From assembly GCF_003201285.1 (NCBI RefSeq), contig NZ_QICS01000007.1:62001-126000 (forward strand): a DNA stretch of 64,000 nucleotides. The letters run 5' to 3'. The DNA is from Lachnotalea glycerini (GTDB taxonomy: Bacteria; Bacillota; Clostridia; Lachnospirales; Lachnospiraceae). The notes beneath the pieces were generated by a model. The model ran no database searches. It was not told where the DNA came from and was given only the letters and a program-made list of their open reading frames with translations. Numbering within the stretch: position 1 is the first letter of the stretch; the number at the start of each line of letters is the position of its first letter. The translations under genes were made by a program, and so were the position numbers. Below, in pieces: positions 1-64,000 of this stretch.

Positions 1-1391
1 TTGTCGATACTGGTATTGATTATCAACATGAAGCTTTTCTCGGAAGAGACGGCACTACTAAAATTGTATCCATTTGGGATCAAACAATTAACAATGGTGC
101 TTCTCCTCCGGAAGGCTTTCCCTTTGGAACTGAATACAAGAAAGAGCAAATTGATGCCGCCTTAAAGAGTCCTGATCCGCTATCTATTGTACCCTCTAAG
201 GATGAAATCGGTCACGGAACCATGCTGGCAGGAATTATTGCCGGAACCCCAAAGGTATCTGCTGACTTTAGTGGTGTCGTTCCAGATGCGGAGATTGTAG
301 TAACTAAGTTAAAGCCTGCTAAATTAATTAATAAGCAAATCTTATCTGTAGCTGCCGACAAGTTATGCTATGAAGAATCTGACATCATATTTGGTATAAA
401 CTATCTGATGTCTGTAGCCAAATCACTCAACCGCCCTTTGGCCATTTGTATTGCAATGGGAACCAATCAAAGCGGTCATGACGGTTATGGAACATTTAGC
501 CGTTTTTTGAATTATGCCACTCGTCTGTCTAATACCAGCGTGTCAATATCTGCCGGTAACGAAGGTAATACCAAAAGACATTACTTTGGAACAACCAAAA
601 CTACAAACGAAGTCACTGAGTTTGAGGTAAATGTTGGGAAAGATGACAAGGAATTTTTTATTGACTTATGGCAAGAGGTTCCATATCGGGTAACTATTGA
701 TATCCGTTCTCCTACAGGGGAATATATCGCTCCCATTTATCCATCACTCAATGAATGCATAGAGCTTAATTTTATTTTTGAGCCAACAAAGCTTTGGGTT
801 AATAATTTGATTTTTGATGTTGAGTCAGGAGATCAATTAATTTTTCTTCGCTTTGAAAATGCCCAGGAGGGTGTTTGGAAATTTGGTATCCGAAATATTG
901 AAAATATATCATCAAACTTTCACGTATGGCTTCCCTCTGGTGATTTAATTACAAATGAAACTTATTTCTTAAATTCTAATCCTGATACTACGATTACTTC
1001 ACCCGCTAATGCACCCGATCCTACTGCGGTTACTGCTTATGACCCCGTGACAGAAGGCATTGCAATATTTTCCAGCCGCGGTTATACAAGAGTTGGGCTA
1101 GTAAAACCGGATATGGCTGCTCCCGGTGTAAATCTCACCTGCCCTACCCTTAATAATAGTTATGGCTCAGTATCGGGAACGGGTGCTGCAGCCGCACATA
1201 CTACTGGAATCATGGCAATGGTATTCGAATGGGCAATTGTAGAAGATAACTTTACTCCCATTAATGGCTTTATTATTAAAGAGCTGCTCATACGAGGTGC
1301 CAAAAGATATCCTAACCAAACATACCCCAATAATGTATGGGGCTATGGTAAAATAGATGTTTATGGTCTGTTTAAAATGCTAATCGTATGA
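1..1391 (+). CDS. Csp-like S8 subtilase, catalytic Ser replaced by Gly (5' partial)
   Basis: The reading frame is open from base 3, so the N-terminus lies outside the window; the first internal ATG (222) is not the start. The subtilase Asp block (VDTGID, bases 3-20), the His block (GHGTMLAG, His codon 213-215) and the oxyanion-region SAGNEGN are present. The Ser block reads SGTGAAAAH where active enzymes have GTSMAAPH: the Ser position is Gly (GGT, 1182-1184). About 200 residues, largely beta-like, separate the Asn block from the Ser block, as expected for the jelly-roll insertion of clostridial Csp germination proteases. In C. difficile, CspC is a known pseudoprotease with Gly at the Ser position. 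I infer a pseudoprotease related to Csp proteins; a role in spore germination is plausible but not shown, and other Lachnospiraceae subtilases share this layout. Confidence 0.8.
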   Translation, partial: VDTGIDYQHEAFLGRDGTTKIVSIWDQTINNGASPPEGFPFGTEYKKEQIDAALKSPDPLSIVPSKDEIGHGTMLAGIIAGTPKVSADFSGVVPDAEIVVTKLKPAKLINKQILSVAADKLCYEESDIIFGINYLMSVAKSLNRPLAICIAMGTNQSGHDGYGTFSRFLNYATRLSNTSVSISAGNEGNTKRHYFGTTKTTNEVTEFEVNVGKDDKEFFIDLWQEVPYRVTIDIRSPTGEYIAPIYPSLNECIELNFIFEPTKLWVNNLIFDVESGDQLIFLRFENAQEGVWKFGIRNIENISSNFHVWLPSGDLITNETYFLNSNPDTTITSPANAPDPTAVTAYDPVTEGIAIFSSRGYTRVGLVKPDMAAPGVNLTCPTLNNSYGSVSGTGAAAAHTTGIMAMVFEWAIVEDNFTPINGFIIKELLIRGAKRYPNQTYPNNVWGYGKIDVYGLFKMLIV

Positions 1392-1426
1392 TTTCATAGA
1401 AAGTAATTTCTATTCTTTTCTTATAA

Positions 1427-1467
1427 CTAAAAAGATTCTCTCTTATTATTAGAGGGAATCTTTTTAG
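1427..1467. terminator. Bidirectional terminator between subtilase and nrdD
   Basis: A 12-bp perfect stem (CTAAAAAGATTC paired with GAATCTTTTTAG) provides A/T tracts on both sides, so it can stop the convergent subtilase (+) and nrdD (-) transcripts. Confidence 0.85.
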
Positions 1468-1479
1468 TTCATTCATTAT

Positions 1480-3897
1480 TTAATTGCTGTTCTTATTTTC
1501 TACATACTTTTTGATATTAGATGCATTTACGTATTTCTCAATCTCACCATCCTTTATTACAATTAAGGTTGGTGCCTGCATAACTCCGTATTTTCTTGCC
1601 AAAGAAGCATTCTCTTCCGCATCAATTAGCTGATATTCTTTATCTGATAAATATTCTTTGGCTATCTTACAATTCGGACATGTCTTTGTAGTAAATAAAT
1701 ATTTTACTCCCTGCTTAGCTGAAGTAATAGTAACCTCATCATTTGAAATGGTAACATAGCTTTTGTTGGATTCTTCATTATCTTCACTGCTGCAGGCTGT
1801 TTCTTTTAATACGCATTCTTTTCCAGCCTGATTGACATTATAATTCGTTCTATTTTGATATTCTTGAATTTTACCTTCATTCCAATTTTGTACTGGCCTG
1901 TAATATCCCGTAATACGACTGTATACCTCAGCCACCTTACCGCAAGTCGGACAGTTATAATGCTCTCCGCTTATGTAGCCATGCTCCTTGCATACTGAAT
2001 AAGTTGGTGAAATGGTATAATATGGAAGTTTATAATTCTCTGCTATGGTTCTTACTAATTTTGCAGCTGACTGCCAATCCGGAAGCTTCTCGCCAAGGAA
2101 AGAGTGAAATACAGTTCCAGAAGTATACAGTGTCTGTAACTCGTCTTGAATATCCAAGGCTTCAAAAATATCCGCTGTATAATCAACTGGTAAATGTGAA
2201 CTGTTTGTATAATAGGGTGTATCACCTTCATGACCTGCTGTGATAATATCAGGATAACGCTTCTTATCATGTTTTGCCAAACGATAAGTCGTAGACTCTG
2301 CTGGTGTTGCCTCAAGATTATACAAATCTCCATATTTTTCCTGATAATCTGATAAGCGATCTCTCATATGATTTAACACGGCTTTTGTAAACTCCTGCGT
2401 TTCTTTGCTTGTCAAATCCTTACGAAGCCAAGCTGCATTTAATCCTACCTCATTCATACCGATTAATCCAATTGTTGAAAAATGATTATCAAAGTTCTCC
2501 AGATAACGTTTCGTATAAGGATATAAACCTTCTTTAAATAATTTGGTAACAACATCTCTCTTAATTTTTAAAGAACGTGCTGAAATATCCATCATTCTAT
2601 TAAGTTTTTGATAAAAATCCTCTTTATTTTTAGATAAATAGGCAATTCGTGGCATATTAATTGTTACAACACCAATGGAGCCCGTGCTTTCACCTGAGCC
2701 AAAAAATCCACCTGTTTTCTTTCTAAGTTCTCTTAAATCCAGTCTCAGCCGGCAGCACATACTTCTTACGTCGCTTGGCTGCATATCACTGTTAATATAA
2801 TTTGAGAAATATGGTGTGCCATATTTAGCGGTCATTTCAAATAATAATTTATTATTCTCTTCTTCCGACCAGTCAAAATCTTTTGTAATGGAATAAGTTG
2901 GAATTGGATATTGGAACCCTCTTCCATTTGCATCGCCTTCAATCATTGTCTCAATAAAGGCCTTATTTATCATATCCATTTCTTTTTTACAATCTTTGTA
3001 TTTAAAATCCATGTCCTTTCCGCTAACGATAGCAGGAAGCTCTGCTAAATCATCCGGCACGGTCCAGTCTAAGGTAATATTTGAAAATGGTGCCTGTGTT
3101 CCCCATCTGCTTGGTGTATTCACTCCGTAAATAAAAGACTGGATACACTGTTTTACATCATAATAGCTTAAGTTATCCACTTTCACAAACGGTGCCAAAT
3201 AGGTATCAAAAGAGGAGAAAGCCTGTGCTCCTGCCCATTCATTCTGCATAATTCCAAGAAAGTTTACCATTTGGTTACAAAGTGTTGACAAATGACTTGC
3301 CGGTGACGAGGTAATCTTACCTGTAATGCCTCCCAGTCCCTCACGTATCAGTTGCTTTAATGACCATCCTGCACAGTAACCTGTCAGCATGGACAAATCA
3401 TGTAAATGTATATCTGCATTTCTATGTGCATTTGCAATTTCTTCATCGTATATTTCCGATAACCAATAATTAGCTGTTACAGCTCCTGAATTACTCAGTA
3501 TCAGTCCTCCAACAGAATAAGTAACTGTAGAATTTTCTTTTACTCTCCAGTCCTCAATCTTAACATAGCTGTTTACAATATCCTTATAATCTAAAATGGT
3601 CGACTTCATATTACGTATTTTTTCTCTTTGTTTGCGGTACAAAATATATGCTTTCGCAACATCTGTATATCCAGCCTGCTCTAAAATAGTCTCAACGCTG
3701 TCTTGTATATCCTCTACATGTACATGTGTTTCTGACACCTTTTTTTGAAAATCAGCTGTCACTCTTAAGGAAAGTAAATCAATGATATCCTCATTATATT
3801 GCTTTTGTGTTGCATCAAATGCCTTTGAAATAGCTTCCGTTATCTTACTAAGATTAAAATCTGCTATTTCACCATCTCTTTTTACTACTTGAAACAT
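1480..3897 (-). CDS. nrdD: Anaerobic ribonucleoside-triphosphate reductase with C-terminal thioredoxin domain
   Basis: Class III ribonucleotide reductase, which makes deoxynucleotides without oxygen by glycyl-radical chemistry. The start at 3897 (MFQVVKRDG) is chosen because GGAGG lies 9 bases upstream; the longer frame from 3927 would include this SD. Domains: ATP-cone (about 1-95), catalytic barrel with the SMCCRLR cysteine region, a CxxH...CxxC zinc site (CKEHG and CPTCG), and the glycyl-radical loop RITGYYRP (Gly about 664). Unusually, about 140 residues follow the radical loop, including a thioredoxin-like domain with CPNC (about 740-743) and a cis-Pro motif QAPT. Some NrdD subtypes use a separate redoxin rather than formate as reductant; I infer the fused domain could supply electrons. 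No nrdG activase gene is adjacent or elsewhere in the window. Confidence 0.95.
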   Translation of the reverse strand: MFQVVKRDGEIADFNLSKITEAISKAFDATQKQYNEDIIDLLSLRVTADFQKKVSETHVHVEDIQDSVETILEQAGYTDVAKAYILYRKQREKIRNMKSTILDYKDIVNSYVKIEDWRVKENSTVTYSVGGLILSNSGAVTANYWLSEIYDEEIANAHRNADIHLHDLSMLTGYCAGWSLKQLIREGLGGITGKITSSPASHLSTLCNQMVNFLGIMQNEWAGAQAFSSFDTYLAPFVKVDNLSYYDVKQCIQSFIYGVNTPSRWGTQAPFSNITLDWTVPDDLAELPAIVSGKDMDFKYKDCKKEMDMINKAFIETMIEGDANGRGFQYPIPTYSITKDFDWSEEENNKLLFEMTAKYGTPYFSNYINSDMQPSDVRSMCCRLRLDLRELRKKTGGFFGSGESTGSIGVVTINMPRIAYLSKNKEDFYQKLNRMMDISARSLKIKRDVVTKLFKEGLYPYTKRYLENFDNHFSTIGLIGMNEVGLNAAWLRKDLTSKETQEFTKAVLNHMRDRLSDYQEKYGDLYNLEATPAESTTYRLAKHDKKRYPDIITAGHEGDTPYYTNSSHLPVDYTADIFEALDIQDELQTLYTSGTVFHSFLGEKLPDWQSAAKLVRTIAENYKLPYYTISPTYSVCKEHGYISGEHYNCPTCGKVAEVYSRITGYYRPVQNWNEGKIQEYQNRTNYNVNQAGKECVLKETACSSEDNEESNKSYVTISNDEVTITSAKQGVKYLFTTKTCPNCKIAKEYLSDKEYQLIDAEENASLARKYGVMQAPTLIVIKDGEIEKYVNASNIKKYVENKNSN

Positions 3898-3951
3898 TTC
3901 TTTCTCCCTCCTTGAATATACAAACACGATTCAAATAATCCGTTACCAAAA

Positions 3952-3980
3952 ATTGTAGCAAATTAAAGATAGAGAGTCAA
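3952..3980 (-). promoter_or_regulatory. Sigma-A promoter of nrdD
   Basis: On the minus strand, TTGACT (3980-3975) and TACAAT (3957-3952) are separated by exactly 17 bp, about 55 bp upstream of the nrdD start. The NrdR boxes lie immediately upstream of the -35. Confidence 0.85.
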
Positions 3981-3986
3981 TAAAAA

Positions 3987-4002
3987 ACACTACATATTGT
4001 GT
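3987..4002. promoter_or_regulatory. NrdR box 1
   Basis: ACACTACATATTGTGT closely matches the known NrdR operator consensus acaCwAtATaTwGtgt. It sits 6 bp upstream of the nrdD -35 hexamer. NrdR is the ATP-cone repressor of ribonucleotide reductase genes. Confidence 0.85.
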
Positions 4003-4016
4003 TTTTTGTTAATATT

Positions 4017-4032
4017 ACACAATATGTAGTGC
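4017..4032. promoter_or_regulatory. NrdR box 2
   Basis: ACACAATATGTAGTGC is a second NrdR-like box whose start is 30 bp (about three helical turns) from box 1, the usual tandem arrangement. The boxes are near-perfect inverted copies of each other, and on the minus strand TTTTTA follows, so the pair could also fold as a terminator for hflX. Confidence 0.8.
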
Positions 4033-4066
4033 TTTTGAACTAAGTACTTGACAAGGGCGAAAACTC

Positions 4067-5317
4067 TCAATTTACAACTGTTTCATAGATTTTCAAGGGT
4101 ACATACGCTTTAACATATATACCATCGCTTTTGTAATCTTCCTCCAAAAGTTCTCCATATTTTCTAATTAACTGAATTTTTCCTGCTTGGCTATAAGGAA
4201 ATAAACGCTCAACCAGAATATTTTTCTGTCTCAACATTTCTTCCAACTCATTTTGGAGCAAATCAAGCCCTTCTCCGTGTTTTGCCGAAACATGAAGTGT
4301 TTTATCCGCGCGAAAATCTCTTAAAGAAGCTATTTCATTCAATTTATCCTGCTTATTAAACAACGTTATGACAGGCTTATCCTTAATCTCCAGATTATTA
4401 AGCGTCTCATATACAATATGCATTTGCTTTTCCATATGAGGATTAGAGGCATCAACAACATGAATAATCATATCCGAATATTTCGCTTCTAATAACGTAC
4501 TTTTAAAAGCTTCAATCAAATGATGAGGAAGCTTTCTTATAAAACCTACCGTATCCGTAATCAAAATCTGCTGTTTACTAGGAAGCTCCAATAAACGTGT
4601 GGTTGGATCCAGTGTTGCAAAAAGCTTGTCCTCTTCAAGTACTCCTGCTCCTGTCAGCGTATTCAAAAGAGTGGATTTGCCCGCATTTGTATAACCAACA
4701 ATAGCCGCCACAGGGATTTTATTTTTGCTTCTTTGTCCTCTTGTCACTTCTCTGTGTCGTTGCATTTCATCTAGCTCTCTTTTAAGCTGTGCAATTCGAT
4801 CCTTGGCTAGTCTTCGATCCATTTCAAGTTTTTTCTCTCCAGGTCCTCTTGTTCCGATTCCCCCTCCCAGCCTTGACAAGGAGCTTCTTAATCCTACCAT
4901 ACGAGCTAAGCTATATTTTAGCTGTGCCAGCTCAACTTGTATCTTTCCCTCACTGGTAGTTGCTCTTTTGGCAAAAATATCAAGAATAACCAAAGTTCTG
5001 TCCATTACTTTCGTATCTAACATTTCTTCCAGATTTCTAAGCTGTGCTGGTGATAATTCATCATCACACACTACTCCGGTAGCATCTAGCTCATTAATCA
5101 TTAATCTTATTTCTTCGATTTTACCTTTTCCTATATAAGTTCCCGGGTGGATGCTCTCTCTATTTTGAATCACAGTTGCAATTGGCTGCGCATTTGCTGT
5201 TTTAACCAAATCTGCCAGTTCTTCCAAGGATTCCTCTGTGTCATCACCCTCTTGAGAGCTGACTCCAATTAAAATTACTTTTTCCTTTATTTCATCTGTT
5301 TCTATCATATTAGACAA
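4067..5317 (-). CDS. hflX: GTPase HflX
   Basis: Ribosome-associated GTPase that splits stalled or hibernating ribosomes. At 416 aa it is the usual length: N-terminal HflX domain, a Gly-rich linker (GGGIGTRGPGE, about 151-161) with coiled coil, then the G domain with G1 GYTNAGKS (about 208-216), G3 DTVGF and G4 NKQD. The start is TTG at 5317: GAGG lies 8 bases upstream of it, while the in-frame ATG at 5308 would be 17 bases away. It begins 20 bp after the TPR lipoprotein gene and is probably cotranscribed with it. Confidence 0.95.
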   Translation of the reverse strand: MSNMIETDEIKEKVILIGVSSQEGDDTEESLEELADLVKTANAQPIATVIQNRESIHPGTYIGKGKIEEIRLMINELDATGVVCDDELSPAQLRNLEEMLDTKVMDRTLVILDIFAKRATTSEGKIQVELAQLKYSLARMVGLRSSLSRLGGGIGTRGPGEKKLEMDRRLAKDRIAQLKRELDEMQRHREVTRGQRSKNKIPVAAIVGYTNAGKSTLLNTLTGAGVLEEDKLFATLDPTTRLLELPSKQQILITDTVGFIRKLPHHLIEAFKSTLLEAKYSDMIIHVVDASNPHMEKQMHIVYETLNNLEIKDKPVITLFNKQDKLNEIASLRDFRADKTLHVSAKHGEGLDLLQNELEEMLRQKNILVERLFPYSQAGKIQLIRKYGELLEEDYKSDGIYVKAYVPLKIYETVVN

Positions 5318-5337
5318 TTAATTTACCTCACTTAATT

Positions 5338-6390
5338 CTATCTTGTTTTTAAAAAGTCATACTCTCTTTTTGCTGTATTATCATTTGGATACAGATTCAA
5401 ATATTCCTGCATCTTTTGAGCAGCAGTCTCAAAATCACTTAAATATTCATAGGAAACAATTTCATTAAACAATAGTTCCTGCATAGAATCACTTTCATTA
5501 AGAGCAATACCGGATTGAAAGTTTGTCAAAGCCTCCTGATAGCTTTCATTTTCCATATTACACATACCAATCATATTGTACACAGTACCAAGCCCTTCCT
5601 TGCTTTCACCAGCAGCAATGTATTCTTCGTAAAGTCCCACAGCTGTAGCATTATCCTTTAAAAGCTGGTACACCTTACCAAGATAAAGAAGCGCCTGTTT
5701 GTTCCCTGCCTCCTTAGACTTATTTAACTGAGTCAATGCATTTTCAGTATCTCCCAAATAGTAGTAAATCATTCCCTTTTTCAAGCCGTCATCTTTACTG
5801 TCTTTGATTTCCAATGCTTTCTTTAAGTAATCCTGCCCCTGAGTTGTATAGCCTTTATTATCCAGATTATTAAATATGTTCACATACATCTCATATTCGT
5901 CTGAATCACTTTGAATTGCCTTATCAAAATCACTGATTGCACTCTCCAGATTTCCATCTGCCAAATATACGGTTCCTCGTAAATAATATGCGTTGGCATC
6001 CTCCTCATCAAAGGCTAATATATTCGTATAGGTTTGTATTGCACCTTCTCTGTCACTGTTTTTATATTGTGCTAACGCAAGATAATAAGACGTATCAATT
6101 TCTAAATCATTTACCTTTCCTGTTGCCTTTTTTAGCGCAAGCTTTAGATTTTCAATTGCTGTTTCATATTCACCTTTTCCAATATAGGCGATCCCTTTGC
6201 CCCGAAATACCAATTGCTCATCCTCTCCATTACTGGCAGCCGTTTCAAAATATGTCAATGCTTCATCATAACTTTTATTTTCTATCGCGTTTATACCTTG
6301 CTCTGTAAAGGATGTCTCCTGATTAGATTTTTGGCTGCATCCGTTAAGCGTAAGCAAAATAAAAATCAAAATTGTTATATATTTCTTCAT
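5338..6390 (-). CDS. TPR-repeat lipoprotein
   Basis: The start at 6390 is chosen because GGAGG lies 5 bases upstream; the ATG at 6402 would contain that SD. A short hydrophobic leader ends in a lipobox (LNGC), so the product should be anchored to the outer face of the membrane. The rest is a run of roughly nine tetratricopeptide-like repeats (for example the stretches containing GDYENALTYF-like A/Y/G/A patterns), a protein-protein interaction scaffold. No enzymatic motif is seen. It is first in a two-gene unit with hflX; the partner is unknown. Confidence 0.85.
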   Translation of the reverse strand: MKKYITILIFILLTLNGCSQKSNQETSFTEQGINAIENKSYDEALTYFETAASNGEDEQLVFRGKGIAYIGKGEYETAIENLKLALKKATGKVNDLEIDTSYYLALAQYKNSDREGAIQTYTNILAFDEEDANAYYLRGTVYLADGNLESAISDFDKAIQSDSDEYEMYVNIFNNLDNKGYTTQGQDYLKKALEIKDSKDDGLKKGMIYYYLGDTENALTQLNKSKEAGNKQALLYLGKVYQLLKDNATAVGLYEEYIAAGESKEGLGTVYNMIGMCNMENESYQEALTNFQSGIALNESDSMQELLFNEIVSYEYLSDFETAAQKMQEYLNLYPNDNTAKREYDFLKTR

Positions 6391-6485
6391 TGTTTCCTCC
6401 ATTAATGCCTTGTTTCTAATCTCTTGTAAAAATCATCAACGCTATTATACCATTTATTCCATAAGAAATACATCATTTAATTTGG

Positions 6486-6520
6486 AAAAAGCCCCACACT
6501 GTTTTAAATCAGCGTGAAGC
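6486..6520 (-). terminator. Terminator of galKT
   Basis: On the minus strand, a GC-rich stem with small mismatches (GCTTCACGCTG against CAGTGTGGGGC) is followed by TTTTTCC, 34 bp after the galT stop. Confidence 0.8.
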
Positions 6521-6553
6521 TTATTGACCATGAACTTCTATAGAATAATTATT

Positions 6554-8047
6554 TTATAATGACTTGATAAAGCGCTTAAAAGCAAGCCGTCCTTTCTCAT
6601 CACATTTGAAAACACCTGCATCCTCTAACACTTTTGTAAAAACAATTCCAATTTCTTTCATTAATATTTCCATTATATTATCTTGATTGATTTCACGATA
6701 CTTTGGAATAAATTCTTCCACCCAATCAACATGCTTTTTAATTAAATCATTTTGGCTGATATCTTTTTTATCAAGAATGTAATTGGCTAATTCCTGCATT
6801 TCGTCTTTTAACCTTGCCGGCAAAACAGCCAGTCCCATCACTTCTATTAAGCCTATATTTTCTTTTTTAATATGATGAAGCTCATTATGTGGATGATACA
6901 GACCTAATGGACATTCCTTCGTCGTTATATTATTTCGAAGTGTCAAATCTAACTCAAACATTTCTTCTTTTTTTCTGGCTATTGGAGTTATCGTGTTATG
7001 TGGCTCATCATTCGTATAGGCATATACAAAGGCTTCTTCGTCTGTATATTCTCGCCACTTTTTAAGAATATAATCTCCAATCTCCACTAACCGGCTAGTT
7101 TCCTTTGAACGAACCCGAATAACAGATAATGGCCATCTCACAATTCCAACCTCAATATCTTCAAACCCTTTGATTTGATAATACTGCTCCATAGGTGCTT
7201 TTGCCATAGCAAACTCATAATTGCCGCCCTGAAAATGATCATGACTTAGTATGGAACCCCCAACAATTGGTAAGTCTGCATTTGAGCCAATAAAATAGTG
7301 TGGAAACAGTTTAATAAAATCAAATAATTTTTTAAACGTGGTTTTTTCTACTTTCATTGGAATATGCTCTCCATTGAAAATGATGCAATGCTCATTATAA
7401 TATACATAGGGTGAATATTGAAATCCCCACTGGCTATTATTAATCTGAATTGGAATAATCCTATGATTTTGCCTTGCCGGATGGTTGATTCTCCCTGCAT
7501 ATCCCTCATTTTCCTTACACAATAAGCACTTTGGATAGCCTCCTTGCTTTGCATTCTTTGCTGCTGCAATTGCTTTTGGATCTTTTTCAGGTTTAGAAAG
7601 ATTAATGGTAATATCTAAATCTCCATATCTGGTATTCGCTACCCATTTTATATCCTTGCTGACTCGATAACGCCTAATATAGTTACTATCTTGACTAAAC
7701 TGATAAAAATAATCAGTCGCTTTTTTAGGCGAATCTTTATAACATGTTTGAAATTTATGAATCACTTCACTTGGCCTTGGCAAAAGTACATTCATAAGTT
7801 TCGTTTCAAATAAATCTCTGGTCGCGGTTCCATTATCATCAATAATCTTTTGTTCAAAGGCATAATTACAGATTGCTTTAAGCACTTCTTCTAAATCAAT
7901 ATCTGTATACTCCTTCTCCGGTTCTTCGTATTCGTTTAATCTAAGAATTTCAAGTAACTGATTGGTTGCATAAATCTTATCCTCTGTCTTAAGCAAACCT
8001 GTTTCGATCCCATAAGACACAAGCTTTTTTATATATCTGTTTATCAT
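6554..8047 (-). CDS. galT: Galactose-1-phosphate uridylyltransferase, class II
   Basis: Transfers UMP from UDP-glucose to galactose-1-phosphate in the Leloir pathway. The 497-aa length and the motif SHDHFQGGNYEFAMAKAP identify the class II (Gram-positive) family rather than the shorter class I enzyme; the His of HDHFQ is in the uridylylated-His position. AAGGGAG precedes the ATG. It follows galK by 41 bp in the same transcript. No galE is present in the window, so UDP-galactose epimerisation must be encoded elsewhere. Confidence 0.95.
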   Translation of the reverse strand: MINRYIKKLVSYGIETGLLKTEDKIYATNQLLEILRLNEYEEPEKEYTDIDLEEVLKAICNYAFEQKIIDDNGTATRDLFETKLMNVLLPRPSEVIHKFQTCYKDSPKKATDYFYQFSQDSNYIRRYRVSKDIKWVANTRYGDLDITINLSKPEKDPKAIAAAKNAKQGGYPKCLLCKENEGYAGRINHPARQNHRIIPIQINNSQWGFQYSPYVYYNEHCIIFNGEHIPMKVEKTTFKKLFDFIKLFPHYFIGSNADLPIVGGSILSHDHFQGGNYEFAMAKAPMEQYYQIKGFEDIEVGIVRWPLSVIRVRSKETSRLVEIGDYILKKWREYTDEEAFVYAYTNDEPHNTITPIARKKEEMFELDLTLRNNITTKECPLGLYHPHNELHHIKKENIGLIEVMGLAVLPARLKDEMQELANYILDKKDISQNDLIKKHVDWVEEFIPKYREINQDNIMEILMKEIGIVFTKVLEDAGVFKCDEKGRLAFKRFIKSL

Positions 8048-8088
8048 GATATTCTCCCTTATAGAACAGCTTAAAAAAATTGTAAGCT

Positions 8089-9252
8089 TTAAATTTCTCT
8101 TGCCCCATCTCCAATATCCACCACATAAAAATCTGCTGCATATCCAATATTTTTTAAATATTTTTCTCCAACCGCCTTCACAAAACCGTCCACCTTATCG
8201 TTTTCTACGATGCTGACTGTACAGCCTCCAAATCCAGCACCAGTCATTCTTGATCCAATCACACCCTCCTGCTCCCATGCTGCTTCTACTAAAGTATCCA
8301 GTTCTTTTCCTGTTACCTCATAGTCATCTCTAAGAGAAACATGTGATTCATTCATCAGCTTACCAAAAAGCGCTATATTATTTTCTTTTAATGCATTTAC
8401 TGCCTTTATTGTTCTTTGATTTTCATAAACTGCATGCTTTGCCCTTTTTCGTCTTATTGGGTCTTTAATAGCAGACTGGACTTCCTCAAATTCATCTTCT
8501 GTTAACTCACCTAACGCTTTGATATCTCTAATTTGTTGAATTTCAGCTAAGGCAGCCTCGCTTTCCATTCTTCTTTCATTATATTTGGAATCTCCTAAGC
8601 CTCGCTTTTTGTTACTGGAGGCAATTATAATCTTACTATTTTCCAATTTAATTGGTGCATATTCATAAGTTAAATTACTGGTATCTAAGAAAATGGCATG
8701 ATCCTTTTTCCCCATCGCGCTGGAAAACTGATCCATAATTCCGCAATTGACTCCGTTAAAGTGATTCTCCGCATATTGGCTGATTAATGCAATATCCACC
8801 ATATTAACATCAAAGTCTAGCATATCCTTTATTATCACTGCGGTTACCACTTCAACGGAAGCAGAAGAGGAAAGACCCGATCCATTTGGAATATTACCAA
8901 ACAAAAGAAGATCAAATCCATTCTCTATTATAAAGCCTTTCTCCTTAAACGCCCACATTACCCCCTTTGGATAATTGGTCCAGTCTGCACTTTTGTCATG
9001 CACCAGACTATCTAAATCAGATTCTATTATTCCTAGCTGTTCAAAATTCATGGAATAAAATCGAAGCTTATGATCCTCTCTTTTTCTGACAATTGCATAA
9101 GTACCAATTGTCAATGCACATGGAAAAACATGTCCACCATTATAATCTGTGTGCTCTCCAATTAAATTTACTCTTCCTGGTGCAAAATAAGTTTTTATTA
9201 TTCCTTCACTGCCAAAAATGTCTTTAAACTGTTTCACTAATTTTTGTTTCAT
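8089..9252 (-). CDS. galK: Galactokinase
   Basis: GHMP kinase phosphorylating galactose at C1. The galactokinase signature GRVNLIGEHTDYNGGHVFPC is at about residues 26-45, the ATP loop GSGLSSSASVE at about 123-133, and motif 3 GAGFGGCTVS near the C-terminus. At 387 aa it is full length. AAGGAG lies 8 bases before the ATG. It is the first gene of a galK-galT operon with its own promoter. The GH2 beta-galactosidase at 52.9 kb could supply galactose, though it is not linked. Confidence 0.97.
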   Translation of the reverse strand: MKQKLVKQFKDIFGSEGIIKTYFAPGRVNLIGEHTDYNGGHVFPCALTIGTYAIVRKREDHKLRFYSMNFEQLGIIESDLDSLVHDKSADWTNYPKGVMWAFKEKGFIIENGFDLLLFGNIPNGSGLSSSASVEVVTAVIIKDMLDFDVNMVDIALISQYAENHFNGVNCGIMDQFSSAMGKKDHAIFLDTSNLTYEYAPIKLENSKIIIASSNKKRGLGDSKYNERRMESEAALAEIQQIRDIKALGELTEDEFEEVQSAIKDPIRRKRAKHAVYENQRTIKAVNALKENNIALFGKLMNESHVSLRDDYEVTGKELDTLVEAAWEQEGVIGSRMTGAGFGGCTVSIVENDKVDGFVKAVGEKYLKNIGYAADFYVVDIGDGAREI

Positions 9253-9306
9253 TCTTCTGCTCCTTATTTTTTTCTGTTTTAAAACACATTTTATGTTATT
9301 AATTGT

Positions 9307-9334
9307 ATTATATCACATTTTATTTACTTGTAAA
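9307..9334 (-). promoter_or_regulatory. Probable promoter of galKT
   Basis: TTTACA (9334-9329) and TATAAT (9312-9307) with a 16-bp spacer on the minus strand, about 55 bp upstream of galK. No operator could be recognised. Confidence 0.65.
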
Positions 9335-9408
9335 TACGAAATTACATTACATTTTCAAACCGGTATTTTCTTAATAAATTTATTCTTTATTTGTTAGTAT
9401 TCAAGAAA

Positions 9409-9504
9409 GCGGACAAGTTCTTTCCTATGAAAGGATAAAGTGAACAAGTCCGCATCCTGCGAAGCATTTTTATGTAATAGGACGCAATTTCTTATTACAT
9501 AAAA
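9409..9504. repeat. Dispersed intergenic repeat, copy A
   Basis: This interval shares blocks with the repeats at 11361, 45140, 50678 and 60092: TTTCCTATGAAA, CAAGTCCGCATC, GCATCCTG and ATGTAATAGGACGCAATTTC. It ends in a hairpin (TTTTTATGTAATA paired with TATTACATAAAAA, 9467-9505). The right end runs straight into the T-tract side of the dapAB terminator. No reading frame of useful length is present. With the galK promoter, this accounts for most of the 350-bp gap between galK and dapB. Confidence 0.75.
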
Positions 9505-9550
9505 AATAAGGGCTGTCGCGCTAACTGATTGCTAGTGCGACTCCCTTATT
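9501..9550 (-). terminator. Terminator of dapAB
   Basis: On the minus strand, AATAAGGG pairs with CCCTTATT and an inner GTCGC-type stem is added; the hairpin is followed by TTTTTTATG. It lies about 50 bp after the dapB stop. Confidence 0.8.
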
Positions 9551-9603
9551 CTGTTTCTATAAGCTATATTAATTTAATCAAGAGTTGTAGTGGATTTGAT
9601 AAT

Positions 9604-10359
9604 TTATCCTATCACGTCACTCATGTCATATAAGCCTGGCGCTTTTCCTGAAAGAAATTTAGCGGCCTCTACAGCTCCCTTTCCAAAAACAGCCTTTGAA
9701 TAAGCAGTATGCTTTATTTCAATTACTTCGTCTGTCCCTGCAAATAATACTTCATGCTCTCCAACAATGGTACCACCTCTAACGACACTGATACCGATTT
9801 CTTTCTTCTCGCGTTTCTTGCGCTCTAAACTTCTGTCATATATATATTCATATTCATTATCTAATACTTGATTGATGGAATCTGCCAAGGCAAGTGCTGT
9901 TCCACTTGGTGCATCAACTTTTTGATTATGATGCTTTTCAATGATTTCCACATCATATCCTGCTGGTACAAATACCTTAGTAGCATCTTGCAGAAGTTTT
10001 AGCAGTGTATTGACTCCCAAAGACATATTAGCTGATTTCAATATAGCCACTCTCTTACTGTCCTCTTGAATTCTCTTAAGTTGTTCCTCTGATAAACCCG
10101 TTGTGCATAGAACTACCGGTATGTTTTTTGATGTACTATAGTCTAATAGTGCATCTACCGCTTTTGATGATGCAAAATCAATCATTACATCCGCCTCAAT
10201 ATTGCATTTTGCTAAGCTATTAAATACCGGGTAGTCATTTTTTTGTTCCCCATTAATATCAATCCCCGCAACAATGGTACTAAACTCATCATTTTTAACA
10301 ATTTCTGAAATAACCTGACCCATATGTCCGTTACATCCGTGCATTATAATCTTTATCAT
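9604..10359 (-). CDS. dapB: 4-hydroxy-tetrahydrodipicolinate reductase
   Basis: Second committed step of the diaminopimelate/lysine pathway, NAD(P)H dependent. Seen: N-terminal dinucleotide-binding GCNGHMG (about 8-14), catalytic EKHHNQKVDAPSGTA (His-His and Lys), and C-terminal GLYDMSDVIG. The start is ATG 10359 (MIKIIMHG), with AGAGGT 6 bases upstream; the in-frame TTG at 10374 lies at the edge of this SD. It is downstream of dapA by 37 bp and shares the lysine-riboswitch-controlled transcript. Confidence 0.96.
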   Translation of the reverse strand: MIKIIMHGCNGHMGQVISEIVKNDEFSTIVAGIDINGEQKNDYPVFNSLAKCNIEADVMIDFASSKAVDALLDYSTSKNIPVVLCTTGLSEEQLKRIQEDSKRVAILKSANMSLGVNTLLKLLQDATKVFVPAGYDVEIIEKHHNQKVDAPSGTALALADSINQVLDNEYEYIYDRSLERKKREKKEIGISVVRGGTIVGEHEVLFAGTDEVIEIKHTAYSKAVFGKGAVEAAKFLSGKAPGLYDMSDVIG

Positions 10360-10396
10360 ATTATTACCTCTCAATTGTAGCTATATAAATTAAGCT

Positions 10397-11287
10397 TTAT
10401 GCTAATTTAAGACCAAACTCTCTCATTGCGTCAGCAAGTTTTTTAGCATGTGCTTCTTCCATTTCAGTTAATGGCATTCTTAATGGTCCAACTTTCATTC
10501 CCATCAGATTCATAGCCTTTTTTACAGGAATCGGATTTACTTCACAGAATAGCTGTTCGATTAAAGGTAATGCCTTGAGCTGCAATTTGCGACTTTTTTC
10601 TATCTTATTGTCAAGATACATAGCAACGATATCGTGAGTTTCCTGTGGTGCGATATTAGAAAGTACAGAAATAACGCCAAGCCCACCTAGGGATAATAAT
10701 GGAACAATTTGATCATCATTGCCTGAATATAAATCAATGTCTCCATTCGTAAGATGCATCAGTTTCGTTACTTGTGAAATATTTCCACTTGCTTCCTTAA
10801 TCGCAACAATATTATCTACTTCCTTTACAAGCTTAGCTGCTGTTTCTGGAAGAATATTACATCCTGTTCTGCTTGGAACGTTGTACATTACAATCGGTAT
10901 ATTAATATTCTTAGCAATTGTCGTATAATGAGCAATGAGACCATTTTGAGTAGCCTTGTTGTAATAAGGCGTTACGATTAATACTCCGTCTGCCCCGTGT
11001 TGCTGCGCTTCTTTTGAAAGATAAATTGCTGTATCAGTACAATTAGAGCCTGTTCCCGCAATAACCGGAACTCTTTTTTTAGTTCTGTCAACCGCCACCT
11101 TAATGCATTCTAAATGCTCTTCATGGGTAAGGGTGGAAGCTTCTCCTGTTGTCCCACAAATAACTATCGAATCTGTTCCATTGTCAATTTGAAAATCGAT
11201 AATCTCCTCTAATTTTTCGAAATTTACATCCCCATTATCTTTAAATGGTGTAATAATTGCTACACCTGCTCCTTTAAAAATAGCCAT
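10397..11287 (-). CDS. dapA: 4-hydroxy-tetrahydrodipicolinate synthase
   Basis: Class I aldolase-fold lyase condensing pyruvate with aspartate semialdehyde. Seen: GTTGEASTL (about 45-53), the tyrosine motif MYNVPSRTG (about 133-141), and the Schiff-base lysine in VAIKEASGN (about 161). At 296 aa it is of normal length. AAGGAGG precedes the ATG by 9 bases. The gene lies downstream of a lysine riboswitch and its terminator, with a dispersed repeat between the terminator and the gene. Confidence 0.97.
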   Translation of the reverse strand: MAIFKGAGVAIITPFKDNGDVNFEKLEEIIDFQIDNGTDSIVICGTTGEASTLTHEEHLECIKVAVDRTKKRVPVIAGTGSNCTDTAIYLSKEAQQHGADGVLIVTPYYNKATQNGLIAHYTTIAKNINIPIVMYNVPSRTGCNILPETAAKLVKEVDNIVAIKEASGNISQVTKLMHLTNGDIDLYSGNDDQIVPLLSLGGLGVISVLSNIAPQETHDIVAMYLDNKIEKSRKLQLKALPLIEQLFCEVNPIPVKKAMNLMGMKVGPLRMPLTEMEEAHAKKLADAMREFGLKLA

Positions 11288-11360
11288 GCCTAATATCCTC
11301 CTTAAATTAACCTATTCACTTAATTAATCTGGTAATATAGTCTATCCATTCAATAATATT

Positions 11361-11537
11361 TTTGTGCATCCTGCAAAAAACAAAGTGTCTCGCAGACACT
11401 CGCGCGCCCAAGTGGATTGCAAAGCAATGACATTCCTTTTTGCGAGATGCGCATTTTAACACGTAGTGCCTTTTATTTAATAGGAATCAAAGCTTTTATA
11501 CGTTACCATAACAAGGTCTTTCCTATGAAATAAAAAA
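11361..11537. repeat. Dispersed intergenic repeat, copy B (in dapA leader)
   Basis: It contains the family blocks GTGCATCCTGC (about 11363), TTTATACGTTACC...AACAAGGTCTTTCCTATGAAAT and the end inverted repeat TTTATTTAATAGGA against TCCTATGAAATAAA. The central part (GTGTCTCGCAGACAC and CGCGCGCCC) differs from other copies and holds its own small hairpin. Its right end is the T-tract of the riboswitch terminator. It lies in the transcribed dapA leader, so read-through mRNA should carry it. Confidence 0.75.
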
Positions 11538-11562
11538 AGAGCCGACGCGGTGCATCAGACTC
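11531..11562 (-). terminator. Expression-platform terminator of the lysine riboswitch
   Basis: On the minus strand, GAGTCTGATGC pairs with GCGTCGGCTC (10 bp, one bulged T, loop ACC) and is followed by TTTTTTTA. It lies directly after the lysine aptamer, so it is the likely attenuation point ahead of dapA. Confidence 0.85.
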
Positions 11563-11582
11563 CAAAAAGATTTCTTTTTCAG

Positions 11583-11775
11583 TACTTTCTTCCAGATAGC
11601 GCACCATCTTAAATTTAAGATGACAGTCATACAATTATTTATCGCATGCCCAGCAAAATATACACAGGATATATATTACTTCGGCGTTTTTCCCTTTCAA
11701 TTACCCTCCTCTATGCCTGACATATCAGATAATTTACTCATGTTAAACGCAACCTCTACCAAAGCAGTTTATTAC
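11583..11775 (-). ncRNA. Lysine riboswitch (L box) upstream of dapAB
   Basis: Read on the minus strand, the conserved L-box elements occur in order: GGTAGAGGTTGCG (11760-11748), GAGTAA, GCCGAAGTAA (11686-11677), GCTGGGC (about 11654-11648), CTGTCATC followed by a self-complementary helix (CATCTTAAATTTAAGATG), and GCGCTATCTGGA (11602-11591). These match the core of the lysine aptamer as known from B. subtilis lysC. A strong intrinsic terminator follows, so lysine binding should terminate transcription before dapA. Confidence 0.92.
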
Positions 11776-11798
11776 TGCTACCTTATTAAGTTGTTTTA

Positions 11799-11827
11799 AC
11801 TATAACATTATTCATATCGGCTGTCAA
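11799..11827 (-). promoter_or_regulatory. Sigma-A promoter of the riboswitch-dapAB transcript
   Basis: TTGACA (11827-11822) and TATAGT (11804-11799) with a 17-bp spacer on the minus strand; transcription should begin near 11792, about 30 bp ahead of the first aptamer core motif. Confidence 0.88.
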
Positions 11828-11978
11828 TAAGCATTTATGCATTGAATGCATAATTACCCATTTCTTGTAGTGATATTCTTAGTTTCATCCTTGATTTGGT
11901 TGAAAGTAAATGATATTATTATTCTAATGACAAAGTATTAAACAATATAATTTCGCATTTGCGAAAATGGAGGATATT

Positions 11979-13130
11979 ATGACAACAAATGAAAAAGCTT
12001 TACTTCTTCATGAAAAATGGAATGGCAAGCTTGAAACCGTATCGAAAACACCTGTCAAATCACGAGAAGACCTAAGTCTTGCTTACACCCCTGGTGTAGC
12101 GGAACCCTGTAAAGTGATTGCTAAGGATCGGGAGGCTGCCTACAAATATACTATCAAATCAAATATGGTAGCCGTCGTATCGGATGGAAGCGCGGTTTTG
12201 GGTCTTGGAAATATCGGTCCTTACGCTGCCATGCCGGTTATGGAGGGAAAGGCTGTATTGTTCAAAGAATTTGGTAATGTAAACGCATTTCCTATCTGTC
12301 TTGATACACAGGATACAGAAGAGATCATCAAGACTGTGGTAAACATCGCTCCTGCCTTTGGTGGAATCAATCTTGAGGATATCTCTGCTCCCCGCTGTTT
12401 TGAAATTGAAGAACGTCTAAATGATTTGCTCGATATTCCTGTCTTTCATGATGATCAACATGGTACTGCCATTGTAGTATTAGCTGGAATCATTAATGCT
12501 TTAAAGGTTACGGGTAAAAATAAGGAAACCTGTCGTGTGGTAGTAAATGGTGCTGGTTCTGCTGGTATTGCCATCACGAAGCTTTTATTGACCTATGGCT
12601 TTCAAAATATTACAATGTGTGACAAATGTGGTATGATATCAAAAGATACTATGGATTTAAATTGGATGCAGCAAAATATGACAGAAGTTACAAACCTTTC
12701 CAATCAGTCAGGAAGCTTAGCCGATGCATTAAAAGGTGCCGATATTTTTGTTGGAGTATCTGCTCCTAACATTGTAACTGCCGAGATGGTAACCTCTATG
12801 AATCAAGATGCAATCCTTTTTGCAATGGCCAATCCAATACCGGAGATTATGCCTGATATTGCAAAGGCTGCCGGTGCAAAAGTAGTTGGGACCGGACGTT
12901 CGGACTTTCCCAACCAGGTAAATAACGTAGTCGCTTTTCCTGGTATTTTCAAAGGCGCTTTAGAAGGTCGAGCTGAGAGAATTACAGAGGAAATGAAATT
13001 AGCTGCTGCGAATGCGATCGCTGGCTTAGTGTCTGATGAGAATTTAAACGAAGATAATATTATGCCGGAGGCATTTGATCCACGTGTTGCTGACGTAGTC
13101 AGTAAAGCCGTTAAGGATCATATTAAATAA
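11979..13130 (+). CDS. NAD(P)-dependent malic enzyme (malate to pyruvate)
   Basis: Oxidative decarboxylation of malate to pyruvate and CO2. Seen: YTPGVAEPC (about 37-45), the malic-enzyme signature region GSAVLGLGNIGPYAAMPVME with KAVLFKEF, the metal site FEIEERL...PVFHDDQHGTA, and the nucleotide-binding NGAGSAGIA. The short (about 383 aa) bacterial form lacks extra C-terminal domains. The start at 11979 is chosen because GGAGG lies 5 bases upstream; the ATG at 11967 overlaps that SD. Cofactor preference cannot be read. The radical-SAM gene begins 2 bp after its stop. Confidence 0.93.
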   Translation: MTTNEKALLLHEKWNGKLETVSKTPVKSREDLSLAYTPGVAEPCKVIAKDREAAYKYTIKSNMVAVVSDGSAVLGLGNIGPYAAMPVMEGKAVLFKEFGNVNAFPICLDTQDTEEIIKTVVNIAPAFGGINLEDISAPRCFEIEERLNDLLDIPVFHDDQHGTAIVVLAGIINALKVTGKNKETCRVVVNGAGSAGIAITKLLLTYGFQNITMCDKCGMISKDTMDLNWMQQNMTEVTNLSNQSGSLADALKGADIFVGVSAPNIVTAEMVTSMNQDAILFAMANPIPEIMPDIAKAAGAKVVGTGRSDFPNQVNNVVAFPGIFKGALEGRAERITEEMKLAAANAIAGLVSDENLNEDNIMPEAFDPRVADVVSKAVKDHIK

Positions 13131-13132
13131 TT

Positions 13133-14062
13133 ATGTTCAAGAATCAGGCATGGAACGAAAAACGGTATTTCTCATTGGACAGCTATTTAAAGAATACTTA
13201 CGGCGAGAAGATATATAAGCTGTCGCTAAATGGAGGTATGACTTGCCCCAACCGTGATGGTACGCTTGGAAACAATGGTTGCATTTTTTGCAGCGAGGGC
13301 GGTTCAGGGGATTTTGCAGCCAACCCTCTTCTTTCCATAACTGAGCAAATAGAAGAGGCAAAGGACTTGGTTAAGAGTAAGACGACTAGTCGAAGATTTA
13401 TAGCTTACTTTCAGGCTTATACAAATACCTATGCACCAATTGAATATCTTCGTAAAATATTTTATGAAGCCATTTTTCATCCTGATATTGCTATTTTATC
13501 AATTGCTACAAGACCAGATTGCCTCAGTGATAATATTTTATTGCTTTTAGGCGAGCTCAATTGTATAAAGCCAGTTTGGATTGAACTGGGACTTCAAACA
13601 ATACACGAAAAAAGTGCCCAATTAATAAGACGCGGCTATCCTTTATTCTGCTTAGAAGAAGCCGTTTTCAGACTGACTTCACTTCATATTAATGTAATTA
13701 TTCATATTATATTGGGTCTTCCAAATGAAAGCTTTGAAGATATGCTTAAGACGGCTGATTACATTAGTAAATTACCAATTGGCGGAATTAAACTTCAATT
13801 ACTTCATGTATTAAAAAATACCGATTTAGCTGACCTGTATTTTAATACAAATTTTCATATTTTATCTTTAGAAGAATATACTGATATAGTAATTAAAATT
13901 TTGGAACGTCTTCCTTCTGATATAGTAGTTCATCGAATTACAGGAGATGGTCCAAAAAATCTTTTAATAGAACCCTTGTGGAGCGCTGATAAAAAGCGAG
14001 TTTTAAATACTATTCACAAAGAATTTCGCTTAAGAGACACCTGGCAGGGTAAGCTTACATAA
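13133..14062 (+). CDS. Radical SAM protein, YhcC/TIGR01212 family
   Basis: A 309-aa radical SAM enzyme. The cluster motif is the family-specific CPNRDGTLGNNGCIFC (about 38-53, C-x11-C-x2-C) rather than the plain CxxxCxxC, followed by EGGSGDF. GLQT and HIILGLPNES match the conserved YhcC blocks. The reaction is not established for the family. It begins 2 bp after the malic enzyme stop, with only a weak SD (AAGGA, 14 bases away), suggesting translational coupling. Confidence 0.88.
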   Translation: MFKNQAWNEKRYFSLDSYLKNTYGEKIYKLSLNGGMTCPNRDGTLGNNGCIFCSEGGSGDFAANPLLSITEQIEEAKDLVKSKTTSRRFIAYFQAYTNTYAPIEYLRKIFYEAIFHPDIAILSIATRPDCLSDNILLLLGELNCIKPVWIELGLQTIHEKSAQLIRRGYPLFCLEEAVFRLTSLHINVIIHIILGLPNESFEDMLKTADYISKLPIGGIKLQLLHVLKNTDLADLYFNTNFHILSLEEYTDIVIKILERLPSDIVVHRITGDGPKNLLIEPLWSADKKRVLNTIHKEFRLRDTWQGKLT

Positions 14063-14100
14063 TCTGCCACAATGCAGTCATGATATAGGAGGTATAATAG

Positions 14101-14616
14101 ATGTCTGAACCACTAACACTTTACAAATTGATAGTTTTATATATGCTTGATAAGGTTAGCTTTCCGCTTACTGAGGCTCAAATAACAGATTTTATATTAG
14201 GAAAAGAATACACGACTTATTTTTCTCTCAGACAAGCAATTTCAGAACTTATTGATGCCGACCTAATTAAAGTTGAATCTTTTCGAAACAGTTCACATTA
14301 TCATATAACTGAAGAAGGAACGAATACACTGGAGTACTTTGGAAATAAGATTTCTGCATCTATCGTAGCTGACATTGATGAATTTTTGACTACCAATCAA
14401 TATTCTTTGCTTGATGAAGTCTCAACTACTGCTGACTATTATAAAACCACAAACAATGATTATGCAGTTGAATGCAAGGTGAAAGAAAAGAATTACGATT
14501 TAATCAGCCTGACTCTTACTGTTCCTACTAAAGAGCAGGCCAATTCAATATGCAATAACTGGAAAAACGAAAGTCAAGAAGTTTATGCTTATCTTATGGA
14601 TAAGCTGATGAGATAA
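14101..14616 (+). CDS. DUF4364 family protein
   Basis: A 171-aa protein that matches the DUF4364 family of Clostridia: the N-terminal half looks like a winged helix (LYKLIVLYMLDKVSFPLTEAQ, then LRQAISELIDADLI and HYHITEEGTNTLEYF, about 8-80), and a second half of beta-rich sequence of unknown role follows. A DNA-binding function is inferred from the wing-like half only. AGGAGG lies 8 bases before the ATG. It is the last gene of the plus-strand run starting with malic enzyme. Confidence 0.8.
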   Translation: MSEPLTLYKLIVLYMLDKVSFPLTEAQITDFILGKEYTTYFSLRQAISELIDADLIKVESFRNSSHYHITEEGTNTLEYFGNKISASIVADIDEFLTTNQYSLLDEVSTTADYYKTTNNDYAVECKVKEKNYDLISLTLTVPTKEQANSICNNWKNESQEVYAYLMDKLMR

Positions 14617-14642
14617 CAGGCAGAAGCAAACGCTTCTGCCTG
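14617..14642. terminator. Convergent terminator DUF4364 / rarA
   Basis: An 11-bp perfect stem (CAGGCAGAAGC against GCTTCTGCCTG) with loop AAAC immediately follows the DUF4364 stop and precedes the rarA stop by 11 bp. The T-tract is short on both sides. Confidence 0.75.
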
Positions 14643-14653
14643 TTATTTAGAAT

Positions 14654-15973
14654 CTATTCTTTTCTGATTTTTTTCATATGCTCTGTAATCTGTTTCTCAT
14701 AGCCATTCAAGGTTGGTTGGTAAAATACCATATCTTCTAATCCATCCGGTAAATATTGCTGTTTTACATAGTTATCTGGAAAATTATGAGCATACTGATA
14801 TCCATCTCCGTGCCCTAGCTTTGACGCTCCTTTATAATGAGCATCCTGCAAATGCTTTGGTATAGAGGCTGTTTTTGTTGCCTCCATAATCCCATAAGCC
14901 TTATCTATTGCTGTTATAGCCGCATTGCTCTTTGGTGCTGTTGCAATATAGGTAACTGCTTGTGCAAGAATGATTCTTGCTTCCGGCATACCAATACGCT
15001 CTGCCGCCTGTGAGGCGGCTACTGCTACACATAAAGCATTGGGGTCTGCATTGCCTACATCTTCTGATGCACATATCATAATTCTTCTGGCTATAAACGT
15101 GATACTTTCTCCTGCATACAACATTCTTGACAGATAATAAACGGCGGCATCCGGGTCTGATCCTCTCATACTTTTAATGAAAGCTGAAATAGTATCGTAG
15201 TGATTATCTCCCGATTTATCATATCGGACTACTCTTTTTTGAATACATTCCTCTGCTACCTCAAGTGTAATACGAATTTTACCATTTGAAGATTTCTCTG
15301 TAGTAAGAACTGCCAATTCAATCGCATTTAACGCACTTCTGGCATCCCCATTCGATATATCTGCCAAAAACTCTTTGGCATCCTCATCAATTTCTGCGTC
15401 ATAAGCTCCCATTCCTCTTTCGCTGTCATATACGGCTCTTTCTATGAGCTTACTAATATCCGCTTTTGCAAGGGATTTTAATTCGAATACAATAGACCGT
15501 GATAGTAAAGCAGAATTAACCTCAAAATAAGGATTTTCTGTTGTGGCGCCAATTAAAATAAGAGTGCCGTCTTCCACAAATGGTAACAAATAGTCCTGCT
15601 GTCCTTTATTAAATCTATGAATCTCGTCCACGAACAGAATCGTCTTTTTACCATACATACCAAGATTATTCTTAGCCTGGTCCACTACAAGCTCCATATC
15701 CTTTTTTCCTGCTACAGTAGCGTTAATTTGCGTAAATTCGGCACTAGTTGTATTTGCAATTACCTTTGCTATTGTAGTCTTACCTGTTCCAGGAGGACCA
15801 TAAAATATTATTGAACTTAGTTTATCCGCTTTGATGGCCCGATAAAGCAGTTTATCCTTACCTATGATATGCTGCTGTCCAACAATCTCCTCTAGCTTTG
15901 ATGGCCTTAATCTGGCAGCAAGCGGTGACTCCTTTTGCAGCGTATTGTTTCTCATATAATCAAATAAATCCAT
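14654..15973 (-). CDS. rarA: Replication-associated recombination protein A (AAA+ ATPase)
   Basis: RarA/MgsA acts at stalled replication forks. Seen: the N-terminal PLAARLRPS and EEIVGQQHII, Walker A GPPGTGKTTIAK (about 59-70), Walker B LFVDEIHRF (about 112-120), sensor 1 IGATTENPYFEVN, and the C-terminal tetramer domain (RMLYAGESITFIARR...ASEDVG). At 439 aa it is full length. AAGGAG lies 7 bases before the ATG. It begins 31 bp after the polysaccharide deacetylase gene. Confidence 0.96.
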   Translation of the reverse strand: MDLFDYMRNNTLQKESPLAARLRPSKLEEIVGQQHIIGKDKLLYRAIKADKLSSIIFYGPPGTGKTTIAKVIANTTSAEFTQINATVAGKKDMELVVDQAKNNLGMYGKKTILFVDEIHRFNKGQQDYLLPFVEDGTLILIGATTENPYFEVNSALLSRSIVFELKSLAKADISKLIERAVYDSERGMGAYDAEIDEDAKEFLADISNGDARSALNAIELAVLTTEKSSNGKIRITLEVAEECIQKRVVRYDKSGDNHYDTISAFIKSMRGSDPDAAVYYLSRMLYAGESITFIARRIMICASEDVGNADPNALCVAVAASQAAERIGMPEARIILAQAVTYIATAPKSNAAITAIDKAYGIMEATKTASIPKHLQDAHYKGASKLGHGDGYQYAHNFPDNYVKQQYLPDGLEDMVFYQPTLNGYEKQITEHMKKIRKE

Positions 15974-16004
15974 TTGTCTTCTCCTTAAAATAAGCCTTTT
16001 GTTA

Positions 16005-16694
16005 TTATAATATCATTTCCTCTACTGTTACAAACTCAAAGCCTTCACTTTGCAGTATATCTACAATCTTTAAAGCAGCAATAACTGACGTCTTATAATA
16101 ATCATGCATTAATATGATATCACCATCTTTAATATCCTTTGTTCCATTTCTAACAATTTTCTCTACATTTTCTGTTGTCCAATCAAGTGTATCCACATTC
16201 CATAACACCGGTATCATATCTAAATTACATTCCAGATTCTTATCCCATTCACCAAACGCAGGTCGAATAAATTCCGGATATTCACCCGTTATTTTATATA
16301 ATACTTCATTCGCTTTTACAATTTCTTCACATTGTTCCTTCAGGCTGATGATATTTAATTGAACATGATTGTATGTATGATTCCCAATAAGATGACCGTC
16401 ATGATATATATTTTTCACAACCTCCGGACATTGTTCCGCATTTTTACCAATTACAAAAAAGGTTGCTTTTACATTTCTCTCCTTTAGCCCATCTAATAAC
16501 TGCTGCGTATAAATCGGATGAGGACCATCATCAAAGGTTATTGCAATTTTTTTAGATTCATCCTTGCTTTTCGAGATTTCACTCTGCGTTTGTGTCACTA
16601 AATTCTGATTTTTGTTCCATGTAGTACTGACAGCAATCAATAATATGAATAAAGAGATATCAATCAATAAAAGAATACAGCATTTTAGTTTCAT
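16005..16694 (-). CDS. Membrane-anchored polysaccharide deacetylase (NodB fold)
   Basis: A 229-aa protein with one N-terminal membrane segment (about 4-22) and an extracellular NodB domain. Motif 1 TFDDGPH (about 53-59), motif 2 HTYNH (metal His pair), motif 3 RPAFGEWD (usually RPPYG), motif 4 DTLDW and motif 5 LMHD are all present, so it should be an active metal-dependent deacetylase acting on peptidoglycan or another glycan; the substrate cannot be told. The SD is weak (AAGGC). rarA follows in the same direction. Confidence 0.88.
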   Translation of the reverse strand: MKLKCCILLLIDISLFILLIAVSTTWNKNQNLVTQTQSEISKSKDESKKIAITFDDGPHPIYTQQLLDGLKERNVKATFFVIGKNAEQCPEVVKNIYHDGHLIGNHTYNHVQLNIISLKEQCEEIVKANEVLYKITGEYPEFIRPAFGEWDKNLECNLDMIPVLWNVDTLDWTTENVEKIVRNGTKDIKDGDIILMHDYYKTSVIAALKIVDILQSEGFEFVTVEEMIL

Positions 16695-16756
16695 AATACA
16701 AGCCTTTTCTTAATTATTTCTATATTAATATATGTAGAATTAAATCATTTAATCAC

Positions 16757-16790
16757 ATAAAGCCCTAAACGAACTTGTTCAGGGCTTTAT
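16757..16790 (-). terminator. Terminator overlapping the DUF4250 stop
   Basis: AAAGCCCT pairs with AGGGCTTT, with a nested GAAC/GTTC stem. The stem includes the last codons and stop of the DUF4250 gene and is followed by TTTATG on the minus strand. Confidence 0.7.
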
Positions 16791-16938
16791 CGTATTCATA
16801 ATCAATTGCTTTTAGCTGCTTAATGATATCCGATTGCATAATGTTCATGCTATTACACATTTCCTCTAAGCTTGGGTAAAAATCTCTTAGCTGTGTATTG
16901 ACATAGCTAAGTAGTATGAACGGATCCTTTGGTAACAT
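16765..16938 (-). CDS. DUF4250 family small protein (57 aa)
   Basis: A short gene found by translating the gap below the HD-GYP gene: it begins MLPKDPFILLSYVNTQL and continues DFYPSLEEMC..IKQLKAIDYEYD. This matches my recollection of DUF4250, small single-domain proteins of Clostridia. GAGG lies 5 bases before the ATG, and the gene starts 19 bp after the HD-GYP stop, so the two are probably cotranscribed. Function unknown. Confidence 0.8.
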   Translation of the reverse strand: MLPKDPFILLSYVNTQLRDFYPSLEEMCNSMNIMQSDIIKQLKAIDYEYDKALNKFV

Positions 16939-16957
16939 AACTGCCTCTTTCTGATTT

Positions 16958-18031
16958 CTATAATACTTCTTCTATTTCTAAATTTCTCTCCATATTCAAG
17001 TCAATGAAACCATATTTTGTTCTTATCAATGGTCTGCTTTTTTCTTGTTCATTGATCAAAATTATTTCACCTTCTATTCCATTTGTCAAGATAACCCTGT
17101 TATGCAAAAAGGTTTCACCTGTTTTTTCAATAAAAGGTAATAAAAACTTACTCTCAAATAGGTCATAACCCTCTCTCTTAAAATAATCGAAAAACTTAAA
17201 TGGAGAATGAGATAAAATACGGTTTTTGGATGTCATATTATCATAAATATCTGCAATCGCAACAATTTGCGCATATTCACATATTTCCATAAGACCATAA
17301 GGATATCCGCTGCCATTTCTACGTTCATGATGCTGACATGCTACCTGCTTTACTCTTTCATCTAGATTCGTATTCTTTAAAATTTCATATCCTCTAATGG
17401 TATGAAGCTTCATTATCTCTTGTTCTGCCTGATTAAGCTCTGCTTCTCTTTTAAGATTTAGTTCTTCAAAAATAGGTATCTTACCAATATCATGTAAAAG
17501 ACCTGATAATGTCAGAACCTCAATTTCCTCCTGACTCTTATTCAGCCATATTCCAAACATCATGCATATTATGGCAACATTATAGCTATGGGTATATGTT
17601 TCATCATCTCGTTGCTTCAAATTCCTTAACAAGCAAAATACTTGAGATTTACTGGAACTTTCCAAAATGAGCTGATTAATATTATTAAGTATTCGCTTCT
17701 GATCAATGTGCTCTGTACCATATACAATCTCATTAATTGCATCCTTGAATTCATGCACACTTTCCATATATTTTTGTTTGAATTCCTGAAATTCTAAGCT
17801 TTCTGTAATTTGAATGCCCTGCTCATTTCTTTCGTGCATTATGATTATGTCACTTATTTGATTATACACTTTAACTCTTTCAATCGAATAAAGTTTAAAA
17901 CGTAAAATCGTTTTTTCTGAAATAGGAAGCTCGTGTGACACAATCAAATGCCCTCTGTTGTCATATACATCTTCTGCCACCACCATACCAGGATTAAGCT
18001 GATCTACCACTAATACACTCGTACTGTTCAT
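16958..18031 (-). CDS. HD-GYP domain protein (probable c-di-GMP phosphodiesterase)
   Basis: A soluble protein of about 357 aa. An N-terminal beta-rich region like that of other HD-GYP proteins (LVVDQLNPGMVVAEDVYD) precedes an HD-GYP domain: LLHDIGKIPI (HD pair), HTIRGYEIL, HHERRNGSGYPYGL (HHE and the GYP motif), and ADIYDNMTS. All metal and GYP residues expected for cyclic-di-GMP hydrolysis are visible. The start is ATG 18031, preceded by GGTGA; the in-frame TTG at 18043 is upstream of it. DUF4250 follows closely. Confidence 0.88.
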   Translation of the reverse strand: MNSTSVLVVDQLNPGMVVAEDVYDNRGHLIVSHELPISEKTILRFKLYSIERVKVYNQISDIIIMHERNEQGIQITESLEFQEFKQKYMESVHEFKDAINEIVYGTEHIDQKRILNNINQLILESSSKSQVFCLLRNLKQRDDETYTHSYNVAIICMMFGIWLNKSQEEIEVLTLSGLLHDIGKIPIFEELNLKREAELNQAEQEIMKLHTIRGYEILKNTNLDERVKQVACQHHERRNGSGYPYGLMEICEYAQIVAIADIYDNMTSKNRILSHSPFKFFDYFKREGYDLFESKFLLPFIEKTGETFLHNRVILTNGIEGEIILINEQEKSRPLIRTKYGFIDLNMERNLEIEEVL

Positions 18032-18173
18032 TTCATCACCCAACTTTCTTTACGGGAAATATTAACACAGTTACTTTGTTAGACTTATTATACTACACTC
18101 AATAAAATTTGTCTTGAATTTCCTGATAAAATTGGGGTATTTTATAAGATTTTAGATTATTAGATATATTTCT

Positions 18174-18213
18174 AAGTAATAACAGCGAAACTTATATTTC
18201 ACCGTTATTACTT
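18174..18213 (-). terminator. Probable terminator of clpB
   Basis: AAGTAATAAC pairs with GTTATTACTT (10 bp) with partial inner pairing, 50 bp after the clpB stop. There is no clear T-tract, so confidence is moderate. An imperfect triple repeat of TTTACATTAATCC lies at 18242-18270. Confidence 0.5.
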
Positions 18214-18262
18214 ATCTAAATACTTATTAATGAAAATACAGCCTTTACATTAATCCTTTACA

Positions 18263-20848
18263 TTAATCCTTAACATAAGCATTTAACTCACCATCTCTGA
18301 CTTCAATTACTATTTTGCTGCCTGCCAATACCTGATCTGCCAATATTAGTTTTGCTGCAAGCGTTTCTACGTGCTTTTGTAAATATCTTTTTAAGGGTCT
18401 TGCTCCATAAACTGAATCATATCCATGCTCTACAATAAAAGCTTTTGCATCTTCTGTAATTTCTATAGTAAGTTCTTTATCTGCTAACCGTTTGTTTAAA
18501 TCGTCTGCCAGCAGATTAATAATGGCTTTAATGTCTTTCTTTGTCAAAGGCTTAAACATAATAATCTCATCTAATCTGTTTAGAAATTCAGGTTTAAAAT
18601 GTGCTCTTAGTTCCTCCATCACCATGTTGATATTTTGCTTTTTTATATCGCCTTCTTCATTAATTCCGTCCAGCAAATATCCTGAACCAATATTGGAAGT
18701 CATAATTAAAATCGTATTTTTAAAGTCTACGCATCTTCCTTGTGAGTCAGTTATTCTACCATCATCCAATACTTGCAGCAATATATTAAATACATCAGGA
18801 TGTGCCTTTTCTATTTCATCAAATAATACTACGGAATATGGCTTTCTCCTAACAGCCTCTGTCAACTGCCCGCCTTCCTCATAACCTACATAACCTGGAG
18901 GTGCTCCAATCAATCTGGAAACAGAATATTTTTCCATATATTCACTCATATCAATTCTTACCATATTTTGTTCATTATCAAATAACGTTTCAGCCAACGC
19001 CTTCGCAAGCTCAGTTTTACCTACACCTGTAGGGCCAAGGAAAATGAATGAGCCGATTGGCTTTGTAGGGTCTTTTATTCCGGCTTTGGAACGAATAATC
19101 GCCTCCGTAACTTTCGTCACTCCCTCTTCTTGCCCAATCACTCTCTTATGAAGTTCCTTATCAAGATTTAGTGTCTTGCTTCTCTCACTTTCTGTCAGTT
19201 TAACCACTGGAATGCCAGTCCACCTGGAAATTATTTTTGCAATTTCTTCTTCTGTGACACTTTCATGTACTAAAGATAGGTCTGTATTTTTAACCTTTTC
19301 TTCCTCAATAGCGAGCTGCTGTTCTAATTTGGGCAACTTGCCATATTGCAATTCTGCAGCTTTATTTAAATCATAATTACGTTGCGCTATTTGAATTTGT
19401 TTATTCATATCTTCAATTTCTTCACGTAATTTCCGTAATTTCTCAACCGCATTCTTTTCATTATCCCATTTTGCTTTCATATTAGTGAATTCATCTTTTA
19501 ACTCGGCAAGCTCCTTTTGTAAGCTTTCCAGACGTTCCTTACTTAATCGGTCTGTTTCTTTCTTAAGTGCAGCCTCTTCAATCTCCATTTGCATTACTCT
19601 TCTTGCCAATTCATCTAACTCCGTCGGCATAGAGTCCAACTCCGTTTTAATTAGGGCACACGCTTCGTCTACTAAATCAATCGCTTTATCCGGTAAAAAT
19701 CTCTCTGATATATATCGGTTAGACAATACGGATGCGCTGACAAGTGCTGAATCTGTGATTTTCACTCCATGGAACACCTCATAACGTTCCTTTAAGCCTC
19801 TTAAAATAGATATGGTATCCTCAACACTTGGTTCTTCCACTGTAACCGGCTGAAATCTTCGTTCCAGAGCCGCATCTTTCTCAATATACATTCTGTATTC
19901 GTCCAGTGTGGTTGCACCAATGCAATGAAGTTCTCCTCTTGCAAGCATTGGCTTAAGCATATTACCAGCATCCATAGAACCTTCGGTTTTACCAGCTCCC
20001 ACTATAGTATGCAGCTCATCAATGAATAAAATAATCTGCCCTGAGCTTTTCTTAACTTCGTCCAGTACTGCCTTTAACCGCTCTTCGAATTCTCCTCTGT
20101 ATTTTGCACCAGCAACTAATGCACCCATATCTAGGGCAAACAACTTTTTATCCTTTAATCCTTCCGGTACATCACCCCTGATAATTCTTTGCGCTAACCC
20201 CTCTACTACAGCTGTTTTACCAACACCAGGTTCTCCTATTAATACTGGATTATTCTTCGTTTTTCGAGATAAGATTCTGATAACATTACGTATTTCTCCA
20301 TCTCGGCCAATCACAGGATCTAGCTTTTGATCTTTTGCACGTTCCACTAAATCATAACCATATTTTGTTAATGTATCATAGGTTGCTTCTGGGTTATCAC
20401 TTGTTACCCTTTGATTTCCTCTGACCGTTGATAACACTTGTAAAAACCTCTCTCTAGTGATTCCATACTCTTTAAAAATTTCTTTTAAAGCACTGTTTGG
20501 ATACTTAATAAGAGCCAAAAACAAATGTTCAACTGAAATATATTCATCTCCCATTTGCTTTGCTTCATCTTCAGCATGAATTAATACCTTATTTAAGCTT
20601 TGACCAATAAAAACCTGTCCTCCAGAAACTTTCACCCTTTTTTTTATATAATTTTGTGCAGTATTTAGAAAATGTTCTTTATTTATTTCCATCTTCTCAA
20701 TCAGTTTAGATATAAGGCTATCTTCTTGTGTTAATAAACTGTATAGCAAATGCTCCTGATCTATTTCCTGATTCCCGTATTCAAATGCTAGCTTTTCACA
20801 ATCATTGACTGCCTGAACTGATTTCTGAGTAAATTTGTTGATATTCAT
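18263..20848 (-). CDS. clpB: ATP-dependent disaggregase ClpB
   Basis: Hsp100 chaperone that rescues aggregated proteins with DnaK. Seen: Clp N-domain repeats (about 1-145), first AAA+ with GEPGVGKT and Walker B LFIDELHT, the long middle coiled coil (about 400-520, rich in E/K/L) that distinguishes ClpB from ClpA/C, and second AAA+ with GPTGVGKT and [13 protein letters not shown]. The start is ATG 20848 with AGGAGG 7 bases upstream. No CIRCE or CtsR site could be found before the gene, only a sigma-A promoter. Confidence 0.97.
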
Positions 20849-20914
20849 AACTACACCTCCTATATTTCTCAATCAAAATTGAATACCCTATATATGTTTG
20901 TTTGTTCTATAACT

Positions 20915-20942
20915 AATATAACACACTTTTTTGTAATGTCAA
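20915..20942 (-). promoter_or_regulatory. Promoter of clpB
   Basis: TTGACA (20942-20937) and TATATT (20920-20915), 16-bp spacer, minus strand, about 65 bp upstream of the clpB start. Confidence 0.7.
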
Positions 20943-21078
20943 CAGATTTTTAATTTTTTTAATGAATATTATATGTTAATTCTTCAGCTATATTCTCTAT
21001 TTTATTATTATATTTTTTTGACTGACTAAATCTACATTGATCTTCCATCTATTCAATTTATAATGAATCATTTAGACA

Positions 21079-21134
21079 TAAAATGAAGAGAAAGTATGTA
21101 AGGATTATGACCTACACACTTTCTCTTCATTTTA
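21079..21134. terminator. Long-stem terminator at end of the Zn/Cd ATPase gene
   Basis: A 17-bp perfect stem (TAAAATGAAGAGAAAGT against ACTTTCTCTTCATTTTA) whose first arm includes the ATPase stop codon. The stem is A/T at both bases and could work in both directions. Confidence 0.8.
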
Positions 21135-22991
21135 ATTTTTTACTTTAAGAGCACGCATTGCATTTAAAATGGCAATCACGGATACTCCAACGTCTGCAAA
21201 AACTGCAGCCCACATCGTTGCTACTCCAAATGCCGCTAAAATTAATACGAGTATTTTTATCCCAATTGCAAAAACAATATTTTGTTTTACAATTCGAAGT
21301 GTCTTTTTAGAAATTTGCATCGCTTTTGCTATTTTTGACGGTTCGTCAGTAAGAATGACAATATCTGCTGCTTCAATCGCCGCATCTGAGCCAAGTCCTC
21401 CCATAGCAATACCAATATCGGCTCTTGCCAGTACTGGTGCATCGTTAATTCCATCACCTACAAATACCAATTTTCCATAATTCGTTTTTTGTTTAAATAG
21501 TTCTTCTACCTTATCCACCTTATCGCCAGGTAACAGTTCCGCATAGGCTTTGCTTATTCCAAGTTCTTTGGCTACAACTTCTCCTGCAAGTTCACTGTCT
21601 CCGGTAAGCATAACAATTTGTTTTACTCCTGAGGCCTTTAACAAATCAATTGCCATTCTTGAATCTTCCTTTACCTGATCGGCAATAATAATGCAGCCTG
21701 CATATTGATTATCCACTGCGATATGAACTAACGTACCCGCCACCTGAATATCATCAAAGTTCAGCTTTAGTTTGTTCATTAATTTAGCATTTCCAGCATA
21801 TACAAGCAAACCGTCAATATTAGCCTTTACTCCATGTCCTGCTATTTCTTCTACCTCTTTCAGCATATGATTGTCAAGTTCTTTTCCATATGCACTCTTG
21901 AGTGCTTCCGCAATTGGATGATTAGAGTAGCTTTCTGCATAAGCTGCCAGCTTTATTATCTCTTCTTCACTGTAAGGTTTCTTATTTCTAATTTCCTTTA
22001 CTTGAAAAGTACCTTTTGTAAGTGTACCTGTCTTATCAAATACCACTATTTCTGCATTTGCCAATGCCTCTAAATAGTTGCTTCCCTTAACCAAAACTCC
22101 ACATCTTGAAGCTCCTCCAAGTCCACCAAAAAAGCTCAATGGAATTGAAATAACTAATGCACATGGACATGAAATAACCAAAAAAGATAATGCTCGATAA
22201 ATCCAAGTCTCCCATTCTCCTACAATTAAGGATGGAATAACTGCTAACGAGACTGCGCAAATTACAACAATCGGCGTATAATATTTCGCAAACTTAGTGA
22301 TAAAGTTCTCTGCCTCTGCCTTTTTACTGCTCGCATTTTCTACTAAATCAAGAATTTTACTAACTGTTGATTCTCCGAATTCTTTTATTACCTCGGCCTC
22401 AACTACCCCGTTGATATTAATACATCCACTGATTAATGTATCTCCAACCTCTATTTCTCTTGGCATTGATTCACCTGTCAATGCTCTTGTATCCAATGTT
22501 GTATTTCCTTTTAAAACCTTACAATCCAAAGGTACTTTCTCTCCCGGTTTAATGATGATAATATCACCTATTTCAGCTTCATCAGGATCAATTTGTTTAA
22601 TGCTATCTCCATCCTTTAGATTTGCATATTCCGGATATATATCCATAAGATCTGTAATTGAATTTCTCGACTTTTCAACTGCATATGCCTGAAAGAGTTC
22701 TCCTACCTGATAAAATAGCATAACTGCTACCCCTTCTGGATATTCTCCAACCAAAAATGCTCCAATGGTTGCTATACTCATTAAAAAGTTTTCATCAAAT
22801 ACCTGGCCGGATAATATATTTTTCACAGCTCGTTTTACGATATCTCTTCCAATAATAACGTATGCAGCTAAGAAAATTATCAATTCAATATTGCTGTTTA
22901 TTGAAATTATGGTGGGTAATATCGTTCCAACCAGGAATACAATTGCTGCAATTACAATATTTTGTAATTGATTTTTCATCTTCTTAGTCAT
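21132..22991 (-). CDS. Zn/Cd/Pb-type heavy-metal P1B ATPase
   Basis: Metal-exporting P-type ATPase, 619 aa, without an N-terminal metal-binding domain. Seen: actuator TGES, metal-binding SCPCALVIS in the sixth core helix, phosphorylation site DKTGTLTKG, NHP (SNHPIAEA) in the N domain, TGDSE, and GDGINDAPVLARADIGIAMG. The SCPCALVISIP form is the Zn/Cd/Pb (ZntA/CadA) class. The metal-binding domain is encoded as a separate small protein 20 bp upstream, and an ArsR regulator leads the operon. Confidence 0.94.
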   Translation of the reverse strand: MTKKMKNQLQNIVIAAIVFLVGTILPTIISINSNIELIIFLAAYVIIGRDIVKRAVKNILSGQVFDENFLMSIATIGAFLVGEYPEGVAVMLFYQVGELFQAYAVEKSRNSITDLMDIYPEYANLKDGDSIKQIDPDEAEIGDIIIIKPGEKVPLDCKVLKGNTTLDTRALTGESMPREIEVGDTLISGCININGVVEAEVIKEFGESTVSKILDLVENASSKKAEAENFITKFAKYYTPIVVICAVSLAVIPSLIVGEWETWIYRALSFLVISCPCALVISIPLSFFGGLGGASRCGVLVKGSNYLEALANAEIVVFDKTGTLTKGTFQVKEIRNKKPYSEEEIIKLAAYAESYSNHPIAEALKSAYGKELDNHMLKEVEEIAGHGVKANIDGLLVYAGNAKLMNKLKLNFDDIQVAGTLVHIAVDNQYAGCIIIADQVKEDSRMAIDLLKASGVKQIVMLTGDSELAGEVVAKELGISKAYAELLPGDKVDKVEELFKQKTNYGKLVFVGDGINDAPVLARADIGIAMGGLGSDAAIEAADIVILTDEPSKIAKAMQISKKTLRIVKQNIVFAIGIKILVLILAAFGVATMWAAVFADVGVSVIAILNAMRALKVKN

Positions 22992-23011
22992 AGTGCCATC
23001 CCTTTATCTAC

Positions 23012-23233
23012 TTATTTTTCTTTCATAATTACATCCGGTTCTATTTTTTTAACAATTTTAACTGTTTCCTGAATTGCCTGTTCCATTTTATCTTCGTCTG
23101 CATCCAATACAAGCTTCTTTGTCATAAAGGTTACTGAAGCCTTATTGACAATATCCAACTCATTAATTGCATTCTCTATCTTTGCTGCACAATTCGCACA
23201 ATCCAAATCCTCTAAAATATATATTTTTTTCAT
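23012..23233 (-). CDS. Free-standing heavy-metal-associated (HMA) protein
   Basis: A 73-aa single HMA domain with metal motif LDCANCAAKIE (CxxC, about 10-17), resembling CopZ or the N-terminal domain of CadA. The start is ATG 23233, with AAAGGAAAGATA just upstream; a longer frame to 23257 would place the SD inside the gene. It lies between the ArsR regulator and the ATPase, which lacks this domain. I infer it is a metallochaperone or detached cytosolic domain for the pump. Confidence 0.88.
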   Translation of the reverse strand: MKKIYILEDLDCANCAAKIENAINELDIVNKASVTFMTKKLVLDADEDKMEQAIQETVKIVKKIEPDVIMKEK

Positions 23234-23268
23234 TATCTTTCCTTTCTGCTGCTTCATACAGTCTTTCC

Positions 23269-23649
23269 CTATTCACAAATATGTTCCATTCCTTGATTAA
23301 TTATTGTTTTTATATGTCCATCTGATAAAGAGTAAAATACAGTCTTGCCTTCTCTCCTGAATTTCACAAGCTGCATTTGCTTTAACGTTCTTAGTTGGTG
23401 TGATATTGCTGATTGTGTCATATTAAGAAGATTTGCAATGTCACACACACACATCTCTGATTGAAATAAAACATATAATATCTTAATTCTTGTAGTATCT
23501 CCAAACACTTTAAAAAAATCGGCTAAGTCAATCAGCATTTCATCTGATGGCATTTGCTGTTCCACTTTCTCAATGATTTCTTCATGTACACAAATGTAGT
23601 CGCATTGCTCCACTTCATTTTCTTTCGACACTTTATTATCATCTATCAC
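23269..23649 (-). CDS. ArsR/SmtB-family metal-sensing repressor (CadC/CzrA-like)
   Basis: Winged-helix repressor. An N-terminal Cys pair (CDYIC) and the recognition-region MCVCD form the CadC-type thiolate (alpha3N) site, and the C-terminal DGHIKTIINQGMEHICE has the D-x-H...H-x-x-E layout of the alpha5 zinc site, so both sites may be present. The start is proposed at GTG 23649 because AAAGGAG lies 8 bases upstream; an ATG at 23667 would overlap the operator and include the SD. It leads the HMA-ATPase operon, which it probably represses until metal binds. Confidence 0.9.
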   Translation of the reverse strand: MIDDNKVSKENEVEQCDYICVHEEIIEKVEQQMPSDEMLIDLADFFKVFGDTTRIKILYVLFQSEMCVCDIANLLNMTQSAISHQLRTLKQMQLVKFRREGKTVFYSLSDGHIKTIINQGMEHICE

Positions 23650-23664
23650 CTTATCATCTCCTTT

Positions 23665-23686
23665 CATATGAATACATGTTCATATG
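23665..23686. promoter_or_regulatory. ArsR-family operator
   Basis: CATATGAA-TACATG-TTCATATG is an inverted repeat with 8-bp perfect arms; the TGAACA/TGTTCA type of half-site is that of SmtB/CadC/CzrA operators. It lies between the -10 element and the SD of the regulator, where binding would block transcription. Confidence 0.85.
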
Positions 23687-23689
23687 TTC

Positions 23690-23717
23690 ATTTTAGCACT
23701 TTTCAAAAAATTGTCAA
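23690..23717 (-). promoter_or_regulatory. Promoter of the Zn/Cd efflux operon
   Basis: TTGACA (23717-23712) and TAAAAT (23695-23690), 16-bp spacer, minus strand, immediately upstream of the operator. Confidence 0.85.
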
Positions 23718-23852
23718 CCATTTATTTTTTTTACCAAAGAATCTGCAGCACATCAATTCTTACCACTCAACTTAAGGTTCAGGTTTTTTATACAAAATGT
23801 GGCCCTAGTACTTTTAATAACTAGAAAATCCATCGAAACTTTCCTGTATATT

Positions 23853-23905
23853 AAAAAAAGAATATGTCAGCCAGACATTAACATCTTGCTGCATATTCCT
23901 TTTTT
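23853..23905. terminator. Terminator of the Ig-like protein gene
   Basis: AAAAAAAGAATATG and CATATTCCTTTTTT pair across a 25-base loop with an inner CAGC/GCTG stem. T-tracts are available on both strands; it lies 27 bp after the stop. Confidence 0.8.
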
Positions 23906-23933
23906 CTATCTTAGATTTAAATATTTTGATTTA

Positions 23934-25184
23934 CTATTTCTTATAGTTTGAATTATATAATTCTAGAGTAAATGTATAATATGCTTTTGACTTATTTCTA
24001 AGTTTTACTTTTACAACTGTTTTGTAAGTACCAATACTCACTTCACCATTACCTGTAATTTTAGTTTCATTACCATATATTGTAGGTGTCTTGTATACAG
24101 TATACTTCTCTTCTGTTATTGTCCAACCACTGTTCTCATAACTTTGAACTAATACAGAATGGTCTGTTGTTTTAAATTTATAGTAGTTGTTCTTTGTCTT
24201 GCTTATTATATTTGAACCATCAATCTTAACCGCCTCTAATGGCTTTACTTTGCTTTTTACATTCAATGTATAAGAAATTGTGCTAACACTTCCATCCACT
24301 TTGGTTACAATACACTGAATCGTTGTAGAACCTTTTTTCTTTGGAGTAAGTATAGCCGTTCCATCACTTTCACTACTCTTTTTAACGGTTGCAACACTTG
24401 TATTACTGGATGACCAAATAGTTGATGCACCATTTGGAAAATTCTTAATGGATACTTCATTATTGGTAGTTTTAAGGAAAATGGTTTCTGATTTATTTGC
24501 AAAACTTGGCTTAGCAGTTGCACTTATTTTCTTCTTAAGAACTACTGTATAAGTAAAAGATTCATTACTGCTGTTTATTGCTGTAAAATAAACCTTTGTC
24601 TGGTAATTCCCGATTGGAACCTTATTGTTGCTTGGTACATCCTTAATTGCTTTTGTACTTGTGGCAGTATTATATACTTCATATTCTTTACTTACCAACG
24701 TCCAACCCTTATACATTTTCGTAGAAACTTTTACCTTTTTATTTGAAGTTTCGTATGTAATGGTTGAAGCTTTGGCTTTATGTTTGTTCTTTCCTTCAAT
24801 GTAGATTTTTTTAAAAGGATTCGCTTTTTTTACTTTTATCTTGCAGGTTAATGTATAAGTTTTTTCTGATGAAACTACTGTACAAGTTACAGTAGCTGTT
24901 CCTGCTTTTTTAGGTAATAAAGTACATTCTACTCCTGTCTTTGAATTAGATTTCACCTTAAGAACTGATGTATTACTGGATGACCATGAGATTCTTTCAA
25001 GACCACTGGGAATATCTTGTACCTCCAAGGTATCCTGCGTATACAAAAATACGGTACCACTAGCTGAATTTAATGACGGTTTTGTAGCAGCAAATGAAGT
25101 TTTGGCTGGCACAAAAATTCCAGCTGCCAAAACAAATACGAATGTTAAAACAGTCAATACGGTTGATTTTTTTAAAAAACTCAT
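23934..25184 (-). CDS. Secreted protein with two Ig-like/beta modules
   Basis: A 416-aa protein with a classical signal peptide (hydrophobic core about 9-24, then SFA-A). The mature part is a tandem duplication of a unit of about 190 residues. Each unit has a BIG2-like Ig domain (WSSSNTSVLKV in unit 1 and WSSSNTSVATV in unit 2, then LLPKKAGTATVTC / LTPKKKGSTTIQC) followed by a second beta domain (GWTLVSKEYEVYNT...VPIGNYQTKV / GWTITEEKYTVYKT...VSIGTYKTVV). No sortase motif, SLH domain or enzyme motif is present. Role unknown; adhesion or binding is only an inference. Confidence 0.75.
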   Translation of the reverse strand: MSFLKKSTVLTVLTFVFVLAAGIFVPAKTSFAATKPSLNSASGTVFLYTQDTLEVQDIPSGLERISWSSSNTSVLKVKSNSKTGVECTLLPKKAGTATVTCTVVSSEKTYTLTCKIKVKKANPFKKIYIEGKNKHKAKASTITYETSNKKVKVSTKMYKGWTLVSKEYEVYNTATSTKAIKDVPSNNKVPIGNYQTKVYFTAINSSNESFTYTVVLKKKISATAKPSFANKSETIFLKTTNNEVSIKNFPNGASTIWSSSNTSVATVKKSSESDGTAILTPKKKGSTTIQCIVTKVDGSVSTISYTLNVKSKVKPLEAVKIDGSNIISKTKNNYYKFKTTDHSVLVQSYENSGWTITEEKYTVYKTPTIYGNETKITGNGEVSIGTYKTVVKVKLRNKSKAYYTFTLELYNSNYKK

Positions 25185-25284
25185 AACTAATTTCTCCCTT
25201 CACGTTATATTTAACTATTAAAAAAGTATATAATTTTTTTACACAATTGTCAAATATTTACTTTATACCTCTTATCAGTAGATT

Positions 25285-25319
25285 AAAAAAGATGGAAAGG
25301 ATTATCATGCCCTTCCACC
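25285..25319 (-). terminator. Terminator of the alcohol dehydrogenase gene
   Basis: On the minus strand, GGTGGAAGGG pairs with CCTTTCCATC (with G-T pairs) and is followed by TTTTTTAATC. Confidence 0.85.
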
Positions 25320-25336
25320 TCTTTGCTATACTATTT

Positions 25337-26497
25337 TTACAAACAATTTTCTAGAATTGTTCTAACATCTGCTGGCTCAAGTCCTACATATGCATATTTT
25401 AAATATCCAAATTTAACAGCCTTTTCTGCCATGAAATCAAATTTAGAAGCATCTATGCCAAGCTCTGTTAAAGTTGATGGAATTCCACAACTTATAAAAA
25501 ACTCTTCTGTCTTATTAATAGCCTGATTTGCCAATTTAAATTTATCTTCCATTGGTGATAATCCCCATACATTAACTGCATATTCCACAAATTTATCAAC
25601 TGTTTGATCACTTAATATATATCGCATCCAGCTTGGCGTTATAATAGCAAGACCTACGCCATGAGTAATATCATAATAAGCACTTAACTCATGTTCAATT
25701 GGGTGGCAGGTCCAGCTTCCCCCTTTACCACATCCGCACAAGCCATTTAATGCGAGTGAACTTGCCCACATTAAATTCGCTCTTGCTTCATAATTATCAG
25801 GCTCCTTAATCGCAATCGGACAGTATTTAATACATGTTTTTAATAGCCCTTCTGAAATCTTATCCTGTACAAAGGCTCCCTCTGTTTTTTGAAAATAATT
25901 TTCCAATACATGTGACATAATATCTGCTGTTCCTGCCGCTGTTTGGATTGCAGGCAGCGTAAACATATACTCCGGATTGAGGATTGAGGTTTGAGGTATC
26001 ATGTTTGTGCTTGCAGTTCCCAATTTCTCATTGGTTTGCATATTAGTTATAACTGCATTCTTATTCATTTCAGAACCAGTTGCCGCTATAGTAAGTATTG
26101 TTATAATTGGGAGTACTTTATCTATTAAAGATGGAGTTGTTACAATATCCCAAGCATCACCTTCATAATAATAGGCGGCTCCGATTACTTTACTACAATC
26201 GATAGTACTTCCACCACCTACTGCTAGTATAACATCAATTTGGTGTTCTCTACATAACCTTACACCTTCTCTAACGCTTTCGATTTTAGGATTTGGTTCA
26301 ATTCCTGCCAATTCGACAACGTTGAATCCTTTTAGTAAATCCATCACCTTAGTATAAATTCCATTCTTTTTAATACTGCCTCCGCCATATGTTAATAAGA
26401 CATTTTTTCCATACACTGCTAAGCTTTTAGGCAAGTTATCAATTTGATCTCTTCCAAAAAGGATTTCTGTGTAAGCATTAAATTTAAAATTTTCCAT
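25337..26497 (-). CDS. Iron-containing alcohol dehydrogenase (butanol dehydrogenase type)
   Basis: Group III (Fe-dependent) alcohol dehydrogenase, 386 aa. Seen: nucleotide-binding GGGSTIDCSKVIG (about 95-107), TIAATGSEMN, and the metal-ligand region with Asp in GTADIMSHVLE, then HPIEHELSAYYDITHGVGLA containing the ligand His residues. The family reduces aldehydes with NAD(P)H; the substrate here may be butyraldehyde or another aldehyde. It is a single gene with its own terminator and a promoter of MerR-controlled type. AAAGGAG precedes the ATG. Confidence 0.93.
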   Translation of the reverse strand: MENFKFNAYTEILFGRDQIDNLPKSLAVYGKNVLLTYGGGSIKKNGIYTKVMDLLKGFNVVELAGIEPNPKIESVREGVRLCREHQIDVILAVGGGSTIDCSKVIGAAYYYEGDAWDIVTTPSLIDKVLPIITILTIAATGSEMNKNAVITNMQTNEKLGTASTNMIPQTSILNPEYMFTLPAIQTAAGTADIMSHVLENYFQKTEGAFVQDKISEGLLKTCIKYCPIAIKEPDNYEARANLMWASSLALNGLCGCGKGGSWTCHPIEHELSAYYDITHGVGLAIITPSWMRYILSDQTVDKFVEYAVNVWGLSPMEDKFKLANQAINKTEEFFISCGIPSTLTELGIDASKFDFMAEKAVKFGYLKYAYVGLEPADVRTILENCL

Positions 26498-26549
26498 ATT
26501 AAACTCCTTTCCTCAAAACCACTTTTTTAATTATTATCTTTCAGCTTTC

Positions 26550-26580
26550 ATTATACTTCTTAGAGTTAGCTCTATGTCAA
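26550..26580 (-). promoter_or_regulatory. MerR-type promoter/operator of the alcohol dehydrogenase gene
   Basis: TTGACA (26580-26575) and TATAAT (26555-26550) are separated by 19 bp, two more than optimal. The spacer holds a dyad, CTTAGAG-TTAG-CTCTATG on the plus strand (26559-26576). A stretched spacer with a dyad is the hallmark of MerR-family activation, and the sequence is close to the CTTAGAGTTAACTCTAAG-type sites of the NmlR/AdhR group as I recall them. No merR gene lies in the window. Confidence 0.7.
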
Positions 26581-26685
26581 GTAATTAACAAAATTTTGAT
26601 GCAAAATGAAAAGCTAAATTCTTGATTGCAGTAAAAAAGTAACCTGATTAAAATTACATAGTTATAAAAGTCAATATTAATTACT

Positions 26686-27810
26686 TTAATCTATTTTTCT
26701 AAAATCATTGATATCTTTCAATATCTCCTTAATAATATGAATCATATGATCAAAAGCTCCATTTAGAAACAGATTAATCAAAATCATCCCAACTGGAACC
26801 GCAATAATCATTCCCAATACACCTTTCACTTTATAGCCAATATACATAAATACTAAGGTCAATAAAGGATTCAAGCCAATTGTATCACCAACAATTTTGG
26901 GCTGAATTAATTGCCTTACCAGCTGACTAACGCCATATATAACAAAAAGACCTATTGCCATTTTATAATCAGCTGACAAAAGCTTAATAATGCCCCAGGG
27001 AATTAATGCTGTACCGGTACCAAAAATAGGCAAAAAATCTAAAAATGCAATCAGTATTGCCAAAAGTATTGAATAATCTACATGTAATATATAAAACCCG
27101 ATTAACAGTATTACAGCTACAACGGTCATAATTTTAAATTGTGCCTTAAAATAACCTCCAACCAAACGTTTAAAGTCCAAAATAATGGCTCCGACATTTT
27201 TTCTTATACTGTAAGGAGTGCACTGATTCACAATAACTAAAATTTTCTCTCTGTCTGCAATAAAAAAATACGAAGAAAGTATAGTCATGATAATAGAAAT
27301 GAGCCTTGACGGAAGATTTTTAGCAAAATTGCCTGCTGCTTCTACTGTTGGTGCTCCAACTACACCAATTACATTTCCAATGTAAGTTGTAAATTCTGAT
27401 CTTGCCTCAAGTATACTTTGCTGAAAATTTTTTGGAAGTTTGTTAAAAATCACCTGCAAATTGTCTCCCACTTCATTGAATTCATTCGAAATATTTTCAT
27501 ATATTTCTGGCAGGTTATTAAGAAGACTTACAATTTCTCCACTTAGCTTTGCCAAAGCAAAATATCCGCCGATCACAATCAGTGCTAATACACCAATAAT
27601 GATAAGCATTGAACTATGTTTTCTTATAAGCTTTACCCGTTTCTCCAAAAACTTAACCAATGGATTCGCAATTACTGATAATATCCACCCTACTACAAAA
27701 GGAAAGAAGAACCATATTATCCTTGGAACTACAAACACCAAAAAAATTATCATTATAATAATAATCAAAAAATTAACTAATAGCTTTAAATACTTCGTCG
27801 ATGCTTTCAA
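26686..27810 (-). CDS. AI-2E/PerM family membrane protein (YtvI-like)
   Basis: A 374-aa polytopic membrane protein: two N-terminal segments, a variable extracellular region (about 85-160), then further segments ending with the family motif region QLIQPKIVGDTIGLNPLLTL. This is the PF01594 family, which includes B. subtilis YtvI and ion transporters; the AI-2 export label is historical and not supported here. The start is TTG 27810 with GGGGTGA upstream. It begins 30 bp after engB and likely belongs to lon-engB. Confidence 0.85.
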   Translation of the reverse strand: MKASTKYLKLLVNFLIIIIMIIFLVFVVPRIIWFFFPFVVGWILSVIANPLVKFLEKRVKLIRKHSSMLIIIGVLALIVIGGYFALAKLSGEIVSLLNNLPEIYENISNEFNEVGDNLQVIFNKLPKNFQQSILEARSEFTTYIGNVIGVVGAPTVEAAGNFAKNLPSRLISIIMTILSSYFFIADREKILVIVNQCTPYSIRKNVGAIILDFKRLVGGYFKAQFKIMTVVAVILLIGFYILHVDYSILLAILIAFLDFLPIFGTGTALIPWGIIKLLSADYKMAIGLFVIYGVSQLVRQLIQPKIVGDTIGLNPLLTLVFMYIGYKVKGVLGMIIAVPVGMILINLFLNGAFDHMIHIIKEILKDINDFRKID

Positions 27811-27840
27811 ACAATCACCCCTGTTATATGGTACATTTTA

Positions 27841-28449
27841 CTAATTTTTTAGTTCCTCTGCTTCACAATTGATACAACTGTCAACCAATAATAGTATTTC
27901 ATCTCTTCCCTGCTTCGTTTCAGAGGAAAAAGGTATCATCTGTGTCTCTTTCCCTGCTTCAAGACCCGTTCTAAGCATTTTTAAATGCTTTTGAACCTGA
28001 CTGCGTTTAATCTTATCAAGCTTCGTAGCAATAATAACTGGCTGGTATCCTTGATATACAATCCAGTTAAACATATTCTTATCGTTTTGGGATGGCTCAT
28101 GTCTAATATCAATAAGAAGAAAAACTTTTTTTAGCTGCTTTGAATTCTTTAAATAGCTTTCAATCATTTTGCCCCATTTTTCCTTTATTTCCTTTGAAAC
28201 CTTAGCATAGCCATAGCCTGGTAAATCTACAAAATACAGTTCATGATTAATATTATAATAATTTATAGTTTGCGTCTTACCCGGCTGCGATGATGTTCTG
28301 GCTAGTGACTTTCTATTCATTAGTGCATTAATTAATGACGATTTTCCTACATTTGACTTACCCGCAAATGCAATTTCAGGCAAACTATTATCAGGTAGTT
28401 TACTTGTTACTCCACACACTGTTTCCAATTCTGAATTTTTAATTATCAT
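27841..28449 (-). CDS. engB: Ribosome biogenesis GTPase EngB (YsxC)
   Basis: TRAFAC GTPase needed for 50S subunit assembly, about 202 aa. Seen: G1 GKSNVGKSSLIN (about 30-41), G2 region SQPGKTQTIN, G3 VDLPGYGYAKV, G4 TKLDK. The start is ATG 28449 (MIIKNSELE) with GGAGGG upstream; 28467 would be before the SD. It lies 43 bp after lon, the same order as in Bacillus (lonA-ysxC). Confidence 0.97.
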   Translation of the reverse strand: MIIKNSELETVCGVTSKLPDNSLPEIAFAGKSNVGKSSLINALMNRKSLARTSSQPGKTQTINYYNINHELYFVDLPGYGYAKVSKEIKEKWGKMIESYLKNSKQLKKVFLLIDIRHEPSQNDKNMFNWIVYQGYQPVIIATKLDKIKRSQVQKHLKMLRTGLEAGKETQMIPFSSETKQGRDEILLLVDSCINCEAEELKN

Positions 28450-28492
28450 TCTTTCCCTCCATATCATGCAAGCTAATCAGTAGTATATATCA

Positions 28493-30853
28493 TCATTTAT
28501 CCGCCTTTTTTTGCATTATTTCGTGGGCATGATTTGTTAAGGCTTCTTGTAGCACCCTTTCCATATTATCTACATATATTATTTCCAAATCTTTTTTTAT
28601 TTCTTCCGATATTTCATCTAAATCCTTACGATTTTTATCCGGTACCAATACCGTTTTAATATTTGCATTTTTTGCTGCAAGAATTTTCTCCTTTAACCCT
28701 CCAATTGGCAAAACTCTTCCTCTTAGCGTAATTTCTCCTGTCATTGCCACATCTGCACGAACCGGAGTTTTGGTAACTGCCGAAATCATAGCCGTTGCCA
28801 TAGTAATTCCTGCGCTAGGACCATCTTTTGGCACTGCACCTTCAGGAATATGTATATGAATATCATTTTCCTTAAAAAAACTGTCTTTGATATTATATTT
28901 TTCACTCATGGATCGAATATAGCTGATTCCGGCTCTGGCTGACTCTTTCATCACATCACCAAGTTGTCCGGTCAATTGCAGCTCACCTTTACCTGGCATT
29001 ACATTCACTTCAATTTGAAGTGTATCGCCTCCTACACTTGTCCAGGCTAAGCCACGAACAATTCCAACTTCATCGTTTTCGTTTGCCATATCATAGCTAA
29101 ATTGGGGCTTTCCTAGAAATTTTTCAAGGTTAACTTGTGTAATCTTAACAGACTTTTTGTTTTTTTCTAAAATTTGCCTAGCCGTCTTTCGGCATATTTC
29201 TCCTATTTTTCTCTCAAGGCTTCGAACTCCTGCTTCTTTGGTATAATATCGTATCATAGAAGATAACGCTTTATCGCTGATTGTAAGTTGATTTGTGGTT
29301 AGTCCATGCTTTTTAAGTTGCTTTATTACTAAATGTTCTTTTGCTATATGTTCTTTTTCATTTTCGGTATAGCTAGTTACTTGTATGATTTCCATTCGAT
29401 CCAATAACGGCTTTGGGATTGTTTGGAGTGAATTTGCAGTTGCAATAAACAAGACTTCTGACAAATCTAAAGGAAGTTCAATATAATGGTCCCGAAATTT
29501 ATTATTCTGCTCTGAGTCAAGAACCTCTAATAATGCTGCGGAGGTATCACCTTTATAATCACTGCTGACCTTATCTATTTCATCCAGCAGCATTAATGGA
29601 TTCTTTACCCCTGCTGATTTTAGTCCTCCGGCAATTCTACCAGGCATTGCTCCGATGTAAGTTCTTCTATGGCCTCTGATTTCTGCTTCATCTCTGACTC
29701 CACCCAAACTAATTCTTACATATTCCTTGCCAAGAGCCTTTGCTACACTTTTTGCAATGGAGGTTTTACCTGTTCCTGGAGGTCCTACCAAACATATAAT
29801 TGGGCTTTGTCCCTTATTGGTTAATATTCGAACAGCTAAGAATTCGAGTATTCTTTCCTTTACTTGCTCCAATCCATAATGATCATCATTTAATATCTTC
29901 TTTGCATATTTTAGATCGGTATTATCTTTTGAAGTTTTATTCCACGGCATTTCGAGAAGCGTTTCCAAATATCCTCTGACCACTGCATTTTCAGATAAAC
30001 TTGAAGACGTATTTTTAAATCTTTTTATTTCTTTCTCAATCTTTTCTTTCACTTCCTTTGAAGCTTTAACAGACTTAAGCTTTTCCATATAAAGGTCAGC
30101 TTCTGTCTCAAGACTTTCTTCTCCCAATTCTTCTCTTATTAATTTTTGCTGCTCTCGCAATAAATATTCTCTTTGATTTTTGTCAACTTTATCTTTGATT
30201 TTTACTTGCAGTTCCTTTTTAATTTTAAGTATCTCTGTTTCATTATTTAATAATATGGACAATAATTCGTATCTCTCTTGCAAACTCACCGCACTAAGCA
30301 ATTTTTGCTTTTCTTCAAAAGGTAATGAAAAGTTAATGACTATTTGATCTACTAATTTTTGTAACTCATCATTCTCCAGAATCTGCTTTGTTAGTTCTTT
30401 GCCTATTTTATAATTTTCGTTGCTGTATAATAAAAACACTTCTTTTAGATTTCTTACCATAGCAGTACGGTTGTTATCAGGAATTTGCATGCCTATATCC
30501 TCTTTAAATTCCAATACTTTTGCAATGATATATTCTTCTTCCTCGACGACTTCAATTAATTGTCCTCTTCCTTCGCCTTCAACCAATACTCTCAAAATAT
30601 TATTAGGAAGTTTTATAACCTGTTTAATTATTGCGATGCATCCTATATCATATAGATCTTCCATTTCTGGCTCATTTTCATTTACATCAATTTGAGTAAC
30701 CAGAAAAATTTTCTGATCTCCTAGCATTGCTTTCTCAACAGCTTTTATCGATTTTTTTCTACTTACATCAAAATGTATCACCATATCTGGAAGAATTGAC
30801 ATTCCTCTGAGTGTAACTGTCGGCATTAACTTTACTTGTTCTAAATCACTCAT
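28493..30853 (-). CDS. lon: ATP-dependent protease Lon (LonA)
   Basis: Soluble AAA+ serine protease, 786 aa: N-terminal substrate-binding domain (about 10-200) with coiled coil, AAA+ module with GPPGTGKTSIAK (about 355-366) and MLLDEIDKV, and C-terminal protease domain with the Ser in PKDGPSAGITMA and the Lys downstream in GGLKEKILAA. AGGAGG lies before the ATG. No CtsR site was found upstream. Confidence 0.98.
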   Translation of the reverse strand: MSDLEQVKLMPTVTLRGMSILPDMVIHFDVSRKKSIKAVEKAMLGDQKIFLVTQIDVNENEPEMEDLYDIGCIAIIKQVIKLPNNILRVLVEGEGRGQLIEVVEEEEYIIAKVLEFKEDIGMQIPDNNRTAMVRNLKEVFLLYSNENYKIGKELTKQILENDELQKLVDQIVINFSLPFEEKQKLLSAVSLQERYELLSILLNNETEILKIKKELQVKIKDKVDKNQREYLLREQQKLIREELGEESLETEADLYMEKLKSVKASKEVKEKIEKEIKRFKNTSSSLSENAVVRGYLETLLEMPWNKTSKDNTDLKYAKKILNDDHYGLEQVKERILEFLAVRILTNKGQSPIICLVGPPGTGKTSIAKSVAKALGKEYVRISLGGVRDEAEIRGHRRTYIGAMPGRIAGGLKSAGVKNPLMLLDEIDKVSSDYKGDTSAALLEVLDSEQNNKFRDHYIELPLDLSEVLFIATANSLQTIPKPLLDRMEIIQVTSYTENEKEHIAKEHLVIKQLKKHGLTTNQLTISDKALSSMIRYYTKEAGVRSLERKIGEICRKTARQILEKNKKSVKITQVNLEKFLGKPQFSYDMANENDEVGIVRGLAWTSVGGDTLQIEVNVMPGKGELQLTGQLGDVMKESARAGISYIRSMSEKYNIKDSFFKENDIHIHIPEGAVPKDGPSAGITMATAMISAVTKTPVRADVAMTGEITLRGRVLPIGGLKEKILAAKNANIKTVLVPDKNRKDLDEISEEIKKDLEIIYVDNMERVLQEALTNHAHEIMQKKADK

Positions 30854-30942
30854 TTTCTTCCTCCTACTGTAGTTTATAATAACAACTTGGGTATTTTATA
30901 TTCATATATGGATTTCCTTACTATTTTCTATCACCTAATACA

Positions 30943-30968
30943 TAAGGTGCCCCCTATGAGACACCTTA
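30943..30968 (-). terminator. Hairpin after clpX
   Basis: TAAGGTG pairs with CACCTTA across a 12-base loop, 22 bp after the clpX stop. There is no T-tract on the minus strand, so termination is uncertain. Confidence 0.4.
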
Positions 30969-30990
30969 CATTTTATCACTCTATTTTAGC

Positions 30991-32289
30991 TTAAGCACTT
31001 TCGTCTCCGGCCTTTGTTAGAATTTTCTGTGCAATTGTTTTCTTTCTTGGTTGTGCTGAATCTCTTCGTTCAATTTCAGGCTGTGATGTACCTAGCGCCG
31101 CTTCTTTTGTAATTCTACATGTAGCAATAGATTCATCAGATGGAATGGTATACATAATATCCATCATAACATCCTCCATGATAGAACGAAGTCCTCTGGC
31201 TCCGGTTTTTCTGGCTATGGAACGCTCAGCAATTACTTCAATTGCTTCCTCATCAATACTAAGCTTCACTCCATCTAATTCAAATAATTTCTTATACTGC
31301 TTTACAATTGAATTCTTTGGCTGTGTTAGTATTCTAATTAGGGCATCCTTATCAAGCTGCTCTAAGGAAACATTAACAGGTACACGTCCTATGAATTCAG
31401 GAATCAGTCCAAATTTCACAAAATCTTGTGGCAATACCTGACGCAATAATACTCCGATATTTTCCTCGCGTTTACTTGCAATCTCTGCATTAAAGCCAAT
31501 AGATTTCTGATCCATTCTTGTTTCAATTATTTTTTCCAAACCTTCAAAAGCGCCACCACAAATAAATAAAATATTAGTCGTATTAATCTGTAACAACTCC
31601 TGATGTGGATGTTTTCTTCCACCCTGTGGTGGTACTGACGCAACCGTTCCTTCTAATATCTTAAGTAATGCCTGCTGTACACCTTCGCCTGATACATCTC
31701 TTGTAATTGATGCATTTTCAGACTTTCTTGTAATTTTATCAATTTCGTCAATATAAATAATTCCATATTCTGCTCTCTCTATATCGTAATCAGCAGCCTG
31801 AATCAGCTTCAATAAAATATTCTCTACATCTTCACCTACATAGCCTGCCTCTGTCAATGCTGTTGCATCTGCAATTGCAAACGGTACATTAATTAGCCTT
31901 GCAAGTGTCTGAGCTAATAAAGTCTTACCTGAACCAGTTGGTCCAAGCATTAAAATATTACTTTTTTGAAGTTCTACATCTAAATCTTTCTCAGACGTAA
32001 TCCTTTTATAATGATTATATACAGCAACCGAAAGAACTTTCTTTGCATTGTCCTGACCAATGACATAATCGTCAAGAAAGCTTTTAATCTGTTCAGGCTT
32101 TAATAGATTGATTTCTTCCGTTCTTCTTGGTTCTTCTTCATATTCTTCTTCAATAATCTCAGCACATATGTCTACACATTCATCACATATATAGGCTCCA
32201 TTGGGACCTGCAATCAGCTTTCTAACCTGTTCCTGAGTCTTGTTACAAAAAGAACACCTAAGTTTGTCATCACCACTTCTTCCCGCCAT
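30991..32289 (-). CDS. clpX: ClpX unfoldase subunit
   Basis: Hexameric AAA+ unfoldase that feeds ClpP. Seen: N-terminal zinc finger CSFCNK...CDECVDIC, Walker [13 protein letters not shown] (about 115-126), Walker [11 protein letters not shown], the pore-loop GYVGEDVE, and the IGF-type loop for ClpP docking (KSIGFN). At 432 aa it is full length. It lies 40 bp after clpP. Confidence 0.98.
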
Positions 32290-32329
32290 TCTCTCACCTC
32301 ACTCATAATATCTTCTGCTTTATTGTAAA

Positions 32330-32911
32330 TTATCTGCTAACAATAACATCATCAATTAACCCATATTCTTTCGCCACATCCGCTGACATCCAATTATCTC
32401 TTTCCGTATCTTTTTCAATAATCTCTAATGGCTGTCCAGTATTTGCTGCTAAACAATCATTTAATTTTTTGCGAGTTTTAACAATATGATCCGCTGCAAT
32501 TTTAATATCTGTTGCCTGCCCCTGAGCACCGCCCAATGGCTGATGAATCATAATTTCTGCATTCGGCATAGCAAATCTCTTTCCTTTTGTTCCACCAGTT
32601 AATAAAAATGCTCCCATGCTCGCTGCCATACCAATACAGTAAGTAGCTACATCACATTTAATATAATTCATGGTATCGTAAATGGCCATACCTGCGGTAA
32701 CAGATCCCCCTGGACTGTTAATGTATAAATGAATGTCTTTTGACGGATCTTCTGACTCTAAAAACAACATTTGAGCTACAATCAAGCTGGCAGTTGTTTC
32801 ATTTACTTCTTCACCTAAAAATATAATTCTATCCTTTAACAGTCTGGAATAAATATCATAAGATCTTTCCCCTCTGCTCGTTTGTTCAATGACATATGGC
32901 ACTAAACTCAT
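32330..32911 (-). CDS. clpP: ClpP protease subunit
   Basis: Serine peptidase of the ClpXP complex, 193 aa. Catalytic Ser in [11 protein letters not shown], His in [12 protein letters not shown] and Asp in [18 protein letters not shown]. The start is ATG 32911 ([10 protein letters not shown]), with AGGAGG 7 bases upstream; the frame to 32932 begins at a TTG ahead of the SD. Gene order tig-clpP-clpX-lon is conserved widely. Confidence 0.98.
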
Positions 32912-33041
32912 ACTAATTCCTCCTATTCTCAACGAATCAAATGTTTTAATAATCTCAAATGATTATATCTTCTTTCTATTCATGTAATGCAACTTATTGC
33001 ACAATTAGAACCGAATTTTTAATATATGATAATAGACTCTT

Positions 33042-33066
33042 CGGAGACATATATAATATGTCTCCG
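33042..33066. terminator. Hairpin between tig and clpP
   Basis: An 11-bp perfect stem (CGGAGACATAT against ATATGTCTCCG, loop ATA) lies about 80 bp after the tig stop. No long T-tract follows on the minus strand, so it may be a weak terminator or an mRNA stability element. Confidence 0.55.
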
Positions 33067-33143
33067 ATTTATCTATCTTTATGCTAATTAAACCAAACAC
33101 ATCTAATCTATCTATATGGAAAAATGCTCTCAAAAGAGTTACA

Positions 33144-34433
33144 TTATTTTTCGATTGAAGCATCAACAATCAATTTTACTGCTTCCTGTACTGCTATGTC
33201 TGATTTCATTTGTTCTTTTTCATTATCACCAATGAGTTCTTTTAATTTGTCAACCTCCATCTTATAAGCGGCTGCCATATCAGCAATTTCTTTTTCTAAT
33301 TGTTCCTCTTTTATTTCTATATTCTCAGCCTTTGTAATTGCCTCTAATACTAACCTGCTTTGAATACGCTTTAAAGCCTGTGGCTTCATTTGTTCAGTCA
33401 ATTTATCCTGATCTAAGCCTGTAAACTGGAAATACTGTTCCAGTGATAGACCTTGCGACGTAATACGCTGAGAAAAGTCATCCACCATACGTTTTACCTG
33501 AGTCTTAATCATTGCATCCGGTATATCCATGGTTGCATTTTCAATGATTTTCTCAATAATAGCATCTTCTTTTGCTCCCTTAGCTTCATTCACTTTCTTC
33601 TCTTCCAGTTTAACCTTTAAATCAGCTTTATATTCAGCCATTGTATCAAATTCAGATACGTCCTTTGCAAAATCATCATCTGCTTCTGGAAGCTCTTTAA
33701 CCTTAATTTCTTTAACTGTCACTTTAAATACAGCAGGTTTTCCGGCCAATTCTTCTGCTTGATAATTATCAGGGAAAGTTACGTTTACGTCAGTTTCCTC
33801 TCCAATCTCAACTCCAATCAGTGCTTCTTCAAATCCTTCAATAAAGGAATGAGAACCAATTGTCAATGAATAGTCTTCACCTTTTCCGCCTTCAAAAGCA
33901 ACACCGTCAACAAAGCCTTCAAAATCAATTGTTGTGATATCACCATCTTTTACTTTCTTTCTTCTTGGTGCAACAACTACTCTTGAACTCTTCTCTCTTT
34001 CTTTGTCTACTTCAGCATCTATTTCTTCTTCTGTCACATCAATCACAGCTTTTTCAACTTCGATTCCCTTGTAATCGCCTAAGGTTACATCTGGCTTTAA
34101 TGCTACTTCTGCAGTAAAAATAAAGGATTTACCTTTTTCAATCTGAGTTACATCAATATCTGGCTGTGAAACAATATCAAGTTTACTTTCATCCGCTGCT
34201 TTGGCATAAGCTTCCGGAATAATTTCATTTGCTGCATCTTCGTAAAAAATACCTGCTCCATACATTTTTTCAATCATTTGACGAGGTACTTTACCTTTTC
34301 TAAATCCGGGCACATTAAATTTGTTTTTATTTTTCTGATAAGCACTCTGAAGTGCTTTTTCGAAATCTTCGGCTGAAGTTTCTATTGTAAGCTTTGCCAT
34401 ATTTTTCTCTAATTTTTCTACTTGTAAACTCAT
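33144..34433 (-). CDS. tig: Trigger factor
   Basis: Ribosome-bound folding chaperone and prolyl isomerase, 429 aa. Seen: the ribosome-binding signature in VPGFRKGKVPRQMIE (about 42-56), an FKBP-type domain (about 160-245, DGDITTIDFEGFVDGVAFEGG and FIEGFEEALIG), and the C-terminal helical domain. AAGGAGG precedes the ATG. Confidence 0.98.
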   Translation of the reverse strand: MSLQVEKLEKNMAKLTIETSAEDFEKALQSAYQKNKNKFNVPGFRKGKVPRQMIEKMYGAGIFYEDAANEIIPEAYAKAADESKLDIVSQPDIDVTQIEKGKSFIFTAEVALKPDVTLGDYKGIEVEKAVIDVTEEEIDAEVDKEREKSSRVVVAPRRKKVKDGDITTIDFEGFVDGVAFEGGKGEDYSLTIGSHSFIEGFEEALIGVEIGEETDVNVTFPDNYQAEELAGKPAVFKVTVKEIKVKELPEADDDFAKDVSEFDTMAEYKADLKVKLEEKKVNEAKGAKEDAIIEKIIENATMDIPDAMIKTQVKRMVDDFSQRITSQGLSLEQYFQFTGLDQDKLTEQMKPQALKRIQSRLVLEAITKAENIEIKEEQLEKEIADMAAAYKMEVDKLKELIGDNEKEQMKSDIAVQEAVKLIVDASIEK

Positions 34434-34629
34434 TTTAACAATTTCCTCCTTAAAATATATGCGAAAAGTTTCTATACTTATCCATACTTACAGTCATTTT
34501 AATAGTATATCATAAGCTTTTTTAAATTACTAGTCTTTTTTCTTTGATTCTCCCTTTCATTCGTGGGTATTTCCTAGTCTTTTTAAGGTTTCTTGTGATT
34601 TGTAAAAACAAAGCAGTACAATTTTTAGA

Positions 34630-35769
34630 TTATACACCGTAGCTATTTTCTCCCTTTTCATCCAATGTCATTAAAGCAGCTACAATCCTTGCAGCTTTCT
34701 CTAATTCGTTGATATTTGTGTATTCATCACACGAATGCACCTGATTCATTCCCGCTGCAATTACAATCCCTGTAATTCCATTTTTCATAAAATTATTGTT
34801 ATCACTTCCACCAAATGTATCAATATACCGTGTTTTATAGCCCAGAAACTGACAAGAGCGTTCAAAGCGTTGAACCACAGGATGTGTTATCTGGGTTCGA
34901 TAGCTAAGACATCCAACCTCGTAATTAAAAGAAAACTTTATGCCCTGCTCTTTACAGACCTTTTCTATTTTTTGCTTTATGTTGTCTATCGCTTTGATTG
35001 CCTTTTCATGTGAAAGACTTCGCACTTCTCCCTTTAGCGTACAAAGATCAGGCACAATATTTCTTGCCTGTCCGCCTTCTATCATACCGACATTAGCAGT
35101 CGTTTCTTCATCTAATCTACCCTGTGAAATTTCAGTTATTGCCTTTGCCGCTGCCATGATTGCATTCTTTCCCTGCTCCGGTGCAAAGCCTGCATGAGAT
35201 GCTTTCCCGATAAATACTGCTGAAAAGGAAAATAAAGTTGGTGCTGCAATCGCAGCGGTTCCAACCTGACCACTTAAATCAAGCACATATGCCTCTTTCG
35301 CTTTCACCAAAGAATAATCAAAAACCTCACTCCCACGTATATACATCTCTTCTGCTATGGTAAACAACACTTCAATACTGTGATGAGGCACACCATCCTC
35401 TTTCAAGGAGCGGATAGCCTCCAATATACATACAATTCCGCACAAATCATCCGCACCAAGTACCGTAGTTCCATCACTGGTTATCATTCCATTCTTATGA
35501 AACACAGCCCTTTTGTTCGTTCCTGGTCCTACTGTATCCATATGAGCTGAAAATAAAAGTGGCTCACTGCCAATTTCACCTTGCAAAAACGCATAAAGAT
35601 TACCACAATTACCATTATATCGTACACCTGCGTTATCTTCTATAACAGTAAACCCAAGTGCGATAAGCTTTTCTTTCAGCACATCAGCTATCTCTCTTTC
35701 CTGAAAAGAAAGTGCATCAATTGCTGCCAGACTACAAAATTCTTCCATCAGTGCCTTTTTGTTAATCAT
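34630..35769 (-). CDS. M20-family peptidase, PepT-like
   Basis: Zinc exopeptidase of 379 aa. Metal ligands are seen in SAHMDTV (His, Asp), GADDLCG (bridging Asp), AEEMYIRGS (Glu-Glu), YVLDLSG and near the C-terminus in NQVHSCDEYT (His). The lid domain lies about 180-290. It matches the PepT-like (PepT2) group, tripeptidase or dipeptidase-like; the substrate cannot be read. GGAG lies before the ATG. It follows the terminator of the DUF975 operon. Confidence 0.88.
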   Translation of the reverse strand: MINKKALMEEFCSLAAIDALSFQEREIADVLKEKLIALGFTVIEDNAGVRYNGNCGNLYAFLQGEIGSEPLLFSAHMDTVGPGTNKRAVFHKNGMITSDGTTVLGADDLCGIVCILEAIRSLKEDGVPHHSIEVLFTIAEEMYIRGSEVFDYSLVKAKEAYVLDLSGQVGTAAIAAPTLFSFSAVFIGKASHAGFAPEQGKNAIMAAAKAITEISQGRLDEETTANVGMIEGGQARNIVPDLCTLKGEVRSLSHEKAIKAIDNIKQKIEKVCKEQGIKFSFNYEVGCLSYRTQITHPVVQRFERSCQFLGYKTRYIDTFGGSDNNNFMKNGITGIVIAAGMNQVHSCDEYTNINELEKAARIVAALMTLDEKGENSYGV

Positions 35770-35833
35770 ACCTTTACTCCGTTTCCTGTCATTTTATCCT
35801 ACTTACCAATACCTCAAAGCAGACATTGTTTTT

Positions 35834-35874
35834 AAAAAAGTTGGTGATAAGCTAAACTTATAACCAACTTTTTT
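35834..35874. terminator. Bidirectional terminator after lipoprotein gene
   Basis: AAAAAAGTTGGT pairs with ACCAACTTTTTT and GATAAG with CTTATA-type inner pairing. It lies 29 bp after the lipoprotein stop. Confidence 0.88.
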
Positions 35875-35902
35875 AAATATTATATTAATTTGTTCTGGTT
35901 AA

Positions 35903-36568
35903 TTATTGCTGCAGCATTTCGCTATCAATTTTTGTAAATTCATCAGATGCCATAGAATAAACCTTATCATCTTGCAATGTTACATTAACGGTTATCGTAA
36001 CAGGATCTGCATACTGAATATTCGAAATATTATTGTCAAAAACCTGCATAATTCCTTTTGCATATTCTGCTTCAAATTCCTCTTCCGTTAGATCAGCAAA
36101 ATCACCATTTGAATTTTTATCATTGAAATCATTTACAAAACTCTCACCCTCTGTAGCTATACTCTGCATTATAGTCATTGGCGAAATTATAATATCTACG
36201 GTAAAACCATTGTCTGTTTTGATTGCATCCTTTACCTCATACTTTGCATTTTGATAAATTTGTTTACTATATTCTATAAATTTAGCCTTTGTCTCATCTG
36301 TCAGATTGACGGATACAAAATTAGCAAAGCTTTCAGCTTTTGCCTCCATAACCGCATCATATGCTTTTTGTGCATTTTCTTCTGTGTCCTCAGTCAGCTT
36401 AATGTACTGATCAAAAACGCCTTTATAGGTAGAATCCAAAATTCCATTCACATACCCTGAAGCATCAAATTCTCCCTGTGTCAGCAAATTTATTGTTGAA
36501 CAACCATTTAAGCACAAAATCAATAATATGCTTAGCAGTGCTGCTAAACCCTTTTTTACTCTAATCAC
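35903..36568 (-). CDS. Lipoprotein of unknown function
   Basis: A 221-aa protein with a basic N-terminus, a hydrophobic leader and lipobox CLNGC (Cys about 23), so it should be lipid-anchored outside the cell. The mature part is acidic and mixed alpha/beta, with no enzyme motif I recognise; it resembles small DUF5105-type lipoproteins only in general look. The start is GTG 36568, with GAGGGAG 7 bases before. It starts 2 bp after the DUF975 stop and its SD lies in the end of that gene, so translation is probably coupled. Confidence 0.78.
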   Translation of the reverse strand: MIRVKKGLAALLSILLILCLNGCSTINLLTQGEFDASGYVNGILDSTYKGVFDQYIKLTEDTEENAQKAYDAVMEAKAESFANFVSVNLTDETKAKFIEYSKQIYQNAKYEVKDAIKTDNGFTVDIIISPMTIMQSIATEGESFVNDFNDKNSNGDFADLTEEEFEAEYAKGIMQVFDNNISNIQYADPVTITVNVTLQDDKVYSMASDEFTKIDSEMLQQ

Positions 36569-36570
36569 TT

Positions 36571-37356
36571 TTATACTCCCTCTCCAAATCCTCTTAATTC
36601 ATAGTTATTACTGTTTCCAGCCGCTAACATGCTCTCTCTAGCCCAACCATAAAATTCTGCGAACGTTGCTTCATAATAAGGCTGTACAAACAGTCCACCT
36701 AAGCCACAAAGTATGAAGCCCAACAAAAACCATCCAATAAAGGACAACTGTAAAACAAAATAGTTCCATTTTTGCCCCATCATCATTTCCTTACTTAGCT
36801 CAAATGCACGAAAACTGTCTATCTCTGGATTTTCAGCCAGTATGTATGGAATCATTGCATATTCATAAGCTTTTATGATACCTGGAATAAACAATAACAA
36901 GGACCAAAGGAATACATAAAGATTCATTAAAAACATAATTTTAACGACATTCCAATAATGTCCGCTGCTAAAAGAATATCCGATTTCTCCTACACCGGTG
37001 CTGAAATCCCTATTACACATAAAGTATCTGTTTTTACCTACCAATAGCGGGCTGCCCACAAAGATACTTACTGCAATTGCAATCACTATTGCCATTAACA
37101 AGATAAATAAGATAATTCCTCCGACTAAAAATAGGGAAGAATAATGATACTCATTTATTAAAATCTTTTTTGAAAAAACACTGTTGTAGATGTGTTGGTC
37201 ATTCTTATTAAAATTGACTACAAGCCTCCTATAACCTGCTATCTGGCTGCCTCCTCCATTAAAAATGCCAGAAATAATACAAACCAAAAACGCAGGCCAG
37301 TAAAATCTTCTTAAATTTTCTTTTGCATTTTCCTTAAGTCCAGCTCTATTCCACAT
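36571..37356 (-). CDS. DUF975 family membrane protein
   Basis: A 261-aa membrane protein with the DUF975 N-terminus (AGLKENAKENLR), about five or six hydrophobic segments, and the family block IPGIIKAYEYAMIPYILAEN followed by a SxEMMMGQK motif (about 155-195). Function unknown; the fold is like GlpM/YciC-type integral membrane proteins. It starts 14 bp after the DJ-1 gene and is followed by the lipoprotein gene, so all three form an operon. Confidence 0.87.
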   Translation of the reverse strand: MWNRAGLKENAKENLRRFYWPAFLVCIISGIFNGGGSQIAGYRRLVVNFNKNDQHIYNSVFSKKILINEYHYSSLFLVGGIILFILLMAIVIAIAVSIFVGSPLLVGKNRYFMCNRDFSTGVGEIGYSFSSGHYWNVVKIMFLMNLYVFLWSLLLFIPGIIKAYEYAMIPYILAENPEIDSFRAFELSKEMMMGQKWNYFVLQLSFIGWFLLGFILCGLGGLFVQPYYEATFAEFYGWARESMLAAGNSNNYELRGFGEGV

Positions 37357-37370
37357 AATTAACTCCTTTT

Positions 37371-37922
37371 CTAAATATTATAACAAATGGATGCTTTTAT
37401 TTTATTTGCTGTTTCCTGATTTATTAGTTTCTCTATAATTGCAAGTCCAAAATCAATTGCAGTTCCCATTGCTTTTCCTGTTATTATGTTCCCATCAACT
37501 ATAGTCTTCTCATTAGATACCACTGCTCCTGCCAACCGTTCTTCAAATCCTGGATAGCAGACTGCTCTTTTTCCCTTTAAAATTCCATTATCACCCAAGA
37601 CTGACGGTGCTGCACAGATAGCTGATATGTTTTTACCCTCACTGGCAAACTGCTTTAGTAAAGCTGCCAGACTTTTATGTGAACCAAGATTTAACGTGCC
37701 TGGCATTCCTCCTGGCAACACTAACATATCATAATTATTATAATCCACTTCCTCATATAATTTATCTGACATGATAATAATATTATGCGCGCCATTAACC
37801 TCTTTCCTTTTCATAATTGAAACTGTATCTGTCTCAATTCCTGCTCTTCTTAGCAAATCAACTACGGTTAACCCCTCAATTTCCTCAAATCCATCGGCTA
37901 AGAAAACACATACCCTGCTCAT
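37371..37922 (-). CDS. DJ-1/PfpI family protein
   Basis: A 183-aa single-domain protein of the DJ-1 (YajL/ThiJ) group: FLADGFEEIEGLT (Glu about 15), the nucleophile-elbow Cys in SAICAAPSVLG (about 104) and a downstream GKRAVCYPGFE. The Glu-Cys arrangement of deglycase/chaperone-type members is intact. The substrate is unknown. AGGAGG lies 6 bases before the ATG. It leads the operon with DUF975 and the lipoprotein. Confidence 0.93.
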   Translation of the reverse strand: MSRVCVFLADGFEEIEGLTVVDLLRRAGIETDTVSIMKRKEVNGAHNIIIMSDKLYEEVDYNNYDMLVLPGGMPGTLNLGSHKSLAALLKQFASEGKNISAICAAPSVLGDNGILKGKRAVCYPGFEERLAGAVVSNEKTIVDGNIITGKAMGTAIDFGLAIIEKLINQETANKIKASICYNI

Positions 37923-38034
37923 ATTTATTCCTCCTCGAAATTGTAATTACTTCCCTATTTTAGCAAAAATATGGTTCTTTTACAATAAGTCTATTACCAA
38001 ATCTTGAATATTATATGTTTTATTATGATAATTA

Positions 38035-38060
38035 ATGTTTCAATTAATTGCCTGAAACAT
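38035..38060 (-). terminator. Hairpin after MATE gene
   Basis: ATGTTTCA pairs with TGAAACAT directly after the MATE stop on the minus strand, followed by TTAATTATC. The T-tract is broken, so termination is uncertain. Confidence 0.4.
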
Positions 38061-38065
38061 ATCTC

Positions 38066-39502
38066 TTAATTCGTATGCTCAATTATTTCTTGCACGTTCC
38101 AAAAACTAACTTGATATTCCTTGCAGATTTTCTTAATCACAACCCAAGCCACAATACAAGAAAATATAGTAACTGCCACATTGCTAACCAACATGACAAT
38201 GCCAACACTTTCATTGCCAAGAGTCGTAAAATGCTGCAGGCCCCAAAGAACCGGGATGCGAAAGATAAATATACGGCAAAAATTAATCAACAGCGTGCAT
38301 TTGGTATATCCAAAGCCAAGCATCAAGGAGATCACCGTGGCGTTAATAGCTAACGGAATACAGCCGCCAAGTGACTCTAATTTATATATATTACAAATCA
38401 TTTCCCTAAATTCGTAATTCATACCATTCATGGAATCAGAAAATATAATACTGATTTGATTTAGATAAGTTCTGGTTAACACCAACCCAATGATTCCTAC
38501 CACTACATTTATAACTAATTCTTTTTTAAATGCATCTAATGCCCTTTGCGGCTTTCCTGCCCCTAAATTCTGGCTGATAATCGCAGCGCCGCCATCTTGA
38601 AAACCATTCTGAGGGTTTGTAGTCAGACCTCCAATGCTATTGGATATTCCAAGTGCTCCAACCGTGAGCGAACCATACATACCGCTCATCGAATTAACAA
38701 TTACCTTTCCAAATGAAAAAGCCACCTTCTCAACAATAACAGGAAAAGACAGTGAAAGCATTGGCTTAATAACTTTCCTCTTTAAGGTCATACTTTTTAA
38801 TGACAGTCCAAACGCATTCCCTTTTTGGTTTAAATTCACTCCCCCTGCAATGAAAAGTATTAGTTGCGACAAAATAGTTGCGACGGAAATCATGGTAATC
38901 CCACCTTTTAGTACATATACAAAAATTGCTGTTAATAATAATTTAACTGCAATAACTAACAAATTTAAATATAAAATTCTCTTTGAATTTCCTCTGGCAC
39001 GTTCTACACAGATATATACATTGTTAAAAAACCAAATAATTAATCCAATCAGTTCTAATTCAAAGTACCTGCTGCCAATTGTTATAAGTTCTTCTGGCGT
39101 ATTGGCAAGTCTAAGCAGCGGAACGGTAAAAGGTATTAAGAATAATAAACCAAAACTAAGCAATGCACATAACGCAAATAAGCTATTCACTCTCTTTTTC
39201 ACCATTTCATAGTCGCCTTCTCCATAGGCCTGACTTATTTTCAAGCTTCCACCAACCGCAAGTCCTCCTCCGATTGCTCCAATCATCATATTGATTTGAG
39301 ATAAATAAGCAACTGCAGACACTGAGGTTGCACTGATATAGGAGGCCATCATGGAGTCTAATATTTTAAATATTTGTGTCAATCCCTGAAAAAGTGCTAA
39401 GGGCAGTCCCACGTGCAGCACCACTTTCCACATATTTCCATTTAAAGAAAATTCACGATATTCTTCATCTTTTTTTGACAAAACCACTTCTACTTTAGCC
39501 AT
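38066..39502 (-). CDS. MATE-family efflux transporter
   Basis: A 478-aa protein with twelve predicted membrane segments and two MATE halves (GLPLALFQGLTQIFKILDSM near residue 33; LSFPVIVEKVAFSFGKVI near 250). The family exports drugs, metabolites or peptides using Na+ or H+ gradients. The substrate is not deducible. AAAGGAG lies before the ATG. It is divergent from the AraC regulator at 39767, which may control it; no operator could be picked out in the 264-bp gap. Confidence 0.92.
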   Translation of the reverse strand: MAKVEVVLSKKDEEYREFSLNGNMWKVVLHVGLPLALFQGLTQIFKILDSMMASYISATSVSAVAYLSQINMMIGAIGGGLAVGGSLKISQAYGEGDYEMVKKRVNSLFALCALLSFGLLFLIPFTVPLLRLANTPEELITIGSRYFELELIGLIIWFFNNVYICVERARGNSKRILYLNLLVIAVKLLLTAIFVYVLKGGITMISVATILSQLILFIAGGVNLNQKGNAFGLSLKSMTLKRKVIKPMLSLSFPVIVEKVAFSFGKVIVNSMSGMYGSLTVGALGISNSIGGLTTNPQNGFQDGGAAIISQNLGAGKPQRALDAFKKELVINVVVGIIGLVLTRTYLNQISIIFSDSMNGMNYEFREMICNIYKLESLGGCIPLAINATVISLMLGFGYTKCTLLINFCRIFIFRIPVLWGLQHFTTLGNESVGIVMLVSNVAVTIFSCIVAWVVIKKICKEYQVSFWNVQEIIEHTN

Positions 39503-39766
39503 AAAAAACTCCTTTGCCTCTTAATTACATATTATTTATTTTACTTCTTTTTACATTTTAAGACAAATTTTATGTATTTTCCTTAAATTTTAATTCTATT
39601 TTTTTTATATTACTGATTTTTTGCTTTCTTTATGATAAAATAAACTTACTTGTAAGACGAGATGCCACTTCATAATCTGTTATGCATTCTTTGTAACTGC
39701 ATTTAATAATATGATGAAATACCACTTTAAAAAGTGAGATACAATACTGAATAAGGAAGTGTTTTT

Positions 39767-40597
39767 ATGTTAAGTAATGGCCAGCACGACTTATATGCTG
39801 AACGAGTAAAACGAGAGCAATATTTTAATATGGAACATTCGCATTTTCATCCTTATTACGAAATCTACTATTTATATTCAGGCAAAAGAAGGATTTTCGT
39901 AAATGACACACTTTATACCTTGGGACGAGGCGATATTTTACTCATTAATAAAAACATACTTCATCGGACGACCTACCTATCTGATGAAACACACGAACGA
40001 TTTATACTAAATTTTTCAGATCAGTCTTTAACCCCTTTGTATGAAAAATATTCAAAACAGTTTATACTAAATTGCTTTGCTCTGCCGTTTCTTTCCATAC
40101 AATTAAATCGCCGTGAATACATTGAGAGTTTATTTCAAAAATTAATTTATGAATCCAATTATTCAGATCCGTTTTCTGAGGATTTAATCAATAATTATTT
40201 GCAGGAATTAATTATTTTTCTGATACGCTATCAGAAAACAAACCAACAATCTCAGTTTGCAACTAGTATTACGGACGAAATTATCCAAAATACTGCTAAA
40301 TATATCAGATGTCATTATAATCAGCCTGTCACTTTGGAAATGGCAGCTTCTCAAGCCAATATGAGTGCAACTTATTTTTCCAGAAAATTTAAAAATGTAA
40401 CCGGCTTTGGTTTTAAAGAATATCTTTGTAAAATCCGTCTTACAGAAGCTTCTAAGCTGTTGCTTGAAACCAACCAATCAATTACAGAAGTCGCATTTTC
40501 ATGCGGTTTTAGTGACAGTAATTATTTTGGAGATGTATTTAGAAAATTGAAAGGTGTTTCTCCCCTTCAATATAGAAAAACACGGGAGATAATTTAA
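39767..40597 (+). CDS. AraC-family regulator with cupin domain
   Basis: A 276-aa regulator: N-terminal cupin (HSHFHPYYEIYYLYSGKRRI, about 26-45) and C-terminal pair of helix-turn-helices (TLEMAASQANMSATYFSRKFK and ITEVAFSCGFSDSNYFGDVF, then the family signature GVSPLQYRK). A carbohydrate-type effector is likely for such a cupin but unknown here. SD AAGGAAGTG. Divergent from the MATE gene. Confidence 0.92.
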   Translation: MLSNGQHDLYAERVKREQYFNMEHSHFHPYYEIYYLYSGKRRIFVNDTLYTLGRGDILLINKNILHRTTYLSDETHERFILNFSDQSLTPLYEKYSKQFILNCFALPFLSIQLNRREYIESLFQKLIYESNYSDPFSEDLINNYLQELIIFLIRYQKTNQQSQFATSITDEIIQNTAKYIRCHYNQPVTLEMAASQANMSATYFSRKFKNVTGFGFKEYLCKIRLTEASKLLLETNQSITEVAFSCGFSDSNYFGDVFRKLKGVSPLQYRKTREII

Positions 40598-40688
40598 TTG
40601 ATAATAAATTTATCATATAACAAGCTTTGCAATTATATAATTATTATTGTTGACACGTTAAGTAATTCATTTTAGAAAGAGGTTTCAT

Positions 40689-41138
40689 ATGGAAATAGAA
40701 AGAAAATTTTTAGTAAACAAGCTCCCTTCCAACTTAGAGGAATATACCTACCAAACAATTGAACAGGGCTATTTATCTACTGAACCTGTAGTTCGTATTC
40801 GCAAAAGCGATGAAAAGTATACGTTAACTTACAAATCAAAAGGCTTTTTATCTCGCGAAGAATATAATATGCCTCTTACCAAAGAGGCTTATTATCACTT
40901 AAGAGAAAAAATAGACGGTAACATAATCAGTAAGAGACGCTACCTAATTCCACTTGACTCTAATCTGACCATTGAGCTTGACATATTTAATGAACCTTTT
41001 GACTCACTCGTACTTGCTGAAATAGAATTTGATACAGAAGCACAGGCCAAAGCCTTTACACCATTAGACTGGTTTGGTGATGATGTCACCTATAGTTGTG
41101 AATATCAAAACAGTTATTTAAGTACTAAGGTGGTATAA
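40689..41138 (+). CDS. CYTH domain protein
   Basis: A 149-aa CYTH (triphosphate tunnel) protein: the signature EIERKFLV is at the N-terminus, with basic and acidic tunnel residues in VRIRKS, YTLTYKSKG, SKRRYLI and LTIELDIF, and LAEIEFDTE near the end. Members hydrolyse inorganic tripolyphosphate, thiamine triphosphate or cyclise ATP; small clostridial ones are usually tripolyphosphatases. The SD AGAGGT lies 6 bases before the ATG. Single gene. Confidence 0.92.
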   Translation: MEIERKFLVNKLPSNLEEYTYQTIEQGYLSTEPVVRIRKSDEKYTLTYKSKGFLSREEYNMPLTKEAYYHLREKIDGNIISKRRYLIPLDSNLTIELDIFNEPFDSLVLAEIEFDTEAQAKAFTPLDWFGDDVTYSCEYQNSYLSTKVV

Positions 41139-41297
41139 CTACTTTTATATTTTATTTAATGCGCTTTGGTTATTCTGCCCTATGCGAACAGTTGTATTTC
41201 ACACAAATACATATAAATTGCATAACAATCCACGAATCAGGGTTCTAAACTCTGCTAAATTCATGCTTTTTAACGTAATATTCGTACATTTTTACGC

Positions 41298-41327
41298 TTG
41301 ACAATACTACCTGCTATCAAATAGAAT
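41298..41327 (+). promoter_or_regulatory. Promoter of the aspartate aminotransferase gene
   Basis: TTGACA (41298-41303) and TAGAAT (41322-41327) with an 18-bp spacer, 38 bp before the start codon. Confidence 0.65.
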
Positions 41328-41364
41328 TAAGAAAGTTTAAAACGTAGATAAGTAGGAGGCTATT

Positions 41365-42648
41365 ATGAAATCATTGAAGGATATGGGTAAAGACGAATTA
41401 ACACAGCTTAAAGCTGAACTGGAAAAAAGCTTTGAAGATGCAAAGGGTAAAGGTTTAAAGCTTGATATGTCAAGAGGTAAACCTTCTGTTTCTCAGCTTG
41501 ATATGGTTATGGATATTATGGACACGTTAAACAGCTCTAGCAAATTATTAACAGAGGGTGGCGTAGATTGCAGAAACTATGGAGTTTTAGATGGGATTCC
41601 CGAAGCGAAGAAACTCATGGCTGATATTATGGAAGTTTCTCCTGACCAAGTAATTGTAAACGGAAATGCAAGCTTAAACATTATGTATGATACAGTTGCC
41701 CGCTCCATGACTCACGGAGTATTAGGAAGCACTCCCTGGGCTAAATTAGACAAGGTTAAATTTTTATGTCCGGTTCCCGGCTACGACCGTCATTTTGCTA
41801 TCACAGAGCTTTTTGGAATTGAAATGATTAATGTTCCTATGACTGTTAATGGACCGGATATGGATATGGTAGAAGAATTAGTAACTAAGGATGAATCAAT
41901 CAAGGGAATCTGGTGTGTACCAAAATATTCGAACCCACAGGGAATTACCTATTCGGATGAAACGGTAAAAAGATTTGCAAGATTGAAACCAGCCGCAAAA
42001 GATTTTAGAATATTCTGGGATAATGCTTATGCAATTCATCATTTGTATGACAATGACCAAGCCACACTGTTAGATATTATAGGCGAGTGTGAAAAAGCAG
42101 GAAACCCCGATATGGTATATGAATTTGCATCTACATCAAAGGTAAGCTTTGCCGGTTCGGGAATCTCCGCTGTTGCAGCCTCAAAAGCAAACCTTGATTA
42201 TATTAGAAAATTCATGACCATTCAAACAATTGGTCATGATAAAATCAACCAGCTAAGACATGTGAGATATTTTAAAGATATAAACGGTGTTATGGCTCAT
42301 ATGAAAAGACATGCTGATATTATGAGACCTAAATTTGAAGCAGTAATTAAGGTACTGGAAAATGAGCTTGGCGGCTTGGAAATTGGCAGCTGGCTAGCAC
42401 CAAAGGGCGGCTATTTCATTTCCTTTGAAGCAATGAATGGTTGTGCAAAGGATATCATTGCAAAGTGCAAAGAAGCAGGAATTGTTATGACGAATGCAGG
42501 CGCTACTTATCCATATGGAAAAGATCCTTTTGATTCAAATATTCGAATTGCTCCTTCTTTTCCAACTCCCGATGAAATGCAGCAGGCTGCTGTATTATTT
42601 ACTCTTTGTGTCAAATTGGTTAGTGTAAATAAATTATTAAAAAGTTAA
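41365..42648 (+). CDS. Class I aminotransferase, aspartate aminotransferase Ic subgroup
   Basis: A 427-aa PLP enzyme of the subgroup containing actinobacterial AspT (formerly annotated alanine-glyoxylate aminotransferase-like, PF12897). Seen: LDMSRGKPS near the N-terminus, the substrate/PLP site GVLDGIPEAKKLM, WDNAYAIHHLY, and the PLP-lysine motif STSKVSFAGSG (Lys about 259). I infer aspartate transamination. AGGAGG lies 7 bases before the ATG. Monocistronic, with its own promoter and terminator. Confidence 0.88.
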   Translation: MKSLKDMGKDELTQLKAELEKSFEDAKGKGLKLDMSRGKPSVSQLDMVMDIMDTLNSSSKLLTEGGVDCRNYGVLDGIPEAKKLMADIMEVSPDQVIVNGNASLNIMYDTVARSMTHGVLGSTPWAKLDKVKFLCPVPGYDRHFAITELFGIEMINVPMTVNGPDMDMVEELVTKDESIKGIWCVPKYSNPQGITYSDETVKRFARLKPAAKDFRIFWDNAYAIHHLYDNDQATLLDIIGECEKAGNPDMVYEFASTSKVSFAGSGISAVAASKANLDYIRKFMTIQTIGHDKINQLRHVRYFKDINGVMAHMKRHADIMRPKFEAVIKVLENELGGLEIGSWLAPKGGYFISFEAMNGCAKDIIAKCKEAGIVMTNAGATYPYGKDPFDSNIRIAPSFPTPDEMQQAAVLFTLCVKLVSVNKLLKS

Positions 42649-42686
42649 CACATTTCTTATCTAAAGTATTCTATTATTTTTTCTTT

Positions 42687-42725
42687 AAAGCAACGAAATA
42701 TATGTAACATTTCGTTGCTTTTTCC
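42687..42725 (+). terminator. Terminator after aminotransferase gene
   Basis: AAAGCAACGAAAT pairs with ATTTCGTTGCTTT, 9-base loop, followed by TTTTCC. Confidence 0.93.
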
Positions 42726-42841
42726 ATTTCTTTCCAATTCTGATTCAATGTGTTTCGTTTTCAGCAATTCATATTTTAAATTGTTATAATAATTATAGTT
42801 ATTTTGCACTAATTTATAAAAGTTATGAAAGGATTTATTTT

Positions 42842-43312
42842 ATGTCAGTATCTTTACTACCGCTAAAACTAATTGAATTACGCAAACAACATAATTATAC
42901 GCAGGAATATGTCAGCTCATACATACATATCTCACGTGGTGGTTACTCTCAATACGAAACGGGCAAACGTATTCCCAGTAGTGAAAGTTTATTGAAGCTT
43001 GCAGAACTTTATAACATTAGAATAGATCAACTAATTAATCAAAATATAATTTCAATATCTGATAGCATTCTTTTAGAATCAGTGGCAGAATATTCAGCAG
43101 ATGATTCAATTAGTATCAATATGTTAAAGGATTTGGGAATATTATTGTTAAATAGTTCGCCATCACTTGATCTCAAATCGATTACACAAAATGATATCAA
43201 TTTTTTAAGTAATTATAAACATTTAAGTATTTCTGACCAGGAGGATATACGACTTTTTGTTTCTTGCAAATACAAGAATAGCTACAAATCAAAAAAAAAT
43301 CTCAATAATTAA
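42842..43312 (+). CDS. XRE-family helix-turn-helix regulator
   Basis: A 156-aa protein with an N-terminal Cro/CI-type domain (LIELRKQHNYTQEYVSSYIHI, RGGYSQYETGKRIPS, LLKLAELYNIRIDQLI; about 8-66) and a C-terminal half without recognised domain, possibly for dimerisation. SD AAAGGA is 9 bases upstream. It is just before the biotin genes but has its own transcript; no link to biotin is shown. Confidence 0.85.
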   Translation: MSVSLLPLKLIELRKQHNYTQEYVSSYIHISRGGYSQYETGKRIPSSESLLKLAELYNIRIDQLINQNIISISDSILLESVAEYSADDSISINMLKDLGILLLNSSPSLDLKSITQNDINFLSNYKHLSISDQEDIRLFVSCKYKNSYKSKKNLNN

Positions 43313-43377
43313 TTCTTTATTATAACAAAAGTCTATGATGAAATAGTATAAAGCTATTTCATCATTCTTTTCGTCTT

Positions 43378-43411
43378 AATGTTAACCTTAATGATTTAAT
43401 CGGTTGACATT
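43378..43411. promoter_or_regulatory. BirA operator upstream of bioB
   Basis: AATGTTAACC-14 bp-GGTTGACATT, an inverted repeat with 9 of 10 matched positions, fits the Firmicutes BirA box (TGTTAACC-N14/15-GGTTAACA). Its right arm contains the -35 of the bioB promoter, so biotinoyl-AMP-bound BirA should block RNA polymerase. Confidence 0.88.
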
Positions 43412-43432
43412 TAACCTGTTTTTATCTATAAT
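43404..43432 (+). promoter_or_regulatory. Consensus promoter of bioB-bioY
   Basis: TTGACA (43404-43409), 17-bp spacer, TATAAT (43427-43432): a perfect sigma-A promoter. An unusually strong promoter is consistent with control by repression. Confidence 0.92.
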
Positions 43433-43530
43433 CTGTTTTGAAACCACAAACTGTTTTATTTATGTTTCTTTTATTAATTATTGTTAAATAACGTTATTGA
43501 AAACTATTGATTTACTGTAAAGGAGGAACT

Positions 43531-44496
43531 ATGCTACATAAATTAACAAATGATATTATAAATGGGAAGCGATTAAACGCCACAGATGATCTTAGCTTTC
43601 TTCTAACTGAAGAGTTAGAAGATTTATGTGATGCTGCAAATAAAATTCGTATCAAGCTTTGCGGCAGCCATATTGATCTGTGCACTATCATCAATGGCCG
43701 CAGTGGAAAATGTAGTGAAAATTGTAAATTCTGTGCACAGTCTGGATATCACCATACAGCTGTATCGTCCTATTCTTTTCTTGACGAAGCTACAATCGTA
43801 GCTGATTGCCATGCAAATGCTGACGATGGTGTGCATCGCTATTCTATTGTAACTGCTGGAAGAACTCTTACGGGCAAGCCTTTCGAAGCAGCGCTTAAAG
43901 CCTACGCCAGAATGCATAAGGAATGTGCAATAGATCTATGTGCATCGCACGGTCTATTAGATGAGAATTCCTTTAAGGCATTGAAATCCTGCGGAGTCAA
44001 AATGTATCATGCTAATATTGAAACCTCCAGAAGATTCTTTCCAAACATTTGTACCACTCATACCTTTGATGATAAAATTAAGTGTATTAAAATGGCTCAA
44101 GGGGCTGGATTACATGTCTGTTCCGGCGGTATTATTGGTATGGGTGAAACTTGGGCGGACAGAATTGATATGGCACTTACTCTGGCTGCATTGCATATTA
44201 ATTCTATTCCAATAAATGTGCTGATTCCAATACAAGGTACTGTGCTAGAGAATTTAGATCAATTATCAGAAGATGAAATACTACGAACAATAGCTATATT
44301 TCGTTTTCTTAATCCGTCTGCGGATATTCGGCTTGCTGCCGGACGCACTCTTATGATTGATTCCGGCAAACGTGCTTTTTTATCTGGTGCCAATGCAACC
44401 ATTACCGGGAACATGCTAACAACCACAGGCTGCAACACGGCTCAGGATAAAGCAATGCTAACAAGTATGGGATTGGACATCCAAAGGAGAAGATAA
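43531..44496 (+). CDS. bioB: Biotin synthase
   Basis: Radical-SAM sulfur insertion converting dethiobiotin to biotin. The cluster motif CSENCKFCAQS (CxxxCxxC) is at about residues 59-69; YHANIETS, GGIIGMGE, and PINVLIPIQGT are standard BioB blocks. The start is ATG 43531 (MLHKLTND), preceded by AAGGAGG; the ATG at 43507 would contain the SD. Only bioY follows; no bioA, bioD or bioF is in the window, so the cell may take up dethiobiotin or make it from another locus. Confidence 0.95.
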   Translation: MLHKLTNDIINGKRLNATDDLSFLLTEELEDLCDAANKIRIKLCGSHIDLCTIINGRSGKCSENCKFCAQSGYHHTAVSSYSFLDEATIVADCHANADDGVHRYSIVTAGRTLTGKPFEAALKAYARMHKECAIDLCASHGLLDENSFKALKSCGVKMYHANIETSRRFFPNICTTHTFDDKIKCIKMAQGAGLHVCSGGIIGMGETWADRIDMALTLAALHINSIPINVLIPIQGTVLENLDQLSEDEILRTIAIFRFLNPSADIRLAAGRTLMIDSGKRAFLSGANATITGNMLTTTGCNTAQDKAMLTSMGLDIQRRR

Positions 44497-44497
44497 T

Positions 44498-45076
44498 ATG
44501 AAAACAAATACTGATTTTACTTCAAAAGAAATAACCAAAAGTTCCGCTTATCAAATAGCTTTAATTGGAATTATGGCGGCAATCACTTGTATTCTCGGAC
44601 CGCTTTCTATACCAATTCCCTTTAGTCCTGTACCTATTTCCTTTACTAATCTGGCAATTTATTTAACGGCCTTTATACTTGGGTGGAAACGTGGAACAAT
44701 CAGTTATTTTATTTACCTGCTGATTGGACTTGTTGGCTTGCCTGTATTTTCCGGTTTCTCAGGTGGTCCGGGAAAGCTCTTTGGTCCCACCGGCGGCTAT
44801 TTAATTGGCTTTATATTTATGGCTCTTATCAGTGGCTATTTTATAGAAAAATTCAATGGGAAATTATTTATGTCTATTCTAGGACTTATTCTGGCTACAT
44901 TTGCTGCCTATCTGCTTGGAACCGGATGGCTTGCTTATCAGGCCAATTTAACATTTTGGCAAGCTTTAATGGCCGGTGTCATTCCATACTTAATCGGTGA
45001 TGGAATTAAGATTGCTCTTGCAGCAATTGTAGGACCTATATTAAAATCAAGATTATTAAGAGCCAATTTAATATAG
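44498..45076 (+). CDS. bioY: Biotin ECF transporter substrate-binding protein
   Basis: A 192-aa membrane protein of the BioY family: six predicted helices, the block TNLAIYLTAFILG and GLPVFSGFSGGPGKLFGPTGGYL (split here; about 82-104), the conserved substrate-site loop. It imports biotin with or without the ECF module. It begins 1 bp after bioB, and its SD (AAAGGAG) lies in the end of bioB. AT-rich 350-bp gap with a dispersed repeat follows. Confidence 0.95.
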   Translation: MKTNTDFTSKEITKSSAYQIALIGIMAAITCILGPLSIPIPFSPVPISFTNLAIYLTAFILGWKRGTISYFIYLLIGLVGLPVFSGFSGGPGKLFGPTGGYLIGFIFMALISGYFIEKFNGKLFMSILGLILATFAAYLLGTGWLAYQANLTFWQALMAGVIPYLIGDGIKIALAAIVGPILKSRLLRANLI

Positions 45077-45139
45077 GGTTCGTTCATTAAATATATGTAT
45101 GCTTCATTCTTTTACTATAATAATAGTTTAGAGCAAAGA

Positions 45140-45312
45140 AACAAGTCCGCATCAGCTCCCTAATCCCTCAATCATGATGGACTTGACCGCTTTGCCGCGC
45201 CAAATGCGATTATGCAGTGACAGTTTCCACTTGCATTCGTGCACATTGTGTTTTTATTTCATAGGATTCAAAACTTTTATACGTTAACAACAAGGTCTTT
45301 CCTATGAAACAA
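45140..45312. repeat. Dispersed intergenic repeat, copy C
   Basis: The left half (CAAGTCCGCATC, ACTTGACCGCTTTGCCGCG, TTATGCAGTGACA, CACTTGCATTCGTGC) matches the left half of copy E at 60092, and the right half (TTTCATAGGATTC...ACTTTTATACGTTA...ACAAGGTCTTTCCTATGAAAC) matches copies B and D, so this is the fullest copy. The end arms TTTCATAGGA and TCCTATGAAA are inverted. It accounts for most of the 346-bp gap between bioY and the MBL gene; it contains no credible gene. Confidence 0.8.
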
Positions 45313-45359
45313 GAAATAAAGTACCTGAGTCTCTATGGAGTAAGGGACTCAGGTACTTT
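45311..45359 (-). terminator. Terminator of the MBL-fold gene
   Basis: AAAGTACCTGAGTC pairs perfectly (14 bp) with GACTCAGGTACTTT; on the minus strand TTTATTTCTTGTTT follows. It may also stop bioY transcription from the other side. Confidence 0.85.
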
Positions 45360-45423
45360 GTGCACATATACTATCCTATATTAACATATTTACATGTATT
45401 CATTTGTATTTTCCATAGAATGT

Positions 45424-46329
45424 TTATTTTTCACTTGACCAAGTAATATTGGTACCATCTGACTCTGCAACTACCGTGCCATTCATATCAGTTCGAAATA
45501 CTTCAATTCCCCTAGCCTTAAATTTGTCTAATGTTTCTTTATTAGGGTGTCCATAATCATTATCCTGACCACATTCAATCACTGCATACTCTGGCGAAAC
45601 CGCATCCAAAAACTCTTCTGTCGTTGCCGTATTACTTCCATGATGGCTCACCTTATAGACCTGTGCTTTAATATCAATGCCATTCTTTAATATATCATGC
45701 TCAGCTTCTTTTTCTGCATCGCCGCACATAAGAAAGCTATTATTTCCATTCACTAATTTAATGCCGATCGAATAGTTATTCAACTGAGTTCCATAGTCAT
45801 CGCTATTCGGTGCAAGGATAACAAAGCTGGCTTCACCAATCGTATATTGTTCTCCCACCTGTGGAATTGTTATTTCTAGATTCTGCCCTGAAATAGCAGT
45901 TAATACATCTTCAAAAGTTTGAGTCGTATGTGTTACATCTGGCATGAAAACCGTTCCTATAGAAAAACTATTAATAACGTCATCCATACCTCCTATATGA
46001 TCCTCATGCGGATGAGTTGCTATTACATAATCAAGCTTAGACACACCTTCCTTTTTTAGATAATCAACCACTAATTCTCCATCCTCATTTGTCCCAGCAT
46101 CTACTAACATATATTTTCCGCCTGATTCAATCAATATACTATCTGCCTGCCCAACGTCAATAAAATGTACCTCCATTACAGAGTTTAGCTGGTTGTATTT
46201 AAAGGATGCAACATGCTTTTGCAAATCATATCCATTCTTTTGCAAGAATGCTCCTGCCAAAAAAACTGCGCTTGCAAGAATGCTATAGATCAATTTACTT
46301 TTCTTTTTATTACTTGTTTTTTTCTTCAC
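45424..46329 (-). CDS. Secreted/membrane-anchored MBL-fold hydrolase (ComEC C-domain-like)
   Basis: A 301-aa protein: Lys-rich N-terminus, one membrane segment or uncleaved signal (about 13-27), then a metallo-beta-lactamase domain. Seen: HFIDVGQADSILIESG (the ComEC/Rec2-type opening), ATHPHEDHIGGMD (HxHxDH metal site), LMCGDAEKEAE (Asp) and VSHHGSNTATTEE (His). This is the stand-alone version of the ComEC nuclease domain, common in Clostridia, thought to act on nucleic acid or lipid outside the cell. The start is GTG 46329. Single gene with its own terminator. Confidence 0.87.
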   Translation of the reverse strand: MKKKTSNKKKSKLIYSILASAVFLAGAFLQKNGYDLQKHVASFKYNQLNSVMEVHFIDVGQADSILIESGGKYMLVDAGTNEDGELVVDYLKKEGVSKLDYVIATHPHEDHIGGMDDVINSFSIGTVFMPDVTHTTQTFEDVLTAISGQNLEITIPQVGEQYTIGEASFVILAPNSDDYGTQLNNYSIGIKLVNGNNSFLMCGDAEKEAEHDILKNGIDIKAQVYKVSHHGSNTATTEEFLDAVSPEYAVIECGQDNDYGHPNKETLDKFKARGIEVFRTDMNGTVVAESDGTNITWSSEK

Positions 46330-46428
46330 TTGTTTTCTACCAAATTTCTATTTACTTTCTATCTTATTATTTATTCACAACAGCTAAATTTGTTATCTGT
46401 ATAATTCACTTTTTATATTAATTTTTTA

Positions 46429-47349
46429 TTACAATTTATTCAAAATGGACTTAAAAAAGAATGAAACCTCTTTCCAAGCTTCTCGTGATTCAGGTATTAA
46501 AAATTTTGACATTTGAAACACATGAAACATGCCCTCATACACACTAACTCTAATCTTCCCACCCTGTTCTTTAATTTTTTGTGCCACCTCAAGTGTATCA
46601 CTCAAAAGCATTTCTGCACTCCCAACCTGCATTAAAACAGGCGGAAACTCATGATATTCACCAAACACCGGTGAAATATATGGATTTTTGGCATCATTAT
46701 CTCCAATATAGTCGCTTTGAAACAGCATACTATCTTTTGTATTTCCAAATAAAGGGTCGATTTCATAATTCGAAGTATAGGATTCCCCTTCACAAGTCAA
46801 ATCAGACCATGCAGACATTGTTATAATTCCTTTAGGAAGTGGTTTGCATTCATCTCTTAAGTAAAGACACAATGCCAAAGCAAGACCACCACCCGCAGAA
46901 TCACCCGCAACCACAATCTGCTCCTTTGAATAACCATTTTCCAATAACCAGAAGTAGGCATGAATTGCATCTTCTAAAGCCGCCGGATAAGGATTTTCCG
47001 GAGCAACCCGATAATCAATGGTAGCAACGCTTGCACCATCTGCTGCTTTTGAATATAGGACTGCAAAGGTTCGATATATATTCTTCATCGGCCCTATATA
47101 ACCTCCTCCATGAAGCTGTAATACGACTAAGCTTCTCTTTGGATTGTATGGCTCGAGCAACTCCATTTCATAATTTCCCATATATTGTTTTAAAAGCTGA
47201 TAGCCCTTTGGGCACCTCCATACAGGCTCAATTGGTCTTTTTCTGTACTCACCGCTTTTTATTTTTTTCCCTATTACATGTGCAGAAGTAATATCTGCCA
47301 TTAAATTGGATAGAATTCTTCCTTGCACACTTTGTATTGTTCTCTTCAT
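46429..47349 (-). CDS. Alpha/beta hydrolase, GDXG (HSL) esterase family
   Basis: A 306-aa carboxylesterase-like protein: oxyanion-hole motif LHGGGYIG (about 78-85), nucleophile GDSAGGGLA (Ser about 150), and catalytic Asp/His towards the C-terminus (HVFQMSKF region). The family hydrolyses short-chain esters. It starts 8 bp after the DUF6320 gene, last in a three-gene set with the acyltransferase; I infer the three act together, for instance making and releasing an acylated product. SD AGGTG. Confidence 0.9.
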   Translation of the reverse strand: MKRTIQSVQGRILSNLMADITSAHVIGKKIKSGEYRKRPIEPVWRCPKGYQLLKQYMGNYEMELLEPYNPKRSLVVLQLHGGGYIGPMKNIYRTFAVLYSKAADGASVATIDYRVAPENPYPAALEDAIHAYFWLLENGYSKEQIVVAGDSAGGGLALALCLYLRDECKPLPKGIITMSAWSDLTCEGESYTSNYEIDPLFGNTKDSMLFQSDYIGDNDAKNPYISPVFGEYHEFPPVLMQVGSAEMLLSDTLEVAQKIKEQGGKIRVSVYEGMFHVFQMSKFLIPESREAWKEVSFFFKSILNKL

Positions 47350-47357
47350 TTAAGCAC

Positions 47358-48026
47358 CTATATATGAAATCTTCTTATTAATTCTGTTTTTGCTTTTTTA
47401 TCTCCAAAAACAATTGTTCCGATAAAAATTGCCAGAGTAATTCCCGCCGTAACATAGGAAAGAATCGGTTTGGTTATAATATTAAGAAAATGTAATCCCA
47501 TCAAAATCATGCTAAAAATCACTAATGTAAATTGAAATAGAATGTAACTTTGCCAGCTCATAAAGTTGACAATCATAAGCATTAGTATTGCAAAATATCC
47601 AACTAATATGATAGCCGGAATCACATAATTAATGGACCAGCCCTGATATCCCATAACTACATCAGTCAAAAGACACAGCCCCATACCTCCAATCGTTTGT
47701 ACTAATATCTTTGCAGCATAATTCGTATTATTTTGTATAGAATATCTTACCGTTACCCAAAAATACGAAATTACTCCAACGCAAATGAGTGACCACCAAA
47801 GCCCATTGTAGGTAGCAGCATTGATAATGACTAAGCCAAGCACCAAAATAATCGAAATAAAGATAAATATTCGAAGCAGCAGGACAAACTTCTGGTTATC
47901 AAATTCTATTTTAGGATACATTTTCTTGTGTTTTGCATCAGAAATAGTTTCCAGTCCATGCTGACATAGTGGGCATACACTGATCTCTTCTAATATTTCT
48001 ACATTGCACTTATTACATCTCTTCAT
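47358..48026 (-). CDS. DUF6320 membrane protein with zinc ribbon
   Basis: A 222-aa protein: N-terminal zinc-ribbon CNKCNVEILEEISVCPLCQ (CxxC...CxxC, about 3-21), a polar linker, then six predicted membrane helices (about 47-215). This matches DUF6320 as I know it; function unknown. The chosen start (48026) overlaps the end of the acyltransferase gene by 14 bp, so translation is coupled. A zinc-ribbon membrane protein beside an acyltransferase and an esterase suggests a membrane-tied assembly, which is an inference. Confidence 0.82.
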   Translation of the reverse strand: MKRCNKCNVEILEEISVCPLCQHGLETISDAKHKKMYPKIEFDNQKFVLLLRIFIFISIILVLGLVIINAATYNGLWWSLICVGVISYFWVTVRYSIQNNTNYAAKILVQTIGGMGLCLLTDVVMGYQGWSINYVIPAIILVGYFAILMLMIVNFMSWQSYILFQFTLVIFSMILMGLHFLNIITKPILSYVTAGITLAIFIGTIVFGDKKAKTELIRRFHI

Positions 48027-49296
48027 TGTAAACACCATTACTTTCTATTGACACTCTAATTCCCTGCAATGCAAGATTTCTAAAAAAAGTCTTTGCCAAA
48101 TTCATATCTGTTAACACGGATGCAAATGTAAAAACAAGCTCATCTTTATAGGAACAAACACTGCATTTTAAACTTTGCTTCTTAGAAACGGACAAAACCA
48201 AATGAAATTTATCTATATAATCTTGAAATTCATCTAATACGCTAATACTTCCCAAATTTGTAATTGTAGTAGTAAATGCCTTAGAGGAATTGTGATAAAT
48301 ATATTTAATTGCAATATTTTTAATAAAAAGAGGTACTGCTCTTACATAAAATCTCTTTTCATTTGACACATTATAGGAAATTAGACCTTGCAAATGCTCT
48401 TTGGTCATCTGCTTCTTAAGATTGTTCGTAACTTTCTCTAATATTTCCTCAAAGGTATAGTCCTCTCTATCAGACTCAAATTCTGCTAATAATACTGCAA
48501 AAAAGTTTTTGGTAGTACTGGATTCAAAAATCTTTCTTAAATTCATCGGAATATTAATGCAAATAGGTTCCTTGCATATTTGCTTATTTAAATATTCTGT
48601 ATAAATACTCCATAACAATTGAGCAACCAAATATTGATTAATACTTACATCGTAAATCTTACAGGCTGCTTTTAAACTAGGTATCTCAATATATCCATGA
48701 ACGACTCCCATAACAGTAGGAGGCATAAATTTCCCCTTTAGCTGATAAGCCTTTTTCGTCTTATAACCCTTTGCATCACTTTTTTTATAGTATTTTAAGT
48801 AGCTGTCTTCTATATTAAGTGAACATTCTCTGCTTGGTTTCGCCTCAACGCAATCTCTAAACTTTGGTTCACATAATCGCAAATATTGATAGGTTAATTC
48901 TTTCAAAAAAGTGATGGCACCCATTCCATCTGTCAGTACATGAAATACCTCCAGATTAATCCGTTTTTGATAGTAAGATACCCGAAATAAAAATTTATAA
49001 TTATTATACGGATCAATATATCTGCAAGGATAATTACTCTCTAATTCCACAACAGGTCTGTGTCTGTTTGTTTCAAAATAGTACCAAAATATTCCTCTTC
49101 TTAATCGTACGTTAAATACCTCAAACCAAGGAAGCACCGTATCAAGTGCCTCTTGTAAAAGCTCTGGTTTAATATCTTCTTTTAATGTGACTGATATGCG
49201 ATATACATTACTAAGATTTTCACTCGCTATCACAGGAAAAATATTAGCTGTATTATCTAGCTTATGCCACCTTGTTTCCTTATGATTCTTCTTCAT
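48013..49296 (-). CDS. HxxxDG acyltransferase (condensation/alcohol acetyltransferase-like)
   Basis: About 427 aa. The condensation-superfamily motif is present as FHVLTDGMG (about 123-131): the catalytic second His and the DG of HHxxxDG are kept, the first His is Phe. The N-terminal half (RISVTLKE.. and FNVRLRRGIFWY) and later LSVSKKQSLKCSVCSYKDELVFTF fit the two-lobed fold of PapA/alcohol acetyltransferases. The donor and acceptor are unknown. The start at ATG 49296 (MKKNHKE) follows GGGAG by 7; 49299 is an alternative. Coupled to DUF6320 and the esterase downstream. Confidence 0.82.
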   Translation of the reverse strand: MKKNHKETRWHKLDNTANIFPVIASENLSNVYRISVTLKEDIKPELLQEALDTVLPWFEVFNVRLRRGIFWYYFETNRHRPVVELESNYPCRYIDPYNNYKFLFRVSYYQKRINLEVFHVLTDGMGAITFLKELTYQYLRLCEPKFRDCVEAKPSRECSLNIEDSYLKYYKKSDAKGYKTKKAYQLKGKFMPPTVMGVVHGYIEIPSLKAACKIYDVSINQYLVAQLLWSIYTEYLNKQICKEPICINIPMNLRKIFESSTTKNFFAVLLAEFESDREDYTFEEILEKVTNNLKKQMTKEHLQGLISYNVSNEKRFYVRAVPLFIKNIAIKYIYHNSSKAFTTTITNLGSISVLDEFQDYIDKFHLVLSVSKKQSLKCSVCSYKDELVFTFASVLTDMNLAKTFFRNLALQGIRVSIESNGVYNEEM

Positions 49297-49346
49297 CATG
49301 TCTCTCCCTGTGCGGTACAAATGCACCTATTGGTATTCTCCCCATT

Positions 49347-50531
49347 TTATTTATAAATTTTCGCTAATTTATGAAATGCCTCTAAGGAACGTATTACTTT
49401 TGGGGTGTCTACACAATAGGAGATCCGAAAATGGCCTTTACAACCAAAGCTGTCTCCAGGCACAAGCAGTAAATCAAATTCTTTTGCCCTTTCACAAAAT
49501 CGATTTGCATCCTCTTCCAAGGCTCTTGGAAACATATAAAAGGTTCCACCTGGCTCTACACATTCAAATCCTAATTTTTTCAATTCCTCATAAAGTATTT
49601 CTTTATTCTTCTCATAAACCGATAAATCGGAGGTCTTATCAAGAACCGTTTCAATGGCAAGCTGCATCAAGGACGGAGGACAGTTATGTCCAATTCCTCT
49701 TGAAATTTGTCCAAATACATCTACCAGTATATCGGCATCTTCGCATTGTGGATTCACTGCAATATAACCGATTCTCTCACCTGGTATGGAAAGAGATTTA
49801 CTAAAGGAATAGCAGGTCAGACTATTGTGATACAACTTTGCAACATAAGGCGCATCCACGCCATTAAATACAATTTCCCGATAAGGTTCATCTGAGATTA
49901 AGTAAATAGGATGACCATATTCTTTTTCCTTTTCACTCAATATCTGACTAAGTTTGGTTAAGGTCTGGGTAGAGTACACCACTCCTGACGGATTATTCGG
50001 AGTATTAATAAGCACAGCGGTGACTTTTGGATTGAAAAACTCTAATAATTTATCAAAGTTAATTGAAAAGGTGTTAATATCAGCCGGCACTATTTGAAGC
50101 AAAGCCCCTGTTGAATTTATATATGGTATATATTCTGGGAAAAACGGTGCAAAGGTAATAACCTCATCCCCACCGTTTGTCACTGCTCTAACCGCATGTG
50201 CGATTGCACCCGCTGCCCCTGAAACCATAAAGATATGTTTTGATTGATAGCTCATGTCAAAACGTTGATTCAGAGATTTTGCAACTGCATTTTTAGTAGA
50301 CTCAATTCCCAAACTCGGACTATAGCCATGAAGCTTTGTAGGCTCTTCGCTTTGTACTAACTCAAGTAATCTTTCCTGAAAATCTTTTGGTGCAGGCACG
50401 GATGGATTGCCCAAACTATAATCAAATACATGATCATAGCCAATTTCCTCTGCCCTTTTTGCTCCATATGCGAACATTTCCCGAATAACGGATTTCTTAC
50501 CTAGCATTTCTTTATATCGTTCTGGTACCAT
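49347..50531 (-). CDS. Class I/II aminotransferase (PLP-dependent)
   Basis: A 394-aa fold-type I aminotransferase: LGNPSVPAPKDF near the N-terminus, the AGAIAHAVRAVTNGGDEV region, NTPNNPSGVVYS, SDEPYREIVF and the PLP-lysine motif SFSKSLSIPGERIGY (Lys about 239), then FRISYC for the substrate carboxylate. It resembles aspartate/aromatic aminotransferases of the Ib/If type; substrate not deducible. AGGAGG lies before the ATG. It ends 50 bp before the acyltransferase gene in the same direction and may be cotranscribed. Confidence 0.9.
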   Translation of the reverse strand: MVPERYKEMLGKKSVIREMFAYGAKRAEEIGYDHVFDYSLGNPSVPAPKDFQERLLELVQSEEPTKLHGYSPSLGIESTKNAVAKSLNQRFDMSYQSKHIFMVSGAAGAIAHAVRAVTNGGDEVITFAPFFPEYIPYINSTGALLQIVPADINTFSINFDKLLEFFNPKVTAVLINTPNNPSGVVYSTQTLTKLSQILSEKEKEYGHPIYLISDEPYREIVFNGVDAPYVAKLYHNSLTCYSFSKSLSIPGERIGYIAVNPQCEDADILVDVFGQISRGIGHNCPPSLMQLAIETVLDKTSDLSVYEKNKEILYEELKKLGFECVEPGGTFYMFPRALEEDANRFCERAKEFDLLLVPGDSFGCKGHFRISYCVDTPKVIRSLEAFHKLAKIYK

Positions 50532-50677
50532 GATTTCCTCCTGTTATAATTGCATATATTCCATCAATACGATCATCGTATATGTTTTACCAATCGCAAA
50601 TACTGTTCGGGTAAATTATACCATAGAGTTTTCAATATCACTATTTATAATTACAATTTAATTATAAAAATATAAAT

Positions 50678-50742
50678 ATTTCATAGGAATCAATACTTTT
50701 ATACATTACCACAACAAGGTCTTTCCTATGAAATAAAAAAAA
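50678..50742. repeat. Dispersed intergenic repeat, copy D (short form)
   Basis: The shortest clear copy: TTTCATAGGAATC, ACTTTTATACATTACC, ACAACAAGGTC, TTTCCTATGAAAT. Its ends pair (TTTCATAGGA/TCCTATGAAA). It corresponds to the right half of copies B and C and runs directly into the T-tract of the terminator at 50744. Confidence 0.8.
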
Positions 50743-50772
50743 ACGTAAGTTGTGTATGAAACACAACTTACG
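50735..50772 (-). terminator. Terminator of the small acidic protein gene
   Basis: CGTAAGTTGTGT pairs perfectly with ACACAACTTACG (12 bp, loop ATGAA), starting 1 bp after the stop codon; TTTTTTTTATTT follows on the minus strand. Confidence 0.92.
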
Positions 50773-50773
50773 C

Positions 50774-50950
50774 TTATTGAACACTTTGATTATTTTCCAG
50801 GTATGATACAATTTCAATCATGGAACTTGTTATCTTAGACAACTCCTCTGTCAAGCAATCCTTAGAAACCTCGGCTAATTGCTCAAGTTGAAAACGAAGA
50901 ATTTCCCTATTTGTTTTCTCACTCATATCAAACTTAATTTCCTGTTCCAA
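50774..50950 (-). CDS. Small protein of unknown function (58 aa)
   Basis: A mostly helical acidic protein (SEKTNREILRFQLEQLAEVS, then LTEELSKITSSMIEIVSYLE). The start is proposed at TTG 50950, because GGGAGG lies 7 bases before it; the ATG at 50965 would contain this SD. It is followed at once by a strong terminator, which supports it being real. No family recognised. The HTH-like gene at 51249 precedes it by 56 bp. Confidence 0.65.
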   Translation of the reverse strand: MEQEIKFDMSEKTNREILRFQLEQLAEVSKDCLTEELSKITSSMIEIVSYLENNQSVQ

Positions 50951-51006
50951 AATTTTTCCTCCCATTTCACCGTGTTTTAGTTATTTAGTTGTCTATTAGA
51001 CAATTT

Positions 51007-51249
51007 CTAATCTAAAAAAATATCATCTACCGTATATAATTTTTCACCTCTTCTTTCTGCTTTTAGATTAAATGTAGCTTTTATAATTAGTAACTCATCA
51101 TAGGTAAACGGATACTTTTTATTTATTTTATCTTCATAAGCCGCAACATTATCCAGACCAAGAAAATTTGTCATCTGTTCTTTGGATAAGCCGTATTTTA
51201 CTCTAATGGCTTCAAGCTTAATAAATCTGTCTCTTGGATTGTCCAACAT
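51007..51249 (-). CDS. Small HTH-like protein (80 aa)
   Basis: The region RFIKLEAIRVKYGLSKEQMTNFLGLDNVAAYE (split; about 8-40) looks like a degenerate Cro/CI helix-turn-helix, followed by FTYDELLIIKATFNLKAERR. The start is ATG 51249 (MLDNPRD), with AAGGGGA upstream. It is divergent from the XRE gene at 51408, with which it shares a 158-bp control region. Confidence 0.65.
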   Translation of the reverse strand: MLDNPRDRFIKLEAIRVKYGLSKEQMTNFLGLDNVAAYEDKINKKYPFTYDELLIIKATFNLKAERRGEKLYTVDDIFLD

Positions 51250-51298
51250 ATTTCTTCCCCTTTTTGTCATTGTTGTCTTTAAAGCAACTACTAATTAT

Positions 51299-51327
51299 AC
51301 TTTATACCATTTATATCCAAATGTCAA
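51299..51327 (-). promoter_or_regulatory. Promoter of the minus-strand HTH-like gene
   Basis: TTGACA (51327-51322), 17-bp spacer, TAAAGT (51304-51299) on the minus strand. It is back-to-back with the promoter at 51338. Confidence 0.65.
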
Positions 51328-51336
51328 GAAAGTTTT

Positions 51337-51377
51337 GTTGCGCAAATTCATTTTATAGTGTAAAATTAGTTGCGTAA
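51337..51377 (+). promoter_or_regulatory. Promoter of the XRE gene with two TTGCGYAA sites
   Basis: TTGCGC (51338-51343), 17-bp spacer, TAAAAT (51361-51366). GTTGCGCAA (51337-51345) and GTTGCGTAA (51369-51377) are 32 bp apart, one over the -35 and one just beyond the -10. TTGCGCAA is a palindrome. I infer autoregulatory operators for the XRE protein. Confidence 0.6.
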
Positions 51378-51407
51378 TCATATAAATATATTAAGAGGAG
51401 CGTAACA

Positions 51408-51710
51408 GTGAAAGAAATCAAAGAAAGACTGATTGAATTAAGACAAAGAAATGGACTTAACAAAATAGATATGGCTAGGAAATTAGGAATCAATAAGTCA
51501 AGTATCACCCGATACGAAAATGGTCAAATCAAGCCTACTTTAGACATGCTTATCATGATATCCAAAACTTTTTGCGTTAGTATGGATTGGCTTTGTGGAT
51601 TTGATACCTTGGAAGAGGGAAAATATGATTCTATTGTAAGAGAATGTATTAAATACAAGATAGCCCCTGAAAAGCTTCAGAAATTCATAGAATTAATGAA
51701 AGAGGACTAG
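51408..51710 (+). CDS. XRE-family regulator (100 aa)
   Basis: A classical Cro/CI domain occupies residues 1-66 (RLIELRQRNGLNKIDMARKL, NKSSITRYENGQIKPTLDML, then WLCGFD), with a short acidic/basic tail. The start is GTG 51408, with GAGGAG 7 bases before. It probably represses its own promoter and the divergent gene through the TTGCGYAA sites. Confidence 0.88.
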   Translation: MKEIKERLIELRQRNGLNKIDMARKLGINKSSITRYENGQIKPTLDMLIMISKTFCVSMDWLCGFDTLEEGKYDSIVRECIKYKIAPEKLQKFIELMKED

Positions 51711-51727
51711 AAATAGGCTATAACAGA

Positions 51728-51758
51728 CATTGGGCTACACCTTTCGTGCAGCTCAATG
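51728..51758. terminator. Convergent hairpin between XRE and AraC genes
   Basis: CATTGGGCT pairs with AGCTCAATG (one G-T pair); T-tracts are poor, so its strength is uncertain. Confidence 0.5.
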
Positions 51759-51781
51759 CTGTTGTTTCATACTCCTATCTT

Positions 51782-52630
51782 TCAAATTCGAATCTGTTGT
51801 CTATATTCTGTAGGGGACACACCGATATTTTTCTTAAATAATCTGCTAAAATAAAGTGCATTTCCATAGCCAATCAACCTTGCGACCTCTGCTATCTGAA
51901 AGGATGAATTCAACAGCAAATCCTTAGCAATCATCATACGTAAATTAATGATATACTGTCTTGGTGAGACTCCTGCATAATGAGTAAAATTATCAATAAA
52001 GCGATAATAATTCAGCCCTCTTTCCCTTGCAAACTCCTTAATTGTAAAATCTCGCTCAGGCTCTAAATGAAACATACGTATGGCATCTTCTACTTCTCTG
52101 TTATAGCTTTCAAAAATTGTTCTCTCTCGGATTTGATTTCTTCCCATTTTAAGCATCAATTCCTGAATCAAAAATTGAAGCTGTTCCTCAAAATAAGGCT
52201 GTTTTAGCTGTAATTCCAAAATCATAGCATCAAAGAGCTGTACATATGCATTATGCATACCCACATAATAAATATTTCCACTTCCCCAGCCTGTTTTTTC
52301 AAAAAATAAATTATCTTCCTTACAGGAAAAATGTACCCAGTAAATATCTGGGTGATCCTCAAGAAAATAATAATAATATTGTGCATCTATTGGACGATAC
52401 AGTACACAATGTCCTTTTTCCAATATATGCAGCTTATCATGTATCAAAAATCTGGCTTTCCCATCAGCAATATAAAGCAATTGATAGTTATTGGAACCGC
52501 TCGGACGCTCTGTTGCAAACCTTTCCTTATGTACCAAACGATATCTACCACTGCAATGTACAAAAAAATTTTGGTCAGATACAGACTTTTCATTTGATTC
52601 CCAGTCATAATAGCCTACGACGGTTTTCAT
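51782..52630 (-). CDS. AraC-family regulator, divergent from lacZ
   Basis: A 282-aa regulator. N-terminal AraC-type sensing domain (VHCSGRYRLVHKE and LLYIADGKARFLIHDK) and C-terminal double HTH (FTIKEFARERGLNYYRFIDNF, then IAEVARLIGYGNALYFSRLF, with GVSPTEYRQ). The start is ATG 52630 (MKTVVGYYDW) with GGGAG 6 bases upstream; the frame extending to 52747 has no SD. Its position suggests it senses a galactoside and activates lacZ. Confidence 0.9.
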   Translation of the reverse strand: MKTVVGYYDWESNEKSVSDQNFFVHCSGRYRLVHKERFATERPSGSNNYQLLYIADGKARFLIHDKLHILEKGHCVLYRPIDAQYYYYFLEDHPDIYWVHFSCKEDNLFFEKTGWGSGNIYYVGMHNAYVQLFDAMILELQLKQPYFEEQLQFLIQELMLKMGRNQIRERTIFESYNREVEDAIRMFHLEPERDFTIKEFARERGLNYYRFIDNFTHYAGVSPRQYIINLRMMIAKDLLLNSSFQIAEVARLIGYGNALYFSRLFKKNIGVSPTEYRQQIRI

Positions 52631-52850
52631 ACCTATCTCCCTCAATCCTTTTTCTATTATCATAAAATAATTTTTTATTTTTGTCAAAGATTTTGAAAAC
52701 TTTATGCATATGAACTTAAATTTTATGTATGGAATAATAACTTGCATTTTGATATATTCTTTATAGAATAGTTTTATTTATTCAACATATTTTTATTCGT
52801 AATTATTAGATAAAATATAAACTTTATGCCTATCACGAAAGGGGATTGTT
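52631..52850. promoter_or_regulatory. AraC/lacZ divergent intergenic region
   Basis: A 220-bp, very A/T-rich stretch. Apart from the SD (GGGAG for araC-type gene, AAAGGGG for lacZ) I see no convincing promoter hexamer pair or repeated operator. A positive-control promoter with a poor -35 would fit. Confidence 0.3.
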
Positions 52851-55800
52851 ATGTTATCCAATGAATTAAAACTACCAAACTATTATGAAGATCCTTCTTC
52901 ACTTCACATAGGATGTGAAGACAATCGAAGCTACTATATTCCTTTTACTTTGGAAAACACAAACGAAAGTTCAAGAATCCTTACATTAAATGGTAACTGG
53001 GATTTTCGATATTATGAGAATCCATATGTTTTAGAGGATTTTACAAAGTTAGGCTATTCCTATAAAAACTATGATTCTATTCCAGTTCCCGGATGTATTC
53101 AAATGTATGGTTATGACCATCACCATTACACGAATATCCCTTTCCCATTTGCATATGATGCTCCTTATGTACCTCAGCAGAACCCAACCTGCGTTTATCA
53201 TAAAAGCTTCGATATAACAGAGGAAAATTGTAATTATTTACAATATTTAAATTTTGAGGGTGTAGATTCCTGCTTTTATGTCTATGTCAATCAAACTTTC
53301 GTAGGCTACAGTCAGGTTTCGCACTCTACGAGTGAATTTAATATCACTCCTTATATTAGACTTGGGCAAAATGACCTTACTGTCGTAGTATTAAAGTGGT
53401 GTGATGGAAGTTATTTAGAGGATCAAGATAAGTTTCGTATGACCGGAATTTTTAGAGATGTTTATGTGCTCCACCGTCCAAAGGAGCATATTCGTGACTT
53501 TTTTATTAAAACTCGGTTAAATAATATTTACAAAAATGCGCAAATTGAAATCAAATTCAATTATCGCAGTGTCTCTGTGCCAACCACCTGTACCTTATTT
53601 GATACAAAGGATCAAATTATTTCTACCAAGACTGTGCAGGATGCTATGTTAGCCTTTGAACTTGAAAATCCAACTCTTTGGAATGCAGAAGAACCTTATC
53701 TTTACACTCTCAAAATTGAAACTCCGGATGAGATTATTTATCAAAAGATAGGTATTCGCTGCATCGAAATCAAGAACGATATCATTTATATTAATGGTGT
53801 AAAGATTAAATTCAAAGGTGTAAACCGCCATGACAGTGATCCTGTAACAGGCTATACTATAAGCAGAGAGCAAGTATTAAAAGATTTAACAATGATGAAA
53901 GAATCCAATATCAATGCTATTCGAACCAGCCACTATCCAAATGCTCCTTGGTTTACTCAGCTTTGCAATGAATACGGCTTTTATGTCATAAGTGAAAGTG
54001 ATTTAGAGGCACATGGAGCTACTCAATTCTATGGTGGAAGCTCCTTTGATACTTTCGGAGATTTGGTTCAAAAAGAAATTTTTGCAAAGTCCATTTTAGA
54101 CCGTAACCAAAGAAATGTAATTCGTGACAAGAATAATCCTTGTATTATCATGTGGTCCATGGGAAATGAGGCTGGCTATAGCAAGGCTTTTGAAGATACA
54201 GGTCGTTTTATCAAGGCCTACGATTCAACCAGGCTGCTTCATTATGAAGGAAGTATTCATGAAACGGGTGGTCATAAAAACGATACCTCTATGCTAGATG
54301 TATATAGTAAAATGTATGAGCCAATTTCTGGAATTGAAAATTATCTGGCTACAAATCCAAAACCTTATATGCTTTGTGAATTTATCCATTCCATGGGTAA
54401 CGGTCCGGGAGATATTGAGGATTATTTTGAATGTATTTACAAGCATGACCGCTTTGTTGGTGGTTTTGTATGGGAATGGTGTGACCATGCGATCTATCGT
54501 GGTATCACTACAAATGGCAAGAATATCTTCCACTATGGCGGCGATTCTAATGAATTCCCGCATGATGGCAATTTCTGCGTGGATGGAATGGTAAGTCCTG
54601 ACCGTGTCCCTCACCCTGCCTTGGCAGAGTATAAAAATGTTATAAGACCCGTCAGAGCTTTCTTATTGGACGCTGCAACTGGAAAAATCAAATTGCAGAA
54701 TATGCTGGATTTTACGAATTTGAAAGATTATGTAAACTTACAGGCACAGCTTCTCTATGACGGTGAAGTCGTTGAAACCTACGAGTTAGGAACCGTTGAT
54801 GTAAAGCCACATGAGACAACTGTTTTAAATATCACAATAAATCAAGCGTACTTTAAACAGACAAAAAGCTTGAGCCTGAAAATAAATTATGTGCAAATCT
54901 TTGATAAACCACTTACAAAAGCAGGGCATTTACTTGGCTTTGATCAACTTATGCTAAAAGAGCATAATAGACCATTGGTACATGCCAAAGATTATCATCA
55001 GGAAAGTATACAGACCGAAGAAAACTCTTCTTTGATATTACTAAAGGGAACTAATTTCAGATATGTATTTAATAAAATGCAAGCAAGCTTTGATTCTCTG
55101 ACTATAGATAATTGTAATATAATAGAAAAGCCTCTGGAATATAATATCTGGCGTGCTCCTACTGACAATGACAGCACAATCCGCAACGAATGGGAATCTG
55201 CTGGTTATAACAGAGCTCTTGTCAGAGTATACGAAACTACTTTGACAAACAAAAATAATGTTGTTAAAATAAGCTGCCGATTTGCTATCAATGCCATTCA
55301 AATCCAGCATATCTTGGATTTAAATGTGACTTGGACCATTGGCAGCAATGGTACAATTACGCTCGATTTAGATGGAAAACGTAATACTGCCCTGCCATTT
55401 CTTCCTAGACTTGGTCTGCGTTTATTCTTACCTAAGGAATACAATGCTGTAGAATATTTAGGCTACGGTCCAAATGAAAGCTACGTCGACAAGCACCGTT
55501 CATCATGGTTTGGTAGGTTTAAGTCAAATGTAGAAAATATGTATGTGGATTATATTAAGCCACAAGAAAATTCAAGTCACTTTCATTGTGAGGAGGTGAT
55601 TTTATCCTCCTCAACAGGAAAGAACATTCATGTAAATGCTGCTGCTCCATTTTCTTTCCAAACCAGCCGGTATACGCAAGAGGAACTAGCAAGTAAAGCA
55701 CACAATTATGAACTTTTGCAATCAGAACATACTGTTTTATGTCTTGATTACAAAATGAGCGGAATTGGCTCCAATTCCTGCGGTCCTGCATTGGCGAATC

Positions 55801-55853
55801 AATATCAGCTAAGGGAAGAACATTTATCTTTCCAAATGACCTTACAGTTCTAG
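52851..55853 (+). CDS. lacZ: Beta-galactosidase, GH2 (LacZ type)
   Basis: A 1000-aa GH2 enzyme hydrolysing terminal beta-galactosides. Domains: sugar-binding jelly-roll, Ig-like, TIM barrel, second Ig-like and C-terminal beta sandwich, all in the long LacZ arrangement. Seen: GVNRHDSDP (about 323-331), acid/base Glu in MWSMGNEAGY (about 439), nucleophile Glu in MLCEFIHSMGNGPG (about 510), GGFVWEWCDHA. No signal peptide, so it acts in the cytoplasm on imported galactosides. SD AAAGGGG. No permease gene is adjacent. Confidence 0.96.
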   Translation: MLSNELKLPNYYEDPSSLHIGCEDNRSYYIPFTLENTNESSRILTLNGNWDFRYYENPYVLEDFTKLGYSYKNYDSIPVPGCIQMYGYDHHHYTNIPFPFAYDAPYVPQQNPTCVYHKSFDITEENCNYLQYLNFEGVDSCFYVYVNQTFVGYSQVSHSTSEFNITPYIRLGQNDLTVVVLKWCDGSYLEDQDKFRMTGIFRDVYVLHRPKEHIRDFFIKTRLNNIYKNAQIEIKFNYRSVSVPTTCTLFDTKDQIISTKTVQDAMLAFELENPTLWNAEEPYLYTLKIETPDEIIYQKIGIRCIEIKNDIIYINGVKIKFKGVNRHDSDPVTGYTISREQVLKDLTMMKESNINAIRTSHYPNAPWFTQLCNEYGFYVISESDLEAHGATQFYGGSSFDTFGDLVQKEIFAKSILDRNQRNVIRDKNNPCIIMWSMGNEAGYSKAFEDTGRFIKAYDSTRLLHYEGSIHETGGHKNDTSMLDVYSKMYEPISGIENYLATNPKPYMLCEFIHSMGNGPGDIEDYFECIYKHDRFVGGFVWEWCDHAIYRGITTNGKNIFHYGGDSNEFPHDGNFCVDGMVSPDRVPHPALAEYKNVIRPVRAFLLDAATGKIKLQNMLDFTNLKDYVNLQAQLLYDGEVVETYELGTVDVKPHETTVLNITINQAYFKQTKSLSLKINYVQIFDKPLTKAGHLLGFDQLMLKEHNRPLVHAKDYHQESIQTEENSSLILLKGTNFRYVFNKMQASFDSLTIDNCNIIEKPLEYNIWRAPTDNDSTIRNEWESAGYNRALVRVYETTLTNKNNVVKISCRFAINAIQIQHILDLNVTWTIGSNGTITLDLDGKRNTALPFLPRLGLRLFLPKEYNAVEYLGYGPNESYVDKHRSSWFGRFKSNVENMYVDYIKPQENSSHFHCEEVILSSSTGKNIHVNAAAPFSFQTSRYTQEELASKAHNYELLQSEHTVLCLDYKMSGIGSNSCGPALANQYQLREEHLSFQMTLQF

Positions 55854-56017
55854 CTATAAAGAACCTAGCGCTTGAGTAACTTGCTTGCTTTGTTGGATTG
55901 AATCCAGACACTCTTGGGAAATGCATTTGTGAAGCAATTACTTCCTTTTTTGCATCTTAGCGATACCATGATAAGTTTAAATATCAGGAAATTCAAAGAA
56001 ATTTATTAGTATAAAGG

Positions 56018-56055
56018 TGAATGGGTTTCAGTCTTTTGATACCCATTCATTTTTT
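56018..56055 (+). terminator. Terminator of lacZ overlapping the end of dus
   Basis: GAATGGGT pairs with ACCCATTC and is followed by ATTTTTTAA on the plus strand; the stem includes the stop codon and last residues of the convergent dus gene. Confidence 0.75.
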
Positions 56056-56987
56056 AATTCCTGCTCTTGAAACAAACGAGAAACTGCATCTTCATAGTCA
56101 CTTAGTTTTTGTGATTTCTTAATCTTTTTGGTGTACTTTTCGTTGTCTGTAAATATAGTAATCATATAAAACCATAATTCTTTCATCTTGAATAAAACAT
56201 TCCTATCACCAGATAAAATCTCCTGATAATCGAAATATATTTTATCATGAAATTGCTTTAATACATTTTTATCCAATCTGTTATTGGCGGTTATTTCATG
56301 TACTAAAGCCGGATTAGCTAATAATCCTCTTCCAATCATAATGGTGTCTAAATTATGAAATCTTTGTTGTAAATCACAATAATCCTTCACCTTACAAATA
56401 TCTCCATTATAGCAAACAGGATTCGTACTATTGTTTAAGGCATATTCAAAAATGGCAAGGTTTGGCTTATTTTGATAGAAATCTTGTTGTAATCTGGGAT
56501 GAATAATCAATTCTTTAATAGGATATTTATTATATATATCTAATAGCTCATAAAATTCCTCTTCATTTTCTATTCCAATTCTGGTTTTTATTGATATTTC
56601 TGAAATGAAGCTTGTAAAGATTTCTTCTAAAAACTCATCCAGCTCCTTTGTCTTTTCCAAGAAACCAGAACCACGATTTTTAGTGACAACCGTTTTCGAA
56701 GGACATCCTAAGTTTAGATTGATTTCCTTATAACCTAACGCTTTCAATTTCTTTGAGGTATGAATAAAATCTTTCGCACGATTCGTTAAAATTTGTGGAA
56801 CGACACTGATCCCTTCATTATGCTCTGGTAAAAGATCATTTAGCTCACGAGCCTTAAAGCTTTCGCTTTGATTCGCCTGAATAAATGGTGCGAAATACTT
56901 ATTAATTTTTGAGTTGAAAAATGTATTATGGGCATTTCGATAAATGTATCCAGTCAGCCCCTCCATAGGTGCAAAGTAAAAGTTCAT
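56028..56987 (-). CDS. tRNA-dihydrouridine synthase family protein
   Basis: A 319-aa FMN-dependent enzyme: APMEGLTGYIYR at the N-terminus, INLNLGCPSK (about 92-101, catalytic Cys in GCP), KTRIG, ELIIHPR and YNGDI, then IGRGLLANP. These are the Dus/FMN barrel blocks. The divergence from DusB (no NRxxxHFFR block seen) suggests the DusC-like or clostridial branch, so the position modified is unknown. AAGGAG lies before the ATG. Single gene. Confidence 0.9.
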   Translation of the reverse strand: MNFYFAPMEGLTGYIYRNAHNTFFNSKINKYFAPFIQANQSESFKARELNDLLPEHNEGISVVPQILTNRAKDFIHTSKKLKALGYKEINLNLGCPSKTVVTKNRGSGFLEKTKELDEFLEEIFTSFISEISIKTRIGIENEEEFYELLDIYNKYPIKELIIHPRLQQDFYQNKPNLAIFEYALNNSTNPVCYNGDICKVKDYCDLQQRFHNLDTIMIGRGLLANPALVHEITANNRLDKNVLKQFHDKIYFDYQEILSGDRNVLFKMKELWFYMITIFTDNEKYTKKIKKSQKLSDYEDAVSRLFQEQELKNEWVSKD

Positions 56988-57072
56988 TGCTTTTTCTCCT
57001 TAATTTAAGTAATTCAAATTATAACACTTCTTTTTTGTGAATACTAATAAAAGTTACTATATAAGCTAAAAC

Positions 57073-57121
57073 AAAACAGTTGTTGACATATGCTCTTAAC
57101 TGTTTTATCATATTATATGAT
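57073..57121 (+). promoter_or_regulatory. Promoter of nifX-like gene with two dyads
   Basis: TTGACA (57083-57088), 17-bp spacer, TATCAT (57106-57111). One inverted repeat, AAAACAGTT (57073-57081) with AACTGTTTT (57098-57106), brackets the -35. A second, ATCATAT-T-ATATGAT (57107-57121), covers the -10. Both are good operator candidates; the neighbouring DUF134 protein is the obvious but unproven ligand. Confidence 0.6.
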
Positions 57122-57179
57122 AATCAAATATATTTTGATGCTACATAAATATAACTAACAAGTAAAAGGAGAATAGAAC

Positions 57180-57536
57180 ATGAAAATTGCTTTACCTACA
57201 CATCAGGATTTGATCGACAGTCATTTTGGACACTGTGAATACTTTACTGTATTTACAACAGAGGGAAGAGAGATAGCTGACCAGCAAATTGTCGACTCTC
57301 CAGAGGGCTGCGGCTGCAAATCTAATATTGCACAGACCCTAGCTTCAATGGGTGTTACAGTAATGTTAGCTGGTAATATGGGAGATGGTGCAGTAAATGT
57401 GCTAAATAGCTGCGGTATCGAAGTTGTACGCGGTTGTTCCGGAAATGTTAAGGAAGTTGCCCTTGCTTGGCTTGCTGGTTCTGTTACTGATTCAGGCGAC
57501 TCTTGTCATGAACATGAGCACGGCTGCGAGCATTAA
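57180..57536 (+). CDS. NifX/NifB-family Fe-Mo cofactor-binding-like protein
   Basis: A 118-aa protein of the dinitrogenase iron-molybdenum cofactor biosynthesis family (PF02579): MKIALPTHQ, DSHFGHCEYFTVF, ADQQIVDSPEGCGCKSN, VMLAGNMGDGAVNVL and CGIEVVRGCSGNVKEV. The C-terminus is His/Cys-rich (CHEHEHGCEH). No nitrogenase genes are present, so it probably handles an Fe-S or metal cluster in another setting, as commonly seen in anaerobes. SD AAAAGGAG. Convergent with DUF134. Confidence 0.9.
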   Translation: MKIALPTHQDLIDSHFGHCEYFTVFTTEGREIADQQIVDSPEGCGCKSNIAQTLASMGVTVMLAGNMGDGAVNVLNSCGIEVVRGCSGNVKEVALAWLAGSVTDSGDSCHEHEHGCEH

Positions 57537-57567
57537 ATTTTTGACAATTATCACCAATAATGGGTAT

Positions 57568-57619
57568 CTGTGTGTAAAGTACCTTTCCCCTAACGAGTGA
57601 TGGGGTACTTTACACACAG
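57568..57619. other. Long perfect hairpin between nifX-like and DUF134 genes
   Basis: CTGTGTGTAAAGTACC (57568-57583) and its exact complement GGTACTTTACACACAG (57604-57619) form a 16-bp stem with a 20-base loop. Neither side has a T-tract, so this is not a standard intrinsic terminator; it may still stop or protect both convergent mRNAs. Confidence 0.7.
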
Positions 57620-57654
57620 AAAACACTATGAAACACTTTATTATTTCGCCTTAT

Positions 57655-58131
57655 TTAGAAATCACTATTATCATACCGCCAACAATTCTTTCTGCAGAAT
57701 TTTCCTTTACAATTTTCTTTACATAAAACCTTATCCGATCCGCATTCTGGACATATATATTGACCATTTTTTATTACTTCCAAATTTTCATAGCTTTCTT
57801 TCCACTCTTTACCACAGCTCATGCAGTGAATTGGACATATATTACGTGTAAAATTACCGCCTTCGATATGAACCATTTTCCCATTTATAAGACAATCTGC
57901 AATTTTTTCTCTAGCTGACAATAATATCCTTTGAAAAGTCGGTCTTGATACTTCCATGCGCTGTGCACAATCCGTTTGTTCAAGACCTTCTAAATCCTTT
58001 AAACGTATTGCCTCCAATTCCTCTAGTTTGAGTATATTCTCCGGTAATTCTGCTATTTCCTTTTCAGACGGTATAAAATAAGGTATTGCTGGTATATAAT
58101 CAATTTTTCTCAATTTTGTTGGTCTTGCCAT
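57655..58131 (-). CDS. DUF134 family HTH/zinc-binding protein
   Basis: A 158-aa protein: ARPTKLRKI opening, a sigma-70-region-4-like helix-turn-helix (LEELEAIRLKDLEGLEQTDC, then VSRPTFQRILLSAREKIADC; about 35-80), and C-terminal Cys-rich clusters (CPIHCMSCG, CPECG, CKENCKGKFCRKNC). This is DUF134, usually found beside NifX-like proteins as here. I infer a redox- or metal-sensing regulator of the nifX-like gene. SD GAGGAG. Confidence 0.9.
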   Translation of the reverse strand: MARPTKLRKIDYIPAIPYFIPSEKEIAELPENILKLEELEAIRLKDLEGLEQTDCAQRMEVSRPTFQRILLSAREKIADCLINGKMVHIEGGNFTRNICPIHCMSCGKEWKESYENLEVIKNGQYICPECGSDKVLCKENCKGKFCRKNCWRYDNSDF

Positions 58132-58146
58132 ATTTACTCCTCATCT

Positions 58147-58174
58147 ATTGTATCATATTGAAAGCTTGACTCAA
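58147..58174 (-). promoter_or_regulatory. Promoter of DUF134 gene
   Basis: TTGAGT (58174-58169) and TACAAT (58152-58147), 16-bp spacer on the minus strand. TTGTATGATTGA and TCAATATGATACAA around it form an imperfect dyad. Confidence 0.6.
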
Positions 58175-58292
58175 TCATACAATTTATCCCTATCTTCTTT
58201 AATTTAACATTTGATAATTATATATCATTTTAACGAGTTTCCTCAGCTTTTGCAATATCTTTATTTTATTATTGATTTTATTTCCACCTAAT

Positions 58293-58323
58293 AAGGGTAA
58301 TGTCTCCAATCAACATTACCCTT
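58293..58323. terminator. Terminator of the chemoreceptor gene
   Basis: AAGGGTAATGT pairs perfectly with ACATTACCCTT (11 bp); TTATT follows on the minus strand and TTATTT on the plus. It is 29 bp after the chemoreceptor stop. Confidence 0.75.
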
Positions 58324-58351
58324 TTATTTACGCTTATTTTATTATTATGTT

Positions 58352-59398
58352 CTAATTATCACTTGCCATTGTATACAATTCATTGGTCAATGCTAATACC
58401 TCTTCCACGCTTGCCGTTGTTTCCTCAATACCAGCTGACTGCTGCTCTGCATTTTCCATTGTTGAGTTAGAAATATCCAGAGTCTTATTAACAGAGTTTT
58501 GAATTTCTCTTGTTAGGTTCACTATGTCCATAGCAGTTTCCTTAGAATTTTGTGAAAGATTTCTAATCTCTGTAGCAACAACTGAAAAACCTCTGCCATG
58601 CTCTCCTGCTCTTGCTGCCTCTATCGCTGCATTCAATCCAAGCATTTTTGTTTGATCAGCTATGTTTTTAATTGATTCTAATATTGTATTAATCTGATTG
58701 GATCTTTCACTTACATTTTGAATTTCCTTATTCAGTAAAATCTGATTTTCATTCACACTTACAGAGGATGCTGCAAGCTCTTGCATCGTTGCGGAAATCT
58801 GAGTAAAGCTTTCTAATAAATCTGAGCTCATATTTTTCAATTTCATCTTTTGATAACCAATTTGTGATAATGAATTTGCAATTAGAAATAAAACTTCAGC
58901 AGCTGACTTAAGCTTTGCTTCTGTCGTTATCTGCACTTCTTTAGCCGCTTCAAAATATTGCTCTTCATCAACTCCTATTTCTCTTGCTGTTTTTTTAAAT
59001 TCATCTGATTTTGGCTGAGATGTCAGAATCTGCCCTCCTAAAATCGTACCAATTTGTACTCCATTTATCATAATTGGAGCTGCAAAATCAATCAAACCAG
59101 CGTGACATTTGTAAATGTAAGGCTTTCCTGCTTTCGCTGCCTCTTCTCCTCCTCTTTTATGAGAAACTGCACATCTGTCATCACCAATTTTAGTAGAATG
59201 AATAAATTTATCACAAATTTTTGTATAGGAACTTGGCTTGGTTAGTGGATTGCCGTCCATATCAACAGCTACACTGGCTATCCCCATACTTTCTGCGAAA
59301 TTATCTAAAAATTTCTGTAATGTATTAAGGTCAATTACATCCATCACCTTGACATTTGATAAATCATCGTTATTCTTACTTTCTGTTCTGCTATTCAT
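58352..59398 (-). CDS. Soluble chemoreceptor with PocR domain
   Basis: A 348-aa methyl-accepting-type protein with no membrane segment. N-terminal PocR ligand domain (about 20-170: [50 protein letters not shown], with Cys residues). The signalling half is short, with the hairpin tip [22 protein letters not shown] (split; about 270-290), and ends after the adaptation helix at LYTMASDN. PocR domains bind small diols or hydrocarbon derivatives. It should be a cytoplasmic sensor; no other chemotaxis genes are in the window. GGAGG lies 8 bases before the ATG. Confidence 0.9.
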
Positions 59399-59579
59399 TT
59401 TGAATCCTCCAACTTTCGTATAATAAAGCTAAATCTATATTTCTTTCTGTAAATCTTTATAAATTCAGCTAAGCTTTAATACTAAAATAGTAGCACAAAA
59501 ATCTTTTGTTTTTATTAAAAAAATATTAAATAACTTATAAGAAATTACGTGATTTTCCTATTAAACAAGTATGTTTTTC

Positions 59580-60026
59580 CTATTTATAATCCTTACCTAT
59601 CCCCCAATTTTCAAGCTGATCATAATCTGTATTTGGCGCTTCGAAATTTACAATGATTGGCGCATTATCAAGTTCAGGATGTGCCGCAAATAATTCTCTA
59701 TCACCATATCTTATTGCTTCTAATGCTAGTGGCAGTTCACGGCGAAAAACTTCATTTCGCACAGATGTTATGATAGGATTATATTCTCCTCCAACCAAAA
59801 CTGATACAAACAATATTGTCTCCTCCTTATTTGTTCTCCATTCAGCAAGTACTTCATCCCTCATGCTTGTAATTTTTTCATATGCATATTCCAGTCCTAT
59901 TGATAAGTACAACTCGGCTGTCTGATCGGAATGAGTCACAGTATACTTACGTCCTATAATAGGCTCAGTCTTTGTAACATCTGGGGAAAATTCTACAGTC
60001 AGCTTTTTAGGATCCAGTCTTTCCAT
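59580..60026 (-). CDS. Stay-Green (SGR) family protein
   Basis: A 148-aa protein whose opening LDPKKLTVEFSPDVT, RKYTVTHSDQTAELYLSIG (about 26-44) and RDEVLAEW (about 56-63) are the blocks of the Stay-Green/chlorophyll Mg-dechelatase family (PF12638), here in its short bacterial form. His32 and Asp34 of THSD are in place; these positions are needed for activity in a characterised bacterial SGR as I recall. The physiological substrate in a non-photosynthetic anaerobe is unknown. AGAGGT precedes the ATG. It stands alone. Confidence 0.82.
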   Translation of the reverse strand: MERLDPKKLTVEFSPDVTKTEPIIGRKYTVTHSDQTAELYLSIGLEYAYEKITSMRDEVLAEWRTNKEETILFVSVLVGGEYNPIITSVRNEVFRRELPLALEAIRYGDRELFAAHPELDNAPIIVNFEAPNTDYDQLENWGIGKDYK

Positions 60027-60091
60027 ATATAAACCTCTATAAACATGTTTTAATATTTGTCTTTATAATATATGCAGACTTTTTCTATTTG

Positions 60092-60254
60092 CTTCATACT
60101 TTTATACGTTAGCTTCCTAATTCCTCACTCATGAGAGACTTGACCGCTTTGCCGCGTCGAATGCTGTTATGCAGTGACATTTTTCACTTGCATTCGTGCG
60201 CATCCTGTGGAGTATTTAAATGTAATAGGACGCAATTTCCCTATTACATAAAAA
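60092..60254. repeat. Dispersed intergenic repeat, copy E
   Basis: Blocks in order: CATACTTTTATACGTTAGC, CTTGACCGCTTTGCCGCG, TTATGCAGTGACA, CACTTGCATTCGTGCGCATC, then ATGTAATAGGACGCAATTTC with the pairing end CTATTACATAAAAA. The left part matches copy C and the right end matches copy A, so it links the two types of copy. It fills most of the gap between the SGR and symporter genes. Confidence 0.8.
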
Positions 60255-60278
60255 GAGCTTGCAATTAGCTGCAAACTC
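60250..60278 (-). terminator. Terminator of the Na+/alanine symporter gene
   Basis: On the minus strand GAGTTTGCA pairs with TGCAAGCTC (one mismatch) and is followed by TTTTTATG. It is 28 bp after the symporter stop. Confidence 0.75.
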
Positions 60279-60305
60279 CACTTGAACATCCAATACATTC
60301 TATTC

Positions 60306-61682
60306 TTATTTTGTACTGTCTAAAATAGCTTTCTCATTCAATGTTTCAAAAAAGCTCTTAGTTTCAGAAATAATAATCTTTCGAAGCCCCAATATTCCAA
60401 TCAGATTTGGAATTGCCATCAAAGCATTTACAATATCAGCAACAATCCAAACTAGTTCTAACTTTAAGTATGGTCCAACTGCCACAAGAAAAATAAATAT
60501 ATATCGATATATTTTAATTCCCTTTATGCCAAATAAATATTCGGTACAACGCTCACCATAATAATTCCATCCAATTATTGTTGTGAATGCAAAGAAAATT
60601 AGGCCTACCGTAACAATAACTTTTCCAAGGTTAGCACCCGGAAGTGCTGTAGAAAAGGCATAATTTGTTATTTCTGCTCCTTCCATATTCATACTCCATG
60701 CATTAGTTAAAATAATAACCAGACCAGTCATTGTGCAGACTACTATTGTATCAATAAAGGTCCCTGTCATTGAAATAAGACCCTGGCGCACACAGGAATT
60801 TGTTTTGGCGGCTGCCGCTGCAATTGGTGCACTTCCAAGTCCTGATTCATTAGAAAACACACCTCTAGCAATTCCGCTCTGAATTGCTTGCTTGATTGTT
60901 GCTCCTAAAAAACCTCCCGTAGCTGCCACAGGTGTAAAAGCACTTTTTATTACAATTCCGATTATATTAGGTAATATATGAATGTTTAGAATTAAAATTA
61001 CAACAGAACCTAAAATATAAAGCATTGCCATAAATGGTACAACAATTTCTGCTACTCTAGATATTGATTTAATCCCATTTACCGTTACCAAGGCAACCAA
61101 TACGGTAATGATTGTGCCGGAAACTACTACTGGTATCTGAAAAGCAACCTGCGTCGATTGTGTAATTGAATTAATTTGAGCAAACGTACCAATACCAAAA
61201 AAGGCTACTCCAATTCCAAACAATGCAAACAGTTTAGCCAGCCATTTATTTCCTAATCCCTTTTCAATATAGTACATGGGTCCACCAGACATTTGGCCAT
61301 TGTCATCAACTACTCTATATTTTACGGCAAGCAAACCCTCAGAATATTTTGTAGCCATTCCGAAAAAGGCTGCCATCCACATCCAAAATAAAGCACCCGG
61401 TCCGCCAACTTTAAGTGCAGTAGCAACGCCTACAATATTTCCAGTCCCTATCGTTGCCGCCAATGCTGTACAAAGCGCCGCGAAGCTACTAACGTCACCC
61501 TTTGCTTTTTCACTATCCTCTTCCTTGGAAAATAAATATTTAAAGGCCATTGGTAATTTGAAAATCTGTATGAGTCCTAAGCGCACGGTAAGATAAACTC
61601 CTGTACCTACTAATAAGATTAATAGAGGCGCTCCCCATATCAAAGAGTCAATTTTGTTAAAAATATTAATTAGTTGATCCAT
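60306..61682 (-). CDS. Na+/alanine (glycine) symporter, AGCS family
   Basis: A 458-aa membrane protein with about eleven helices that imports alanine or glycine with sodium. Seen: the family signature GPGALFWMWMAAFFGMATKY (about 92-111), GTGNIVGVATAL, GGPMYYIEKGLG, FSNESGLGSAPIAAAAA and NYYGERC. The start is ATG 61682 (MDQLINIFNK) with GGAGGG just before; the frame to 61742 would contain the SD. No glycine riboswitch or T-box was recognised upstream. Single gene. Confidence 0.94.
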   Translation of the reverse strand: MDQLINIFNKIDSLIWGAPLLILLVGTGVYLTVRLGLIQIFKLPMAFKYLFSKEEDSEKAKGDVSSFAALCTALAATIGTGNIVGVATALKVGGPGALFWMWMAAFFGMATKYSEGLLAVKYRVVDDNGQMSGGPMYYIEKGLGNKWLAKLFALFGIGVAFFGIGTFAQINSITQSTQVAFQIPVVVSGTIITVLVALVTVNGIKSISRVAEIVVPFMAMLYILGSVVILILNIHILPNIIGIVIKSAFTPVAATGGFLGATIKQAIQSGIARGVFSNESGLGSAPIAAAAAKTNSCVRQGLISMTGTFIDTIVVCTMTGLVIILTNAWSMNMEGAEITNYAFSTALPGANLGKVIVTVGLIFFAFTTIIGWNYYGERCTEYLFGIKGIKIYRYIFIFLVAVGPYLKLELVWIVADIVNALMAIPNLIGILGLRKIIISETKSFFETLNEKAILDSTK

Positions 61683-61870
61683 CTGTCCCTCCAGTAAATT
61701 GTAAAGAATTATAATTATTCTCTTTTTCTCATAAATTTGCATATACTTTACTATAATAATATATTTTTTGCACGATTACAACAAATCTTTCATTCTTTTT
61801 GCAATCCTATTGAGAATCAAGCTGCTGAAAATTGAATAACAAGTACCCATTCAGGCATGTAATGCCTTTA

Positions 61871-61917
61871 TATTCTATAGATGTTGAACAACAAGTTATT
61901 TTCTATGAATGTACAAA
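61871..61917. repeat. Possible degenerate copy F of the dispersed repeat
   Basis: AACAACAAGTTATTTTCTATGAAT resembles the right end of copies B-D (ACAACAAGGTCTTTCCTATGAAA, about three-quarters matched by eye; both strings shown are partial matches), preceded by ATTCTATAG as a weak inverted arm. It too abuts a terminator. The similarity is low enough that chance is possible. Confidence 0.35.
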
Positions 61918-61946
61918 ACAGCTTGCATGATAATCCATGCAAGCTG
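61915..61946 (-). terminator. Terminator of the pectate lyase gene
   Basis: CAGCTTGCATG pairs perfectly with CATGCAAGCTG (11 bp); TTTTG follows on the minus strand, 50 bp after the stop. Confidence 0.85.
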
Positions 61947-61996
61947 CTGCCTCATTTATCTTTTATATTCATTTTACTCTACATTTCTAATTTAAG

Positions 61997-63679
61997 TTAT
62001 TTACCGCCAATTGATACTAATTGAGAGGTATAGCTTGCAATCTTAGCCATCAGCGCTGCATTTACATCAGAAGATTCATCATCTACTGCATTATTAAACT
62101 GCCAAGTGAAATCACCCTGATTCATTCTGCCTGCACTTGCTGTAACAATGGCAGCTACATTATTTACGCTATCAATATCACTTTGGCTGACACCTAAATC
62201 CTTATTTGTATCAAAATTATTATAAACTGTACTTCCTGCTATTGTCTTGTATGAGCTTGGAACAGTTTCGCTTCTAGACACCGCAAGGTAGGCATCGAAA
62301 GAAGTTGCATTTGCAATTGTGGTACCTGCATCTGAATTTGCATAAATTAAGCTTTTTGCACCTTCAATTTTATTATTAAAAGCCTTAATCATACCACCGT
62401 TTTCTTTCGAGAATGTACCTGTACCAAACGTATCAGTACCTTGAAGGGAGCTCATCATAGGATATTTACAATTTCTAAAATAATTAGCTTCCACAAAAGC
62501 AGAACTTCCCTTTGTTGTGCCTACACCATATTTCGCATTACCATCAAAATAATTATTGTAAATATGTACAGAAGCAACTCGAATACGTGGATGGCGTGAA
62601 TCAGAATGGTCATACCAGTTATGATGATAGGTGACAAAAAATTCTGTTGAATCACTCATTCCACAAAGAGAGCATTTTCCCGAATCCCAAAAATGATTAT
62701 AAGATAATGATACATAAGTGGATGCTCCTTTTACGTCAGCCGAACCATCTCCCTTTACCTGATCGGCATCGGAACCCTTTTGACCATAGAAAATATCATT
62801 ATTATGAACCCAAATATTGCAATTATCTGTATCTAACGAAATTCCGTCATCAGGGAAATACATTACACCTATATTTCTTATTTCGACATTACCGCTGTTT
62901 CTGATCAAAAATCCCCAGCCATAAGCGGTTGCATCTTCACCGATGCCTTCAATTGTCATATTCATTTCCTTATAGGATGATTTTCCCTTTACCTGAAGAT
63001 ATCCGTTGCTGTTTAACTGACCGCTCATATTACTGTCAGTAACCTTACCGATAAAACGAATCGCAAGCGGGGTTGTGTCATAACCCTTTTGTCTTAAGGT
63101 CAAAATTTGTCCAATTCCAACAGCCGTTTGCACTTTTCCCTTACTGTTTATAATAACATCAAGAGTGACACTTTTAGCTGTATCTGGTGTTACATAAATT
63201 ACTTTTGCATTACTTCTTAATGTTCCATCATCATTATAAGCACCAGAACCGGTCTTATAGGTGGAATCTTGTGCAAAAGCAAATCCACTTCTGTCATTTT
63301 CACTAACAGTAATCTTATTTGATACTGCACAGACTGTGGAACCATTAGAAAACAAGCATTCCACTTTCATTACATAAGTACCTGCAGCCAAGCCGACTGC
63401 ATCGGCTCTTTGGTAAGATGGATATTTTCTGATTAATTCATTATCAATCTGAACATATGCTGAATCTGCTGAATTTGCCGGCTTTACATATACATTGTAT
63501 CCTACTGAATTGTTCACATCAGTCCATTCAACGTATGCACTTTCAAACCAGCCACCGCAATTAGTAATAGAGATACCTGATGCATAACTTGTGGTATCAA
63601 TAAAGAACCCTATTATCATAGCAAATATCAAAGAACATATAATTATCTTACTACTTAATTTTGAAAAAATTTTAATCAT
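61997..63679 (-). CDS. Secreted pectate lyase, PL1 family
   Basis: A 560-aa protein with a signal peptide (hydrophobic core about 11-28). A region of about 100 residues (about 35-130, Ig/fibronectin-like) precedes the parallel beta-helix lyase: IRNIGVMYFPDDGISLDTDN and VWVHNNDIFYG (Ca-binding Asp region), CSLCGMSDSTEFFVTYHHN, and the catalytic SRHPRIR (Arg). PL1 enzymes cleave polygalacturonate with Ca2+. No dockerin, SLH or cell-anchor motif is visible, so it is likely released. SD GGGGGAAA. Fits growth on plant cell walls. Confidence 0.93.
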   Translation of the reverse strand: MIKIFSKLSSKIIICSLIFAMIIGFFIDTTSYASGISITNCGGWFESAYVEWTDVNNSVGYNVYVKPANSADSAYVQIDNELIRKYPSYQRADAVGLAAGTYVMKVECLFSNGSTVCAVSNKITVSENDRSGFAFAQDSTYKTGSGAYNDDGTLRSNAKVIYVTPDTAKSVTLDVIINSKGKVQTAVGIGQILTLRQKGYDTTPLAIRFIGKVTDSNMSGQLNSNGYLQVKGKSSYKEMNMTIEGIGEDATAYGWGFLIRNSGNVEIRNIGVMYFPDDGISLDTDNCNIWVHNNDIFYGQKGSDADQVKGDGSADVKGASTYVSLSYNHFWDSGKCSLCGMSDSTEFFVTYHHNWYDHSDSRHPRIRVASVHIYNNYFDGNAKYGVGTTKGSSAFVEANYFRNCKYPMMSSLQGTDTFGTGTFSKENGGMIKAFNNKIEGAKSLIYANSDAGTTIANATSFDAYLAVSRSETVPSSYKTIAGSTVYNNFDTNKDLGVSQSDIDSVNNVAAIVTASAGRMNQGDFTWQFNNAVDDESSDVNAALMAKIASYTSQLVSIGGK

Positions 63680-64000
63680 AAAATTATTTCCCCCTATCGT
63701 ATTTTGTTCTCATTCACAAGTAAAATATCTTATTACTTTGTTATGAATAAAGAATTATTGTCTTCGTGTTATCCCCTCGATATCTCAGACATATAATTCA
63801 CAAAACTACTATCGACTTTTTATTTCAGAATAATTTAAGATGTAAAATGAATATATAAATATAAGAAATAAAAGAGATTTAAATGAACCATTTTTAAATC
63901 ATAATAAACAAAAATGAATGAAATAAGTTTGTGACTGTTTTTATTAAAGCCCTTATTTACAATTTATCTTCTTTCTATAAAATCACCCCTCTTAGAACTA
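63680..64000. other. Upstream region of the pectate lyase gene
   Basis: A 321-bp A/T-rich stretch to the window end. It holds the lyase SD (GGGGGAAA) and probably its promoter and regulatory sites, but no hexamer pair, repeat or riboswitch fold was convincing, and no gene is visible. Confidence 0.5.

Follow-up and report, generated by a model that had tools for sequence, protein, structure and literature searches.

A repeat family of Lachnotalea glycerini adjoining terminator T-tracts: a probable mobile element with truncated copies

Short non-coding repeats recur in a 64-kb stretch of the Lachnotalea glycerini genome, hereafter the window, and each lies against the T-tract of an intrinsic terminator. 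This raises the question of whether they belong to a mobile element that seeks out terminators or to a structured RNA that travels with them, the two alternatives offered by the initial annotation.

Copies in the window

All features in the window are on the minus strand. The five copies first reported are present, each adjoining a minus-strand terminator T-tract, as judged by sequence reading and profile matches; their left ends lie near 9501, 11530, 45309, 50733 and near 60250. They are more varied in build than had been described. Copy 1 (9409..9501; sequence reading and pattern matches at C7:71473-71499 and C7:71415-71432) consists of two reduced units in series, behind the terminator of dapB (9505..9550; sequence reading, with dapB recognized by TIGR00036). 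The first unit (about 9472-9501) has an alternative-head hairpin and then jumps to a tail, and the second has a second head (about 9414-9432) followed by a tail. Copy 2 (11361..11530; profile match C7:73403-73530) joins the canonical head to a second body type and sits between a lysine-riboswitch attenuator and dapA (TIGR00674); the aptamer (RF00168) occupies 11589..11766 and its attenuator terminator bears the copy. Ends proposed earlier such as 11537 fall inside the T-tract. Copy 3 (45139..45309; sequence reading and profile match) is canonical and nearly full length, covering positions 1-173 of the 181 in the model. Its target is the terminator hairpin (45318..45359; sequence reading and folding) of a gene for an MBL-fold protein, whose best NCBIfam match, ComEC/Rec2, is below the cut-off. 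Copy 4 (50677..50733; sequence reading and profile match) is truncated on the right to the head hairpin alone (model 2-57); the supposed 58-aa gene before it is indeed an ORF, with 63 aa when counted from the longest ATG start. Copy 5 (60108..60256; sequence reading and profile match, model 15-161) is an alternative-head element behind the agcS terminator, made chimeric by a piece of canonical head-loop (60092..60107; sequence reading) fused where the tail is expected.

A weaker sixth copy had also been suggested, and a head-like stretch (61886..61909; sequence reading) does lie behind a terminator hairpin scoring 28.5. It is absent among the profile matches at E≤1 and is probably a degenerate head-only copy. 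With the crude terminator scorer, copies 3, 4, 5 and the sixth pass, whereas copies 1 and 2 score 0, their hairpins being long-looped or running into the T-tract; the terminators of these two were read by eye.

Build and distribution of the family

Genome-wide search, which the initial annotation had proposed, finds many further copies outside the window. A profile of ~181 nt gives 131 matches in the stretches searched of the 4.86-Mb genome, and more than 100 whole or partial non-coding copies occur across it. By pattern search, the head core is found at 91 places, the body at 81, the alternative head at 15 and the tail at 48, with 0 places for the reversed-pattern control of each. The parts follow one another as head hairpin, A-tract, structured body and terminator-like tail. 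The left end is a head hairpin beginning TTTCATAGGA, or a substitute head, and the tail, GCGGACTTGTCCGCTTTGTT, is itself a small terminator; head and tail differ in sequence, so that the element is without the shared terminal inverted repeats expected of an IS-derived MITE. Its flanks, as read from occupied sites, are a T-tract at the left and a near-constant TTTGTT at the right. Median pairwise identity among 43 long copies is 0.863, and the copies are not very young. Both strands fold strongly (z -5.7 and -6.2, for a stretch that takes in the adjoining terminator, which adds to z), and the body shows little covariation (covariation term -0.02; two-sided change in 5 of 25 pairs).

Rfam searches of the element loci and the window returned no family above its gathering threshold over the element. 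Matches near the copies are to the riboswitch, T-boxes, a tRNA and introns; at E≤0.5, mir-471 covers the head at L058 (28.1 of 80 bits) and Atu_C9 lies beside the head at L042 (22.8 of 40 bits), both far under the cut-off. The Rfam group II intron models match introns only, with no match on element loci L014 and L016 or in the window. No ORF was seen in the element, and there was no match in phages or plasmids with a 221-base query or in viral contigs with the exact 19-mer. Reading of the element-bearing stretches for an autonomous long version, with a gene between head and tail, yielded only intron-bearing heads. We found no description of the family in the literature searched, whose coverage mostly excludes subscription papers.

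Of 16 other Clostridia-type assemblies, 15 carry the same 19-base head behind T-tracts. It is joined there to different bodies, and 48 of its 55 places have at least five T in eight bases. Presence is patchy, with the core found within one mismatch in 2 of 116 genomes, the host's own included, and at 0 places in two genomes of the same genus. In the same-genus genome G001 the same body is matched at least 28 times, beneath another hairpin head where read. The arms of that head pair copy-specifically (11.0 of 14 versus 8.57 when re-paired, maximum 10.08 of 2000). Heads are exchanged between species while the body stays the same. The element was not found at two syntenic sites compared within the genus, where the main gene matches align at 66-76% DNA identity and the intergenic DNA does not; the latter is too diverged for an exact insertion boundary to be read, and no empty site was seen.

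Terminators as probable targets and one-ended truncation

Placement is non-random with respect to terminators. Among the 91 copies whose left end is intact, 88 have at least five T in the eight bases before the element, read in the direction of the terminator; of 20000 random positions, 2073 do (about 10%). Of the two original alternatives, the better is the "short non-coding mobile element that targets terminators". By position, T occurs in 71-85 of the 91 copies at -7 to -2 and A in 56 at -1, the left end being fixed at a hairpin, about six T and one base. The crude hairpin-plus-T scorer passes 65 of the 91 left ends, 59 of 4000 random positions and 575 of 5564 T-rich ones. That the element is both mobile and targeted to terminators appears very probable.

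Copies lie behind terminators at gene ends, behind attenuators and behind the tails of other copies. Attenuators were hit at five of the nine loci chosen for inspection (T-boxes at L130, L181, L139 and L082, the lysine riboswitch at L015), and T-box matches slightly below the gathering score lie at L274 and L058. Since T-box and lysine-riboswitch attenuators are also used, the target is the hairpin with its T-tract and not the gene end. Downstream of 20 of 57 tails a head core (at most one mismatch) follows within 18 nt, versus 3 of 228 in the control. Copies within three tandem arrays are 97.8-99.4% identical, which makes local duplication more likely for those, and repeated insertion was set aside as their origin. 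We also dropped the idea that the arms are copied from the target: the T-tract pairs with the A-tract behind the head in 38 of 62 cases in the host's own genome, with 36.3 expected. Copy-specific pairing of the two is weak in other genomes (19 of 39 versus 13.3 expected, p 0.024).

The two ends of the element behave differently. Among the profile matches, 95 of 131 begin at model positions 1-10 and only 5 at 60 or later, whereas right ends fall anywhere from 21 to 170 in 68 matches and within 171-181 in the other 63. Of the 91 head-bearing copies, 52 stop before position 150, with break points scattered along the length; a tail-like end is near 4 of these 52, versus 2 of 52 in the control. In the head, truncated copies have diverged no further than longer ones (mean mismatches 1.15, n=52, versus 1.69, n=35), and their identity over aligned columns is 0.917 (n=52), slightly below the 0.937 (n=39) of the longer ones. 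One end is thus fixed and the other truncated continuously, as in SINEs, and the truncation may date from the birth of each copy. Alternatively, heads could have been kept and tails lost through selection or terminator-sparing deletions.

Proposed mode of movement and known systems

We put the probability at roughly 0.6 for the preferred reading as a whole, that of a non-autonomous mobile family inserting directly behind intrinsic-terminator T-tracts, in the terminator's direction. Insertion is probably one-ended, beginning at the left: the left end of the element would be joined to the T-tract, and copying would then run rightward until it stops, leaving truncated copies. In the simplest chemistry, a T-tract ending 3' would prime the copying of an opposite-strand RNA in LINE/SINE fashion, this RNA presumably having the head hairpin, ...CCTATGAAA, as its 3' end. 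A reverse transcriptase as the mobilizing enzyme can be suggested only tentatively. The fuller scheme, a bacterial SINE counterpart, is rather doubtful; here a reverse transcriptase, possibly that of the group IIC introns docking on the same terminators, would recognize a 3'-terminal RNA hairpin and target-prime into terminator T-tracts, leaving truncated copies, with the head a transferable mobility signal joined to different bodies in different Lachnospiraceae. Searches with RVT_1 and Y1_Tnp identified no mobilizing enzyme for the element. RVT_1 occurs at three places in the host genome, one intact and two broken, which are taken to be group II introns from Rfam matches in the same loci; the multi-copy intron in the heads is not assembled. 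Eleven of 19 other genomes, many of them MAGs and most of unstated completeness, have no RVT_1 match, among them G116 (20 exact cores) and G002 (99% complete).

The same sites also harbour other mobile DNA, namely a group IIC-type intron and a transposon of the IS200 type. The intron, intron X, sits inside element heads with junctions at ATAGGA|AA (left junctions in heads clear in 2 of 3 and nearly so in the third; right junctions in 4 of 5). One interrupted variant is found twice, its two copies being 97.6% identical, with 90.5% for the next best. These junctions, and the known preference of group IIC introns for terminators (PMC4424553, as far as compared), would accord with the element being derived from, or mobilized as part of, intron X. 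We consider this unlikely, as the absence of any Rfam group II match on the element and its start 10 nt left of the intron site make the intron look like a guest; moreover, a search with intron 5' DNA, run without a positive control, matched 0 of 19 other genomes. Likewise improbable is movement as single-stranded DNA by an IS200/IS605-type Y1 (HUH) transposase, for which the head and tail hairpins would be the ends and the A-tract would read the T-tract target. It agrees with the hairpin ends and single insertion direction, and Y1_Tnp genes are present in the host genome (2), G001 (8) and G002 (2, one partial). The resident IS itself starts directly behind a terminator T-tract in 6 of the 7 copies displayed (L295 being the exception), and an IS-like right end directly precedes the element head at L296 (G001) and L054. 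However, by-eye comparison finds no sequence common to the IS ends and the element's head or tail, no Y1_Tnp was found in G003 (74% complete), and two-ended cutting and joining would not give copies that stop before position 150, 48 of 52 without a nearby tail.

More unlikely still is a selected, non-mobile structured RNA part, for instance an mRNA 3'-end or read-through module, inherited with terminators. The shape is indeed structured, as the strong folding (adjoining terminator included) and the copy-specific pairing of the head arms in G001 indicate. Yet such a part would leave patchy presence, head swapping and truncation unexplained: the element was not found at either syntenic same-genus site, species sharing the body differ in the head, and the body is missing from many copies. 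The adjoining genes are moreover unrelated, and tandem arrays and chimeras exist. If the preferred reading of a terminator-targeted mobile family is correct, it adds a widespread family with no Rfam match that lands on terminators, riboswitch and T-box attenuators included, and thereby alters the leaders and 3' ends of mRNAs in gut-type bacteria. Its one-ended truncation makes the existence of bacterial SINE-like retroposons directly testable.

In eukaryotes, SINE/LINE retroposition likewise leaves one end fixed and truncates the other continuously, at a T-rich target; the present element differs in being bacterial, in having a hairpin 3' end in place of a tail signal and in having no partner shown. 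IS200/IS605 elements and their PATE derivatives have hairpin ends and insert in one direction, and a resident IS of this type uses the same kind of site; no common ends were seen by eye, and the element's copies are truncated at one end. YPAL of Yersinia, in the description compared, is also a short (168-nt model) intergenic palindromic repeat with many copies. It is often inserted at terminator-like sequences behind genes and has target duplications; sequence and lineage differ from those of the element, and we know of no head/body exchange in YPAL. BOX, RUP and SPRITE of Streptococcus pneumoniae are, in the descriptions compared (PMC3049150, PMC10969869), modular or structured non-autonomous repeats, clustered and nested in one another. 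Terminal inverted repeats are given there for both BOX and RUP, and a possible IS partner for BOX, and one BOX adjoins T-box leaders; a fixed T-tract junction, a feature of our element, goes without mention in these descriptions. Group IIC introns, according to the portions compared (PMC4424553, PMC3898094), insert behind terminator stem-loops, and the element is similarly placed directly behind a terminator stem-loop and T-tract. These introns are ribozymes with a reverse transcriptase, whereas no Rfam intron domains or ORF were seen in the element; in the host genome, an intron of this type lands in the element's head.

Copies and anatomy of the element

The initial annotation described five copies of a modular repeat in the window (9409-9504, 11361-11537, 45140-45312, 50678-50742 and 60092-60254), and all five are present, each adjoining the T-tract of a minus-strand terminator. 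The last three pass a crude terminator scorer, as does the hairpin of a weaker sixth copy proposed at 61871; the first two score 0 and have long-looped terminator hairpins that we recognized by eye. The sixth survives as a stretch that resembles a head and follows a strong hairpin; this stretch is absent from the profile matches. At 11287-11589 the element lies between a lysine riboswitch and dapA, so that read-through transcripts have to cross it.

Across the host genome, a core pattern from the head (up to two mismatches) occurs at 91 places, the body pattern at 81, an alternative-head pattern at 15 and the tail pattern at 48, with 0 for the reversed-pattern control of each; taken together, the places for core, body and alternative head group into 124 clusters. 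A 181-position profile gives 152 matches in 356,603 bases, or 131 once 21 opposite-strand overlaps are removed. These bases were picked around pattern matches, so copies with none of these patterns are missed, and some tail-pattern places were left out of the search (e.g., 345816 on contig C1 and 197188 on C6).

Read in the terminator direction, the element is preceded by a stem, about six T and then one base, mostly A. The canonical head consists of TTTCATAGGA, a loop and TCCTATGAAA, followed by a T and an A-tract; next come a body holding further hairpins and a tail, GCGGACTTGTCCGC plus TTTGTT, which is terminator-like in itself. The A-tract generally matches the T-tract, with no copy-by-copy match. 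A second head type, TATGTAATAGGA..TCCTATTACATA, and in the same-genus genome G001 a third, around TATATCATAGGAAA, are joined to the same body. In 13 G001 heads, arms pair with their own partner at 11.0/14 versus an average of 8.57, and at most 10.08, when re-paired (2000 shuffles), indicating that the head hairpin is maintained though its letters change. Covariation in the body is slight. Chimeras also occur; in the copy at 60092 in the window, for example, part of a head loop has taken the place of the tail. Behind the tails in loci L274, L276 and L279, and behind those of profiled elements, come hairpins with ATAGGAAA arms and other bodies (ATGCGCACCTCGCGGAGG...); the family thus holds more head and body types than the profile models.

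Insertion sites shared with introns and transposons

Target-site counts rest on the 91 copies whose left end falls within model positions 1-3 and for which 60 upstream bases are available. At least five T occur in the last eight bases before 88 of these, versus 2073 of 20,000 random positions, and the crude hairpin scorer is passed by 65 of the 91. Its controls gave 59 passes at 4000 random positions and 575 at 5564 T-rich ones lying outside elements. Read by eye, many of the 26 failing copies show a long-looped hairpin or another copy's tail. Upstream of 30 of the 54 testable copies (37 with less than 900 bases of flank being left out), the end of a same-strand gene of 80 codons or more lies no further than 200 bases away; on the other strand this is so for 8 of 54, and among random positions for 329 of 2000. 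In nine loci chosen for inspection, T-box leaders precede the element in L130, L181, L139 and L082 and a lysine riboswitch in L015, the remaining four giving no match; T-box matches slightly below the gathering score precede it in L274 and L058. Since attenuators also carry the element, its target is likely the hairpin with its T-tract, rather than a gene end.

A multi-copy group IIC-type intron sits inside element heads at ATAGGA|AA. The assembly breaks at these insertions, which lie at contig ends (L325, L333, L344, L312, L324 and L190-L192), and the full-length intron is unassembled. Left junctions fall in heads at the C22 end, the C20 start and, nearly so, the C9 start, and right junctions on C4, C25, C22 and C7, though not at the C20 end. 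C4 and C25 share the same interrupted variant with 97.6% identity, the next best for either being 89.8% and 90.5%, which suggests that the interrupted element moved or was duplicated as one piece. By eye, reduced, ORF-less or broken group II introns are also visible behind plain terminators (L189:3950-4350, L198, L200 and L194), with little beyond the two intron ends left in L200. L189 further holds, between genes at 3093-3592, a tandem array of a 91-bp unit (5.5 copies, 98% match). An IS200/IS605-type transposon, with its Y1 transposase, starts directly behind the terminator T-tract in six of the seven copies displayed, from the host genome and G001 (L294, L296, L297, L298, L300 and L301); in L296 the right end of the transposon directly precedes an element head.

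One-ended truncation and possible routes of copying

Profile matches start at positions 1-10 in 95 of 131 cases; 25 of the other 36 start at 21-50, the region in which copies bearing a different head enter the model, and only five at 60 or beyond. In 63 the end falls at 171-181, and the ends of the other 68 are scattered over 21-170. The 91 head-bearing copies divide into 52 that stop short of 150, four that stop at 150-169 and 35 that extend to 170 or further. With 4 of the 52 truncated copies having a tail-like end within 60 bases and a shifted control giving 2 of 52, internal deletion is not the main source of these copies. Truncated copies (n=52) average 1.15 mismatches over the first 18 bases of the head and long copies (n=35) 1.69, and over 21 head bases truncated copies show no excess divergence (Mann-Whitney p 0.51); among the 17 copies that stop before 60, 8 match the head without a mismatch over 18 bases. 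Identity across aligned columns is slightly lower in truncated copies (0.917, n=52, versus 0.937, n=39). Of 57 complete tails, 20 have a head core (one mismatch at most) following within 18 nt (control 3/228), and 30 do when two mismatches are allowed (control 31/228). Some of these cases belong to tandem arrays whose copies are nearly identical, for which local duplication is the better explanation.

Target-primed copying would be expected to leave the traits seen here: a left end fixed at the T-tract, continuous right-end loss without excess head divergence, and a bias towards T-tracts. The element would be copied from the 3' end of an RNA running opposite to the terminator direction, with priming at the T-tract. 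Counting against such copying, a search of 19 other genomes gave no match to RVT_1, the reverse transcriptase domain, in 11, including one that is 99% complete, and DNA of the head-inserted intron was found in none of 19 by a search without a positive control. Selection keeping the head, or deletions sparing the terminator, could leave the same pattern. Transposition of the Y1 type would in part explain the observations, accounting for the hairpins and the sites shared with the insertion sequence, but it leaves missing tails and unrelated ends unexplained.

Distribution and known kinds

The exact 19-base core occurs in 54 stretches of the genome collection, from 18 assemblies by accession prefix. 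Those titled Burkholderiales and Desulfosporosinus have no T-tract at the core and look like chance matches; the other 16 are titled Lachnospiraceae, Roseburia, Eubacterium, Clostridiales or 'Candidatus Scybalomonas', and 15 have at least one place with five or more T in eight (CAMWLJ has four at both places). Enough upstream sequence is available at 55 places, counting the two chance matches; 48 show at least five T in eight and 36 pass the hairpin scorer. The head is constant and the bodies differ from species to species; 16 of 52 places end within the head. Within one mismatch, the core is present in two of 116 genomes, the host's included, and absent from two same-genus genomes; G001, of the same genus, has at least 28 body matches, with another head in the 13 read. 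The exact 19-mer was not found in viral contigs, nor did a 221-base query match phage and plasmid collections.

Rfam yields no match to the element itself above the gathering score; at E<=0.5, two weak matches far under the cut-offs touch or adjoin heads. YPAL of Yersinia often lies at terminator-like sequences downstream of genes. YPAL resembles our element in size and copy number (PMC2847712, PMC2267715), group IIC introns use both terminators and attC sites as insertion targets (PMC4424553, PMC3898094), and the pneumococcal repeats BOX, RUP and SPRITE are nested, with a modular or structured build (PMC3049150, PMC10969869). By these comparisons, we class the element as a variant of the terminator-associated miniature elements, its unusual trait being one-ended truncation.
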